Shown here piece by piece: positions 1-64,000 of a stretch of DNA of 64,000 nucleotides. Each line of letters starts with the position of its first letter. The first letter of the stretch is position 1. This DNA is from Mactromeris polynyma. Taxonomy: Eukaryota > Mollusca > Bivalvia > Venerida > Mactridae. The DNA lies in NCBI GenBank assembly GCA_032209605.1, contig JASFXZ010000001.1:27098619-27162618 (forward strand). Direction: 5' to 3'. The notes beneath the pieces were generated by a model that was given only the letters and a program-made list of their open reading frames with translations, was not told the DNA's origin and made no database searches. The translations under genes were made by a program, and so were the position numbers.

Positions 1-97
1 CATATGCTGCTAGAAATAGAAAGGTCAAAATAGTGTGCGGTACATTTTTGTGACCAACAGAAATATTGTTGTGCGCACATGTCGATAAATATTTGTG

Positions 98-3000
98 TTA
101 AAACATTGCACGATTGTGTAAGTAACTCTGTTGTTGTGATTGCACTTGTTGTTGTTGTTGTGGCATGCTTGAATATCCGGAGCTCACTGGATGATTGTAT
201 GAGGATGTCCTTGACCTTCCAGGGAGATTCCCAGACTGGGACCTTGACCTTTGCTGTAGTTGCTGATTTAGAATGGGTAAACCCTGTTCCTGGACTAGTT
301 TTTCCAATGCACCAAAATGAACTTTTGTGACGAGTTGAAGTTCTTCAAACACTAAAATATGACACAGAATAACCAGTTCACAAATTAAAACAATAAATCC
401 TCACAAGGCCTAAGTCTCTTAAATGCTTAACATTTATAATTATGCCAAGAGCTTACAAACAAATCTGTCTGTTGATTGCCTATAATTATGCATCTTGATG
501 CTCTTTTTTGATCAATTATAAATGAGAGGTATCACAGTACATGATTAAATTCCTTCAGAATACCGCTTTGTCAGAGTAGCAAGAGCCCCCAACTCTGCCA
601 TACAACAACTCACCCCACCTCTCACATCCTCACTTCATGCTCATCATGTTTAAGACATCTGGCCGACACAGAAAGGTAACTGGGCCAGCTAGGGGTATGG
701 GAGATAAAAAAAATGCAACCTTTGTAATTTGAACTGTCTCAAATGCCATTTGAACTAGCAATTGGGTTCTTATTGACAGCACTGCTTATACACCACATGT
801 ACTTCATTTGTAGGGTATAGAATGTAATAACACTTGCACTATTAGCGTAAACTAGAACATCAAGAATTAACCTCGAGTAATACCCAAACACATAAATTCT
901 AATGAAGCTATGGAGGTAGATATATAGAGAATAATAGGTTAGTGACGTGGAATGAGGAAGTTTATCAGGCAAGGCGGAGGAATTTATCAAGTGAGCCGAA
1001 GGCATTATACAAAAAAAGATAAAATGTGTGATAGTATTCAATTGAAAAATCTATTGTTTTAGTAAGTCCGGAAAAAGAGGATAACATCGTGTTACTTTAC
1101 TAAAAATCCGGCTAGTCACGTACTCATGTCGTGATATAAAAGTCATGTGACTAAGTGACCTGATAAAGCAAAAAATATCAGGTACCCTGTTATCGGGTCG
1201 AAATTACAGCAAGTGACAGGATAAATCTGAATACACAATTTTTTCCATACTTACCAAGACCAGAGTACTGCTTATGATCTGGCGTATGAATAAGGATTTT
1301 CTGTAACATATTCACCATCGCAGCAGATGCCAGTACTTTCTCTGAGAGAGGGAGCATTGAGAAATACTCAAAATCAATCTCAAATGGATTTCTAGGTGCA
1401 GGATACGTGCATAGCTTCACCAACTCGGCGATTAGATCCCACACAAAAATATCTGTGAAATATAAATATGCACACTGGTACATTTTGTTAGTTTCAAATC
1501 TGATAACACTTTGCACTGAGTGAAGTTTTCCCACCACATAAATCACTGTATCGTATATTATAATGCAACAGTATTGTGGGGGGTTTATGCTGTTGTTTGA
1601 CAGTTCTTCAGTTATGTAGGGCTGTCAAATTATATAACCTGTGTTGCTAGATTACAAACTAGTATTAACAACCTGTCCATCAGCAAGTGATGTGGAGGTC
1701 CAGTGACTGCAACAGTTATATCTTCCATCACATTGTCGTGAACAACATAAGCTTTGTCTAGGGATTCCAGCATTTGACCCTGGTAGTCATGTTGGAATGA
1801 ACTTACCATGTGGACAACCCTGCAAGTCATGTGTGGGAATAAACTTACCAGGTGGACAACCCTGGTAGTCATGTGTGGGAATAAACTTACCAGGTGGACA
1901 ACCCTGGTAGTCATGTGTGGGAATAAACTTACCAGGTGGACGACCCTGGTAGTCATGTGTGGGAATAAACTTACCAGGTGAAACCCTGGTAGTCATGTGT
2001 GGTAATGAACTAACCAGGTGGACAACCCTGGAAGTCATGTGTGGGAATGAACTAACCAGGTGGACGACCCTGGTAGTCATGTGTTGGAATGAACTAACCA
2101 GGTGGACGACCCTGGTAGTCATGTGTGGGAATAAACTTACCAGGTGAAACCCTGGTAGTCATGTGTGGGAATGAACTTACCAGGTGGACGACCCTGGAAG
2201 TCATGTGTGGGAATGAACTTACCAGGTGGACGACCCTGGTAGTCATGTGTGGGAATGAACTAACCGGGTGGACGACCCTGGAAGTCATGTGTGGGAATGA
2301 ACTTACCAGGTGGACAACCCTGGTAGTCATGTGTGGGAATGAACTAACCAGGTGGACGACCCTGGTAGTCATGTGTGGGAATGAACTAACCGGGTGGACA
2401 ACCCTGGTAGTCATGTGTGGGAATGAACTAACCAGGTGGACGACCCTGGTAGTCATGTGTTGGAATGAACTAACCAGGTGGACGACCCTGGTAGTCATGT
2501 GTGGGAATGAACTAACCAGGTGGACGACCCTGGTAGTCATGTGTGGGAATGAACTAACCGGGTGGACGACCCTGGTAGTCATGTGTGGGAATGAACTAAC
2601 CAGGTGGACGACCCTGGTAGTCATGTGTGGGAATGAACTAACCAGGTGGACGACCCTGGTAGTCATGTGTGGGAATGAACTAACCAGGTGGACGACCCTG
2701 GTAGTCATGTGTGGGAATGAACTAACCAGGTGGACAATACATAACGGAAGACAACTGACTTTTTAAGCATTAATATAGTTTGTTAACTTGAAAGTCGTAG
2801 GCACCAGAACACACAAAGTAACAATGAATCAAGCAACCAGAAGAAACATTTGACAAACAAGTCATTTTTCGTGAACAGATATGAAACATTTAGTAATTAT
2901 AATGTAAATACATTTAACACATTTTAACATCAATTTTTTTTATTTTAGTTTTAATTATTCAGATTAATAAAATTAATTTTATAAAGTAACAAGAACTTTA

Positions 3001-6000
3001 TATACCATTGTTTTTCCATTTTAAAGTTGACTTTAATTTTAATGGGCAATCTTTTTCTCTGGACTCCCCAGTAAGTTTGACCAATCGCTCATGATTTGAT
3101 CGTACCCAAACATACGGACAGTTGTATCGTCCATATCCAGCGATCAGAAACAGCGTGGATTTATCATCCTGAAACAAGAAGAAAACAGTATTTCAGTGAT
3201 ACTACAGATATACAACTCCATACTTCCAGTACAAAGTGTAATCCTATAATGCTACAGTCACTAGCATTGGTTATGTCAGAACATTCTTACACTAGACTGG
3301 TGGATCTCGTATAAACATAAACAAATATTTTTTCAAATCATAAAATTATGATGTCACCTACTTGTTATAACATCCATGTATCATATTAATCAGGGTGTTT
3401 CAAATACATGGTATTTATCATTTCACTGGAGAAATAACAAATAATGCCTTGTAGCATAAATGGATGCTGGTACAATGTATTATTGTATTATTAGCAACAA
3501 AATTGTTCAATTTCAGGAAAGTTATCGAACAAGTGCATTCATTTAAGACCACTTACACATATCCTCTATCTGTAAACCTTGGAATTAAGATTAATTTAGA
3601 ACAAATAGAACAGTAGATAAGTATACAGTTGGACATTGTTTATGTGGCAACCTTCTATCCAAATACTTTGCATCATCCAAAATAAATATCAGGTCCCGAT
3701 GTATCTTCTTATGCACGAAAAATTGACATCAGCTATTCGAAATGTATTATTTGAAATAAAATCTTGGATCCGATGAATTCGAACGAACAAGGTCTGACTG
3801 TATGCTAGAGAACTTACCTGGAGAGGAGCAGTGATCAAGCGCCTCACTCCTGAACAAATGGTCCAGAGTTCAAGTCCCACATTGAGCAGGAGTTAACAAA
3901 AACTTCACACTCAATTATATAAGTGCAAGAAATGGTTTGTTACGCAGGAACCAGTCATCCTGGGTGATCAGTTTATGTTGTAAGAACTAGTGAAATGAGA
4001 AAAATTTCAAACTAAAGAACTTACGGTTGGCAATGGTTCTCCTTCGCTAGGTGAGGCTGGTGGCAAGCCAACATCCTTCATTCCATGTGTACTGAGTATC
4101 ATCTGTGATCTGACTGACAACATTAGAGACCGTCTGTAATACAACAGAAGAGAGAACTTACTAGAACTTACCTAGTCTAACATGAACAATGTCATGATAT
4201 ATTTAATCATTCAAACTAACAACACGGGGAGGAGGCAGTCTGACCCAGGGGAATTACACAGTTTGTCTTTCTTGGTGTCTAATGTCCCACCCTAGAGCCA
4301 AGCATTGTGTTATAACAAGTATAGGCAACATTGCTCACCTCATGATGAGTTTAATACCTATAGATATATATTATAAATTATTAGAACACATTTTTAGTAA
4401 AGAAGCATTTAAAATAGTTTCATGGCAAACACATGGAATGTTCTTGTAGATTCTTTGTCTGAAGATTAAACGTTAAGATTAACTTTCAATGAGATTAAAC
4501 CGTCTAATATGTTGGAGAGTAGTTCAGTGGGTATTTCCTTATTCAGACTGTACATATTATTTGTTTGACAGTTGGATAAATGTGACGATGGGTGCATCCA
4601 TAAACCATGCTTAACCCCCAGTGCTGTTAATCTGCCACTGACCATTTCAAGGCAGTACTTATATTTTTACCAATCATTTTTGTTCGGGTCTTGTGAACTG
4701 TGCCATTGTAATTGTATATATTTTCATATTTGTATGCTCTTTTGAGGTGGCTGTGAACTTTGTAGCTGTCAATTCCTGTTCGACTTCTATATTCATATTA
4801 TAAAATTTGTGTGTGAAAGCATGTTAACAATGTGTGTAGCACACTGCCTAACCAATCTACCAAACTAATATATTTGCAAATTCATTAAGCATACATACTG
4901 ATCATATGGTAGATTGTAGGAACTAAAGCTCTCTGATTTGGAGATAGAAATTTTCCTTTGATCTTCATGTGAAGGTTCAGATTTACAATGAATTGGACTG
5001 GAAACACTCTGTAACAAAAGCATTCATTATATATACACTGCAACTCCATTAAAATGCGGTCAGTTATAACCCGATATCCATCATAACGCGATGACATCGT
5101 GGCTCCCAATTTTTTACCGAGATATATGTCCCATTATGATAACCATCAATATTTACACAAATGTTTTTCAAATCATCCTAATTTGACCTTAGATTGTGCT
5201 GAATCTATGACGTCAAGGGTATAGTTGATGCAGAGTCGTCTAGACATATATTGTCTGTGCTAGAGATGTGTGTACAAGAGATTGTTGTCATGTGTTTTCC
5301 TCCAGCATCGTATATTTCGGTACACTAAGTGGCTTACCACTCCTATATTTATCTAGTATTGTTTTATTTTTGAAACTGTTACAGGTGGAATTGAACAAAA
5401 TATGTTCACTATTATGCTCAATCACAGATAAATATAAAAATATAGCTTTAAGCTTGTGCACTAAACATCTATTTTAAGCATGTGCAACAGTAAAAGAAAC
5501 CAAACAATAATTGGTTACAATAATAGAGTCGTGTATAACACATTGTAACATGTTTATAATGCATAATAACATGGAACAAAAAACATTGTCATATTGTGTA
5601 GGAACAGGAAATATCAATAAATAAACATTAACAATCACATATGCCTTAATTGTGTTTAGAGACTTTGAGTATGTACAATACTTACGAAACAAGAACTGCT
5701 AAACATGCCCAAGTTCAATTATTCTCCTTACCCTGACCAATTAGAACAAAGCTACTCATTTGAGCGATTACTATGATGGGTGAAGGGCGTGTTTTTAATT
5801 CGAAGCATAACACAACTGACCCTCTGGAATTGATTACTGCTTTCACAGCACATGTTTGACACGGCAGTAATCTCTTTCATGTCTGATCAGACGGCGGTCA
5901 ATTCTTTAAACTTGAAGTAATCATGCTGTTTAACCCCGTTTGTTGTTGCTGTTTTTCACATGTGTAAATTCAAAAGGCATACGCATTTTCTATGCAGTTA

Positions 6001-6750
6001 ACAGTGCTAAAATGTCACGTTACCATATTTTAACATTGTTTTAAATAATTTATTAGTTTTGTATTTAAATTGTTCTGAATTATAATGCATAAATAAATTA
6101 TGAAAACGTAGTATGCACAATGCTAAATTGTGAGGGTGGGGTAAACTGGTATGGTTAATGTCTTTAGATTTGTAATGGGGTCGGATTCTAATGCGTTCGC
6201 AAGTCTTGGACACCTCCCATCGCGTTATAATGGAGTTGCAGTGTATATATATATTATTATACATGTATATGAACAAATGACAAAATTACATGTAACTTAA
6301 AATATTTGAAAGTGAGTCAATATGATCATGCAAATAGGTAAAAATGAGCATGAAAAATTAATATTTGTTATGAATTAAAATGAACATGGTCTTTGATCCA
6401 TAGTGGTCCTGGGGTAGCGCACCTGATGTGATCCATAGTGGTCCTGGGGTAGCGCACCTGATGTGATCCATAGTGGTCCTGGGGTAGCTGATGTGAATGC
6501 TGTGGCTTGGAATTTTGCCATGATAGAGTTAATCACACAGACATTAATTAAACAAATTATCACACCAGATTTTAACAAAGTGCAACAAAATAACATCAGC
6601 TTTTACCTCAGGATGGTTTAACACACTCAGCACCATTTCTTCTCTCCCTCGCATGTACATTGCAAAATATTTGAAGCCTTTCACAGTACCAAACTTCAGC
6701 ATTTCAGACAAAAACGACTGTAGTTTTTTCTTCAATTGAGCTTCTTGCGC
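98..6750 (-). CDS. 3' part of an unidentified spliced gene, six exons
   Basis: Six exons on the minus strand, in order 6607-6750, 4899-5008, 4025-4133, 3006-3168, 1255-1452 and 98-351, each have AG acceptors and GT donors (GTAAAA, GTATGT, GTAAGT, GTATAT, GTAAGT). Their phases chain without a break (0-0, 0-2, 2-0, 0-1, 1-1, 1-stop), giving 978 nt or 325 residues plus a TAA stop at 98-100. The first exon is a charged helical stretch (AQEAQLKKKL). The second and third are Ser/Pro-rich and look like a linker. The fourth contains GYGRYNCPYVWVRS, and the fifth is a hydrophobic helical segment (FVWDLIAELVKLC). The last ends in a Gln/Ser-rich tail with a run of five Q. I do not recognise the family. 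The 5' end lies upstream of 6750 and was not found. The introns hold a 42-bp minisatellite, a SINE and two pogo-like MITEs. Confidence 0.75.
352..1254. other. Intron of the minus-strand gene, no other feature seen
   Basis: AT-rich intron sequence between the last two exons of the minus-strand gene. I see no coding similarity, array or paired terminal repeat in it. Confidence 0.5.
1776..2736 (+). repeat. 42-bp minisatellite, about 23 copies
   Basis: Tandem units of 42 bp containing GTAGTCATGTGTGGGAATGA, with two shorter units near 1980 and 2145. Because 42 is a multiple of three and several frames lack stops, open frames of 100-200 codons appear on both strands (14-residue periods). They are artefacts. 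The array lies in the intron between exons 1255-1452 and 3006-3168 of the minus-strand gene. Confidence 0.95.
3626..3800. mobile_element. Pogo-type MITE (copy 1), TA target duplication
   Basis: A 175-bp element starts CAGTTGGACATTGTTT and ends so that its reverse complement starts CAGTCAGACCTTGTTC. TA dinucleotides flank both ends (3624-3625 and 3801-3802). The interior (AACCTTCTATC, GATGTATCTTCTTA, TATTATTTGAAATAAAAT) is shared with the copy at 32922-33078. CAGT ends with a TA duplication fit the Tc1/mariner-pogo superfamily. It has no coding capacity. Confidence 0.75.
3815..4005 (+). mobile_element. tRNA-derived SINE
   Basis: It has an A-box-like stretch (GAGCAGTGATCAAGC), then a B box GTTCAAGTCCC at 3868-3878, then a conserved central block (AACCAGTCATCCTGGGTGAT and TTGTAAGAACTAGT). 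The central block recurs in the elements at 28875, 32215 and 55920, so this is one SINE family. It lies directly after the pogo MITE and ends just before exon 4025-4133 of the minus-strand gene. Confidence 0.7.
4220..4310. repeat. Dispersed repeat fragment
   Basis: The stretch from GGAGGCAGTCTGACCCAGGG to the TGTCTTTCTTGGTGTCTAAT block has a close copy at about 28660-28725. The copy shares CTGACCCAGGGGAAT and TTTGTCTTTCTT. Family unknown, possibly a SINE fragment. Confidence 0.5.
5036..6243. mobile_element. 1.2-kb pogo/Tigger-like non-autonomous element
   Basis: Terminal inverted repeats start CACTGCAACTCCATTA at the left and, read on the minus strand, CACTGCAACTCCATTATAAC at the right. TA flanks both ends (5034-5035 and 6244-6245). 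No transposase frame is visible inside its 1,208 bp, so it is non-autonomous. It is inserted in an intron only 27 bp upstream of the acceptor side of minus-strand exon 4899-5008. Confidence 0.8.
6395..6495 (+). repeat. 35-bp tandem repeat, about three copies
   Basis: GATCCATAGTGGTCCTGGGG recurs at 6395, 6430 and 6465 with a 35-bp period. The third copy is truncated. It lies in the intron next to minus-strand exon 6607-6750. Confidence 0.9.
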
Positions 6751-7069
6751 CTGAAGCAAAGTCATATGTTTATGAAAACTTGCATACATGAAACATTTGC
6801 AGCAATTTCCATATAAGATCGGTGCTAGGAATGGGTACTGCTGGATATTTCCTATCACCATATATGCTACCATAGTATTATGATATGAATCTCAATATAT
6901 ATTATCAGGCAAATGTTTTTTATAAAACATCTGGCCATTTTATAGGTTTTAAGTTTGGACTTGTCCCAATTCCCATTTACTGGAGTCTGGAATATGATAG
7001 TGAACCAAAACATTGAGAGCTTGAAATCAGCTCATTCCATGGCTATTTGGAAACGTTTTATACACCCCT

Positions 7070-7695
7070 CAGGGCTCTAGAAATCCACAGTAGCCCGACA
7101 TCCCGAACTAGTACAATGGTGAATCGGGCTACCAACAGTTGAGTTGAAGTTAGTCCTGGACAAGTCTGTTGTAAAGCTAACCAAAATCAGCAATTGTTCA
7201 GTTGTAAGTCAAACCTTTAAAATCGCACAAACACATAGATGCAGTGTTTTTTCCACCCTTTTGTGAATGGGGCCGGGACCCCGTCAAATTGTGAAAATAG
7301 CGTCGAATTGCCCATAATTGTGAATATCATAGTTTGCTTCAAATAAAAAGATAGCAGTGTATTAATCTCTAGTATAGATTGATCAACATTCGTAAACAAT
7401 ATTAAGTGGCCTGAATTGTGAATTTAAAGCCTGATTTTTGTGAAAAAAACTTACTATTGGTGATTGTGAATGGGGCCCAATTTCGGCCCCATTTTAGGGC
7501 AAAAAAAAGCTGCTGACATGTGATTATTAATTTTAGATTGTGGAGATATCATTCATTGTATATGTTTATTTGTTACTAAATTGACAGATTTTCTCAGACA
7601 ACTAGCTTTCCTATGCTGTCGGACAAATCAAATTTTACATTTCCATAAGTAGTAATACAGGACAAGTGTCCTTGAAAATAATTTCTAGAGCCCTG
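7070..7695. mobile_element. hAT-like MITE with 15-bp perfect TIRs
   Basis: The left end is CAGGGCTCTAGAAAT and the right end is its exact reverse complement, ATTTCTAGAGCCCTG. The 626-bp interior has no coding capacity and contains G- and C-rich blocks (GGGGCCGGGACC). CAGGG termini are typical of hAT elements. I see no clear 8-bp target duplication; the flanks share only CCCCT/CCCTT-like bases. Confidence 0.75.
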
Positions 7696-7963
7696 CCCTT
7701 GCACTAAAAACTGACTGTTGGGAATACCCATAGCAAGGATTGAACATTGATCAAAATCTGAGACTGTGTAAAAGTTGCAAGGTAATTACTAGGTGTTAGA
7801 TTACAGAAAATGTGTCAATCATATCGCTTCTAACAAATACAAAACAGATACAGCTTGATCTCATATACCAATTATTAGTATACGGCACATCCCTAAACAG
7901 ATGTGGCAGACAATGACATGAAGTGGTGTTAGTAATAAAATGCAAATCATGCGATTTCCAAAT

Positions 7964-8039
7964 CGAGGATTCAGTGCAAGACTATACTAACTCCTATATA
8001 AACACATAGGAATTAGGATAGTCTTACGGTGAATCCTCG
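7964..8039. other. 76-nt near-perfect hairpin
   Basis: The left arm starts CGAGGATTCAGTGCAAGACT. The right arm, read on the minus strand, starts CGAGGATTCACCGTAAGACT. The 34-nt arms differ at only a few positions around an 8-nt loop (ATAAACAC). This could be a very short MITE or a microRNA-like precursor. The sequence alone cannot decide. Confidence 0.6.
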
Positions 8040-8666
8040 AAATGGAGTGCATACTTTTCAAGATTAACTTTAAATAAATAAACATTCTTAAGCAATGTAG
8101 GACTGCACTAGTATTTATTGAACTGTGATATTGGATAACCGACACAAACATTTATTAATTATGTTACTTATATTACATTATAAAAATATCAAAATGATTG
8201 TTAGTCGGAATTAAGTTTATCCGAAAATAGCTCTAATCACATGGAAAATATTTTTGTCAATAAATGTCAAGCATCCAAGGAATATTGATGACTTAAGTTT
8301 AGAAAACATAATCAAAAGATAATACAAACCGCTGAATCCATTTTGCAAGCTAAATAAGACAGTCAGAAATAACAAATGTATCTAAATTTAATTGATTTTC
8401 GATAGACGCTTGGATCCCATTAAACAAACGTTTGTGCGATTGTATGAGGGGTGGGACTAAAATCCGGGACTTAAAGAAAATCCGGGACTTTGGTGAGAAA
8501 ATCCGGGATCGATAAATTAGACCACATTGTAGTAATCAATGGTCCATAACCGATAGCCGGGATCCGGTATGCATTATAATTGACATAGTATATTGTAAAT
8601 TGCCAAAGGCTATTAATTGCCGAATGCCAATAAATGTATGTATGATGAAATAAATGAATAAGAAGA

Positions 8667-9911
8667 GACTGACGGTAAAATAGTAACATCCAGTGCTTTT
8701 TCTCGAGTAGAATATTTTTTATTAGATAATGACAGATTTTATTTATTTCATTACATCGGAGATGAAACCATTTTTAAGCCTATCCCACATGGTAATAGAA
8801 AAAATACGACGAATAAAGCTTTCATCAGAACATGTCCGTCGGTCATTAATGCTATTAAAGCTGATCTCAATGAAGGTAAACCGGTAGCCAAAACATATAA
8901 GGATCTCGCACATGCAGTTTCGGGTACGGCCGCCGTAGCCGGTGCTCCCAGAAATAAAAAGCAAATCAAAAACGCTGCCACAGCAATCGAGCGAAATAGA
9001 CGATTATCTCAGGATGAAATTTACAATACACTTTTATTGGCATATCAACTTGAAGGTTTTGTTTTGCAGATGGATTTATACCCTTCGTTGGTACTAATTT
9101 TTGGTTTAAAACAATCGATAGAAGATTTCAATAATTTGATAAATTTGAAAAGAGCAGAACATATCTTAATGTCAATTGATACAACATTTGATTGTGGAAA
9201 CTTTTATATAACTCCGCTTGTTTATAAAAAAATTCTCTTTGAATCAGAGCCAACAGTGCCAGTAGCATTTATGATACACGGAAAAAAGGATCAAAAGTTC
9301 CATGAACGGTTTCTTTCAGTTCTTTCAGAAAAATGTCCAAATTTAAAGAAAAAGCAAATCAATTTTGTTGCCGATAGGGAAGTTGCTTTAACAAAGGCCA
9401 TAGAGGCCCAGTTACTGCTTTCTAAAGTTTTTCAGTGTTGGAATCACGTTAAGCGTGACGTCAGGGAATGGTTAAGACAACGCAAAACACCAACGTCAAA
9501 CGTCGAGGTGTACATGACCAATTTAGATAGCTTATTACGTTCCGATTCTGCGGATGAATTTGATATTAACTTAGAAAATTTGAGCGGACCTTGGTGTGAG
9601 GTTCTAGCTATTTCGAAATGCATATAAAGCCTGATATAATTAAGTATTCCGGAAAATGGTTGTTGCAAGATGAAAAATTATTTAGTTCTTATTCTGGTAT
9701 AACAACAAACATTTCCGAAAGTTTCAACAATCTTATTAAGTGGGTTAATCAACATAAAAAACAGTCGGTCGATATCATGCTTCTCAGTTTGTTCTATCTA
9801 CAGAATACAATACATGTAGAAACTATGCGCGGTAGGGCAGGTCTAGGAGATTATGATTTGAAACGTGAATTCGAACATTTTCAACTAAATGCGGAAGATT
9901 TAAAGTCATAA
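8667..9911 (+). pseudogene. MULE transposase, frameshifted
   Basis: The open frame runs from about 8667 without an ATG near its start. An internal Met lies at 9070. It reads to a TAA at 9625-9627 and continues in another frame from about 9618 to 9911. The centre matches the MULE DDE transposase pattern: a conserved ID (MSIDTTFDCG, about 9170-9198), a block containing FMIHGKKDQKFHERF, then FVADREVALTKAI (the second acidic residue is the D of ADRE) and CWNHVKRDVREWL, the usual C..H helix. The second part contains ISESFNNLIKW, the conserved N..ESFN block seen before the SWIM finger in such transposases. The overlap of the two frames at 9600-9620 marks a frameshift. Confidence 0.75.
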
Positions 9912-9925
9912 AATCAGATGATATA

Positions 9926-10505
9926 TTGTCCGCTGTTAAAAATCAAATTAAGCAGAACAGTACTCAAATGAATGAAAATGAAATATCTGCTGATGAACGG
10001 TGCACTGAAACTCTATCATGTGATGCTAATAATATTCCAGAATTTAATAACAATGACACTTCTCAAAACAAACGATGTGAAAATTTGCCACCAAACACAG
10101 ATGACCAAACACGCGTCCGTCAAACTGCATATTCACAAGAAGATTTGGCATTAAAAGTTATCGAAAATGACGGTGTAAGACTGGTCTCGGATATGAGCGC
10201 GTTCATGGTAAAGGGGGGTGGGGGGTAATAAATATGCAGTTACACTATTTCCTAAAGAGAATTGTCAATGCCCTGCGACAGGGACATGCTATCATATTAT
10301 GACAGCTAAGCAAAGTGTTTGTATAAATATAAGTTCCAACAAAAACGAAAAAAAAAAAATAAGTTTAATGCGATACAAAAATAGGCCCAAAAACCAAAAA
10401 CGGCTTGGTCAGAAAAAACCGAAGCCATCAGATTATGAAAATATCATTCCAGCGCCTGATTCAAAAATAATGAGAGACTCAGAATTAAATAATGACGATG
10501 CATAA
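9926..10505 (+). pseudogene. MULE linker and SWIM zinc finger
   Basis: A polar, Asn-rich linker (from 9926) runs into a G-run at 10211-10226, where the frame changes. The next frame (10218-10505) opens NKYAVTLFPKENCQCPATGT and continues with CYHIMTAK, a CxCx(n)CxH SWIM signature. A very basic Lys/Arg-rich stretch follows (KNRPKNQKRLGQKKPKP). SWIM fingers normally follow the DDE domain in MULE transposases, and that is the order here. The stop is TAA at 10503-10505. Confidence 0.75.
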
Positions 10506-10839
10506 GATACTAAATTTGAGACAAATACAACACCCAAAAGCGAAACGAGAAAGAAAAGAAAGTTAAGCACACCGAAATCAGTCGGTAAAAAGAAGTTGAA
10601 GTTCGAAATCAATGAAAATAAAAATTACAACAATTTTAACACTGAAGATCAATTGATATCAGAAATTAAAACAGAACATGGGAATCTGGATAACTCTTTG
10701 CAATTTCACCAACGCACACAATTAAAATGCAGTAATTACAGTAATTACAGATTCATCCATTCTACAAGATTTAGAATCTGACCGTAATAGCGAATCTGAG
10801 TCGTCTAGCATTCCATGGCTTCCACAATATGGTATCAAT
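10506..10839 (+). pseudogene. MULE inter-domain spacer
   Basis: This stretch links the SWIM and protease parts. It reads as a Lys/Asn/Glu-rich low-complexity protein in shifting frames (for example 10596-10781) and carries no recognisable fold. Its composition continues the linker on both sides. Confidence 0.4.
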
Positions 10840-13233
10840 ATGTCAGATAAAGAAATTTTAGAAGAAAATAAGTGGCTAAATGACAAACATATCAATGCTG
10901 TATTAAACATCCTTTCCAAACAATACTCCTTTATCAATGGCCTACAGGACACACATATCAATGCTGTATTAAACATCCTTTCCAAACAATACTCCTTTAT
11001 CAATGGCCTACAGGACACACATATCAATGCTGTATTAAACATCCTTTCGAAACAATACTCCTTTATCAATGGCCTACAGGACACACATATCAATGCTGTA
11101 TTAAAAATCCTTTCGAAACAATACTCCTTTATCAATGGCCTACAGGACACACATATCAATGCTGTATTAAACATCCTTTCCAAACAATACTCCTTTATCA
11201 ATGGCCTACAGGACACACATATCAATGCTGTATTAAACATCCTTTCCAAACAATACTCCTTTATCAATGGCCTACAGGACACACATATCAATGCTGTATT
11301 AAACATCCTTTCGAAACAATACTCCTTTATCAATGGCCTACAGGACACACATATCAATGCTGTATTAAACATCCTTTCGAAACAATACTCCTTTATCAAT
11401 GGCCTACAGGACACACATATCAATGCTGTATTAAACATCCTTTCCAAACAATACTCCTTTATCAATGGCCTACAGGACACACATATCAATGCTGTATTAA
11501 ACATCCTTTCCAAACAATACTCCTTTATCAATGACCTACAGGACACACATATCAATGCTGTATTAAACATCCTTTCGAAACAATACTCCTTTATCAATGG
11601 CCTACAGGACACACATATCAATGCTGTATTAAAAATCCTTTCCAAACAATACTCCTTTATCAATGGCCTACAGGACACACATATCAATGCTGTATTAAAA
11701 ATCCTTTCCAAACAATACTCCTTTATTAATGGCCTACAGGACACACATATCAATGCTGTATTAAACATCCTTTCGAAACAATACTCCTTTATCAATGACC
11801 TACAGGACACACATATCAATGCTGTATTAAAAATCCTTTCCAAACAATACTCCTTTATCAATGGCCTACAGGACACACATATCAATGCTGTATTAAAAAT
11901 CCTTTCCAAACAATACTCCTTTATCAATGGCCTACAGGACACACATATCAATGCTGTATTAAACATCCTTTCGAAACAATACTCCTTTATCAATGGCCTA
12001 CAGGACACACATATCAATGCTGTATTAAACATCCTTTCGAAACAATACTCCTTTATCAATGGCCTACAGGACACACATATCAATGCTGTATTAAACATCC
12101 TTTCCAAACAATACTCCTTTATTAATGGCCTACAGGACACACATATCAATGCTGTATTAAACATCCTTTCGAAACAATACTCCTTTATCAATGACCTACA
12201 GGACACACATATCAATGCTGTATTAAAAATCCTTTCCAAACAATACTCCTTTATCAATGGCCTACAGGACACACATATCAATGCTGTATTAAACATCCTT
12301 TCCGAACAATACTCCTTTATTAATGGCCTACAGGACACACATATCAATGCTGTATTAAACATCCTTTCCGAACAATACTCCTTTATCAATGGCCTACAGG
12401 ACACACATATCAATGCTGTATTAAACATCCTTTCCGAACAATACTCCTTTATCAATGGCCTACAGGACACACATATCAATGCTGTATTAAACATCCTTTC
12501 GAAACAATACTCCTTTATCAATGGCCTACAGGACACACATATCAATGCTGTATTAAACATCCTTTCGAAACAATACTCCTTTATCAATGGCCTACAGGAC
12601 ACACATATCAATGCTGTATTAAACATCCTTTCGAAACAATACTCCTTTATCAATGGCCTACAGGACAAACATATCAATGCTGTATTAAACATCCTTTCAT
12701 AAAAACAACATTCCTTTATCAATGGCCTACAGGACACACAATTAATACCGCATTTTGTTGAAAAGTTGAAGATATGGAGTACTGATAAAAAATTTGTTCA
12801 TCAAAAAGCACCGAGTGTGCAAATTCATTTTGATGGTGACAGTCATTGGGTAACAAGTATACAAACAGACAAAGACCCATCCACTGTATATTACCTAGGT
12901 AGTTTAAGTGAACATTTGAAATGCCTAAAATTAAATATACAGATTTAACTAAGTCAAATTTACAAAAGTGATGCTAATATGTTAACGATTAAGATACCTA
13001 GAGTTCAGCAGCAGCCAAATTCTTACGATTGTGGTCTGTTTGCTATTGCACGTGCTGTAGAATTTTGCAAAAATCCTTTAAATATAAATTTCAATAGTAA
13101 TTTCATAATGAATGATATGAGGGAACATTTAGTTATGTGTTTAGAAAATGGTAAAATGACAACATTTCCTATGGAAAATATTATTCGAAGTCGGTCTACG
13201 GCATTTAGCGGGATTCCTTCCGAAATTAATTAA
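10840..13233 (+). pseudogene. C48 (Ulp1-like) protease with internally amplified segment
   Basis: The frame starts MSDKEILEENKWLNDKHINA. WLNDxHINAxxxLLxKQ is the usual entry to Ulp1-type domains. The next 22 residues are then repeated 27 more times in frame to about 12700. After a broken last unit the domain resumes (LIPHFVEKLKIW). It shows the catalytic-type His in GDSHWVTSI, then a frame break at about 12946, and the nucleophile block QQPNSYDCGLFAIARA (12979-13233), where Q, D, C and G are all present. The downstream Asp expected after the His lies near the frame break. The fold cannot be intact with this insert, and the frameshifts make it non-functional. Confidence 0.8.
10882..12741 (+). 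repeat. 66-bp in-frame minisatellite, about 28 copies, made from protease coding sequence
   Basis: The unit encodes DTHINAVLNILSKQYSFING plus LQ (22 residues). There are 27 complete in-frame units and one last unit with a frameshift (CTTTCATAAAAAC). Copies are nearly identical. Recurrent variants are CC/CG in CTTTCSAAA, AAC/AAA in the AVLNIL/AVLKIL codon, GGC/GAC (G/D), and three adjacent units with GAA (E). The first and last units share AAA (K) where the inner ones have ACA (T). The complementary strand is also open for 671 codons. Confidence 0.95.
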
Positions 13234-13244
13234 ACTACAAACAT

Positions 13245-13409
13245 GGTGTGTTTGTAGTATGCCGGATTTTGTTGACAATAATTATGATATCATGTGGAAA
13301 TAGGAAATGTAAAAGTCGGTTCCACCAAAAATGTGTTGGTAGAACAACTGCACATAGAACTATTAAGCAATGGAAATGGCAATGTATTTCCTGCAACCAT
13401 ATAAATTAG
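13245..13409 (+). pseudogene. PHD-like finger at the MULE 3' end
   Basis: One frame reads CVCSMPDFVDNNYDIM. After a frame change at about 13300, the next reads SCGNRKCKSRFHQKCVG and then WKWQCISC before TAG at 13407-13409. The order C.C, C..C, FH..C, W.C..C matches a C4HC3 PHD finger. It would sit directly C-terminal to the protease. Confidence 0.6.
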
Positions 13410-14257
13410 CCCTGTATTTTAAAATGAATTTGTAATTTATTATTTCGGAAACCAGAACCTAAAAGCATTTTAGTAAAAAAAATAACTTATAAGTAATTTT
13501 TTCGACTTCAGTCACAAGCTTTAAGTTACTTAGCTAAGAAACATTTTTACTAAGATGCTTTATGGATATGGCTCTTGTTGTTAATGATGTATGTGTATTT
13601 TATATTTCCTATACCTGTGTGAACATAAAGTTCAGTTCTGTTTTGTTATGTAATATATATATGCAAACTGTGTCTTAATAAAATTTATTGACTTGATTTG
13701 TAAATGTGTGTTAGTATTTGTTATGAAGCATATCAAAATTGTTTTAATGCTGATCTTTGCCTACAATATACAACACATATGGACTACATTACTTATTATA
13801 TTTAAAATCCGGGACTCAGTAATACAAGTTAATTAATAGTATTTAGGGCTTTGATACAAGAGAAAGTTGATGCAGGCACGGACATATAAACCGTTTATAT
13901 GTCCGTGGTGCAAGGCATCAGAGTCGCCGGGAAAATGTTTAGCAAAATAATTATTGTGAATATTTTAAGGGAATATGTAGAAAAGACGTAATAACACAAA
14001 CGGAATTTGCAAATATCTGAACGCACCACACACACGGTCCCTGCAAATATTGAACATGCAATATTACCGCGTGTAAGAAATGCACATATAGGCCTACATT
14101 TTTTATGTAACAACAAAGGGCAAAATCATCTTTTTCTTTAGAAAAAACGTAATAAACAGCCTTTAATCAAAATAAAATGCACACAATATGAAAATATATT
14201 CAATATTAGAAAAATAATATTAGATTATTCTCTTCATTTTATGCCAAGACACTAGCT
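13410..14257. other. MULE 3' flank with poly(A) signal and palindrome
   Basis: AT-rich sequence. AATAAA at 13677-13682 fits the end of the MULE transcript. AAATCCGGGACT at about 13806 repeats a left-end motif. A perfect palindrome lies at 13877-13907. No coding feature is seen. Confidence 0.5.
13877..13907. other. Perfect 15-bp palindrome with 1-nt centre
   Basis: CACGGACATATAAAC, then C, then its exact reverse complement GTTTATATGTCCGTG. It lies about 60 bp beyond the last MULE end motif. Confidence 0.85.
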
Positions 14258-14872
14258 CCCAGCAAACACCTGACGTCAAAAACGACGTTGACCCAACAAT
14301 CCAACGTTTAACCAACGTTAAAACCACGACGTCCGTGCAAAAATGGCGAAAAAAACGGGGTGTTAACCATAATGTTTTACCTCACACTTTAGCTTCATTA
14401 TGTTACTTAATAACTCAAATTCGCGAATTTCACTTAAGATTCGTGTTACCACTTATTTATAAATGCAATTTTGGCTTCTAGATGTAAGTGGTAACACGAA
14501 TCTTATCTAGTTGACCACTTATTATATTACTTAATAACTCAAATTCGCGAATTTCACTTAAGATGAGAATGCCTCTTTCTACTGTCAGTATGCCTTGGAA
14601 GTCAGTTGAGATTGACTTTTTGTATACATTTTGTATACTTTTCCTAGATTGCAGTTATTATATGAACCATGTCTTGCGATGTTGGGCCTTCGGACAAACT
14701 TTTAACATTTTGTTTTTTATCATATCTTTAAAATACCACCTTTACTCGAATGAATAGTTATTGTTTCGTCCAGTTTTACCAACTAATAACAAAGATATGG
14801 CGAATTTCGTTGCTTACCTGTTACTGAAATTCGAACGTTTTTGACGTCGTTTTGACGTCATTTTTATGTTAG
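14258..14872. mobile_element. Probable MITE with TGACGTCA-containing inverted ends
   Basis: TGACGTCAAAAACGACGT near 14271 is matched in inverted orientation by GACGTCGTTTTGACGTCA near 14843. Inside, a block of about 45 bp containing ACTCAAATTCGCGAATTTCA occurs twice (about 14400 and 14523). No coding capacity. The outer limits and target duplication are not resolved. Confidence 0.5.
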
Positions 14873-16585
14873 TTGACGTCATATTTGCATTGCATGTTGT
14901 ACACCATTCAGGATAGTGAAATATGACACAAAACACGTATACCCCATAACCCACTTTAATGTTGGTTATATGAAGTGTTTATGATTAAATTACATGTACA
15001 TACACGCATTAGTGTTTAATAAATATCCCCAATGCTGACATTCGTTAAAGTAGCTACGTATCATTTTCCTCCACAATTCCAGGACATGTCATTGTAATAT
15101 ACCGGAAAGCTGGTCCGACAAACTGCCTTTCATGATTGTAGAGTTATTGTTGTCGTTCCCTAGACAGCCCACCTGGCGGAATACTGTCTGGTAGAGCGTT
15201 GTGATGAACGTCTGTATTCTTCTTCACAATCCTAATACTCCTCTCTGGTACATCGGAACATTCTCTGACCATTATCCTTTCCTTGTGTGTTTGATAAATG
15301 GAATATATGTAGTTTCTGTATTCCTTTCACTGGCAAGAAGTACCTTTTCATAAATGATTTCCAAGCATACCTGAAACATTCTTTGTTTTATTTATTTCAA
15401 CATTAAACATGTACGTTTACGTGTAACATGTTGTTATGGCAATAACTACAATCATTTACTTGTAAAAAAAGGTACAATTGTTGCTAAGAATATTGCAGCA
15501 ATTTGGAAACTGTAAGCAAAAATACGTACAAAAGTACTTTCCTGGAATCTACCCAGTACTTTCCTGGAATCTACCCAGTACTTTCCTGGTTACTTACATG
15601 CCAGTACTATGTTAGGTGGGAAATACTGAAAAACATTCAGAACTATTTTATCCGACGAGACGAGGGATCGAACCCACGACCTTCGGATTCGTAGTCAGCA
15701 GCGTTAACCACTGAGCCACAGAACATCCTCTAGTGTATGCCAGACGGAGCACTATGTGATAAAATTCAACATTTTGTGCGGTCAAAAAAAATAGTTCTCG
15801 TAGTTTACTAAAACAGAATTAACTTCAAAATAACTTCGATAAATTCACATAAGAAATGGATAATTGTTGTCATTTCTAATTAAAAAACATATTTCAGTTT
15901 TCATATTGCTTAAATATGTGATTTTAATCCCGTTTCATCAGAACTCCAGAGTTCACGCAACCATATTGTTTACATGATATGATATTCGAATGGTATTTCG
16001 AAAAGTAGCGCATAACGAACATCCGAGGCACTTGACGTAAGCGCTATTTTTAGAATGGGAAATCCCACACTCGAGCATAATATTGCACTGCATTGTTTGT
16101 TGACCAGAATAATCGTAACGGAACTAACTTTATAGTAAGGCGGCAGAGATACAGGATCCACGTGATCATATGAAATCCTATCATAAATACATGTGGATAT
16201 CAGACTGACGCCTTGATGGATGACGGAGTGAGTAAAATTCGTACATTTAACGTTTGTATCTACTTTCGATTTTGATCGCTCATGATTCAAGAAATTCGAC
16301 TTGATCTTGGACCCAATATATACATTGTGTTTATATGAGTCCCAGATTTTATGTCTGTTCTTTCACATTTTTTGATTGTCCTTGTTATTATTTTATACGT
16401 CTTTACCTGAATTTTACGCGAATTATTGATGATTTTTTACTTTCGGTTTTAAACCAGACAGTCGTGCAAGCACCAGTCAAGGAAACTGAAGTGAGGCACT
16501 CATCTTTTGAATGGATATATATCAAGAACATTAATCGTAACTCTAACCATGAGTCATGAACCTTTCCGGTATGAATAAAGATTTA
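14873..16585. other. Non-coding stretch with small repeats
   Basis: No convincing exon is seen. It holds a 22-bp repeat of about 2.5 copies at 15535-15589 (TACTTTCCTGGAATCTACCC) and the tRNA-like SINE head at about 15650. The 5' exon of the TIR-STING gene could lie here or further downstream, but I cannot identify it. Confidence 0.4.
15650..15728 (-). mobile_element. tRNA-derived SINE head
   Basis: On the minus strand it has an A box TGGCTCAGTGG, then AACGCTGCTGACTACGAATC, then a B box GGTTCGATCCC (complement of 15665-15675). The anticodon stem pairs poorly and the acceptor arms do not pair, so this is a SINE or tRNA pseudogene, not a functional tRNA. Confidence 0.65.
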
Positions 16586-17999
16586 TGGGTATAATCACCT
16601 GAATGCGAGTACATGTGAGGGTATAATCACCTATATATGTATATGTGAAGGTATGATCACCTACATTTATATGAGTGTATAATCACCTACATGCGAGTAC
16701 ATGTGAGGGTATAATCACCTACATGTGAGTACATATTAGGGTATAATGAAATCACCTATATGTGAAGGTATATATGAGTGTATAATCACCTACATGTATA
16801 TGATGTATAATCACCTACATGCGAGTACATGTGAGGGTATAATCACCTACATGTGAGTACATATTAGAGTATAATGAAATCACCTATATGTGAAGGTATA
16901 TATGAGTGTATAATCACCTACATGCGAGTACATGTGAGGGTATAATCACCTACATGTGAGTACATATTAGGGTATAATGAAATCACCTATATGTGAAGGT
17001 ATATATGAGTGTATAATCACCTACATGTATATGATGTATAATCACCTACATGCGAGTACATGTGAGGGTATAATCACCTACATGTGAGTACATATTAGAG
17101 TATAATGAAATCACCTATATGTGAAGGTATATATGAGTGTATAATCACCTACATGCGAGTACATGTGAGGGTATAATCACCTACATGTGAGTACATATTA
17201 GGGTATAATGAAATCACCTATATGTGAAGGTATATATGAGTGTATAATCACCTACATGTATATGAGTGTATAATCACCTACATGTGAGAACAAATGTGTG
17301 AGTGTATAATCACCTACACATGAGTACATGTGAGGGTATAATCACCTACATTAGAGGGTATAATCACCTACATGTGAGGGTATAATCACCTACACATGAG
17401 TACATGTGAGGGTATAATCACCTTCATGTGAGGGTATAATCACCTACATGTGAGTACATGTGAGGGTATAATCACCTACTTGTGAGGGTATAATCACCTA
17501 CATGTGAGGGTATAATCACCTACATATGAGGGTAAAATCACCTACATGTGAGGGTATAATCACCTACATTTGAGGGTAAAATCACCTACATGAGAGGGTA
17601 TAATCACCTACATGTGAGGGTATAATCACCTACATATGAGGGTAAAATCACCTACATGTGAGGGTATAATCACCTACATATGAGGGTAAAATCACCTACA
17701 TGTGAGTACATGTGAGGGTATAATCACCTACATATGAGGGTAAAATCACCTACATGTGAGTACATGTGAGGGTATAATCACCTACATGTGAGGGTATAAT
17801 CACCTACATATGAGGGTAAAATCACCTACATGTGAGTACATGTGAGGGTATAATCACCTACATGTGAGGGTAAAATCACCTACATGTGAGGGTATAATCA
17901 CCTACATATGAGGGTAAAATCACCTACATGTGAGGGTATAATCACCTACATGTGAGTACATGTGAGGGTATAATCACCTACATGTGAGGGCATAATCAT
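16586..17999 (+). repeat. 22-bp minisatellite with higher-order structure, part A
   Basis: The unit is built on TATAATCACCTACATGTGAG plus GG. In 16,680-17,270 the units form a longer composite repeat containing ATTAGGGTATAATGAAATCA and AGGTATATATGAGTG, repeated several times. From about 17,300 simple units dominate. Confidence 0.95.
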
Positions 18000-18942
18000 T
18001 ATTTATTTTTGAACGAAATACCAGTGTAAAGGTCAAAAGTCATATTTTGTAATTTCTACTTTATAGTTGATTGAACAACTTTGGGGTGTTTTGCTAGCAC
18101 AACCAATATGTAAAATGATGATAAAGTTACTTTCTGACAGTTCGAAAGTGTGAGATTCAAAATTGCAATATAAGCGAAGGTCCTTAAAAACTAACACATA
18201 TCATATACTGAAGTTGTACATTGATTTGCAATATAATTTGTCTGCAAAAACGACAATTTCCTCTCTAAGAACTAAAAAAGACTTAACACTACAATGTAAA
18301 CAAATGTGCGACGAAAACTATATCGTAGTAATCGGACATTTACGGTTAATACCGGTGTTCAGTGTGCACAGGTATTCAGTGCTATGAGTATACACCATCA
18401 TACCAAAGTGTGTTTTACAAACAGCTTTTTGGTCACTTTCGACGGAAATACCAAAATTCCACACGTTTGATGTGAATTTGGCAGGGAGATTCTTGTATGC
18501 AGACAAAATGACTATACATGCAAAGTCAACAAAATTAAGGCATAATTGGTATCGAATTTGAAAAACAACTTATTGTGTGCGTCAAACGATAATCTATGTT
18601 ATTTTGTTCTATGTTCAAATTAATTTTAGTATTTGTTGGATCTTAAAATATTAGCTATTTCGAGATTCCTTTGCTTTGAAACTATATGCATACTCTAGCT
18701 CTACATGTGTCATGTTACCTACTTTCGGTTTTGTTGTCAATTAATACCAATGTGTTTAATGTTACTAGAATTATCTATCGATGAAAATGAAATGGTAAAC
18801 CTGAATTATTTTGTCTTAAAGTATTTAACATGTTTAGATAATATGATTCGCGAATCAACGATCTTATAGTGGACAAATCTGGTACTGGGATTGCTGGCCT
18901 TGAACCGCGAGTGCTCGGATATTCGGATACTCATTACAGCCC
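18000..18942. other. Single-copy interlude between two halves of the 22-bp array
   Basis: AT-rich sequence of ordinary composition separates two arrays of the same unit. I see no transposon ends or exon. It may be an old insertion or the original single-copy spacer. Confidence 0.45.
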
Positions 18943-20716
18943 TAATAATCACCTACATGTGAGGGTATGATCACCTACATGTGAGGGTATAATCACCTAC
19001 ATGTGAGTGTATAATCACCTACATGTGAGGGTATAATCACCTACATGTGAGGGTATAATCACCTACATTAGAGGGTATGATCACCTACATGTGAGGGTAT
19101 AATCACCTACATGTGAGTGTATAATCACCTACATGTGAGGGTATAATCATCTACATGTGAGGGTATAATCATCTACATGTGAGTGTATGATCACCTACAT
19201 GTGACAGTGAGTGTATAATCATCTACATGTGAGGGTATAATCATCTACATGTGAGGGTATGATCACCTACATGTGAGGGTATGATCACCTACATGTGAGG
19301 GTATGATCACCTACATGTGAGTGTATAATCACCTACATGTGAGTGTATAATCACCTACATGTGAGGGTATAATCACCTACATGTGAGGGTATAATCACCT
19401 ACATTAGAGGGTATGATCACCTACATGTGAGGGTATAATCACCTACATGTGAGTGTATAATCACCTACATGTGAGGGTATAATCATCTACATGTGAGGGT
19501 ATAATCATCTACATGTGAGTGTATGATCACCTACATGTGACAGTGAGTGTATAATCATCTACATGTGAGGGTATAATCATCTACATGTGAGGGTATGATC
19601 ACCTACATGTGAGGGTATGATCACCTACATGTGAGGGTATGATCACCTACATGTGAGTGTATAATCATCTACATGTGAGTGTATGATCACCTACATGTGA
19701 GGGTATAATCACCTACATGTGAGGGTATGATCACCTACATGTGAGGGTATGATCACCTACATGTGAGTGTATAATCATCTACATGTGAGTGTATGATCAC
19801 CTACATGTGAGGGTATAATCATCTACATGTGAGTGTATAATCACCTACATGTGAGGGTATAATCACCTACATGTGAGTGTATAATCACCTACATGTGAGG
19901 GTATAATCATCTACATGTGAGGGTATAATCACCTACATGTGAGTGTATAATCACCTACATGTGAGGGTATAATCACCTACATGTGAGGGTATGATCACCT
20001 ACATGTGAGTGTATAATCATCTACATGTGAGTGTATGATCACCTACATGTGAGGGTATAATCATCTACATGTGAGTGTATAATCACCTACATGTGAGGGT
20101 ATAATCATCTACATGTGAGTGTATAATCACCTACATGTGAGGGTATAATCACCTACATGTGAGTGTATAATCACCTACATGTGAGGGTATAATCATCTAC
20201 ATGTGAGTGTATGATCACCTACATGTGAGTGTATAATCATCTACATGTGAGTGTATAATCACCTACATGTGAGGGTATAATCATCTACATGTGAGTGTAT
20301 GATCACCTACATGTGAGTGTATAATCATCTACATGTGAGGGTATAATCATCTACATGTGAGGGTATGATCACCTACATGTGAGGGTATGATCACCTACAT
20401 GTGAGGGTATGATCACCTACATGTGAGTGTATAATCATCTACATGTGAGTGTATGATCACCTACATGTGAGGGTATAATCATCTACATGTGAGTGTATAA
20501 TCACCTACATTTGAGGGTATAATCATCTACATGTGAGTGTATAATCACCTACATGTGAGGGTATAATCACCTACATGTGAGGGTATAATCACCTACATGT
20601 GAGTGTATAATCACCTACATGTGAGGGTATAATCACCTACATGTGAGTGTATAATCACCTACATGTGAGGGTTTAATCACCTACATGTGAGTGTATAATC
20701 ACCTACATGTGAGGGT
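18943..20716 (+). repeat. 22-bp minisatellite, part B
   Basis: The same unit as part A (TATAATCACCTACATGTGAG), here with alternation of GGG/GTG, AATCACC/GATCACC and CACC/CATC variants. Blocks of units are duplicated: a run of units at about 18,990 recurs at about 19,340. It is interrupted at about 20,717 by the CR1-like insertion and resumes for about one unit at 22,951-22,978. Confidence 0.95.
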
Positions 20717-22950
20717 ATCATCATCATCATCATCATCTCCAGTGATTGCATCACTCAGCAAGGAGTATAATCGCAATTTGCTTAAACCGTATAGACATAC
20801 ACAGCAGGCAGGACTGACTGTTCTCAAAATAAAAGTTCCACTATTTACAATTTCTATTTAAAGGATAAAAACATCTCCTTGTGACTAGTATTTTATATGT
20901 TGGCTGGCCAGAGCTGATTGGAAAGCATCCAGGCTGGTCTGGTCAACGACGTACTGTGGCAACTTGTTCCAAAGCACGATGGTTGCGGGAAAGAAACTGT
21001 TTTGGAAGATGGAAGTGCGGGCTCGGATTTGGCTGAAGCGTTGGTTGTGCCCTCTGGTAGACTTAGCATTGATGAGCGGAGGATCTGGAGTTATGTCTAC
21101 AAGGTTGTGAATTATCTTGAAAAGCATGGTTGTTCTGGTGTTGTTGCGCCGGCGTTGGAGGGTGTCCCATTTGAGGTCGGTAAGCATGGGGGTGACGCTG
21201 CTTGTTTGTGCGTAGTCATGTTTCACGAATCTTGCAGCGAGACGTTGGACCATTTCTAGTTGGTTGATGTGACACTCAGAGTGATGGGACCAAACAGATG
21301 AGGCGTATTCAACAGAAGGTCGAACGTACGTCTTGAAAGCATTAGACTTGGCGCTTGGAGGGCTAGATCGTATGTTTCGCCTGATGAAGGACATGGTGGA
21401 ATTGGCTTTTTTGGTGATGTTATCAATGTGGTTTTTCCAAGAGAGGTCTGAAGAAATGGTAACACCAAGATATTTGGCATGATCTGCAGTGTTGAGTACG
21501 TTGTCGTGGATGCTATAGGTGTTGGGGATAGGTTTTCTTTTTGTTGAGATGTGGATGACTTCACATTTGTCAGGATTAAAGGCCATCTGCCAATCATTCT
21601 CCCAGGATTGGAGGCTATCAAGGTCATATTGGAGTTGGCGTGAGTTGTCAGGGCTACGGATGATTCGATACAAGAGGCAATCATCGGCGAAGAGTCGAGC
21701 CGTGGATTGGACTTTGGAGGGTAGATCATTGATGTAGGCTAAGAAGAGAAGAGGGCCAAGGACGCTACCCTGAGGGATGCCAGAGGTGACAGGTGAGGTA
21801 GCTGAGAGGGAGCCCTCAAGGACAACCTGTTGTGTGCGCGACGAGAGAAAGTCGTCAATCCAGGAGTGGGTTGTGCCTCTTATTCCATAATGGTCCAGTT
21901 TCTGAAGTAGACGAGAGTGTGGAACTGTATCGAATGCTTTGGAGAACAGCGTCAATTTGATGGTTGTTATCTATTCCTTTAGCTAACTCATTGATGGTTT
22001 TTAGGAGTTGAGTGTCGCAGGAGCGTTTTTTCTGAACCCATGTTGGTAGTCAGAGAAGATGTTGTGCGAGTCAAAGTGAGACATGATGTTGCTGAAGATG
22101 ATGTGTTCCAACACCTTGCAGGAGACTGATATTAGAGAGATGGGTCTGTAGTTGGATGGTGAGGAACGATTTCCCTTTTTGAAGATAGGTGAGCCAAGTG
22201 CGGTTCTCCAGTCCAGTTGGATCTGACCTTGGTCCAGAGACAGTTTGAATAGGTTTGCTAGACCTAGAGACAACTCTGCTGAGGCAAGTTTGAGGAGTCT
22301 AGTGGGTATCTTGTCTGGTCCTGGAGCCTTGTGTGGTTTGAGGTTCGACAGAAGCTTCTGGACGCCCTTAATCGTGACATGTATAGGGTTTAGAGTTGGT
22401 AAGCAGCTTGGTGGAAGGGTAGGACGTTGAGCCATGTCCTCTTTGGTGAAGACAGAGGTGAACTGGTCATTCAGAAGTTCAGCTTTCTGTTTACCATTGC
22501 TGTACGCCAACCCGTCCTTCTTGAGTGAGGACACACCAAAGTTGTCTTTTTTCTTGGATTTTATATAGTTCCAGAAGACTTTTGGGTTCTGGTGGTCTGG
22601 CTGGAGCATGTCTGATACGTGGGCATCGTGGACGGACATGCATAGGCGCTGGGCTTTCCTTTTAATGTCTTTATATTTGGACCAGTCAGATGGGGAATTA
22701 GAATTCTTGGCACGCCGGAACCATCGTCGTTTCAGTCTGGTGATTCGCTTTATATCCCGGTCAATCCATGGTTGATTAAATCTTTGGGCGCTTTGGCGAT
22801 GTGGGACTTTGTCTTCAAGGATCTTTTGGCAGCCGTCCTTAAAAATAGTCCAGATGTAGTTAATGGCTGAGGAGGGGTTGATTTTCTCTAGTAAGGTGTC
22901 TGATAAGGCTATGCTTTTTTCTTTAATGGTATTGATGTTTGCCTTTCCCC
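20717..22950 (-). mobile_element. 5'-truncated CR1/jockey-type non-LTR retrotransposon
   Basis: It is inserted in the 22-bp array, with the array unit present on both sides. On the element's own strand the 3' end is a (GAT)n microsatellite (20717-20737 as ATC repeats), typical of CR1-like elements. Two frames (22960-22001 and 21955-20885) together make the end of the endonuclease-RT linker and a nearly whole reverse transcriptase. There is no endonuclease, so the copy is 5' truncated. Confidence 0.85.
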
Positions 22951-22960
22951 TCATGTACAA
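20885..22960 (-). pseudogene. Non-LTR reverse transcriptase, frameshifted
   Basis: The N-terminal part (22960-22001) has the usual KAPGPDKIPTRLLK block, NYRPISLISVSCKVLEHII and HGFRK. The C-terminal part (21955-20885) has FSKAFDTVPHSRLLQKL, SGIPQGSVLGPLLF, the catalytic FADD (in ARLFADDCLLY) and AKYLGVTISSDLSW, followed by the thumb region and the C-terminal domain. About 45 bp between the two frames carry damage: a homopolymer frameshift in the T-run near 22025 (after HGFRK) and a small deletion just before FSKAFD near 21950. This is a CR1/jockey-group RT. The exact clade is not determined. Confidence 0.9.
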
Positions 22961-22978
22961 TCACCTACATGTGAGTAC

Positions 22979-23268
22979 AAACAGCAGCTTCACACATTCC
23001 AATTGCAAAACTTACCGAAGACATTTATATATTATAATATCATGTGTTTTTGAATGTCTATCTTCTGCTATGTACTGCAAGTCAGACAAAAATAATACTT
23101 TGTACCCTCTTATTTTTAGAAGCTGGAAGTTAGAAATGATCAAATAATTTAAGATTTACCCATTTTAATAACAATTTCATTTTGATACCATTGTAACATG
23201 CAAAATACTCATTTCCCAATATTGCTAATTCTACTATTTTTAATCACTTTCTACACTATTGTTTTCAG
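22979..23268. other. Intron 3' end before the first visible TIR exon
   Basis: AT-rich sequence ending in CACTATTGTTTTCAG, a good acceptor. In the frame of the exon it is closed by a TAA at 23194 and offers no ATG, so the start codon must be in an upstream exon. Confidence 0.6.
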
Positions 23269-26200
23269 TGTAAGAAAATATTTGTTGCTGTTCATGATGG
23301 AGATGTAAATATTGTCAATAAATGTATAATTGAACCAATGACTGAAGGAAAACATCATGGACTGACAATTGAATGCTGCACGGATCAAGATTTAAAACTT
23401 GGATCCAATAGGATAACATGGTATGATTACATAGCATTGTCAGGACTGTGGCTCACAGCTTACGCATCTTTTAAAAATACTGTATATAATGGAGTGGTAA
23501 ATTTAATAGCAACATGAAAATGTTTGCAAATTCATAAAAGTGTAATTTTCCCTTTTGACAAAAGCATGGTTTTATACAATGTACTGTTCAAAATGTAACA
23601 ATACTGATTTTGGCTTGTAAAACATCTGAAATCACACAAAATTAGTGTAGACTACTGTTACTAGTGTATCCACTATGTCTATTGGTCAATATTCTCTAAA
23701 ACATGTTTTCATTGGCCAACTTGTAACCTCTAATTTGTTCAGTATTCTGAAGTAAATGAAAATGGAATATGCATATAAGTACTGCACAATATTTTGGCAA
23801 TCTAATTTTAGTAAGATTTAAAAATATGCATACAGTCTATAGCATTTTATAGTTGACAACAGAAACAAGAAATATCTTTAAAGGAGATAAACAGTGTAGA
23901 TAGAATGATGTCTTCCGGTATGTTAAATGAAATAATATTTTTTTAAACATGTTGAAAAATAAATCCTTACCAAAAATTAACTCAGATCTGTCTTATCAGG
24001 GTAATTTTATAAATGCTTAAACATATTTACTACTTCCGGCAAAATCAAACTGCTAACGAACTCATATCTTATGAAAACCCCATTGGGTGCCTCTTTAGTT
24101 AAAAAAGCCCGCTTTGAGGACAGCATATGGTTGGTAAAAATGTAGGTCTAAATCAATGCTACACCAAACAAGAAATATCTTTAAAAAAAATGGTCGGCGC
24201 AACTTGAAGTTTGCAAATTTGTTGCAATCTATAGGTTAAAATTTGTTGTACAACATAAAAGATGCCTAAATGTCATTCAATTATGCTATATAATACAGAA
24301 TTTCCAAGCCCTGTAAGGGGAGATCACTGCGTTTGAGACTGCATCAATCGCAACTTCTCGGCGGTATTCGACAGAGCCAATAATGCGGAGGTGTTCCGAA
24401 TGAGACGGCATAATAAATAACTCGATCCGTAGTGTGATTAGTCATAGACACAGTATAGTGTGTTTCAATATAGATCTAGTTCAACATTACTTATTGCATA
24501 AGTCGTGAACTCACACATCCATGTTGATAAACTTGTTACATAGCAATTTTCTGATTAAAAGAATATTAATGTTTGCGACTGGTACATAAAACCAAGAAAG
24601 TCTTCTAAATTCCAACACCGGACAATTCCCCGTTGTGATGAATAACAACACTACTTACTGGATAAATCTCGAAATACACTAGAAAATGTTAACCAATCTG
24701 CTTCAAGGCTACACGTATTTTTAAATTGAAGAGAAATGGCGCGAAATTGCGTTGGTGGTTAACGTAAGATTTGATTGGTTACAAAACACTGAATATGCAA
24801 TTAGCAAAACCATGTTAGTACGGCTGCAGTGTCTCAATCTTTGTTTCGAAGAAAAGATACTTATCGTCCCATGGTGATTTACATAACATTCTGATATGAA
24901 AATAGCGAGCATAACATGTAGCTAAAATAGATTGTTATTATATTAAGAGATTTCAAGTACATGTATATTATTATTATTTATAGTTGGTTTCAACAGAACT
25001 TAATTAGTACGAAATATTTTTGGCCATCCTCAAAAAATGTCTGTCTGTCCAAATCACAGGAGATTGTCATGAGTTCTCTCCCTTTATCTATTCTATATTA
25101 TGAGCTGTCCTGAGATTTCCGACCAAGTGGTCAAAATGATGTCACGTCAAAAACAGACGACAAAGTTTATTATGTCCTAATTGTTTACGCGCAATTGCTG
25201 TTCCACTGACCTTTCTTGTACAGCTTCCTCAACTATGTGCGTAACCATTGACGTCATGTAAACAATGTAGTACTCTGTTACTGGTTCACCGTTCTACTGC
25301 ATTGAACTGTCCACTACTGAGTGTTTACATATTTATGTTTTGAATTTGAAGTATTTTTTAATCATGAATGTATGACAGAAGCAGATGCGTTATAGATGCT
25401 CTCAATGAACTCTTGTTTCATATGTTCCCCACGCAGATCAAAGCACTATATAAAACAGTTTACAGTATCGAAGTATTTCAAAGTGGCTGATCTCCAAAAT
25501 ATTCACAATTTATTTAATAAGACAAAATTACCAATAACACATACTGTATATCTAAATCTTGGAGTACAAAGATGGAGTACAGAATATGAATCAACAAACA
25601 CCTGACATCATCAGCTGTACCAGGTAATAGAGTCCAGATGAAAATAACTAGCCAACAATTAGTTTTAATAGTTATTATTAGAGATCTAGATAATATATAA
25701 TAAAAAGCTAGAGAAATGTGAAATCTACTTATATCTCATTTAGCAAATATTTCATGACCGTGGTTATCTGCAAACGAAAATAAACTTGGACGCGCTCAGT
25801 ACGTTAGAGCTTAGTACGTTCTGTTTGGTTACCAATCTACCACAACCTTGCCTAAGACGAACGCGAGCTTTTCTTTAGTAAATTTATGTGTCATCAATAA
25901 TCCTGTGGTATGTTTTAAGTTTAAATCTCTATTTACTGTCATGATAACCAATATAAAAGCGAACCCATTTGAACCTATCCAGGTAGATCTACAGGAGATT
26001 TATTAGCATTTTAAAATAAACATACGAAAGCCTTGTGGTGAAATTTCAGCTTCCAAAATTCGCAAATTCAACTTCATAAATTCACGATTTCAAATGCACA
26101 AATTCGCAAATTCAACTAAACGAAACCATGATTTTAACATCTTGACCACTAGGTCGGAAATCTCATGACACGGATTATATATACAACCAAAGTTAGATAC

Positions 26201-28358
26201 AAATATTGTGGTGGGAGTACAGCAAACAAAGTTAGATACAAATATTGTGGTGGGAGTACAGCAAACAAAGTTACATACAAATATTGTGGTGGGAGTACAG
26301 CAAACAAAGTTACATACTAATATTGTGGTGGGAGGAGTACAGCAAACAAAGTTACATACAAATATTGTGGTGGGAGTACAGCAAACAAAGTTACATACAA
26401 ATATTGTGGTGGGAGTACAGCAAACAAAGTTACATACAAATATTGTGGTGGGAGTACTGCAAACAAAGTTACATACAAATATTGTGGTGGGAGTACAGCA
26501 AACAAAGTTACATACAAATATTGTGGTGGGAGTACAGCAAACAAAGTTACATACAAATATTGTGGTGGGAGGAGTACAGCAAACAAAGTTACATACAAAT
26601 ATTGTGGTGGGAGTACAGCAAACAAAGTTACATACAAATATTGTGGTGGGAGTACTGCAAACAAAGTTACATACAAATATTGTGGTGGGAGGAGTACAGC
26701 AAACAAAGTTACATACAAATATTGTGGTGGGAGTACAGCAAACAAAGTTACATACAAATATTGTGGTGGGAGGAGTACAGCAAACAAAGTTACATACAAA
26801 TATTGTGGTGGGAGTACAGCAAACAAAGTTACATACAAATATTGTGGTGGGAGGAGTACAGCAAACAAAGTTACATACAAATATTGTGGTGGGAGTACAG
26901 CAAACAAAGTTAGATACAAATATTGTGGTGGGAGTACAGCAAACAAAGTTACATACAAATATTGTGGTGGGAGTACTGCAAACAAAGTTACATACAAATA
27001 TTGTGGTGGGAGTACAGCAAACAAAGTTACATACAAATATTGTGGTGGGAGTACAGCAAACAAAGTTACATACAAATATTGTGGTGGGAGTACTGCAAAC
27101 AAAGTTACATACAAATATTGTGGTGGGAGTACAGCAAACAAAGTTACATACAAATATTGTGGTGGGAGTACTGCAAACAAAGTTACAAACAAATATTTTA
27201 AGAATGTCCTTACACATGAAGTCAGTTGACAAAGGTCAAGGTGACAGCAAAGTGGACAGTCATGTTTAAATTCAGAGGAGAAAAAAAATATAATTTTGTG
27301 CATAAAACTTGTTTCAGTGTGAATATTCATATGTGATCGGATGAAAAATGCACAATTGTGAACTGTAATTATATAAGCGATGGGGAAAAAAGTCGGAAAA
27401 AATGCGGTTTGGAATTGCTATGGCTTAACTAGTGAAAAACAAGAAGATGAAGACTTCTGTAAATTGTTATCTCAGTTTTTACCTTGACAATATGTTGTAC
27501 ATATGTTGTATGGGTGAGTAGCTTTGCTCAAATCTGAAATAAAATTTCTGTTCTGTTCTATAATTAAGTGAAACTATATTAGTAATTACTGTTTCCTTGG
27601 TTTCAAATGGTTTGAAATTGGAGTAACTTCACATCAAATTTTAGGCCAGTCATAGCCAGTTTTTCATAAAATTAACCTCGATACCGTTTTTCATAAAATT
27701 AACCTTGATACAGTTTTTCATAAAATTAACCTCGATACAGTTTTTCATAAAATTAACCTCGATACAGTTTTTCATAAAATTAACCTCGATACAGTTTTTC
27801 ATAAAATTAACCTCAATACAGTTTTTCATAAAATTAACCTCGATACAGTTTTTCATAAAATTAATCTCGATACAGTTTTTCATAAAATTAACCTTGATAA
27901 AGTTTTTCATAAAATTAACCTTCATACAGTTTTTCATAAAATTAACCTTCATACAGTTTTTCATAAAATTAACCTTCATACAGTTTTTCATAAAATTAAC
28001 CTTCATACAGTTTTTCATAAAATTAACCTTCATACAGTTTTTCATAAAATTAACCTTCATACTTTTTCATTTACTTAAAGCATTGCTGACATGGTGGAGG
28101 AATGTCATCACACATTTGTTGTCCTTACAAAGCAATCGCTTAAGACAGCATGGATCAAGTACGAGACGTGGTTAGCTTTACAGAAATCTCTGCGGGATTG
28201 TAAACTGTGTCTAGCATTGATATTGTTTGATGTTGACATATCAGTGGTGCTTGATGCACAATTCGGACTGCTTACACAGTCAATGATTATTCCTGTGGAC
28301 ACCAACAGCAATTCATGGCAAACAACAATGATAGAAAAGATGATACATCATATAAAAG
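23269..28358 (+). CDS. Exons 1-2 of the fusion gene: TIR domain 1
   Basis: Exon 23269-23420 encodes the first TIR strand and box (KKIFVAVHDGD, then GLTIECCTDQDLKLGSN, matching the RDF.PG loop of Toll-type TIRs). The codon split TG|C joins it to 28081-28358. That exon reads ITCIADMVEECHHTFVVLTK and then SLKTAWIKYETWLAL, matching the I..SI..S.K.VFVLS and WCKYE blocks of TLR2. The E of WIKYE is in the position of the catalytic or structural Glu of TIR domains. Box 3, usually FW, is replaced by NSWQTTMIEKMI. The domain is about 143 residues, a normal TIR length. Exon 1 begins at a Cys codon in phase 0, so the start codon lies upstream. Confidence 0.85.
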
Positions 28359-31300
28359 GTGTGTGTCAATTTCATTGTTGTAATGTTATTATCATAAAAG
28401 CGGTTGTTTTGACTGTCAAAGCTTGTGCCACTCATCTGAATCAATCTGTTGAATCTGTCAGTTCTATTTTTAGAATGGTATGTTATTTTTTATTAGGGGT
28501 GCGTGTCAATATTACTCATAATTATGAATGTATGTTGATACTACCTACAGTATAATACTTAGAGTTATCAATTACATTTATTACACTTTCATGGCTGCAA
28601 GATATAATCTTCAGAATCTGATAATTCACCTATCAATATTTTGCCCCAGGGAAGGGGGGGGGGGGGGGCGACAGCCTGACCCAGGGGAATAACACCATTT
28701 GTCTTTCTTTGGGTCTAATTCCTCACGGTATTGTAATACATGTATCTTGATTTTTGCAGAAGCCAAACCTGTGAAACCTATACAGATTGCTGCTAGTCTA
28801 TCAGTAGGGCAAGCCTGGAGCCATTTTACTGGATACGCAAAACATGTATTGCCAAGTGAGTCTACTTTCTTATGTCCAAGGTAGGGGCAGTGGTTCCGGG
28901 GTAGATGGTTTGACTCTGAACCCCACTTTGAATGCGTTTTGATAAAAACTGTTGCAATCCCTGTACTTGTTGCATGTATTGAACCCATGAAGCAGTCATC
29001 TAGGGTGATTAGTATAAGTTTTAAGAAATTGTGATTCACAATTGCCAAAAAATAAATAAATAAATTTAAACTAACATCTTATGAAATAAATTATGTGGAA
29101 TACATGAATCAGTTTTAAAAAAGAAATATACTCAGTACATTTAAAAACGCACATTTTTTACCAACCATACTTCTTTAAATTTCATTTTTTACTTTTGAAA
29201 CTCATTTTTTATGAAAATACTTGTCGATTGTCATGACATTTAGCATACATGTTGCATACACATGCAATAATATTGTGTCAAGTTCTTTTCTTGTATCCTG
29301 AAAGTCATTTAATGAAAATTTAGAAATCCCATTCATTGCGCTATTAAATGTGCTGAGTATTTTAATAAAACTTTAAATCACAAATCAGTTTTTTGTGCAC
29401 TCAATTACATACAATTTTGTTACACAAAATGTCTCACAATTCTCTTTTGTGATGGGAATAAAAATGACTTTAGCTTTCCTTCTGTAAGGAAATCGCAAAT
29501 AGTGATGCTAGTATATTCTTTCTCCAGTAATATAGCTTTTCTCCAGTAACATAGCTTTTCTCCAGTAACATACCGTTTTAGCTCACGAGCACAAAGTACT
29601 CATGGTGAGCTTTAAGGATTGTTGGATGTCCATTGTCGTGCGGTGAGCATCGTCTGTCGTGCATCAACATTTTCTTTAAACAACATCTCCTCCTATACCA
29701 CTGAATGGATTTTATCCAAGCTTCACAGGAATGATCCTTGGGTGGGCCTTGTTCAAAGTTGCATAAACCGTTCCAGTCTAATGCATAAGTTGGTCATAGG
29801 AGCTAAAAATAGATTTCAAAAGGGTAACTTTGAAAATCTTCTTATCCTTAACAATAAGGCCTACAGCTTTGATATTTGGTGTGTAACGTTGTCTAATGGT
29901 CCTTTTACAAGATTGCATAAATCATTAAATTCCATAAAAACATGGCCACCAGGGATGGGGCCGTGTTCCCTATATGTATATTGTGACATCTCTTCCTAAA
30001 CCACTAAATAGATTTTGACAACATTTCCTAGAAATGATCATTTGGGGGGGGGGGGGTCCTCTTTCAAAGTTATATAATGGTTCCGGTCTGTTGCATAAGT
30101 AGGTTTTAGGAGCTAACATAGATTTTAAAAGTGAAAAATTTGAAAATCATTTTGTGTCAAACCATACGATTCGGTTTGGTATTTGGTGTGTAGCATTGCC
30201 TAGTGGTCCTCTTACAATATTGCATAAATTATTAAGTTCCGTCAAAAAAACATGGCAGCAGGGATGGGCAGTGTTTGGTATTTGGTGTGTAGCATTGTCT
30301 AGTGGTCCTCTTACAATATTGCATAAATTATTAAGTTCCGTCAAAAAACATGGCAGCAGGGATGGGCAGTGTTTGGTATTTGGTGTGTAGCTTTGCCTAG
30401 TGGTCCTCTTACAATATTGCATAAATTATTAAGTTCCGTCAAAAAACATGACAGCAGGGATGGGCAGTGTTTGGTATTTGGTGTGTAGCATTGCCTAGTG
30501 TTCCTCTTACAATATTGCATAAATTATTAAGTTCCGTCAAAAAACATGGCAGCAGGGATGGGCAGTGTTTGGTATTTGGTGTGTAGCATTGCCTAGTGAT
30601 CCTCTTACAATATTGCATAAATTATTAAGTTCCGTCAAAAAACATGACAGCAGGGATGGGCAGTGTTTGGTATTTGGTGTGTAGCATTGCCTAGTGGTCC
30701 TCTTACAATATTGCATAAATTATTAAGTTCCGTCAAAAAACATGGCAGCAGGGATGGGCAGTGTTTGGTATTTGGTGTGTAGCATTGTCTAGTGGTCCTC
30801 TTACAATATTGCATAAATTATTAAGTTCCGTCAAAAAACATGGCAGCAGGGATGGGCAGTGTTTGGTATTTGGTGTGTAGCATTGTCTAGTGGTCCTCTT
30901 ACAAGATTGAATAAATTATTAGGTTCTGTAATAAAACATGGTCGCATACCTTTTCTCCAAAAATAAATCTTAAACTTTTAAATTCAGGTCTTGCAATAAG
31001 AGATTATAAACAAACAGAATCTGTTGTTATTTGTATAATTATGTTTATTTTGAACAGATGTTGATCAAAGTTGGCTTATAAGATTTTTAGTAATGAAGGT
31101 TGACTGACTATTGGAATACAAACATTACATTCAAACTTTGTAGGAATAGTTCTGAGAAGTTGTTTAGGAAAATAACTAAAACATCTTTAAAATATGACCT
31201 TCTGTTTGAATGATATAGCATGAACAAGGTCACTGAATTTTCCTACATTTTACAAAACTATTAAAGCATATTTTCGTAAGAAAACTAGAGATCAGAATTT

Positions 31301-34300
31301 CAGGCAGTGGTAATTTTTTCTTTCAGAATTAGAGACTTGTATAAAATCTAGTGAATGGTATAAAAACAATGAAAGTAGTTTTCCAGTCATGGAATTCAAC
31401 CTGATTCCACAATCTGCGATCTCGAAGAATTCATTGACAGATTACAGTGAGGATATTCATGTAAGCATTATAATACATCTAATTTATTAGAATTATTATA
31501 TCTCCGTAGGAGGAGGATATAGCCGCCACTTTGTCTGTCCATGCGTCCATCCCACATTCATGTCTGTGCTATTTCTCTGCAACCAACCACCAGAATTCAA
31601 TGCAACTTGATGGAAAGCTTCACTACACTGCATGTTCTACACAGAAGGAGATGTGCATATATTGTCTGCATGTTCTACACAGAAGGAGATGTGCATATAT
31701 TGTCTGCATGTTCTACACAGAAGGAGATGTGCATATATTGTCTGCATGTTCTACACAGAAGGAGATGTGCATATATTGTCTGCATGTTCTACACAGAAGG
31801 AGATGTGCATATATTGTCTGCATATTCTACTCAGAAGGAGATGTGCATATATTGTCTGCATGTTCTACACAGAAGGAGATGTGCATATATTGTCTGCATG
31901 TTCTACACAGAAGGAGATGTGCATATATTGTCTGCATGTTCTACACAGAAGGAGATGTGCATATATTGTCTGCATGTTCTACACAGAAGGAGATGTGCAT
32001 ATATTGTCTGCATATTCTACACAGAAGGAGATGTGCATATATTGTCTGCATGTTCCAGTTTGATGATTTCTCACAAATTTATGTCCCTTTCCTCATGTAC
32101 ATACTTCAGGGAGCATCCATTGGTTCTACGGATATTCTTGTATAAAATTATTCACCAACGTATGAACGTGTACTAAATATGGAGGAATAGATGTAGTCTA
32201 AGTCTAGTAATGGCTGTACTTTAGAGGCATGCATAGTGGCCATACTGACTCCTCATCCGAAATGTTGTAAGTTTGAATCCCTCCTTTGTTGTGGTGGAAT
32301 TGTGCACTTCACAATCCCTGAATTAGGCACCGGTACTGGTTAGTAACCTAGGAAGCAGTCATCGAAAGTGATATAATTATATCTGTTGCAGAACTTGTTT
32401 CACAGTTGATGTAAAATGAATAAGTTTAACCTAAAACTATGTGACAGCTGGTATTTGAACACAAAAAGCTAGAGAATATGAAATTTTCCATTTATCTTCA
32501 TTATGCACATGCAGTATACAGTAATTGTAATAATAGATGAAATCTAGAATTCACTGAAAGTCGGTTTTTATCAGGTGTACAAATATATAATTAGATTCTT
32601 GTTTTCAGTATGAAGGTGACTTGCCCGTAATCAAAGCTCAGCGAGGAAGTTTCAAAGACAGACCATACAGACTTTCTGTGTACAGAATACGTGATAGAGC
32701 AACAGACAAGGCAAGAATTGAATATTTGTACAAAATCCATTAAAACTGTAATAAATGCCATTCAAAGATTTCTTGTGTGTTGAAGTTTTACACCATTTAT
32801 CAACAATATAGTATATCAGTTATGTATTGCAGACATTTACATCAAATATTACAGTTGTCATCATAAATTGCTGAATTTACTATTTGCTTGAACAAAATAT
32901 CTCACTAAATTCTGTAATATACAGTGAGACATCATTTATTAGACAACCTTCTATCTGAATACTTGGTATCATCTGAAATAAATATCATGTCCTGATGTAT
33001 CTTTTTAGGCAGCAAATTGAAATCAGCTATTGGAAACCATATATTATTTGAAATAAAATTTTAAATGAAGTCTGATTGTATTAACTGTCATAAGTTTACA
33101 AAACACTTATTGATAAATATGTATAAATCACTGTTACATGAGAGAAGTGTGTCTCTGTGTTACATGAGAGGAGTGTGTCTCTGTGTTTCACTGTTACATG
33201 AGTGGAGTGTGTCTCTGTGTTTCACTGTTACATGAGCGGAGTGTGTCTCTGTGTAAATCACTGTTACATGAGCGGAGTGTGTCTCTGTGTAAACAATCAC
33301 TGTTACATGAGCGGAGTGTGTCTCTGTGTAAATCACTGTTACATGAGAGGAGTGTGTCTCTGTGTTACATGAGCTGAGTGTGTCTCTGTGTTACATGAGA
33401 GGAGTGTGTCTCTGTGTTACATGAGAGGAGTGTGTCTCTGTGTTACATGAGCTGAGTGTGTCTCTGTGTTACATGAGCTGAGTGTGTCTCTGTGTTACAT
33501 GAGCTGAGTGTGTCTCTGTGTTACATGAGCTGAGTGTGTCTCTGTGTTACATGAGCTGAGTGTGTCTCTGTGTTACATGAGCTGAGTGTGTCTCTGTGTT
33601 ACATGAGCTGAGTGTGTCTCTGTGTTACATGAGCTGAGTGTGTCTCTGTGTTACATGAGCTGAGTGTGTCTCTGTGTTACATGAGCTGAGTGTGTCTCTG
33701 TGTTACATGAGCTGAGTGTGTCTCTGTGTTACATGAGCTGAGTGTGTCTCTGTGTTACATGAGCTGAGTGTGTCTCTGTGTTACATGAGCTGAGTGTGTC
33801 TCTGTGTTACATGAGCTGAGTGTGTCTCTGTGTTACATGAGAGGAGTGTGTCTCTGTGTTACATGAGAGGAGTGTGTCTCTGTGTTACATGAGAGGAGTG
33901 TGTCTCTGTGTTACATGAGAGGAGTGTGTCTCTGTGTTACATGAGAGGAGTGTGTCTCTGTGTTACATGAGAGGAGTGTGTCTCTGTGTTACATGAGAGG
34001 AGTGTGTCTCTGTGTTACATGAGAGGAGTGTGTCTCTGTGTTACATGAGAGGAGTGTGTCTCTGTGTTACATGAGAGGAGTGTGTCTCTGTGTTACATGA
34101 GAGGAGTGTGTCTCTGTGTTACATGAGAGGAGTGTGTCTCTGTGTTACATGAGAGGAGTGTGTCTCTGTGTTTCACTGTTACATGAGTGGAGTGTGTCTC
34201 TGTGTTTCACTGTTACATGAGAGAAGTGTGTCTCTGTGTTTCACTGTTACATGAGCTGAATGTGTCTCTGTGTTACATGAGAGGAGTGTGTCTCTGTGTT

Positions 34301-37300
34301 ACACTGTTACATGAGCAGAGTGTGTCTCTGTGTTTCACTGTTACATGAGAGGAGTGTGTCTCTGTGTTACATGAGCTGAGTGTGTTTCACTGTTTCATGC
34401 GAGGAGTGTGTCTCTGTGTTTCACTGTTACATGAGTGGAGTGTATCTCTGTGTTTCACTGTTACATGAGTGGAGTGTATCTCTGTGTTTCACTGTTACAT
34501 GAGAGGAGTGTGTCTCTGTGTTTCACTGTTACATGAGAGGAGTGTGTCTCTGTGTTTCACTGTTACATGAGCGGAATGTGTCTCTGTGTTTCACTGTTAC
34601 ATGAGAGGAGTGTGTCTCTGTGTTTCACTGTTACATGAGTGGAGTGTGTCTCTGTGTTTCACTGTTACATGAGCGGAGTGTGTCTCTGTGTTTCACTGTT
34701 ACATGAGCGGAATGTGTCTCTGTGTTTCACTGTTACATGAGAGGAGTGTGTCTCTGTGTTTCACTGTTACATGAGCGGAGTGTGTCTCTGTGTTTCACTG
34801 TTACATGAGCGGAGTGTGTCTCTGTGTTTCACTGTTACATGAGCTGAGTATGTCTCTGTGTTTCACTGTTACATGAGTGGAGTGTGTCTCTGTGTTTCAC
34901 TGTTACATGAGAGGAGTGTGTCTCTGTGTTTCACTGTTACATGAGCGGAGTGTGTCTCTGTGTTTCACTGTTACATGAGCGGAGTGTGTCTCTGTGTTTT
35001 ACTGTTACATGACAGGAGTGTGTCTCTGTGTTTCACTGTTACATGACAGGAGTGTGTCTCTGAGTTTCACTGTTACCTGAGAGGAGTGTGTCTCTGAGTT
35101 TCACTGTTACATGACAGGAGTGTGTCTCTGTGTTTCACTGTTACATGAGCGGAGTGTGTCTCTGTGTTTCACTGTTACATGATCTGAGTATGTCTCTGTG
35201 TTTCACTGTTACATGAGTGGAGTGTGTCTCTGTGTTTCACTGTTACATGAGAGGAGTGTGTCTCTGTGTTTCACTGTTACATGAGCGGAGTGTGTCTCTG
35301 TGTTTCACTGTTACATGAGCGGAGTGTGTCTCTGTGTTTCACTGTTACATGACAGGAGTGTGTCTCTGAGTTTCACTGTTACATGAGAGGAGTGTGTCTC
35401 TGTGTTTTAATGTTAAGGAATCAGCTTTTGTAACCACAGGAATTATTTGACAAAATACAATATTTATAGTTATTTTGTGAGAGGCCCTTACTACGCATGT
35501 GTCCAAACTGCACCACCTTTTTTGTCTTTCAAAGTTTAGTGCAAATGACATGTTGTTTGCCTTTCAGCAATACTTTTTTGTTGGTCAAATTCCGAATACA
35601 CTTGGTATTTTGAGTAAATTGGAGAAAAGAAAGATACCTATGTTTTCTGACGACATGAATGAAAATAAAAATGAAAGCTGTACTAAACTTGTTATGTCTG
35701 AGGGAGAACGAAAATTGCAGGTAAATAAAATTTACGCAGGGGTTCCATTTGACCTTGGACTTGACCCTTAGCCCCCTGGAATTTCCAAAATGACACAATT
35801 TGACCCATAGAATTCTGACTGAATGGTCAATTTTTCTCAAAATTATAAGCAATTTGGCCATAAAATAGTAAAATTTGGTCAAAAACTATCAAAATGACCA
35901 ATGGAATTCAGCACCTAGTCGAACCCTGTTTACAGTTTTGTGTTGTTTCTCAACAGTTTATCTGTAATACTAATCAGTGTTTGGGGGTATTAGGTGGCAA
36001 TTGGTCTTGAGATGAGTTTTAAAACTTCAGCATCTGATTGGTTATTTCAGAGTTCAGTCTAAATATTGACCAATGACAAGATTGCAGTCTCAAACTCATT
36101 TGTATTACATTGACCTTAGGGATAACCACCAGTACTAACTTGATCAATTGCAAGTTACTGACAACCAGAGGTGAATGACCAATGAGTGTATTATAAAACG
36201 TTTTCACTGAAGTACAACGTATTCTTATCCTTGACCAAAAATTCATTCTATAGAAGGGATAAAGGGGGAGAACTCGTGACCAAAGATTCATTCTATAGAA
36301 GGGATAAAGGGGGAGAACTCCTGACCAAAGATTTATTCTATAGAACAGATAAAGGAGGAGAACTCGTGACCAACGATTCATTCTATAGAAGGGATAAAAG
36401 GGGAGAACTCATGACCAAAGATTTATTCTTTAGAAGGGATTAAGGGGAAGAACTCGTGACCAAAGATTCATTCTATAGAAGGGATAAAGGGGGAGAACTC
36501 GTGGCCACAGATTCATTCTATAGAAGGGATAAAGGGGGAGAACTCCTGACCACAGATTCATTCTGTAGAAGGGGAAAAGGGGGAGAACTCCTGACCACAG
36601 ATTCATTCTATAGAAGGGATAAAGGGGGAGAACTCCTGACCACAGATTCATTCTATAGAAGGGATAAAGGGGGAGAACTCCTGACCACAGATTCATTGTA
36701 TAGAAGGAATAAAGGGGGAGAACACCTGACCACAGATTCATTCTATAGAAGGGATGAAGGGGGAGAACTCATGACCACAGATTCATTGTATGGAAGGGAT
36801 AAAGGGGGAGAACTCATGACCACAGATTCATTCTTCAGGAGAGATAAAGGGGGAGAACTCGTGACCACAGAATCATTCTATATGAGAGATAAAGGGGGAT
36901 AACTCATGACCAAAGATTCATTCTATAGAAGGGATGAAGGGGGAGAACTCATGACCACAGATTCATTCTATAGAAGGGATAAAGGGGGAGAACTCATGAC
37001 CACAGATTCATTCTTCAGGAGAGATAAAGGGGGAGAACTCGTGACCACAGAATCATTCTATATGAGAGATAAAGGGGGATAACTCATGACCAAAGATTCA
37101 TTCTATAGAAGGGATAAAGGGGGAGAACTCCTGACCAAAGATTCATTCTATAGAAGGGATAAAGACATGTGGTCTCAACCTTCAGAATGGTAATAGAATC
37201 ACTGGAGATTGTCACAAGTTCTCTCCATTTATCCCTTCTATAGTTCTCTTCCTTTATCCATTCTGTAGTATATATTTCTCCTATGAATAGAATATTGTAC

Positions 37301-40300
37301 AAATTTAGCAGGTTGGGCTCAGGTTGTATTATAATCTAAATGGTTATTACGTCATCATCTTTAAGCTCCAAAATTAACAAATTTTACTAGAACTTCATAT
37401 ATCTAAAGCAAACATGTGAATACTTTTCAGGTTGACAGATTCTATTACACATATAACCGACTTTTGAATCATCCAAAAAACCAGGAATGCAATAATAGAA
37501 TAAAATTTATTCGCTTTGATAACGGTAAGATAAAGTTTGTTCTTTGTACATGTATACACACACTGATAATAAGAGAATTAATGAATATTGTTTTACAATG
37601 GTTCTATAGGAGTAAATAAGGGAAATCCTCACTTTATTTTTTGTTTGATGTATAAGTATGCTGTGGATAAGCTGAGCAGTGGTGTCCTTTGGGTTAAATT
37701 GACTGTATGCGCCGGTGACTTGGAGACAAGTTGAGTCTGACTTATACCTAAAGTCCCTCAACCTGCACTTTTACTGCAATTTTCATCTTAAATTCTTCTA
37801 TTTTTGGGTTGGATAATTATTTTCTGCCATGTGTGTATGTCTGGTCAGATTCACAGGAGAATGCCATGAGTTCTCTCCCTTTATCCTTTCTTATACATAT
37901 ACTATAAAAGAGATAAAGGGAGAGAACTCTAGAATTGATAAAGGGAGAAAACTGATGAAAAAATATCCTGTGATCAGAGCAGTGTTAAAGACACAGGTTA
38001 TATTTTCTGCCAACCTCCTAACTTTCTTGTTACTTTCCCTGTGCATGTATAGTAAGTATCTCTTCACGTTTAGATAGTGTTGAAAGAATGTGATAGTATG
38101 TTGTACAGACAAGCTGTCATTTGATAGTTTTTTGTTCAAGAATATCACGTTATCTGAAAGCATTTGTTGTGATATTTTGAAGTAAAATGTTTTGACTTAG
38201 ATTTATTGTGATGATTTTAAGGCTGTTGAAATAATTCCTTGACATTTTCTTTAAGGGTTATTCCAAGAAAATCTCTATTGGGTAGGAACAACACGATGGG
38301 GATAGGAACAACACAATGGGGGTAGAAACAACACAATGGGGGTAGAAACAACACAATGGGGGTAGAAACAACACAATGGGGGTAGGAACAACACAATGGG
38401 GATAGGAACAACACAATGGGGGTATAAACAACACAATGGGGGTAGAAACAACACAATGGGGGTAGAAACAACACAATGGGGGTAGGAACAACACAATGGG
38501 GGTAGGAACAACACAATGGGGGTAGAAACAACACAATGGGGGTAGAAACAACACAGTGGGGGTAGAAACAACACAATGGGGGTAGAAACAACACAATGGG
38601 GGTAGAAACAACACAATGGGGGTAGAAACAACACAATGGAGATAGGAACAACACAATGGGGGTAGAAACAACACAATGGGGATAGGAACAACACAATGGG
38701 GGTAGAAACAACACAATGGGGGTAGAAACAACACAATGGGGGTAGGAACAACACAATGGGGGTAAGAACAACACAATGGGGGTAGGAACGACACAATGGG
38801 GGTAGAAACAACACAATGGGGATAGGAACAACACAATGGGGGTAGAAACAACACAATGGGGGTAGAAACAACACAATGGGGGTAGGAACGACACAATGGG
38901 GGTAGAAACAACACAATGGGGGAAGAAACAACACAATGGGGGTAGAAACAACACAATGGGGGTAGGAACAACACAATGGGGTAGGAACAACACAATGGGG
39001 ATAGGAACTACACAATGGGAGTAGGAACGACACAATGGGGGTAAGAACAACACAATGGGGGTAGGAACAACACATTGGGGGTAGGAACAACACAATGGGG
39101 ATAGGAACAACACAATGGGGGTAGGAACAACACAATGGGGATAGGAACAACACAATGGGGGTAGGAACAACACAATGGGGGTAGAAACAACACAATGGGG
39201 ATAGGAACGACACAATGGGGATAGGAACAACACAATGGGGGTAGGAACAACACAATGGGGGTAGGAACAACACAATGGGGGTAGGAACAACACAATGGGG
39301 GTAGGAACTACACAATGGGAGAAGGAACGACACAATGGGGGTAAGAACAACACAATGGGGGTAGGAACAACACATTGGGGATAGGAACAACACAATGGGG
39401 ATAGGAACAACACAATGGGGGTAGGAACAACACAATGGAGATAGGAACAACACAATGGGGGTATAAACAACACAATGGGGGTAGAAATAACACAATGGGG
39501 GTAGAAACAACACAATGGGGGTAGGAACAACACAATGGGGGTAGGAACAACACAATGGGGGTAGAAACAACACAATGGGGGTAGAAACAACACAATGGGG
39601 ATAGGAACGACACAATGGGGGTAGAAACAACACAATGGGGGTAGAAACAACACAACGGGGGTAGGAACGACACAATGGGGGTAGAAACAACACAATGGGG
39701 GTAGAAACAACACAACGGGGATAGGAACGACACAATGGGGGTAGAAACAACACAATGGGGGTAGAAACAACACAATGGGGGTAGGAACGACACAATGGGG
39801 GTAGGAACAACACGATGGGGTAGAAACAACACAATGGGGGTAGAAACAACACAATGGGGATAGGAACAACACAATGGGGATAGGAACAACACAATGGGGG
39901 TAGGAACAACACAATGGGGATAGAAACAACACAATGGGGGTAGGAACAACACAATGGGGGTAGAAACAACACAATGGGGATAGGAACAACACAATGGGGG
40001 GAGGAACAACACAATGGGGGTAGGAACAACACAATGGGGTAGGAACAACACAATGGGGATAGGAACTACACAATGGGAGTAGGAACGACACAATGGGGGT
40101 AAGAACAACACAATGGGGGTAGGAACAACACAATGGGGGTAGGAACAACACAATGGGGATAGGAACAACACAATGGGGGTAGGAACAACACAATGGGGAT
40201 AGGAACAACACAATGGGGGTAGGAACAACACAATGGGGGTAGGAACAACACAATGGGGGTAGGAATAACACAATGGGGGTAGGAACGACACAATGGGGGT

Positions 40301-43300
40301 AGGAACAACACAATGGGGTAGGAACAACACAATGGGGGTAGGAACAACACAATGGGGGTAGAAACGACACAATGGGGGTAGGAACAACACAATGGGGGTA
40401 GGAACGACACAATAGGGAAAGGACCGACACAATGGGGATAGGAACAACACAATGGGGGTAGGAACAACACAATGGGGATAGGAACGACACAATGGGGATA
40501 GGAACGTCACAATGGGGGTAGGAACGACACAATGGGGATAGGAACGACACAATGAGGTAGGAATGACACAATGGGGGTAGGAACGACACAATGGTGATAG
40601 GAACGACACAATGGGGATAGGAACGACACAATGGGGGTAGGAACAACACAATGGGGGTAGGAACGATACAATGGGGGTAGGAACGACACAATGGGGGTAG
40701 GAACGACACAATGGGGGTAGGAACAACACAATGGGGGTAGGAACGACACAATGGGGGTAGGAACGACACAATGGGGAAAGGACCGACACAATGGGGATAG
40801 GAACAACACAATGGGGGTAGGAACAACACAATGGGGATAGGAACGACACAGTGGGGGTAGGAACGACACAATGGGGATAGGAACGACACAATGGGGGTAG
40901 GAACGACACAATGGGGGTAGGAACGACACAATGGGAAAAGGACCGACACAATAGGGATAGGAACAACACAATGGGGGTAGGAACAACACAATGGGGATAG
41001 GAACGACACAATGGGGATAGGAACGTCACAATGGGGGTAGGAACGACACAATGGGGATAGGAACGACACAATGGGGTAGGAATGACACAATGGGGGTAGG
41101 AACGACACAATGGGAATAGGAACGACACAATGGGGATAGGAACAACACAATGGGGGTAGGAACAACACAATGGGGGTAGGAACGACACAATGGGGGTAGG
41201 AACGACACAATGGGGGTAGGAACAACACAATGGTGGTAGGAACAACACAATGGGGGTAGGAACGACACAATGGGGGTAGGAACGACACAATGGGGAAAGG
41301 ACCGACACAATGGGGATAGGAACAACACAATGGGGGTAGGAACAACACAATTGGGATAGGAACGACACAATGGGGTTAGGAAGACACAGTGGGGGTAGGA
41401 AGGACACAGTGGGGGTAGAAACGTCATAATGGAGGTAGGAACGTCACCATTGGGGTAGGAACGACACAATGGGGGTAAGAACAACACATGCAAATAAAGG
41501 GGCCAACAGAATTGTAATTGGTTTTGACCACCACTTGGAATGGCACTAAATTATACTTACAAATTACTGAAACACAATACATTGTCTTGACAAATACATA
41601 CGCCATAATACATCGAGGGTTTGGTGGAAGACTATTATATCTGCTTCTCCACCAAACAGTTACAACAGTTTTCCATCAAACCATTTAGCCGTCATAATTA
41701 TAAAATTATTTCTTTGGCTTAACCCTACCTACCCATGAAAATGGCACACACACTCAAAAATGTTTTTGATTGGTCCTGCGTTTGAAAATATTTTTTTCAA
41801 AACTGCATCAATATAAAAAAAAACTAGTATGGCCATAAAAATAATAAATGAAAAAATTAATTACTTATCTACCCACCTTCATTTTGCTGGGTAGGGTTCT
41901 GCCAAACAAACAATGTTTTAAGAATGGCCTTGATATTTTTTTATTGGTCTGCATATATATATGTATACCCCCATGTATTCTACATATATATAATTGTCTT
42001 TTTGGTCTGTTTTATTTTGTAGACAAAGATGTGTACAAACTTTTACTGAAGTCAATCAAAGAGGAATGTGATTCGGTATAAAATCTGTTTTTTGTTTGTT
42101 TCAAATTTACAATAACAAATCTTTTATAAATATGTTCTTCTTGAAGGGGTCTAATTATACCCCTCCATACAACTAGACAGTGTGTCCGTAAACTTAAAAT
42201 TGTGCGGCTAACACACCACATGCAATTTAGCTGATCACTTTGATATTTTCTCACAGGTACTTGCAGCACATTTGTTTTAGTTTTCTGTACAGACTATTTA
42301 CTATAATAGTAAAAATAGTCCATATAGAACATTAAAATAGTTTGCTTCAAGTACCTCGTGATGTTGTAAATGTGGTATTTTCAGTTTCAATTATTCTTCA
42401 CAAAGTTATGTACCTTATTTATTTATTGAAGAACTGTACCAGCACTTATCAAGTACTTAATGTACATGATCATTTAATTTATCTCGATAGTGAAACAATT
42501 CATACCACTTGTATCAATCATTCTTGATGATTGCTTACCATTATGAATGCAATTTTACTCTTATTTATTTGCGGATACACCTATAAGCCAAGCCTATTCA
42601 TGCATTGTTGCACTGAGATCTCACTGAAATCTGGGCACGTTTTAGTTTATTAAAGTGGATAAATGTCAAAATTGACTCAAAATTATTGTATCTATGAGTA
42701 GTGTAAAAACAGTTTTGCAATCTTAAAATTAATGACTCCTTTCTAGATGGTGTTTTTTTGTTTATTAGCCTATACAGGGAAACAGTGCAACTGGCTGTTT
42801 ATGTTTGGGTTCCAGTGTTTGTGTTATGAATGAAGAGACGGATGCTGAAACAGCTGAGGAGGTGAAAACATATTTGAGAGAAAACAACATTGAACTTGTT
42901 GAATATACGGCATTAGGTGTCGATATCTTCGAGAGTCTTAGAAAAGCAGTATCAAAGGCGCAGTGGCTCGTCATCATACTTTCTGATAAATCATTTAAGA
43001 TTCCAGAATCACTTTTAATGATGTTAAGAATTCGAACATTTCTATATGAAAGTGTTATGAAACATAAGCTGTGTGTGGTACCAATCTTAGTTGATATTGA
43101 GGAGCATGAAATACCTCAAGACGTGTGTGCTGTAACGTGTCTGAAGAAATCAGAAAAAAATTACAAAGAAAACCTTCTTGAAATCCTTAGTTGTAAGTAC
43201 AACAGACTGTTATCTTCTGTATTGTATGGTGGCATATTATTGCACTTGCATTTTCTGATTTATTTTTCCAAATAATTAATATTAAATATTCCTAAAATGT

Positions 43301-46300
43301 TTTGCAATTATAGGGGTTTGTGCAAAGCCATTGTATGTTAGTTATGACCACAGAAAATTGTCACATTCTCTCCTTTCCACAATCCTTCTGTAGTTTATTT
43401 ATATGTATATAGTATAATCTGTGTTATTTATATAATATAGTCAGTTTTTATTTTCTTTAGAATGTTTGTAAACAAATTGTTTTGGAAAATATTAGCCTAT
43501 AGAAATTGAGAATACAATCAGGGTATTCTAAACTATTTTTAATTCAACATTCTATATAAAGCATTCTGTTGTTATGGTGATAATATTGTTTCAAAGGGCA
43601 GTGTCATTAAACAGGGTACTGTTGTTTAAAAGACTGATGTTGAAAGCACTCTGTTGTTATGGTGATAATATTGTTTCAAAGGGCAGTGTCATTAAAGAGG
43701 GTAGTGTTGTTTAAAAGACTGTTGTTGAAAGCACTCTGTTGTTATAGTGATACTATTGTTTCGAGGGCAGTGTCATTAAAGAGGGTAGTGTTGTTTAAAA
43801 GACTGTTGTTGAAAGCACTCTGTTGTTATGGTGATAATATTGTTTCAAAGGGCAGTGTCATTAAAGAGGGTAGTGTTGTTTAAAAGACTGATGTTGAAAG
43901 CACTCTGTTGTTATGGTGATAATATTGTTTCAAAGGGCAGTGTCATTAAAGAGGGTAGTGTTGTTTAAAAGACTGTTGTTGAAAGCACTCTGTTGTTATA
44001 GTGATACTATTGTTTCGAGGGCAGTGTCATTAAAGAGGGTACTGTTGTTTAAAAGACTGATGTTGAAAGCACTCTGTTGTTATGGTGATGATATTGTTTC
44101 AAAGGGCAGTGTCATTTAAGAGGGTACTGTTGTTTAAAAGACTGTTGTTGAAAGCACTCTGTTGTTATGGTGACAAATTTATTTCAAAGGGCAGTGTCAT
44201 TAAAGAGGGTAGTGTTGTTTAAAAGACATTTGTTGAAAGCACTCTGTTGTTATGGTGATAATATTTTTTCAAAGGGCAGTGTCATTAAAGAGGGAACTGT
44301 TGTTTAAAAGACTGTTGTTGAAAGCAATCTGTTGTTATGGTGATAATATTTTTTCAAAGGGCAGTGTCATTAAAGAGGGAACTGTTGTTTAAAAGACTGT
44401 TGTTGAAATCACTCTGTTGTTATGGTGATAATATTTTTTCAAAGGGCAGTGTCATTAAAGAGGGTACTGTTGTTTAAAAGATTGTTGTTGAACACACACT
44501 GTTGCTATGGTGATAATACAGTGGATACTCATTGTGTCGACAACGGTAATATCGACATTCCGGTTACGTAGACATATTTGTAAAGTCCCGATTTCTGTCG
44601 CTGTATATTGTATAGGGAAAATGATTTATATATCGACATTTGTATGTCGACAAGTTCGGTTATGTTGACATGATTTCTCTGGCCGAAAGAGTGTTTTTAC
44701 TGCGACCTTAATGTACTTGATTGTGTTGACATTTTTGCTATATGTTTATAATTGAGAATTGACCATGACGAGATTAACACTTTTGTCTCGACCTAATGTT
44801 GTTCCACAATGAATCTCTTGACAGTTTGTTAAACAATGCAGAAAACAAAAAAAGGATAGATCGTGGATCTAAATCAGAATTATACAAATTAATATGAGTC
44901 ACATAGCATTGTTAATTTCAATTACTCATTGTATTTTACTGAATATTGTTGAAAATTGGACACAAAGCATGCATAAACATACATATTTATTTAAATTATA
45001 CCTATTATCAAGTGTCAGTTTGTTTTACAATACCTACAGCAAAACACACTAATAGTGAGTTTTACAACAGGGCCATAGAGAAAACGCATACCAACAAGAT
45101 GGGTTAGATTGCCTGTACTTTGGAAATCAGATATGTCGACATTGGGATATGTTGAAATTTGGATTAGTCAACGCTTTTTGTTAGGTACCTACAATGTCGA
45201 CATCAACTGTACTGGTTTTTTTTAAAAGTAAATGTTGTTTCGATTTCGACAATACCATTGGTAAAATGTCTCTGTTGATTCGAGTTAGACATTGCTAATG
45301 TGTAATGGAACTTAAGTTGAATGCTGTCCTCACTGTTTTAAGCTTTTCTGTTTCTGTCGGTTTTCAGGTATTTTTCATCTTAGAAAATTTACTTGCATTT
45401 ACCAAAATCACATTTATTTTCTGTTGATTTTACTAAATTTACAAATGAAAATGTTTTGAATAAGGTTGTTTTCTTGAACCTGTTTGGCTCTAATATTGCC
45501 CTTCATTGAAAATATGTTGGAAAAATGTTGAGTTCTGTGAGTCTGATTGGTGACTTCCAATCTGGTAATGTTTGGTTTGAACCATGGAAGATGCATATAT
45601 TCTCCATGACAACGTGATGCTATACAGTATTTACAAAGTCACCTGGACTACAGTCTATAATAACATATCCAAATTCCTTTATTCTCCACCTCTGATGTAT
45701 GTAGGAAGTTGTCAGTTACTGTAAAAGTACTGGACATACCTGGTTGGTAACCTAGCAATCCTGGTTAGGTCACCTGACCACTGTACATGACTATACACTA
45801 ATACTGTTGATTTACTGCATAAAACTGTAACAATAAACAAACAATTAAGCTTTGTTTATGTAATGCATGTTTAATTTATAATTTTTAGGTGGAAATATAC
45901 ACATGGAAGCAACTGTGCCGTCCATAGATGTCCATCAAGGCCTAGCTTGGGCTTATGTTCTCAATTATCTAGAGGTTACACTAGAAGATTTACAAGGTGG
46001 GTATTCCACTACTTAGCTGACTTGAGCCAAGGGCTGTGATGAGCTTTGTTATTGATTTAAACTTGTCTCTTTGTCCTGAATCAATTGTCTTGCCTACATC
46101 CCTGTCATATGTCCTGACCCTGTTGTCTTGCCTACATCCGTGTCATATGTCCTGACCCTGTTGTCTTGCCTACATCCCTTTCATATGTCCTGACCCTGTT
46201 GTATTGCCTACATCCCTGTCATATGTCCTGACCCTGTTGTCTTGCCTTCAACCCTGTCATATGACCTGACCCTGTTGTATTGCCTACATCCCTGTCATAT

Positions 46301-49300
46301 GTCCTGACCCTGTTGTCTTGCCTACATCCCTGTCATATGTCCTGAACCTGTTGTCTTGCCTACAACCCTTTCATATGTCCTGACCCTGTTGTCTTGCCTA
46401 CATCCCTTTCATATGTCCTGACCCTGTTGTATTGCCTTCATCCCTGTCATATGTCCTGAACCTGTTGTCTTGCCTACAACCCTTTCATATGTCCTGACCC
46501 TGTTGTCTTGCCTACATCCCTTTCATATGTCCTGACCCTGTTGTATTGCCTTCATCCCTGTCATATGTCCTGAACCTGTTGTCTTGCCTACAACCCTTTC
46601 ATATGTCCTGACCCTGTTGTCTTGCCTACATCCCTGTCATATGTCTTGACCCTGTTGTCTTGCCTACATCCCTTTCATATGTCCTGACCCTGTTGTCTTG
46701 CCTACATCCCTGTCATATGTCCTGACCCTGTTGTATTGCCTTCATCCCTGTCATATGTCCTGAACCTGTTGTCTTGCCTACATCCCTGTCATATGTCCTG
46801 ACCCTGTTGTCTTGCCTACATCCCTGTCATATGTCCTGACCCTGTTGTCTTGCCTACATCACTGTCATATGTCCTGACCCTGTTGTCTTGCCTACATCAC
46901 TGTCATATATCCTGAATTCTTAGTCTTTCCTACATCCCTGTCATATATCCTGAATTCTTAGTCTTGCCTACATCCCTGCCATATATCCTGAATTCTTAGT
47001 CTTTCCTACATCCCTGTCATATATCCTGAATTCTTAGTCTTGCCTACATCCCTGCCATATGTCCTGAATTCTTAGTCTTGCCTACATCCCTGTCATATGT
47101 CCTGAATTCTTAGTCTTGCCTACATCCCTATCATATGTCCTGAATTCTTAGTCTTGCCTACATCCCTGTCATATATCCTGAATTCTTAGTCTTGCCTACA
47201 TCCCTTCCATATATCCTGAATTCTTAGTACTGCCTACATCCCTGTCATATGTCCTGAATTCTTAGTCTTGCCTACATCCCTATCATATGTCCTGAATTCT
47301 TAGTCTTGCCTACATCCCTGTCATATATCCTGAATTCTTAGTCTTGCCTACATCCCTGTCATATGTCCTGAATTCTTAGTCTTGCCTACATCCCTGTCAT
47401 ATATCCTGAATTCTTAGTCTTGCCTACATCCCTTCCATATATCCTGAATTCTTAGTACTGCCTACATACCTGTCATATGTCCTGAATTCTTAGTCTTGCC
47501 TACATCCCTGTCATATATCCTGAATTCTTAGTCTTGCCTACATCCCTGTCATATATCAACAAGTTGTCGTAAGTGATGAATCTGTTGTTTTGCTTACATT
47601 CTTGTCATATGTGCTGTCACATCACTGCCATCTGCCCTGAATATGTTGTCTTGCCTATTTCCTTGTCATATGTGCTGAATCTATTGTCTTGTCACATCAC
47701 TGCCATCTGTCCTGAATATGTTGTCTTGCCTATTTCCTTGTCATATGTGCTGAATCTGTTGTCTTGTCACATCACTCCCATCTGTCCTGAATATGTTGTC
47801 TTGCCTATTTCCTTGTCGTAAGTGCTGAATCTGTTGTCTTGTCACATCACTGCCATCTGTCCTGAATATGTTGTCATGCCTACATCCCTGTCATATGTGC
47901 TGAATCTGTTGTCTTGTCACATCACTGCCATCTGTCCTGAATATGTTGTCTTGCCTATATCCTTGTCGTAAGTGCTGAATATGTTGTCTTGCCTACATCC
48001 CTGTCGTAAGTACTGAATCTGTTGTCTTGCCTACATCCCTGTAATATGTCCTGAATATGTTGTCTTGCCTACATCCTTGTCGTAAGTGCTGAATATGTTG
48101 TCTTGCCTACATCCTTGTCGTAAGTGCTGAATCTGTTGTCTTGCCTACATCCCTGTCATATGTCCTGAATATGTTGTCTTGTCTACATCCCTGTCGTAAG
48201 TGCTGAATATGTTGTCTTGCCTACATCCCTGTCGTAAGTGCTGAATATGTTGTCTTGCCTACATCCCTATCGTAAGTGCTGAATATGTTGTCTTGCCTAC
48301 ATCCCTGTCGTAAGTGCTGAATATGTTGTATTGCCTACATCCTTGTCATATGTCCTGAATATGTTGTCTTGCCTACATCCTTGTCGTAAGTGCTGAATCT
48401 GTTGTCTTGCCTACATCCCTGTCGTAAGTGCTGAATATGTTGTCTTGCCTACATCCCTATCGAAAGTGCTGAATATGTTGTCTTGCCTACATCCCTGTCG
48501 TAAGTGCTGAATATGTTGTATTGCCTACATCCTTGTCATATGTCCTGAATATGTTGTCTTGCCTACATCCTTGTCGTAAGTGCTGAATATGTTGTCTTGC
48601 CTACATCCCTGTCATATGTCCTGACCCTGTTGTATTGCCTACATCCCTGTCATATGTCCTGACCCTGTTGTCTTTCCTACATCCCTGTCATATATCCTGA
48701 ATTCTTAGTCTTGCCTACATCCCTGCCATATATCCTGAATTCTTAGTCTTTCCTACATCCCTGTCATATATCCTGAATTCTTAGTCTTGCCTACATCCCT
48801 GCCATATGTCCTGAATTCTTAGTCTTGCCTACATCCCTGTCATATGTCCTGAATTCTTAGTCTTGCCTACATCCCTGTCATATGTCCTGAATTCTTAGTC
48901 TTGCCTACATCCCTGTCATATATCCTGAATTCTTAGTCTTGCCTACATCCCTGTCATATGTCCTGAATTCTTAGTCTTGCCTACATCCCTGTCATATATC
49001 CTGAATTCTTAGTCTTGCCTACATCCCTTCCATATATCCTGAATTCTTAGTACTGCCTACATCCCTGTCATATGTCCTGAATTCTTAGTCTTGCCTACAT
49101 CCCTGTCATATATCCTGAATTCTTAGTCTTGCCTACATCCCTGTCATATATCAACAAGTTGTCGTAAGTGATGAATCTGTTGTTTTGCTTACATTCTTGT
49201 CATATGTGCTGTCACATCACTGCCATCTGTCCTGAATATGTTGTCTTGCCTATTTCCTTGTCATATGTGCTGAATCTATTGTCTTGTCACATCACTGCCA

Positions 49301-52300
49301 TCTGTCCTGAATATGTTGTCTTGCCTATTTCCTTGTCATAAGTGCTGAATCTGTTGTCTTGTCACATCACTGCCATCTGTCCTGAATATGTTGTCTTGCC
49401 TATTTCCTTGTCGTAAGTGCTGAATCTGTTGTCTTGTCACATCACTGCCATCTGTCCTGAATATGTTGTCTTGCCTATTTCCTTGTCGTAAGTGCTGAAT
49501 CTGTTGTCTTGTCACATCACTCCCATCTGTCCTGAATATGTTGTCTTGCCTATTTCCTTGTCATATGTGCTGAATCTGTTGTCTTGTCACATCACTGCCA
49601 TCTGTCCTGAATATGTTGTCATGCCTACATCCCTGTCATATGTGCTGAATCTGTTGTCTTGTCACATCACTGCCATCTGTCCTGAATATGTTGTCTTGCC
49701 TATATCCTTTTCGTAAGTGCTGAATATGTTGTCTTGCCTACATCCCTGTCGTAAGTGCTGAATCTGTTGTCTTGCCTACATCCCTGTTATATGTCCTGAA
49801 TATGTTGTCTTGCCTACATCCTTGTCGTAAATGCTGAATATGTTGTCTTGCCTACATCCTTGTCCTAAGTGCTGAATCTGTTGTCTTGCCTACATCCCTG
49901 TCATATGTCCTGAATATGTTGTCTTGTCTACATCCCTGTCGTAAGTGCTGAATATGTTGTCTTGCCTACATCCCTGTCGTAAGTGCTGAATATGTTGTCT
50001 TGCCTACATCCCTATCGTAAGTGCTGAATATGTTGTCTTGCCTACATCCCTGTCGTAAGTGCTGAATATGTTGTCTTGCCTACATCCTTGTCATATGTCC
50101 TGAATATGTTGTCTTGCCTACATCCTTGTCGTAAGTGCTGAATCTGTTGTCTTGCCTACATCCCTGTCGTAAGTGCTGAATATGTTGTCTTGCCTACATC
50201 CCTATCGAAAGTGCTGAATATGTTGTCTTGCCTACATCCCTGTCGTAAGTGCTGAATATGTTGTATTGCCTACATCCTTGTCATATGTCCTGAATATGTT
50301 GTCTTGCCTACATCCTTGTCGTAAGTGCTGAATCTGTTGTCTTGCCTACATCCCTGTCATAAGTCCTGAATATGTTGTCTTGCCTACATTCTTGTCGTAA
50401 GTGCTGAATATGTTGTCTTGCCTACATCCCTGTCATATGTCCTGAATATGTTGTCTTGCCTACATCCTTGTCGTAAGTGGTGAATATGTTGTCTTGCCTA
50501 CATCCCTGTCATATGTCCTGACCCTGTTGTATTGCCTACATCCCTGTCATATGTCCTGACCCTGTTGTCTTGCCTACATCACTGTCATATATCCTGAATT
50601 CTTAGTCTTTCCTACATCCCTGTCATATGTCTTGACCCTGTTGTCTTGCCTACATCCCTTTCATATGTCCTGACCCTGTTGTCTTGCCTACATCCCTTTC
50701 ATATGTCCTGACCCTGTTGTCTTGCCTACATCCCTGTCATATGTCCTGACCCTGTTGTATTGCCTTCATCCCTGTCATATGTCCTGAACCTGTTGTCTTG
50801 CCTACATCCCTGTCATATGTCCTGACCCTGTTGTCTTGCCTACATCCCTGTCATATGTCCTGACCCTGTTGTCTTGCCTACATCACTGTCATATGTCCTG
50901 ACCCTGTTGTCTTGCCTACATCACTGTCATATATCCTGAATTCTTAGTCTTTCCTACATCCCTGTCATATATCCTGAATTCTTAGTCTTGCCTACATCCC
51001 TGCCATATATCCTGAATTCTTAGTCTTTCCTACATCCCTGTCATATATCCTGAATTCTTAGTCTTGCCTACATCCCTGCCATATGTCCTGAATTCTTAGT
51101 CTTGCCTACATCCCTGTCATATGTCCTGAATTCTTAGTCTTGCCTACATCCCTGTCATTTGTCCTGAATTCTTAGTCTTGCCTACATCCCTGTCATATAT
51201 CCTGAATTCTTAGTCTTGCCTACATCCCTGTCATATGTCCTGAATTCTTAGTCTTGCCTACATCCCTGTCATATATCCTGAATTCTTAGTCTTGCCTACA
51301 TCCCTTCCATATATCCTGAATTCTTAGTACTGCCTACATCCCTGTCATATGTCCTGAATTCTTAGTCTTGCCTACATCCCTGTCATATATCCTGAATTCT
51401 TAGTCTTGCCTACATCCCTGTCATATATCAACAAGTTGTCGTAAGTGATGAATCTGTTGTTTTGCTTACATTCTTGTCATATGTGCTGTCACATCACTGC
51501 CATCTGTCCTGAATATGTTGTCTTGCCTATTTCCTTGTCATATGTGCTGAATCTATTGTCTTGTCACATCACTGCCATCTGTCCTGAATATGTTGTCTTG
51601 CCTATTTCCTTGTCATATGTGCTGAATCTGTTGTCTTGTCACATCACTCCCATCTGTCCTGAATATGTTGTCTTGCCTATTTCCTTGTCGTAAGTGCTGA
51701 ATCTGTTGTCTTGTCACATCACTGCCATCTGTCCTGAATATGTTGTCATGCCTACATCCCTGTCATATGTGCTGAATCTGTTGTCTTGTCACATCACTGC
51801 CATCTGTCCTGAATATGTTGTCTTGCCTATATCCTTGTCGTAAGTGCTGAATATGTTGTCTTGCCTACATCCCTGTCGTAAGTGCTGAATCTGTTGTCTT
51901 GCCTACATCCCTGTTATATGTCCTGAATATGTTGTCTTGCCTACATCCTTGTCGTAAGTGCTGAATATGTTGTCTTGCCTACATCCTTGTCGTAAGTGCT
52001 GAATCTGTTGTCTTGCCTACATCCCTGTCATATGTCCTGAATATGTTGTCTTGTCTACATCCCTGTCGTAAGTGCTGAATATGTTGTCTTGCCTACATCC
52101 CTATCGTAAGTGCTGAATATGTTGTCTTGCCTACATCCCTGTCGTAAGTGCTGAATATGTTGTCTTGCCTACATCCCTATCGTAAGTGCTGAATATGTTG
52201 TCTTGCCTACATCCCTGTCGTAAGTGCTGAATATGTTGTATTGCCTACATCCTTGTCATATGTCCTGAATATGTTGTCTTGCCTACATCCTTGTCGTAAG

Positions 52301-55300
52301 TGCTGAATCTGTTGTCTTGCCTACATCCCTGTCGTAAGTGCTGAATATGTTGTCTTGCCTACATCCCTATCGAAAGTGCTGAATATGTTGTCTTGCCTAC
52401 ATCCCTGTCGTAAGTGCTGAATATGTTGTATTGCCTACATCCTTGTCATATGTCCTGAATATGTTGTCTTGCCTACATCCTTGTCGTAAGTGCTGAATCT
52501 GTTGTCTTGCCTACATCCCTGTCATAAGTCCTGAATATGTTGTCTTGCCTACATCCTTGTCGTAAGTGCTGAATATGTTGTCTTGCCTACATCCCTGTCA
52601 TATGTCCTGAATATGTTGTCTTGCCTACATCCTTGTCGTAAGTGGTGAATATGTTGTCTTGCCTACATCCCTGTCATATGTCCTGATAATGTTGTCTTGC
52701 CTACATCCTTGTCGTAAGTGGTGAATATGTTGTCTTGCCTACATCCTTGTCGTAAATGCTGAATATGTTGTCTTGCCTACATCCTTGTCGTAAGTGCTGA
52801 ATATGTTGTCTTGCCTACATCCTTGTCGTAAGTGCTGAATATGTTGTCTTGCCTACATCCTTGTCGTAAGTGCTGAATATGTTGTCCTGCCTACATCCCT
52901 GTCATATGTCCTGAATATGTTGTCTTGCCTACATCCTTGTCGTAAGTGCTGAATATGTTGTCTTGCCTACATCCTTGTCATAAGTACTGAATATGTTGTC
53001 CTGCCTACATCCCTGTCATATGTAATTAAAAGTCTAGTATTGCCCGTATGGATGTGTAGCACAGTCATAGATACGTATGTCTGCATTCAAACCATGATTA
53101 ATACGGTGTTGGCCCGATGCTTTTTCGCCCTTTTTATTCTATAGTAAAACTACAAGTTTTGCACTGGAATTGTGAACTCCACAATAGGATCCCAGCTATT
53201 TGCAATATCTAGTTTTCCAATACATCACTATCACAGTAAATCCACACAAATAAAACACCACCATCAACTGGTAACTTTTCTGCTATTATTCATGTATACA
53301 GTCTCTGTCAAAATTTTCCATACACAACTGTCAACATGGCCGAAACGGTGCACTTTCTAAATCATTCCATGCAAAAATGTAGTCCTGCAAAACAAAGAAA
53401 AAGCACTGTTTCAGTGATCAGAAATGACACAAAAGTTACACAGTAACAATAAATACAGCTGACATTGAATCAGTACAGCCACAGACAGCCGTAAATCTGG
53501 GACTTCAGCATTTCTAAGAACTACTTCCTAGGCTACGACGACCCGGAAGTACTTGCTCACCAGGCCGACACCATTCATGTATCTTGAGCAGACGATTTAT
53601 TCAGCATTGCCACATAAGCCAATCAAATAAAAAGTTATCAATGTCGAAGCAAATTTTTGGCATCCGAACTGTTTGTAAACTGGATCTGATTTGTATGAAA
53701 TCTGCAAGTTGTAAAATGGACTGGAATGTAGAAAAGGCAGCTTAATACGGTTGCGCTGAAAAGCTAGTAGGGGTCAGGACAGGTTAATAGTTGATCTATA
53801 TGTTTTACATTACAGGTCGCTTAGAAGAGATTCGAGGAGGAACAGGTGGCAGAAAGCTTTATAAGAAGCTGTTTATTACAGTTCCAAGTTCTTGTGTGTC
53901 AAAAACTCTAAGAGCTTTAGACAAAGATGAAAATGGCCGACTGATTGATGAATCATTTTACCAGCTGGACATCGATTATAAGACAAAGGCAGTGGGTGGA
54001 GTCAGGAATCGGGACTACCAGCTTATAACCTATGTTATAAAGTTAGAAGATAAGGTTAGTAGTAGTGTGGCTATTTTTGACAATAAAATGTGTGGACATG
54101 ACATCCTTTGTAAACTAGACCATGCTAAAGAATATGCAGTTTATAAGTATCAATCTGATTGGTTGATTTTTGTTCAAAACTGTCAAATGTAAGAAAGGTA
54201 GCCCAGTATCCCACGGTTGATGAATGCAGTTTAACTGAATGGTGAATCTTTAGATATAGGAGATAAGTTGAACTACACTGGTGTGTCCCTTAAAATTCTT
54301 TGTCAAGATAATTAGCTCAATATATTTATATTTATATATATAACATTGTATAATTGGATGATTCATGTTAACTGTCCTTAATTTTATGGTGTTTCTTGTC
54401 TTAATGTTGAAGTTAACTTATCAATTTATTTTTTTGCAGGAAGTTGTGGTGGCAATGGAATACCCAAATGCTGTATTGTGTTTACAAGAAATGAGCCAAT
54501 TATCTCCCCTGTCGGGACTATCCAGTAAAGATCTCCATCAAGAAGCCTGGAAATTCAAAGAACTTGCCCAGAATATAATTGATAACACATCAACTGTGAG
54601 AAACAAAGCAAAATTTATCTATTATGATGGTAAGAAAGAGTTATAGAGCGCTTACATATCTTTTTTTTGCTCTGCTCTGATTCATGAAAGTTCAAAGAGA
54701 AACTTTAGATGATGGGGTCAGATGGGTCACAGATTGTTGGTCACAACTGTCCAGACATTTGAGGACTTGATATATAAGTAAATATTGGAATCTATGATGA
54801 AGCAATATGTAAGAATATTACATACTTCTACTGCAAACAATATACAGTGTACTGTAAAACCCACCATGCAGAACTTTTCTGAATGAAACTCTATTATGTT
54901 CTTTCTTGAGCACTCATCTTAACTTCCTAACAATTAATTGTTAAACTGGAAGCTGTGTTGGGTTACCTGGTTGCCATGGTTACATAGGTCAAAGTACATG
55001 GACACCATGACCAATGTTGTCATTACCCGGTAGTGTTATACAGCCTTGTACAGTTTTACAGAGTCAAATATATGAAGTATACATAAGTGATGACTGAGTT
55101 ACAGAGCTCACTTCTGTTGATCTACTACCACTTCCTAAAGGGAATCCACTGCATAGGCAGTTTATAAGTTCCTCTTATTTGATATTATTTAGCTACCTAT
55201 GGGTTTAAACACTTGAACAGATGACTGATAAGCTGTTACTGATCACCCAAATAATTAAAAATGCAGGACTTTTGTTGTCCAACATATTTAGACATTATTT

Positions 55301-56401
55301 CATCAAATGCACTATGAAGGCAAGTAGGATTTTGTAAAGATAGTTAAATAAACATTTAAGGGCTGAAACTTAATTAACACTTGGCCAACGAAATCACTGA
55401 ATCAGAAAATAAAGACTGAAATCGGTTAAAATACATGATGAATGATAAGACATATTAATTGTTTATATTGCATCAATAAGACAAGTATTCATAATAAGTA
55501 AGCATGAAGGAGGCTTTGTGGTGGCTTGAAGGAGGCTTCGTGGTGGCTTGAAGGAGGCTTCGTGGTGGCTTGAAGGAGGCTTCCTGGTGGCTTGAAGGAG
55601 GCTTTGTGGTGGCTTGAAGGAGGCTTCGTGGTGGCTTGATGGAGGCTTTGTGGTGGCTTGAAGGAGGCTTTGTGGTGGCTTGAAGGAGGCTTCGTGGTGG
55701 CTTGAAGGAGGCTTTGTGGTGGCTTGATGGAGGCTTCGTGGTGGCTTGAAGGAGGCTTCGTGGTGGCTTGAAGGAGGCTTTGTGGTGGCTTGAAGGAGGC
55801 TTCGTGGTGGCTTGAAGGAGGCTTTGTGGTGGCTTGAAGGAGGCTTCGTGGTGGCTTGAAGGAGGCTTTGTGGTGGCTTGAAGGAGGCTTCGTGGTGGCT
55901 TGAAGGAGGTTTTGTGGTGGCTTGACTCCTCATCAGAATGTTGTGTGTTCAAGTTCTTTGTTGAGAGGGGCTTGATCTTGTACATCACTATCTCTGAATG
56001 TTAGATGAGCACTGGTTAATAACCTAGGAAATGCTTATCATGAGTGATTAAACTGGTATAACTGTAAGAACTTGTGTCATAATAAAAAAAACACCAAATA
56101 CCGCGAGACCTAAAGTAACTGAACATTGCGGAAAACAGTATACAGTCAGGGCCGTAAATTGACTCCCCTGGAAGGGGAGGCACCCCAGCGAGCGGAGCAA
56201 GGCGAAAAAAAATTTGGACCCTTTTTAGACAAAAAATGATTTTTTTTTCAGCCCGCAATAGGAGGCAACTGCCTACATGCCTCCATGTAATTTAAGGCCC
56301 TGACAGTTTATATACATATTTATTTTTCAGACTCTATATTGACAGTGGCTAAAGCTATGAAACAAGTTTTGGAAGCTGAAGATGCTGATATGTTTTTCTA
56401 G
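23269..56401 (+). CDS. TIR-STING-TIR-STING fusion gene, 13 visible exons (5' exon missing)
   Basis: Coding exons: 23269-23420, 28081-28358, 28760-28855, 31327-31460, 32609-32710, 35568-35720, 37431-37524, 42023-42075, 42778-43192, 45889-45996, 53816-54054, 54440-54629 and 56331-56401 (TAG). Every junction is in phase, every acceptor is AG, and all donors are GT except GC after 32710. The sum is 2,085 nt, 694 residues plus stop. The domains are TIR1 (residues about 1-143 of the visible protein), STING ligand-binding domain 1 (144-354), TIR2 (355-492) and STING domain 2 (493-694). No membrane segments and no C-terminal TBK1/IRF3-recruiting tail are seen, as expected for invertebrate TIR-STINGs. 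STING senses cyclic dinucleotides; TIR domains signal or degrade NAD+. The alternative is two tandem genes split at 42075/42778. The in-phase splice and the lack of a usable start before TIR2 favour fusion. The first AATAAA after the stop is at 57755-57760. Confidence 0.85.
23421..26183. other. Intron 1 of the fusion gene, part without arrays
   Basis: No exon recognised. CAAGAAATATCTTTAAA occurs near 23867 and 24170, suggesting old dispersed repeats. TTCTCTCCCTTTATC near 25077 belongs to the same short inverted-repeat family as 37868-37930. Confidence 0.4.
26184..27195 (+). repeat. 39-bp minisatellite, about 26 copies
   Basis: The unit contains AAAGTTACATACAAATATTG and TGGTGGGAGTACAGCAAAC. 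About seven units carry an extra GGA (42 bp), so the frame is kept throughout. Both strands stay open for more than 330 codons as an artefact. Located in intron 1. Confidence 0.95.
27657..28063 (+). repeat. 27-bp minisatellite ending 17 bp before exon 2
   Basis: About 15 units built on TTTTTCATAAAATTAACC plus a variable CTCGATACA/CTTCATACA end. A left block (CTCGATA) and a right block (CTTCATA) form two sub-families. The last unit runs directly into the polypyrimidine/acceptor region of exon 28081-28358. Confidence 0.95.
28640..28730. repeat. Poly-G run and dispersed repeat fragment
   Basis: A run of about 15 G precedes CGACAGCCTGACCCAGGGGA, which repeats the fragment at 4220-4310. It lies in the short intron between exons 2 and 3. 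Confidence 0.5.
28760..42075 (+). CDS. Exons 3-8 of the fusion gene: STING ligand-binding domain 1
   Basis: Six exons, about 210 residues. Exon 3 has GQAWSHFTGYAKHVLP, aligned with human GLAWSYYIGYLRLILP; it keeps Ser162, Gly166 and Tyr167 but has His for Tyr163. Exon 4 matches the following helix and the LPLDCGVP strand (MEFNLIPQSA). Exon 5 has the lid-region KDRPY, aligned with human KDRVY, keeping Arg238 and Tyr240. Exon 6 has GQIPNTL, where human has EYATPLQT; Pro264 is kept, while the Glu260 and Thr263 positions are not. Exons 7 and 8 supply the last helices (RIKFIRFDN, YKLLLKSIKEE). Exon 5 uses a GC donor. If exon 8 is not spliced, the protein ends after one more codon. Confidence 0.85.
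28875..29072 (+). mobile_element. tRNA-derived SINE with (AAATA)n tail
   Basis: It shares the central block of the window's SINE family (AAGCAGTCATCTAGGGTGAT, TTTTAAGAAATTGTGA) and ends in AATAAATAAATAAATTT. The head (GTAGATGGTTTGACTCTGAA) is a degenerate B-box region. Confidence 0.6.
29573..30171. repeat. Degenerate dispersed repeat preceding the 98-bp array
   Basis: The stretch has TCTGTCGTGCATCAACATTT, then AACATCTCCTCCTATACCAC, then GGAATGATCCTTGGGTGGGC. Copies diverged from the 98-bp unit appear at about 29,870 and 30,170 (TTTGGTGTGTAACGTTGTCT). Similar dispersed sequence occurs at 31,500 and 57,400. The family looks like a common invertebrate intronic repeat; name unknown. Confidence 0.5.
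30172..30945 (+). repeat. 98-bp tandem repeat, about eight copies
   Basis: Starts of CATGGCAGCAGGGATGGGCA are spaced 98 bp apart (30251, 30349, 30447 and so on). The unit also contains TTTGGTATTTGGTGTGTAGC and TTAAGTTCCGTCAAAAAA. It is a recent amplification of a sub-segment of the dispersed repeat directly upstream. Located in intron 3. Confidence 0.95.
31630..32054 (+). repeat. 38-bp minisatellite, about 11 copies
   Basis: The unit contains ACAGAAGGAGATGTGCATAT and ATTGTCTGCATGTTCTAC. Because 38 is not a multiple of three and no frame has a stop, all three forward frames stay open for 140-210 codons. They are artefacts. Located in intron 4. Confidence 0.95.
32215..32430 (+). mobile_element. 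tRNA-derived SINE
   Basis: It has an A-box-like ATAGTGGCCATACTGACTCC, a B box GTTTGAATCCC near 32271, and the central block CTGGTTAGTAACCTAGGAAG with CAGTCATC and AGTGATA. This is the best-preserved copy of the family in the window. Located in intron 4. Confidence 0.75.
32922..33078. mobile_element. Pogo-type MITE (copy 2), TA target duplication
   Basis: A 157-bp relative of 3626-3800. It starts CAGTGAGACATCATTT. Its reverse complement starts CAATCAGACTTCATTT. TA flanks both ends (32920-32921 and 33079-33080). Shared interior: AACCTTCTATC, AATAAATATCA, TGATGTATCTTTTTA. Confidence 0.75.
33127..35415 (+). repeat. 26/34-bp minisatellite
   Basis: The short unit contains TTACATGAGCTGAGTGTGTC (26 bp). 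The long unit adds TTTCACTG (34 bp). The middle third (33,340-34,150) is almost pure short units in two homogeneous blocks (GAGCTGAG, then GAGAGGAG). The right third is almost pure long units with mixed variants. Located in intron 5. Confidence 0.95.
36227..37167 (+). repeat. 45-bp minisatellite, about 21 copies
   Basis: The unit contains TTCATTCTATAGAAGGGATA and AAGGGGGAGAACTC, with a stop-free frame of 15 residues per unit. Blocks are duplicated (about 36,740-36,900 recurs at about 36,920-37,080). Related inverted sequence follows at 37,205-37,265. Located in intron 6. Confidence 0.95.
37866..37932. repeat. Short inverted repeat related to the 45-bp unit
   Basis: GAGTTCTCTCCCTTTATC and its exact reverse complement GATAAAGGGAGAGAACTC lie about 27 bp apart. 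A further partial copy follows. The same motif occurs near 25,077, 37,205 and 43,366 and, in reverse orientation, inside the 45-bp array. It looks like the arms of a small hairpin element. Confidence 0.75.
38279..41489 (+). repeat. 20-bp minisatellite, about 160 copies
   Basis: The unit is AACAACACAATGGGGGTAGG, with G/A alternation (GGGGATAGG, GGTAGAAAC, AACGACAC). The left part is rich in GTAGAAAC units, the right part in AACGACAC units. Single-base deletions shift the frame without creating stops, so three overlapping minus-strand frames of 592-1043 codons appear. They are artefacts. Located in intron 7. Confidence 0.97.
41490..42022. other. Intron 7 end
   Basis: AT-rich sequence. TTTGGTGGAAGA and TCTCCACCAAAC near 41,620-41,665 form a small stem. 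The acceptor is TATTTTGTAG before 42023. Confidence 0.5.
42076..42777. other. Intron between the two TIR-STING units
   Basis: It starts GTATAA, so unspliced reading adds one Val and stops (TAA 42079-42081). It contains no AATAAA; only two ATTAAA variants were seen (near 42,331 and 42,648). It holds no promoter-like element that I can recognise and no tandem array. It ends TATACAG. Confidence 0.6.
42778..43192 (+). CDS. Exon 9 of the fusion gene: TIR domain 2
   Basis: A single 415-nt exon encodes a whole, diverged TIR of about 138 residues: first strand GSSVCVMNEETD, helix AEEVKTYLRENNIELVEY, then FESLRKAVSKAQWLVIILSD (the S.K.VFVLS-like block), and a C-terminal part with KLCVVPILVDIEEHEIP (the ILILLEPI..IP block of TLRs). 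The W..YE motif of TIR1 is replaced by PESLLMMLRIRTFLYE. The first in-frame ATG (42826-42828) lies inside the first strand, so independent initiation here would remove part of the fold. The acceptor TATACAG and donor GTAAGT are both good. Confidence 0.85.
43557..44512 (+). repeat. 85-bp tandem repeat, about 11 copies
   Basis: The unit contains GCACTCTGTTGTTATGGTGA, GGGCAGTGTCATTAAAGAGG and TTGTTTAAAAGACTGTTG, with an 85-bp period. Located in intron 9. It ends 6 bp before a pogo-like MITE. Confidence 0.95.
44519..45209. mobile_element. Pogo/Tigger-like MITE, 691 bp, TA target duplication
   Basis: The left end is CAGTGGATACTCATTGTGTC. The right end read in reverse starts CAGTTGATGTCGACATTG. 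TA flanks both sides (44517-44518 and 45210-45211). The ends are rich in GTCGACA, repeated inside (for example near 44,565 and 45,135). No transposase frame. Confidence 0.7.
45889..56401 (+). CDS. Exons 10-13 of the fusion gene: STING ligand-binding domain 2
   Basis: About 202 residues in four exons. Exon 10 has HQGLAWAYVLNYLEVTLEDL, aligned with human GLAWSYYIGYLRLILPEL; it has Ala for Ser162, keeps Tyr163, Asn replaces Gly166, and Tyr167 is kept. Exon 11 has KLFITVPSSC (human RLYILLPLDC) and VRNRDYQLITY, which keeps Arg238 and Tyr240. Exon 12 has MEYPNAVLCL around the Pro264 position and KAKFIYYDG, matching human CRLIAYQE. Exon 13 is the last helix (AKAMKQVLEAEDADMFF) and TAG. It ends where the ligand-binding domain ends, with no C-terminal tail. 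Intron 10 is about 7.8 kb, nearly all minisatellite. Confidence 0.9.
46073..53023 (+). repeat. 7-kb, 38-bp satellite-like array in intron 10 with higher-order duplication
   Basis: About 183 units of 38 bp built on TTGTCTTGCCTACATCCCTG plus TCATATGTCCTGA. Homogeneous blocks alternate: a GACCCTG block, a GAATTCTTAG block, a block with TCACATCACTGCCATCTG, and a TCGTAAGTGCTGAATATG block. The block order recurs. The rare junction ATATATCAACAAGTTGTCG is found at 47551, 49146 and 51423, marking three copies of a multi-unit segment (spacings 1,595 and 2,277 bp). Confidence 0.97.
53024..53815. other. Intron 10 end
   Basis: Single-copy sequence with a degenerate SINE-like fragment near 53,045-53,110 (GTGTAGCACAGTCATAGATA). 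No exon is seen before the acceptor TTTTACATTACAG of exon 11. Confidence 0.5.
54630..55503. other. Intron 12, part without arrays
   Basis: AT-rich intron sequence. No coding or mobile feature recognised. Confidence 0.45.
55504..55924 (+). repeat. 22-bp minisatellite, about 19 copies, fused to a SINE head
   Basis: The unit is GGAGGCTTCGTGGTGGCTTG plus AA, with TTT/TTC and GAA/GAT variants. The last unit continues without a break into the SINE (GTGGCTTGACTCCTCATCAG). Stop-free frames of 156-171 codons on the minus strand are artefacts. Located in intron 12. Confidence 0.95.
55912..56095 (+). mobile_element. tRNA-derived SINE joined to the 22-bp array
   Basis: It has ACTCCTCATCAGAATGTTGT, a B-box-like GTGTTCAAGTTC, and the central block ACTGGTTAATAACCTAGGAA followed by GAGTGATTAAAC and TAAGAACTTGT. 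This is the same family as 32215-32430, a few bases from a short A-rich tail. Confidence 0.7.
56147..56302. mobile_element. Short hAT-like MITE with ACAGT target duplication
   Basis: It starts CAGGGCCGTAAATTGA. Its reverse complement starts CAGGGCCTTAAATTACA. ACAGT lies directly outside both ends (56142-56146 and 56303-56307). The interior is GC-rich (GGCACCCCAGCGAGCGGAGC). The 156-bp element sits 28 bp before the last coding exon. Confidence 0.75.
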
Positions 56402-56428
56402 ATTTGAAACTTTTGACATACACATGTG

Positions 56429-57005
56429 CTGTGGACAATTATCTACACTTACAAGTGATTGGGAACAGTCTGTGGACAATTATCTGCACTCACAAGTGAT
56501 TGGGAACAGTCTGTGGACAATTATCTGCACTCACAAGTGATTGGGAACAGTCTGTGGACAATTATCTGCACTCACAAGTGATTGGGAACAATCTGTGGAC
56601 AATTATTTGCACTCACAAGTGATTGGGAACAATCGGTGGACAATTATCTGCACTCACAAGTGATTGGGAACAGTCTGTGGACAATTATCTGCACTCACAA
56701 GTGATTGGGAACAATCTGTGGACAATTATCTGCACTCACAAGTGATTGTGAACAATCTGTGGACAATTATCTGCACTCGCAAGTGATTGGGAACAATCTG
56801 TGGACAATTATCTGCACTCACAAGTGATTGGGAACAATCTGTGGACTATTATCTGCACTCACAAGTGATTGGGAACAATCTGTGGACTATTATCTGCACT
56901 CACAAGTGATTGGGAACAATCTGTGGACTATTATCTGCACTCACAAGTGATTGGGAACAATCTGTGGACTATTATCTGCACTCACAAGTGATTGGGAACA
57001 GTCTG
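56429..57005 (+). repeat. 41-bp minisatellite in the 3' UTR, about 14 copies
   Basis: The unit contains CTGTGGACAATTATCTGCAC and TCACAAGTGATTGGGAACA. It starts 28 bp after the TAG stop of the fusion gene. Variants GACAATTAT/GACTATTAT form blocks, with the CTATTAT units clustered at the right. Confidence 0.95.
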
Positions 57006-59049
57006 CCTGCTACATTACAGTACCTGTAATATTCTGAAATCCTTAAAATCTCTGTATTCATTGTGTAAATAAGATTAACCTTTATGTACATATTTTTGGA
57101 TACATCTGGCATTTTAAAATCATTCTTCATGGCATATTGATGTCAACTTTGAATTAATTTGTGAAATTTAGTGAAAGTCAGACAGTTGCATACTAAACAG
57201 TATTTAGATTGACCTTTGAGTTTATCAGATTTACTTCAGATGTATAAATATGAAGTTGTTTGAATAATTCACATAAATACTATTTTAAAATAGGTTCTGC
57301 TTTAGTTTAGCTCTATATCCAGTTTATAGTGCATTGCATTAATATGGTGCTAGGAGAATGATGTTAATTATAAAAAAACTGTTACTGAAGTTATTTTGGC
57401 TCACCCGCATGAAGTACTTATTGTTATTGCTATTATGATCGTTGGCTGTCCGTTCGTCTGTCGTACACAATTTGATTTTTTACACTCTAGCATCCACATT
57501 TCTTGAGCAATCCTATTCTAACTCAGTCAGTTAGATTTTACCTAGCTTCTGTCTTTATTGTGATGTCATTCAATGAAAAATACATATGACGTCATTTGGC
57601 AGTAACAAGGAAACTTTTCTCTCTATATTGCGATTTTATAACACAACTTATAATTCACACTTTGTATAGTCATAAATTTCGTAAATAATGTTTTCTCAGT
57701 ATGTAATACTTTTTATTTTATGCTTTCCAGTGGTTTATAGAGATTTATCAGTGAAATAAAAATGGTATTTTCACTGTTTCAAACACTGAAAATATAATTT
57801 AGACTATTTTTTATCCAACTGGTCACCCCAAAAGGGAAATCACTGTGTAAAACTAATAAAATTGCCTCCCTTTGTATTAATGAGAATAATACACAAAATT
57901 ATCTCCCTTGTGTACATGTACTAGAAAACCATGACGTCATCATCCGGTATATTTGTTGACATTACGAAGTAAAATGCGGTTGTTTTCCGCTTGTATTTCA
58001 CATTATTTCAAACAAATGAATTTCTTTATACATGTATATATATATTTACATAGCGATATATTGATCTTGCCATGCAGTCAATTTCATTTTCAACATGACA
58101 TCGCGCTTTGATCAATTATCGATGAACATATGAAAATTGCTACTAAATTTGTTGAAAATTTTCTAGAAAATATTTTATAATTTCATGTGAAAAAATGATT
58201 AAATTGTCACAATATTTCATATCCAATTGTTGTTCTATCGACTTTTCATTGCTGTATAGTTGAATAAATTAGTAAAAGTTCGCACTATTTTGTCAGTGGT
58301 TGATGAAAAATCTATATTGTGTTAAATGGCTACTGAGAGGCAGTGACAGGATAGTAAATGAGACATTCGAGCAGTTACTAGTTAAAATAATGTTTAATTC
58401 TATAAAAAAGAATATATCCTCTATATATTTCATATCACCAGTATATCTATTTAATATTATGTCTAATTATAAAGTTTACATTTTTAGGTTGATTTTACAT
58501 AACATTAGTGATTCACTTTTGTGTGGTCATTTCTCATTCTGATGTAAATAATTTAGTTACTGAGAGCAAGGTCAGACTGAGGCTGCCTGTTTCTTAATTA
58601 GGAATGGATTATACAGAGTGTATTTGTTATTATGTACATACTGGTTAATTGCTTTAAATGATTAGTTACTGCCTTAGCTAGCTGTTAAATCGATTTCAAC
58701 CCCAGTGGTTTTACTGACTGTTTCAAGGCTGTTTTTGTTTGGGGAGGGGGCTGTGTGGGGAGGCATTGTCTTGTGCTTGGGCATTCCCTGGAACAATTTA
58801 ATCTCTCTTTTTAACCAAACTTAATCCACCCTTAGTATAGTCTTAAATGTGTTTTGTTTTCTGTTTAAATATGATTTGATTTCTATTTCTCTATATCAAG
58901 TTAAAGTTTAACTTCCCAGTCACCAGTATTTAAGACTACAGGTATGTCTAATTAATAACTTTTTTCTTCTGATTGCCTCTACCTAATAATATTTATAATA
59001 AATAATAAACATAAATAATTTAGTTACTGAGAGCAAGTTCAGTATAAGA
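57006..59049. other. 3' UTR remainder and downstream sequence
   Basis: The first AATAAA after the stop is at 57755-57760. A dispersed repeat related to 29,573 starts near 57,400 (GGCTGTCCGTTCGTCTGTCG). A 26-bp exact direct repeat lies at 58545-58570 and 59012-59037. No coding exon is seen. Confidence 0.5.
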
Positions 59050-62000
59050 CTGCACACACATCTCACAGATTGAGTGTCAGTACACTATCTACACACACAC
59101 ACATATCTCACAGACTAAGTGTCAGTACACTATCTACACACACACACATCTCACAGACTGAGTGTCAGTACATTATCTACACACACACACATCTCACAGA
59201 CTGAGTGTCAGTACATTATCTACACACACACATATCTCACAGACTAAGTGTCAGTACACTATCTACACACACACACATATCTCACAGACTAAGTGTCAGT
59301 ACACTATCTACACACACACACATCTCACAGACTGAGTGTCAGTACATTATCTACACACACACACATCTCACAGACTGAGTGTCAGTACACTATCTACACA
59401 CACACACATCTCACAGACTGAGTGTCAGTACACTATCTACACACACACACATCTCACAGACTGAGTGTCAGTACACTATCTACACACACACACATATCTA
59501 ACAGACTAAGTGTCAGTACACTATCTACACACACACACATATCTCACAGACTGAGTGTCAGTACACTATCTACACACACACCCACAGACATCTCACAGAC
59601 TGAGTGTCCGTACACTATCTACACACACACACACACACACACAGACATCTCACAGACTGAGTGTCAGTACACTATCTACACACACACACACACACACACA
59701 GACATCTCACAGACTGAGTGTCAGTACACTATCTACACACACACACACACAGACATCTCACAGACTGAGTGTCAGTACACTATCTACACACACACCCACA
59801 GACATCTCACAGACTGAGTGTCAGTACACTATCTACACCCACACCCACAGACATCTCACAGACTGAGTGTCAGTACACTATCTACACACACACCCACAGA
59901 CATCTCACAGACTGAGTGTCAGTACACTATCTACACACACACACATCTCACAGACGGAGTGTCAGTACACTATCTACACACACACACACATCTCACAGAC
60001 TGAGTGTCAGTACACTATCTACACACACACACATCTCACAGACTGAGTGTCAGTACACTATCTACACACACACATCTCACAGACTAAGTGTCAGTACACT
60101 ATCTACACACACACCCACATACTGAGAATCAGTACACTATCTACGTACACACACATCTCACAGACTGAGTGTCAGTACACTATCAACACACACATCTCAC
60201 AGACTGAGTGTCAGTACACTATCAACACACACACCCATCTCACAGACTGAGTGTCAGTACACTATCAACACACACACACATCTCACAGACTGAGTGTCAG
60301 TACACTATCAACACACACATCTGACAGACTGAGTGTCAGTACACTATCTACACACACATCTCACAGACTGAGTGTCAGTACACTATCAACACACACATCT
60401 CACAGACTGAGTGTCAGTACACTATCTACACACACATCTCACAGACTGAGTGTCAGTACACTATCAACACACACATCTCACAGACTGAGTGTCAGTGCAC
60501 TATCTACACACACATCTCACAGACTGAGTGTCAGTACACTATCTACACACACACACATCTCACAGACTGAGTCTCAGTGCACTATCTACACACACATCTC
60601 ACAGACTGAGTGTCAGTACACTATCTACACACACACACATCTCACAGACTGAGTGTCAGTACACTATCTACGTACACACACATCTCACAGACTGAGTGTC
60701 AGTACACTATCTACGTACACACACATCTCAGAGACTGAGTGTCAGTACACTATCTACACACACACACATCTCACAGACAGAGTGTCAGTACACTATCTAC
60801 ACACACACATATCTCACAGACTGAGTGTCAGTACACTATCAACACACACACACACATCTCACAGACTGAGTGTCAGTACACTATCTACACACACACACAT
60901 CTCACAGACAAAGTGTCAGTACACTATCAACACACACACTCATCTCACAGACTGAGTGGCAGTACACTATCAACACACACATCTCACAGACTGAGTGTCA
61001 GTACATTATCAACACACATATCTCACAGACTGAGTGTCAGTACACTGTCAACACACCATATCTCACAGACTGAGTGTGCGTACACTATCAACACACACAT
61101 CTCACAGACTGAGTGTCAGTTCACTATCAACACACACATCTCACAGACTAAGTGTCAGTACATTATCTACACACACACACATATCTCACAGACTAAGTGT
61201 CAATACACTGTCAACACACACACACATCTCACAGACTGAGTGTCAGTACACTATCTACACACACACCCACAGACTGAGTGTCAGTACATTATTTACACAC
61301 ACACCCATATACTGAGAATCAGTACACTATCTACACACACCCACAGACATCTCACAGACTGAGTGTCAGTACACTATCTACACACACCCACAGACATCTC
61401 ACAGACTGAGTGTCAGTACACTATCAACACACACATCTCACAGACTGAGTGTCAGTACACTATCAACACACACATCACACAGACTGAGTGTCAGTGCACT
61501 ATTTACACACACATCTCACAGACTGAGTGTCAGTGCACTATCTACACACACATCTCACAGACTGAGTGTCAGTACACTATCCACACGCACACACATCTCA
61601 CAGGCTGAGTGACAGTACACTATCTACACACACACATATCTCACAGACTGAGTCTCAGTACATTATCTACACACACACATATCTCACAGACTGAGTGTCA
61701 GTACACTATCTACACACACACATATCTCACAGACTGAGTGTCAGTACCCTATCTACACACACATATCTCACAGACTGAGTGTCAGTACCCTATCTACACA
61801 CACATATCTCACAGACTGAGTGTCAGTTCACTATCTACACACACACACATCTCACAGGCTGAGTGACAGTACACTATCTACACACACACATATCTCACAG
61901 ACTGAGTCTCAGTTCAATATCTACCCACACACATATCTCACAGACAAAGTGTCAGTGCACTATCTACACACACATCTCACAGACTGAGTCTCAGTATATT

Positions 62001-64000
62001 ATCTACACACACACATATCTCACTGACTGAGTGTCATTGCACTATCTACACACACATCTCACAGACTGAGTGTCATTACACTATCTACACACACACACAT
62101 CTCACAGGCTGAGTGACAGTACATTATCTACACACACACATATCTCACAAACTGAGTCTCAGTACATTATCTACACACACACATATCTCACAGACTGAGT
62201 CTCAGTACATTATCTACACACACACATATCTCACAGACTGAGTCTCAGTACATTATCTACACACACACATATCTCACAGACTGAGTCTCAGTACATTATC
62301 TACACACACACATATCTCACAGACAAAGTGTCAGTACACTGTCAACACACACACACATCTCACAGGCTGAGTGTCAGTGCACTATCTACACACACACCTC
62401 ACAGACTGAGTGTCAGTACACTATCTACACACACACACATCTCACAGGCTGAGTGACAGTACACTATCTACACACACACATATCTCACAGACTGAGTCTC
62501 AGTACATTATCTACACACACACATATCTCACAGACTGAGTGTCAGTACACTATCTACACACACACACATCTCACAGGCTGAGTGACAGTACACTATCTAC
62601 ACACACACATATCTCACAGACTGAGTCTCAGTTCAATATCTACCCACACACATATCTCACAGACAAAGTGTCAGTGCACTATCTACACACACATCTCACA
62701 GACTGAGTCTCAGTATATTATCTACACACACACATATCTCACAGACTGAGTGTCATTGCACTATCTACACACACATCTCACAGACTGAGGGTCAGTACAC
62801 TATCTACACACACACACATCTCACAGGCTGAGTGACAGTACATTATCTACACACACACATATCTCACAAACTGAGTCTCAGTACATTATCTACACACACA
62901 CATATCTCACAGACTGAGTCTCAGTACATTATCTACACACACACATATCTCACAGACTGAGTCTCAGTACATTATCTACACACACACATATCTCACAGAC
63001 AAAGTGTCAGTACACTGTCAACACACACACATATCTCACTGACTGAGTGTCAATACACTGTCAACATACACACACATCTCACAGACTGAGTGTCAGTACA
63101 CTATCTACACACACACACATCTCACAGACTGAGTGTCAGTACACTATCAACACACACATCTCCAGACTAAGTGTCAGTACTCTATCAACACACACATCTC
63201 ACAGACTGAGTGTCAGTACACTATCTACACACACACACATATCTCACAGACTGAGTGTCAGTACACTATCTACACACACACACACATCTCACAGACTGAG
63301 TGTCAGTACACTATCTACACACACACACATATCTCACAGACTGAGTGTCAGTACACTATCTACACACACACATATCTCACAGACTGAATGTCAGTACACT
63401 ATCTACACACACATATCTCACAGACTGAGTGTCAGTACACTATCTACACACACACATATCTCACAGACTGAGTGTCAGTACACTATCTACACACACACAC
63501 ACATCTCACAGACTGAGTGTCAGTACACTATCAACACACGCATCTCACAGACTGAGTGTCAGTAAACTATATACACACACACACACACATATCTCACAGG
63601 CTGAGTGTCAGTACACTATCTACACACACACACATCTCACAGACTGAGTGTCAGTACCTTATCTACACACACACATATCTCACAGACTGAGTGTCAGTAC
63701 CCTATCTAGACACATACATCTTACCGACTGAGTGTCAGTAAACTATCTACACACACACACACACATATCTCACAGGCTGAGTGTCAGTACACTATCTACA
63801 CACACACACATCTCACAGACTGAGTGTCAGTACACTATCTACACACACACACACACATCTCACAGACTGAGTGTCAGTAAACTATCTACACACACACACA
63901 CATATCTCACAGGCTGAGTGTCAGTACCCTATCTACACACATACATCTTACCGACTGAGTGTCAGTAAACTATCTACACACACACACACACACATATCTC
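59050..64000 (+). repeat. CA-rich minisatellite running off the window
   Basis: Units of about 36-50 bp contain CTCACAGACTGAGTGTCAGT and ACACTATCTACA followed by a variable (CA)n. Unit-length changes come mostly from the CA run and from CATATCTC/CATCTC. A block at about 61,600-62,340 recurs at about 62,420-63,010. Many frames of 60-170 codons are artefacts. The array continues beyond 64,000. Confidence 0.97.

Follow-up and report, generated by a model that had tools for sequence, protein, structure and literature searches.

The window analysed in this work comprises 64,000 nucleotides of the Mactromeris polynyma genome (C1:27,098,619-27,162,618; assembly size 793 Mb). Between positions 23,269 and 56,401, splice sites and translation define 13 exons, all on the plus strand and with compatible phases, which follow one another in the order TIR-STING-TIR-STING (Table 1). 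Joined together, they give a product of 697 amino acids free of internal stops. Unit 1 (a TIR and a full STING ligand-binding domain) occupies eight of these exons, and unit 2 (a second TIR and STING) the remaining five. The initial annotation had described 13 exons of consistent phase coding for this domain order in one frame, which was confirmed by the exon phases, the 697-residue open frame and Pfam. Four introns are common to both units in place and phase, namely those between the TIR and the first STING helix (phase 1), between this helix and the ligand domain (phase 1), in the middle of the ligand domain (phase 0) and the last one (phase 1); unit 1 has three extra introns in comparison with unit 2. 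Within the window the two units are 15% identical in the TIR and 20% in the STING domain.

Table 1. Exons of the TIR-STING-TIR-STING gene model and the intron between its two units (positions within the window)
Feature	Positions	Strand	Content
E1	23269-23420	+	TIR-1, first half; starts in phase 0; aligns with N-termini of relatives P0002-P0004
E2	28081-28358	+	TIR-1, second half; carries the W-x3-E motif (WIKYE)
E3	28760-28855	+	STING-1, first helix (AWSHFTGY)
E4	31327-31460	+	STING-1 ligand-binding domain, first part
E5	32609-32710	+	STING-1 ligand-binding domain, middle; GC-AG donor
E6	35568-35720	+	STING-1 ligand-binding domain, third part, with insert
E7	37431-37524	+	STING-1 ligand-binding domain, late helix
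E8	42023-42075	+	STING-1 C-terminal helix; donor to E9 is TCG/GTATAA; Pfam match of unit 1 reaches profile 180/182
Intron joining unit 1 to unit 2 (one-chain reading)	42076-42768	+	693 bases
E9	42769-43192	+	Linker and TIR-2; without W-x3-E; BB-loop region shortened
E10	45889-45996	+	STING-2, first helix (GLAWAYVLNY)
E11	53816-54054	+	STING-2 ligand-binding domain, first part
E12	54440-54629	+	STING-2 ligand-binding domain, second part; Glu260 equivalent in MEYPN
E13	56331-56401	+	STING-2 C-terminal helix and TAG stop; phase-1 junction as at E7/E8

A start codon is absent from the 13 exons; the relatives described below start a few residues further upstream, and a convincing first exon of unit 1 was looked for and not found. 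Directly upstream of E1, positions 20885-22960 of the minus strand encode, in two frames, the reverse transcriptase of a non-LTR retroelement (RVT_1 at 5.7e-22 and, below cut-off, 2.8e-05); this element may conceal the first coding exon or have pushed it away.

When whole units were scanned, both matched Pfam STING_LBD above cut-off (unit 1, 2.7e-21, profile positions 4-180 of 182; unit 2, 1.9e-19), and their TIR_2 matches, 4.1e-05 (24.5 bits) and 6e-06 (27.2 bits), respectively, were below the cut-off of 28. When the TIRs were scanned by themselves, TIR-1 exceeded the cut-off with PF01582 (22 vs 21.3 bits) and TIR-2 with TIR_2 (29.8 vs 28). E1 and E2 together gave TIR_2 at 8.5e-06 and TIR at 0.00015, E9 gave TIR_2 at 9.4e-07 over 139 residues from position 42778, and E11-E13 gave STING_LBD at 1.5e-12. 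The profile search against TIR and STING families, suggested in the initial annotation as a check, has returned strong STING_LBD matches in both units and TIRs near their cut-offs. In the PDB, both units match oyster TIR-STING 6wt6 best (1.4e-18 for unit 1, 2.5e-14 for unit 2), and this, together with the STING_LBD matches, identifies ligand-binding domains of the animal type. Of prok_STING, a match was listed for unit 2 only (E 0.11, 12.9 bits vs cut-off of 27.1), and unit 1 had none listed. That a TIR precedes STING within one chain is indicated by exons and phases, by the TIR matches near cut-offs and by the same order in single-protein relatives. The predicted fold of TIR-2 alone had a pLDDT of 46, too low to be of use, and the 305 residues of unit 2, searched by themselves against proteins, gave no match at E up to 1. 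In a re-alignment the TIR rows were absent, which is uninformative because 49 of the 50 rows start in unit 1.

Membrane segments were judged by hydropathy only, using 19-residue windows with a Kyte-Doolittle value of at least 1.6. The five relatives have no such stretch of 19 residues, and the product of the window has eight, all starting at residues 90-97 in TIR-1 (maximum 1.84), which we read as a core strand; by this measure the absence of a membrane segment, claimed earlier for this product, holds.

Taking the window alone, without relatives, two separate genes would be the better reading, and this was our first view, based on the stop and the weak donor of E8. It supposes two neighbouring TIR-STING genes, with unit 1 ending at 42,079-42,081 and unit 2 having its own promoter and first exon. 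Left unspliced, E8 runs into Val-stop at 42,076-42,081 (TAA at 42,079-42,081), one codon past the donor, and this stop lies at a place homologous to the unit-2 stop, a phase-1 intron preceding both. The joining donor at 42,076 scores -4.21 bits on human frequencies applied to clam sequence, compared with +1.26 to +6.43 for the ten other GT donors of the model, and 34.7% of the 4,564 GT sites in the window are as good or better. The variant poly(A) signal ATTAAA, present past the unit-1 stop at 42,331 and 42,649, would also suit two genes; AATAAA does not occur within 690 bases past this stop, neither AATAAA nor ATTAAA occurs within 1.1 kb past the unit-2 stop, and the first AATAAA there is at 57,755. 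Taken as a whole, the pattern of poly(A) signals is uninformative.

A first coding exon for unit 2 was sought in 37,525-38,280 and in 41,488-42,768, on either side of the repeat array. The former region holds one phase-0 and one phase-2 candidate. The latter holds a single phase-2 candidate, 41,829-41,890, which could serve acceptors at 42,786 or 42,816 and so counts for two genes, whereas no phase-0 first exon was found there. This absence weighs little, because phase-0 candidates occur elsewhere at 0.77 per kb and the first exon of unit 1 was not found either. A search for an alternative exon linking E7 to E9 on C1 gave a single 26-base exon only, which was taken for chance.

The two-gene view was dropped after relatives carrying both units in single proteins had been found. 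With the joined 697 residues as a query (E up to 1; the best 7,998 candidates by shared words were scored) four proteins matched: LOC132749004 of Ruditapes philippinarum (710 aa; 46% identity over 99% of the query), LOC128219915 isoform X2 of Mya arenaria (728 aa; 40% over 99%), an entry of source lgn (713 aa; 38% over 99%; longest contig 2,420 bases, five member sequences) and ACF0H5_020922 of Mactra antiquata (572 aa; 58% over 83%), whose sequence starts where TIR-1 ends. Of four proteins listed by a profile search, one was new, LOC111100289 isoform X3 of Crassostrea virginica (690 aa; 21 member sequences), and the Mya protein was absent from that list. Each of the five relatives is predicted as one chain; both units are whole in four of them, and the Mactra protein lacks TIR-1 only. 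At E up to 0.1 Pfam found STING_LBD twice and TIR_2 twice in the Ruditapes, Mya, source lgn and Crassostrea virginica proteins (P0002-P0005), and STING_LBD twice with no TIR in the Mactra antiquata protein. The window model and P0002-P0005 thus carry two TIR and two STING domains per chain, and not one of each as in oyster TIR-STING.

The initial annotation had proposed a survey for the same four-domain order elsewhere, and it is now seen in the Ruditapes, Mya, source lgn and Crassostrea virginica proteins. LOC132749004, LOC128219915 and LOC111100289 share the order of the window, ACF0H5_020922 does so without TIR-1, and all would be orthologues or paralogues of the window gene. The initial annotation knew of no described animal protein with the whole unit repeated. 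These four are named only as uncharacterised or hypothetical; the architecture is no local novelty, being already present in databases. In the open-licence literature, among the matches listed, we found no paper on a doubled TIR-STING and no occurrence of LOC132749004, LOC128219915 or LOC111100289.

Among the five relatives, three or four come from gene prediction, and predictors can wrongly merge neighbours; that one and the same merge should recur in these species, whose common ancestor predates the separation of oysters and clams, is unlikely unless the chain is real. In the source lgn entry an open frame of 2.1 kb fills most of a contig of 2.4 kb, as expected of a cDNA, the alternative being an intronless gene; its 2,420 bases are too short for introns of the size found in the window, which also argues against two genes. 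The junction itself can be compared with that of Mactra antiquata, where 18 residues lie between the common KEEC and TIR-2 (VCV...). The window has 18 as well when E8 is joined to E9 at 42075/42769. With this join the linker alignment is gap-free (score 98), while the acceptor at 42,778 introduces a three-residue gap (score 89); both alignments share one further gap inside TIR-2, and two other acceptors that were tried are out of frame. Since the linker length fits the 42075/42769 join, the weak E8 donor is probably used, perhaps inefficiently. Because the single-protein relatives carry both units, we set the two-gene reading aside and regard it as improbable, and we consider it highly likely that the window locus encodes one chain.

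A family search of the whole genome at E up to 0.001 gave one STING match, located on another contig (C113), and missed the window's own exons. Around it, in C113:10,284,001-10,354,000 (L006-L012), lies another pair, divergent from that of the window but ordered alike: a unit-1-like TIR, STING exons and C-terminal exon, followed by a unit-2-like TIR and STING exons. The best solved relative of its unit 1 is again the oyster TIR-STING (6wt6/6wt7 entry). Compared like with like, window and C113 score 54-56 bits for STING-1 and 50-52 for STING-2, and only 4-10 between first and second units; for the TIRs the values are 38-40 and 25-26 bits like with like and -1 to 11 across. TIR-2 on C113 had no Pfam TIR match at E up to 1, and the first-half ligand-domain exon of its STING-2 was not recognised. 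No further copies were seen within 100 kb on either side of the window.

The C113 equivalent of E8 is open to a donor, ACT/GTAAGT, of +1.97 bits (top 3.9% of GT), and an in-frame stop lies two codons past it. A scan of 2.49 kb of C113 for exons of the needed phases gave the E8 equivalent only. The chance of such an exon per 2.49 kb is 0.04 under strict thresholds, which were set after seeing the exon, 0.03 on the reverse strand and 0.37 under loose thresholds, so under the loose ones exons of this quality are not rare by chance. In C113 30,000-32,450, a scan for first exons gave in phase 0 a one-codon candidate at 30,029 and the E8 equivalent, and in phase 2 five candidates.

A variant of the one-chain reading would be one transcription unit with two products in a regulated ratio, in which unspliced E8 yields a short TIR1-STING1 ending at 42,081 and splicing at the weak donor yields all four domains. 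A short unit-1 product from the window locus is possible, because the stop sits one codon past the very weak E8 donor. The C113 donor is better, yet it too has an in-frame stop two codons on, which would fit; a stop that soon after a donor is, however, not unusual for intron sequence, and the records found in other species represent the long form. On balance we find a regulated pair of products rather unlikely, though deserving more weight than two separate genes.

Trees were built for 17 STING and 14 TIR domains. In the STING tree one branch (96/95) sets all seven STING-1 domains on one side and all seven STING-2 likewise on the other; in the TIR tree the six TIR-1 and seven TIR-2 domains are separated by a branch (99/98), with the tree program warning of one long branch, the oyster TIR-1. 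A tree forced to group STING-1 and STING-2 of the oyster protein together was rejected (p-AU 0.0099), as was one doing so for C113 (p-AU 0.0021), the pairs having been picked after the tree was seen. As judged from these trees, the duplication and the pairing of units are older than the split between Pteriomorphia (oyster) and Heteroconchia (clams) and have a single origin, because first and second units separate in them. The window groups beside Mactra, with 64% identity in STING-1 and 75% in STING-2. The duplication, fusion and strong divergence put forward in the initial annotation are in this way supported by five one-chain relatives and by the branches separating the units.

One may ask whether unit 2 is a decaying remnant, given that TIR-2 is degenerate and has no Pfam match on C113 (E up to 1) or in Mactra (E up to 0.1). 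All five unit-2 exons are nonetheless open in the window, identity with Mactra is higher in STING-2 than in STING-1, and GLAWAYV-NYL is retained in six of seven STING-2 domains; decay is in our judgement very improbable.

The strong divergence of the halves holds, and the earlier description had missed that it includes consistent differences in the catalytic-type motif and in the ligand pocket. The Trp and Glu of W-x3-E are present in all six TIR-1 domains (the Mactra record has no TIR-1) and in none of the seven TIR-2, so that a catalytic-type glutamate in helix C is found in TIR-1 and not in TIR-2; the TIR-2s are also shorter than the TIR-1s in the BB-loop region. TLR2, a signalling TIR, also has W-x3-E, and because of this the motif is not sufficient for enzymatic activity. 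Bacterial TIR-STING uses the glutamate (E84), according to PMC9402430.

Pocket positions 162, 166, 167, 232, 238 and 260 are given in human STING numbering. Position 162 is Ser in 7/7 STING-1 and Ala or Asn in 7/7 STING-2, and position 166 is Gly in 7/7 STING-1 and Asn in 7/7 STING-2. Arg is found at 232 in five of the seven STING-1 and in no STING-2, and Glu at 260 in one STING-1 and six STING-2 of seven each, while Arg238 and an aromatic residue at 167 are common to all 14 domains. The exceptions are the oyster protein, whose STING-1 has Glu260 and lacks Arg232 and whose STING-2 has Gln260, and the C113 STING-1, also without Arg232; in the single oyster TIR-STING, position 162 is Gly.

The sequences themselves show in what order the domains stand, that both units are homologous to oyster TIR-STING, that the same doubled protein is predicted in other bivalves, that it arose once before oysters and clams split, and that its halves differ in a consistent way. 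Building on this, we propose that the locus is probably the counterpart of a bivalve TIR1-STING1-TIR2-STING2 protein, a predicted single-chain, asymmetric receptor of cyclic dinucleotides. A cytosolic chain of about 700 residues would be translated whole. In known STING proteins one cyclic dinucleotide is bound between two identical copies; here, STING-1 and STING-2, two unlike domains within a single polypeptide, would pair with each other, and the asymmetric pocket would be built in. The Ser162-type wall of this pocket would come from STING-1, as would Arg232 in most species; STING-2 would provide a Glu260-type contact, and both domains would supply Arg238 and the aromatic 167. Ligand would close the pocket and press TIR-1, with its catalytic-type W-x3-E, against TIR-2, which, having lost the motif, would act as a scaffold or brake, and stacked units would start signalling or NAD cleavage. 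The parts of this proposal differ in strength: to the putative built-in STING1-STING2 pair we give an even chance, and the assignment of TIR-1 as the sole enzymatic TIR, likewise putative, is tentative. Equally speculative is the suggestion that a symmetric homodimer was replaced by an asymmetric single-chain pair, in which a shared pocket might suit an asymmetric or new cyclic nucleotide of bivalve cGAS-like enzymes, and one working TIR would face a pseudo-TIR. PMC9980059 reports more than 200 cGAS-like proteins in some bivalves.

The four-domain chain could also pair conventionally, each STING domain with its own kind on another chain (STING-1 with STING-1, STING-2 with STING-2), in which case doubling would only raise the valency for filaments. 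A filament of two-fold symmetric dimers, as described for bacterial TIR-STING in PMC9402430, would agree with it, whereas the complementary pocket differences across species and the lack of the TIR-2 motif in 7/7 are unneeded for valency alone; we hold such pairing to be somewhat unlikely.

Vertebrate STING (TMEM173) has four membrane helices in place of a TIR and one ligand domain per chain; its ligand-binding fold, Arg238 and aromatic 167 are shared with the window units. Oyster TIR-STING (Crassostrea gigas, PDB 6wt6/6wt7), the best solved relative, also has its TIR, bearing W-x3-E, before STING, but it is a single unit against the two of the window; PMC8218723 describes CgSTING as 396 aa long, containing a single TIR and a single ligand domain. 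Bacterial TIR-STING (a CBASS effector, e.g. Sphingobacterium faecium STING) likewise has a TIR ahead of a cyclic-dinucleotide-binding STING; it differs in being a single unit with a STING of bacterial type, whereas the window units match animal STING_LBD at 1e-19 or lower and do not reach the prok_STING cut-off. Weak prok_STING matches below cut-off occur in three relatives (best 1.3e-05, Crassostrea virginica). A PLoS Biol 2023 study (PMC10732462) argues that animal TIR-STING arose independently, calls eukaryotic TIR-STING rare and describes it as single fusions; an animal TIR-STING reported there as rare would then have been elaborated early in bivalves.

STING receptors are understood as symmetric homodimers, and the doubled chain makes an asymmetric, covalently fixed pocket directly testable, along with the questions whether such a pocket sets ligand specificity in animals so rich in cGAS-like enzymes and why one TIR loses the catalytic-type motif while its partner keeps it. 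If true, the proposed receptor would be to STING what pairs of a kinase and a pseudokinase are to kinases, and it would have been retained from a time before oysters and clams diverged.

The E7-E8 intron of the gene contains a very long minisatellite at 38280-41488 (20-base unit, 161 copies) and the E10-E11 intron another at 46072-53023 (38-base unit, 183 copies); introns of the C113 pair also contain long arrays, with other units. A dispersed repeat is shared by 29600-30300 in the E3-E4 intron and L009:311-973 in the C113 E7-E8 intron (75% identical over 679 columns), and part of the former is amplified as a 98-base tandem unit at 30174-30941. A common stretch at 41693-41933 and L009:1696-1930 (71% identical over 249 columns) lies upstream of E8 in the window and downstream of its C113 equivalent, and is probably a mobile element inserted independently. 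On C113, a direct repeat (L010:1512-1777 and L010:2472-2737; 266 columns, 99% identical) flanks exon 12 of the pair. Outside the gene, weak matches to a MULE transposase (0.0099) and a Ulp1 protease (0.00084), both below cut-off, at 8662-13233 on the plus strand are possibly remains of a Mutator-like transposon; between them, at 10882-12740, lies a 66-base tandem repeat of 28 copies, in frame a 22-residue repeat. The last 5 kb of the window (59053-63988) are taken up by a 43-base minisatellite of 116 copies.
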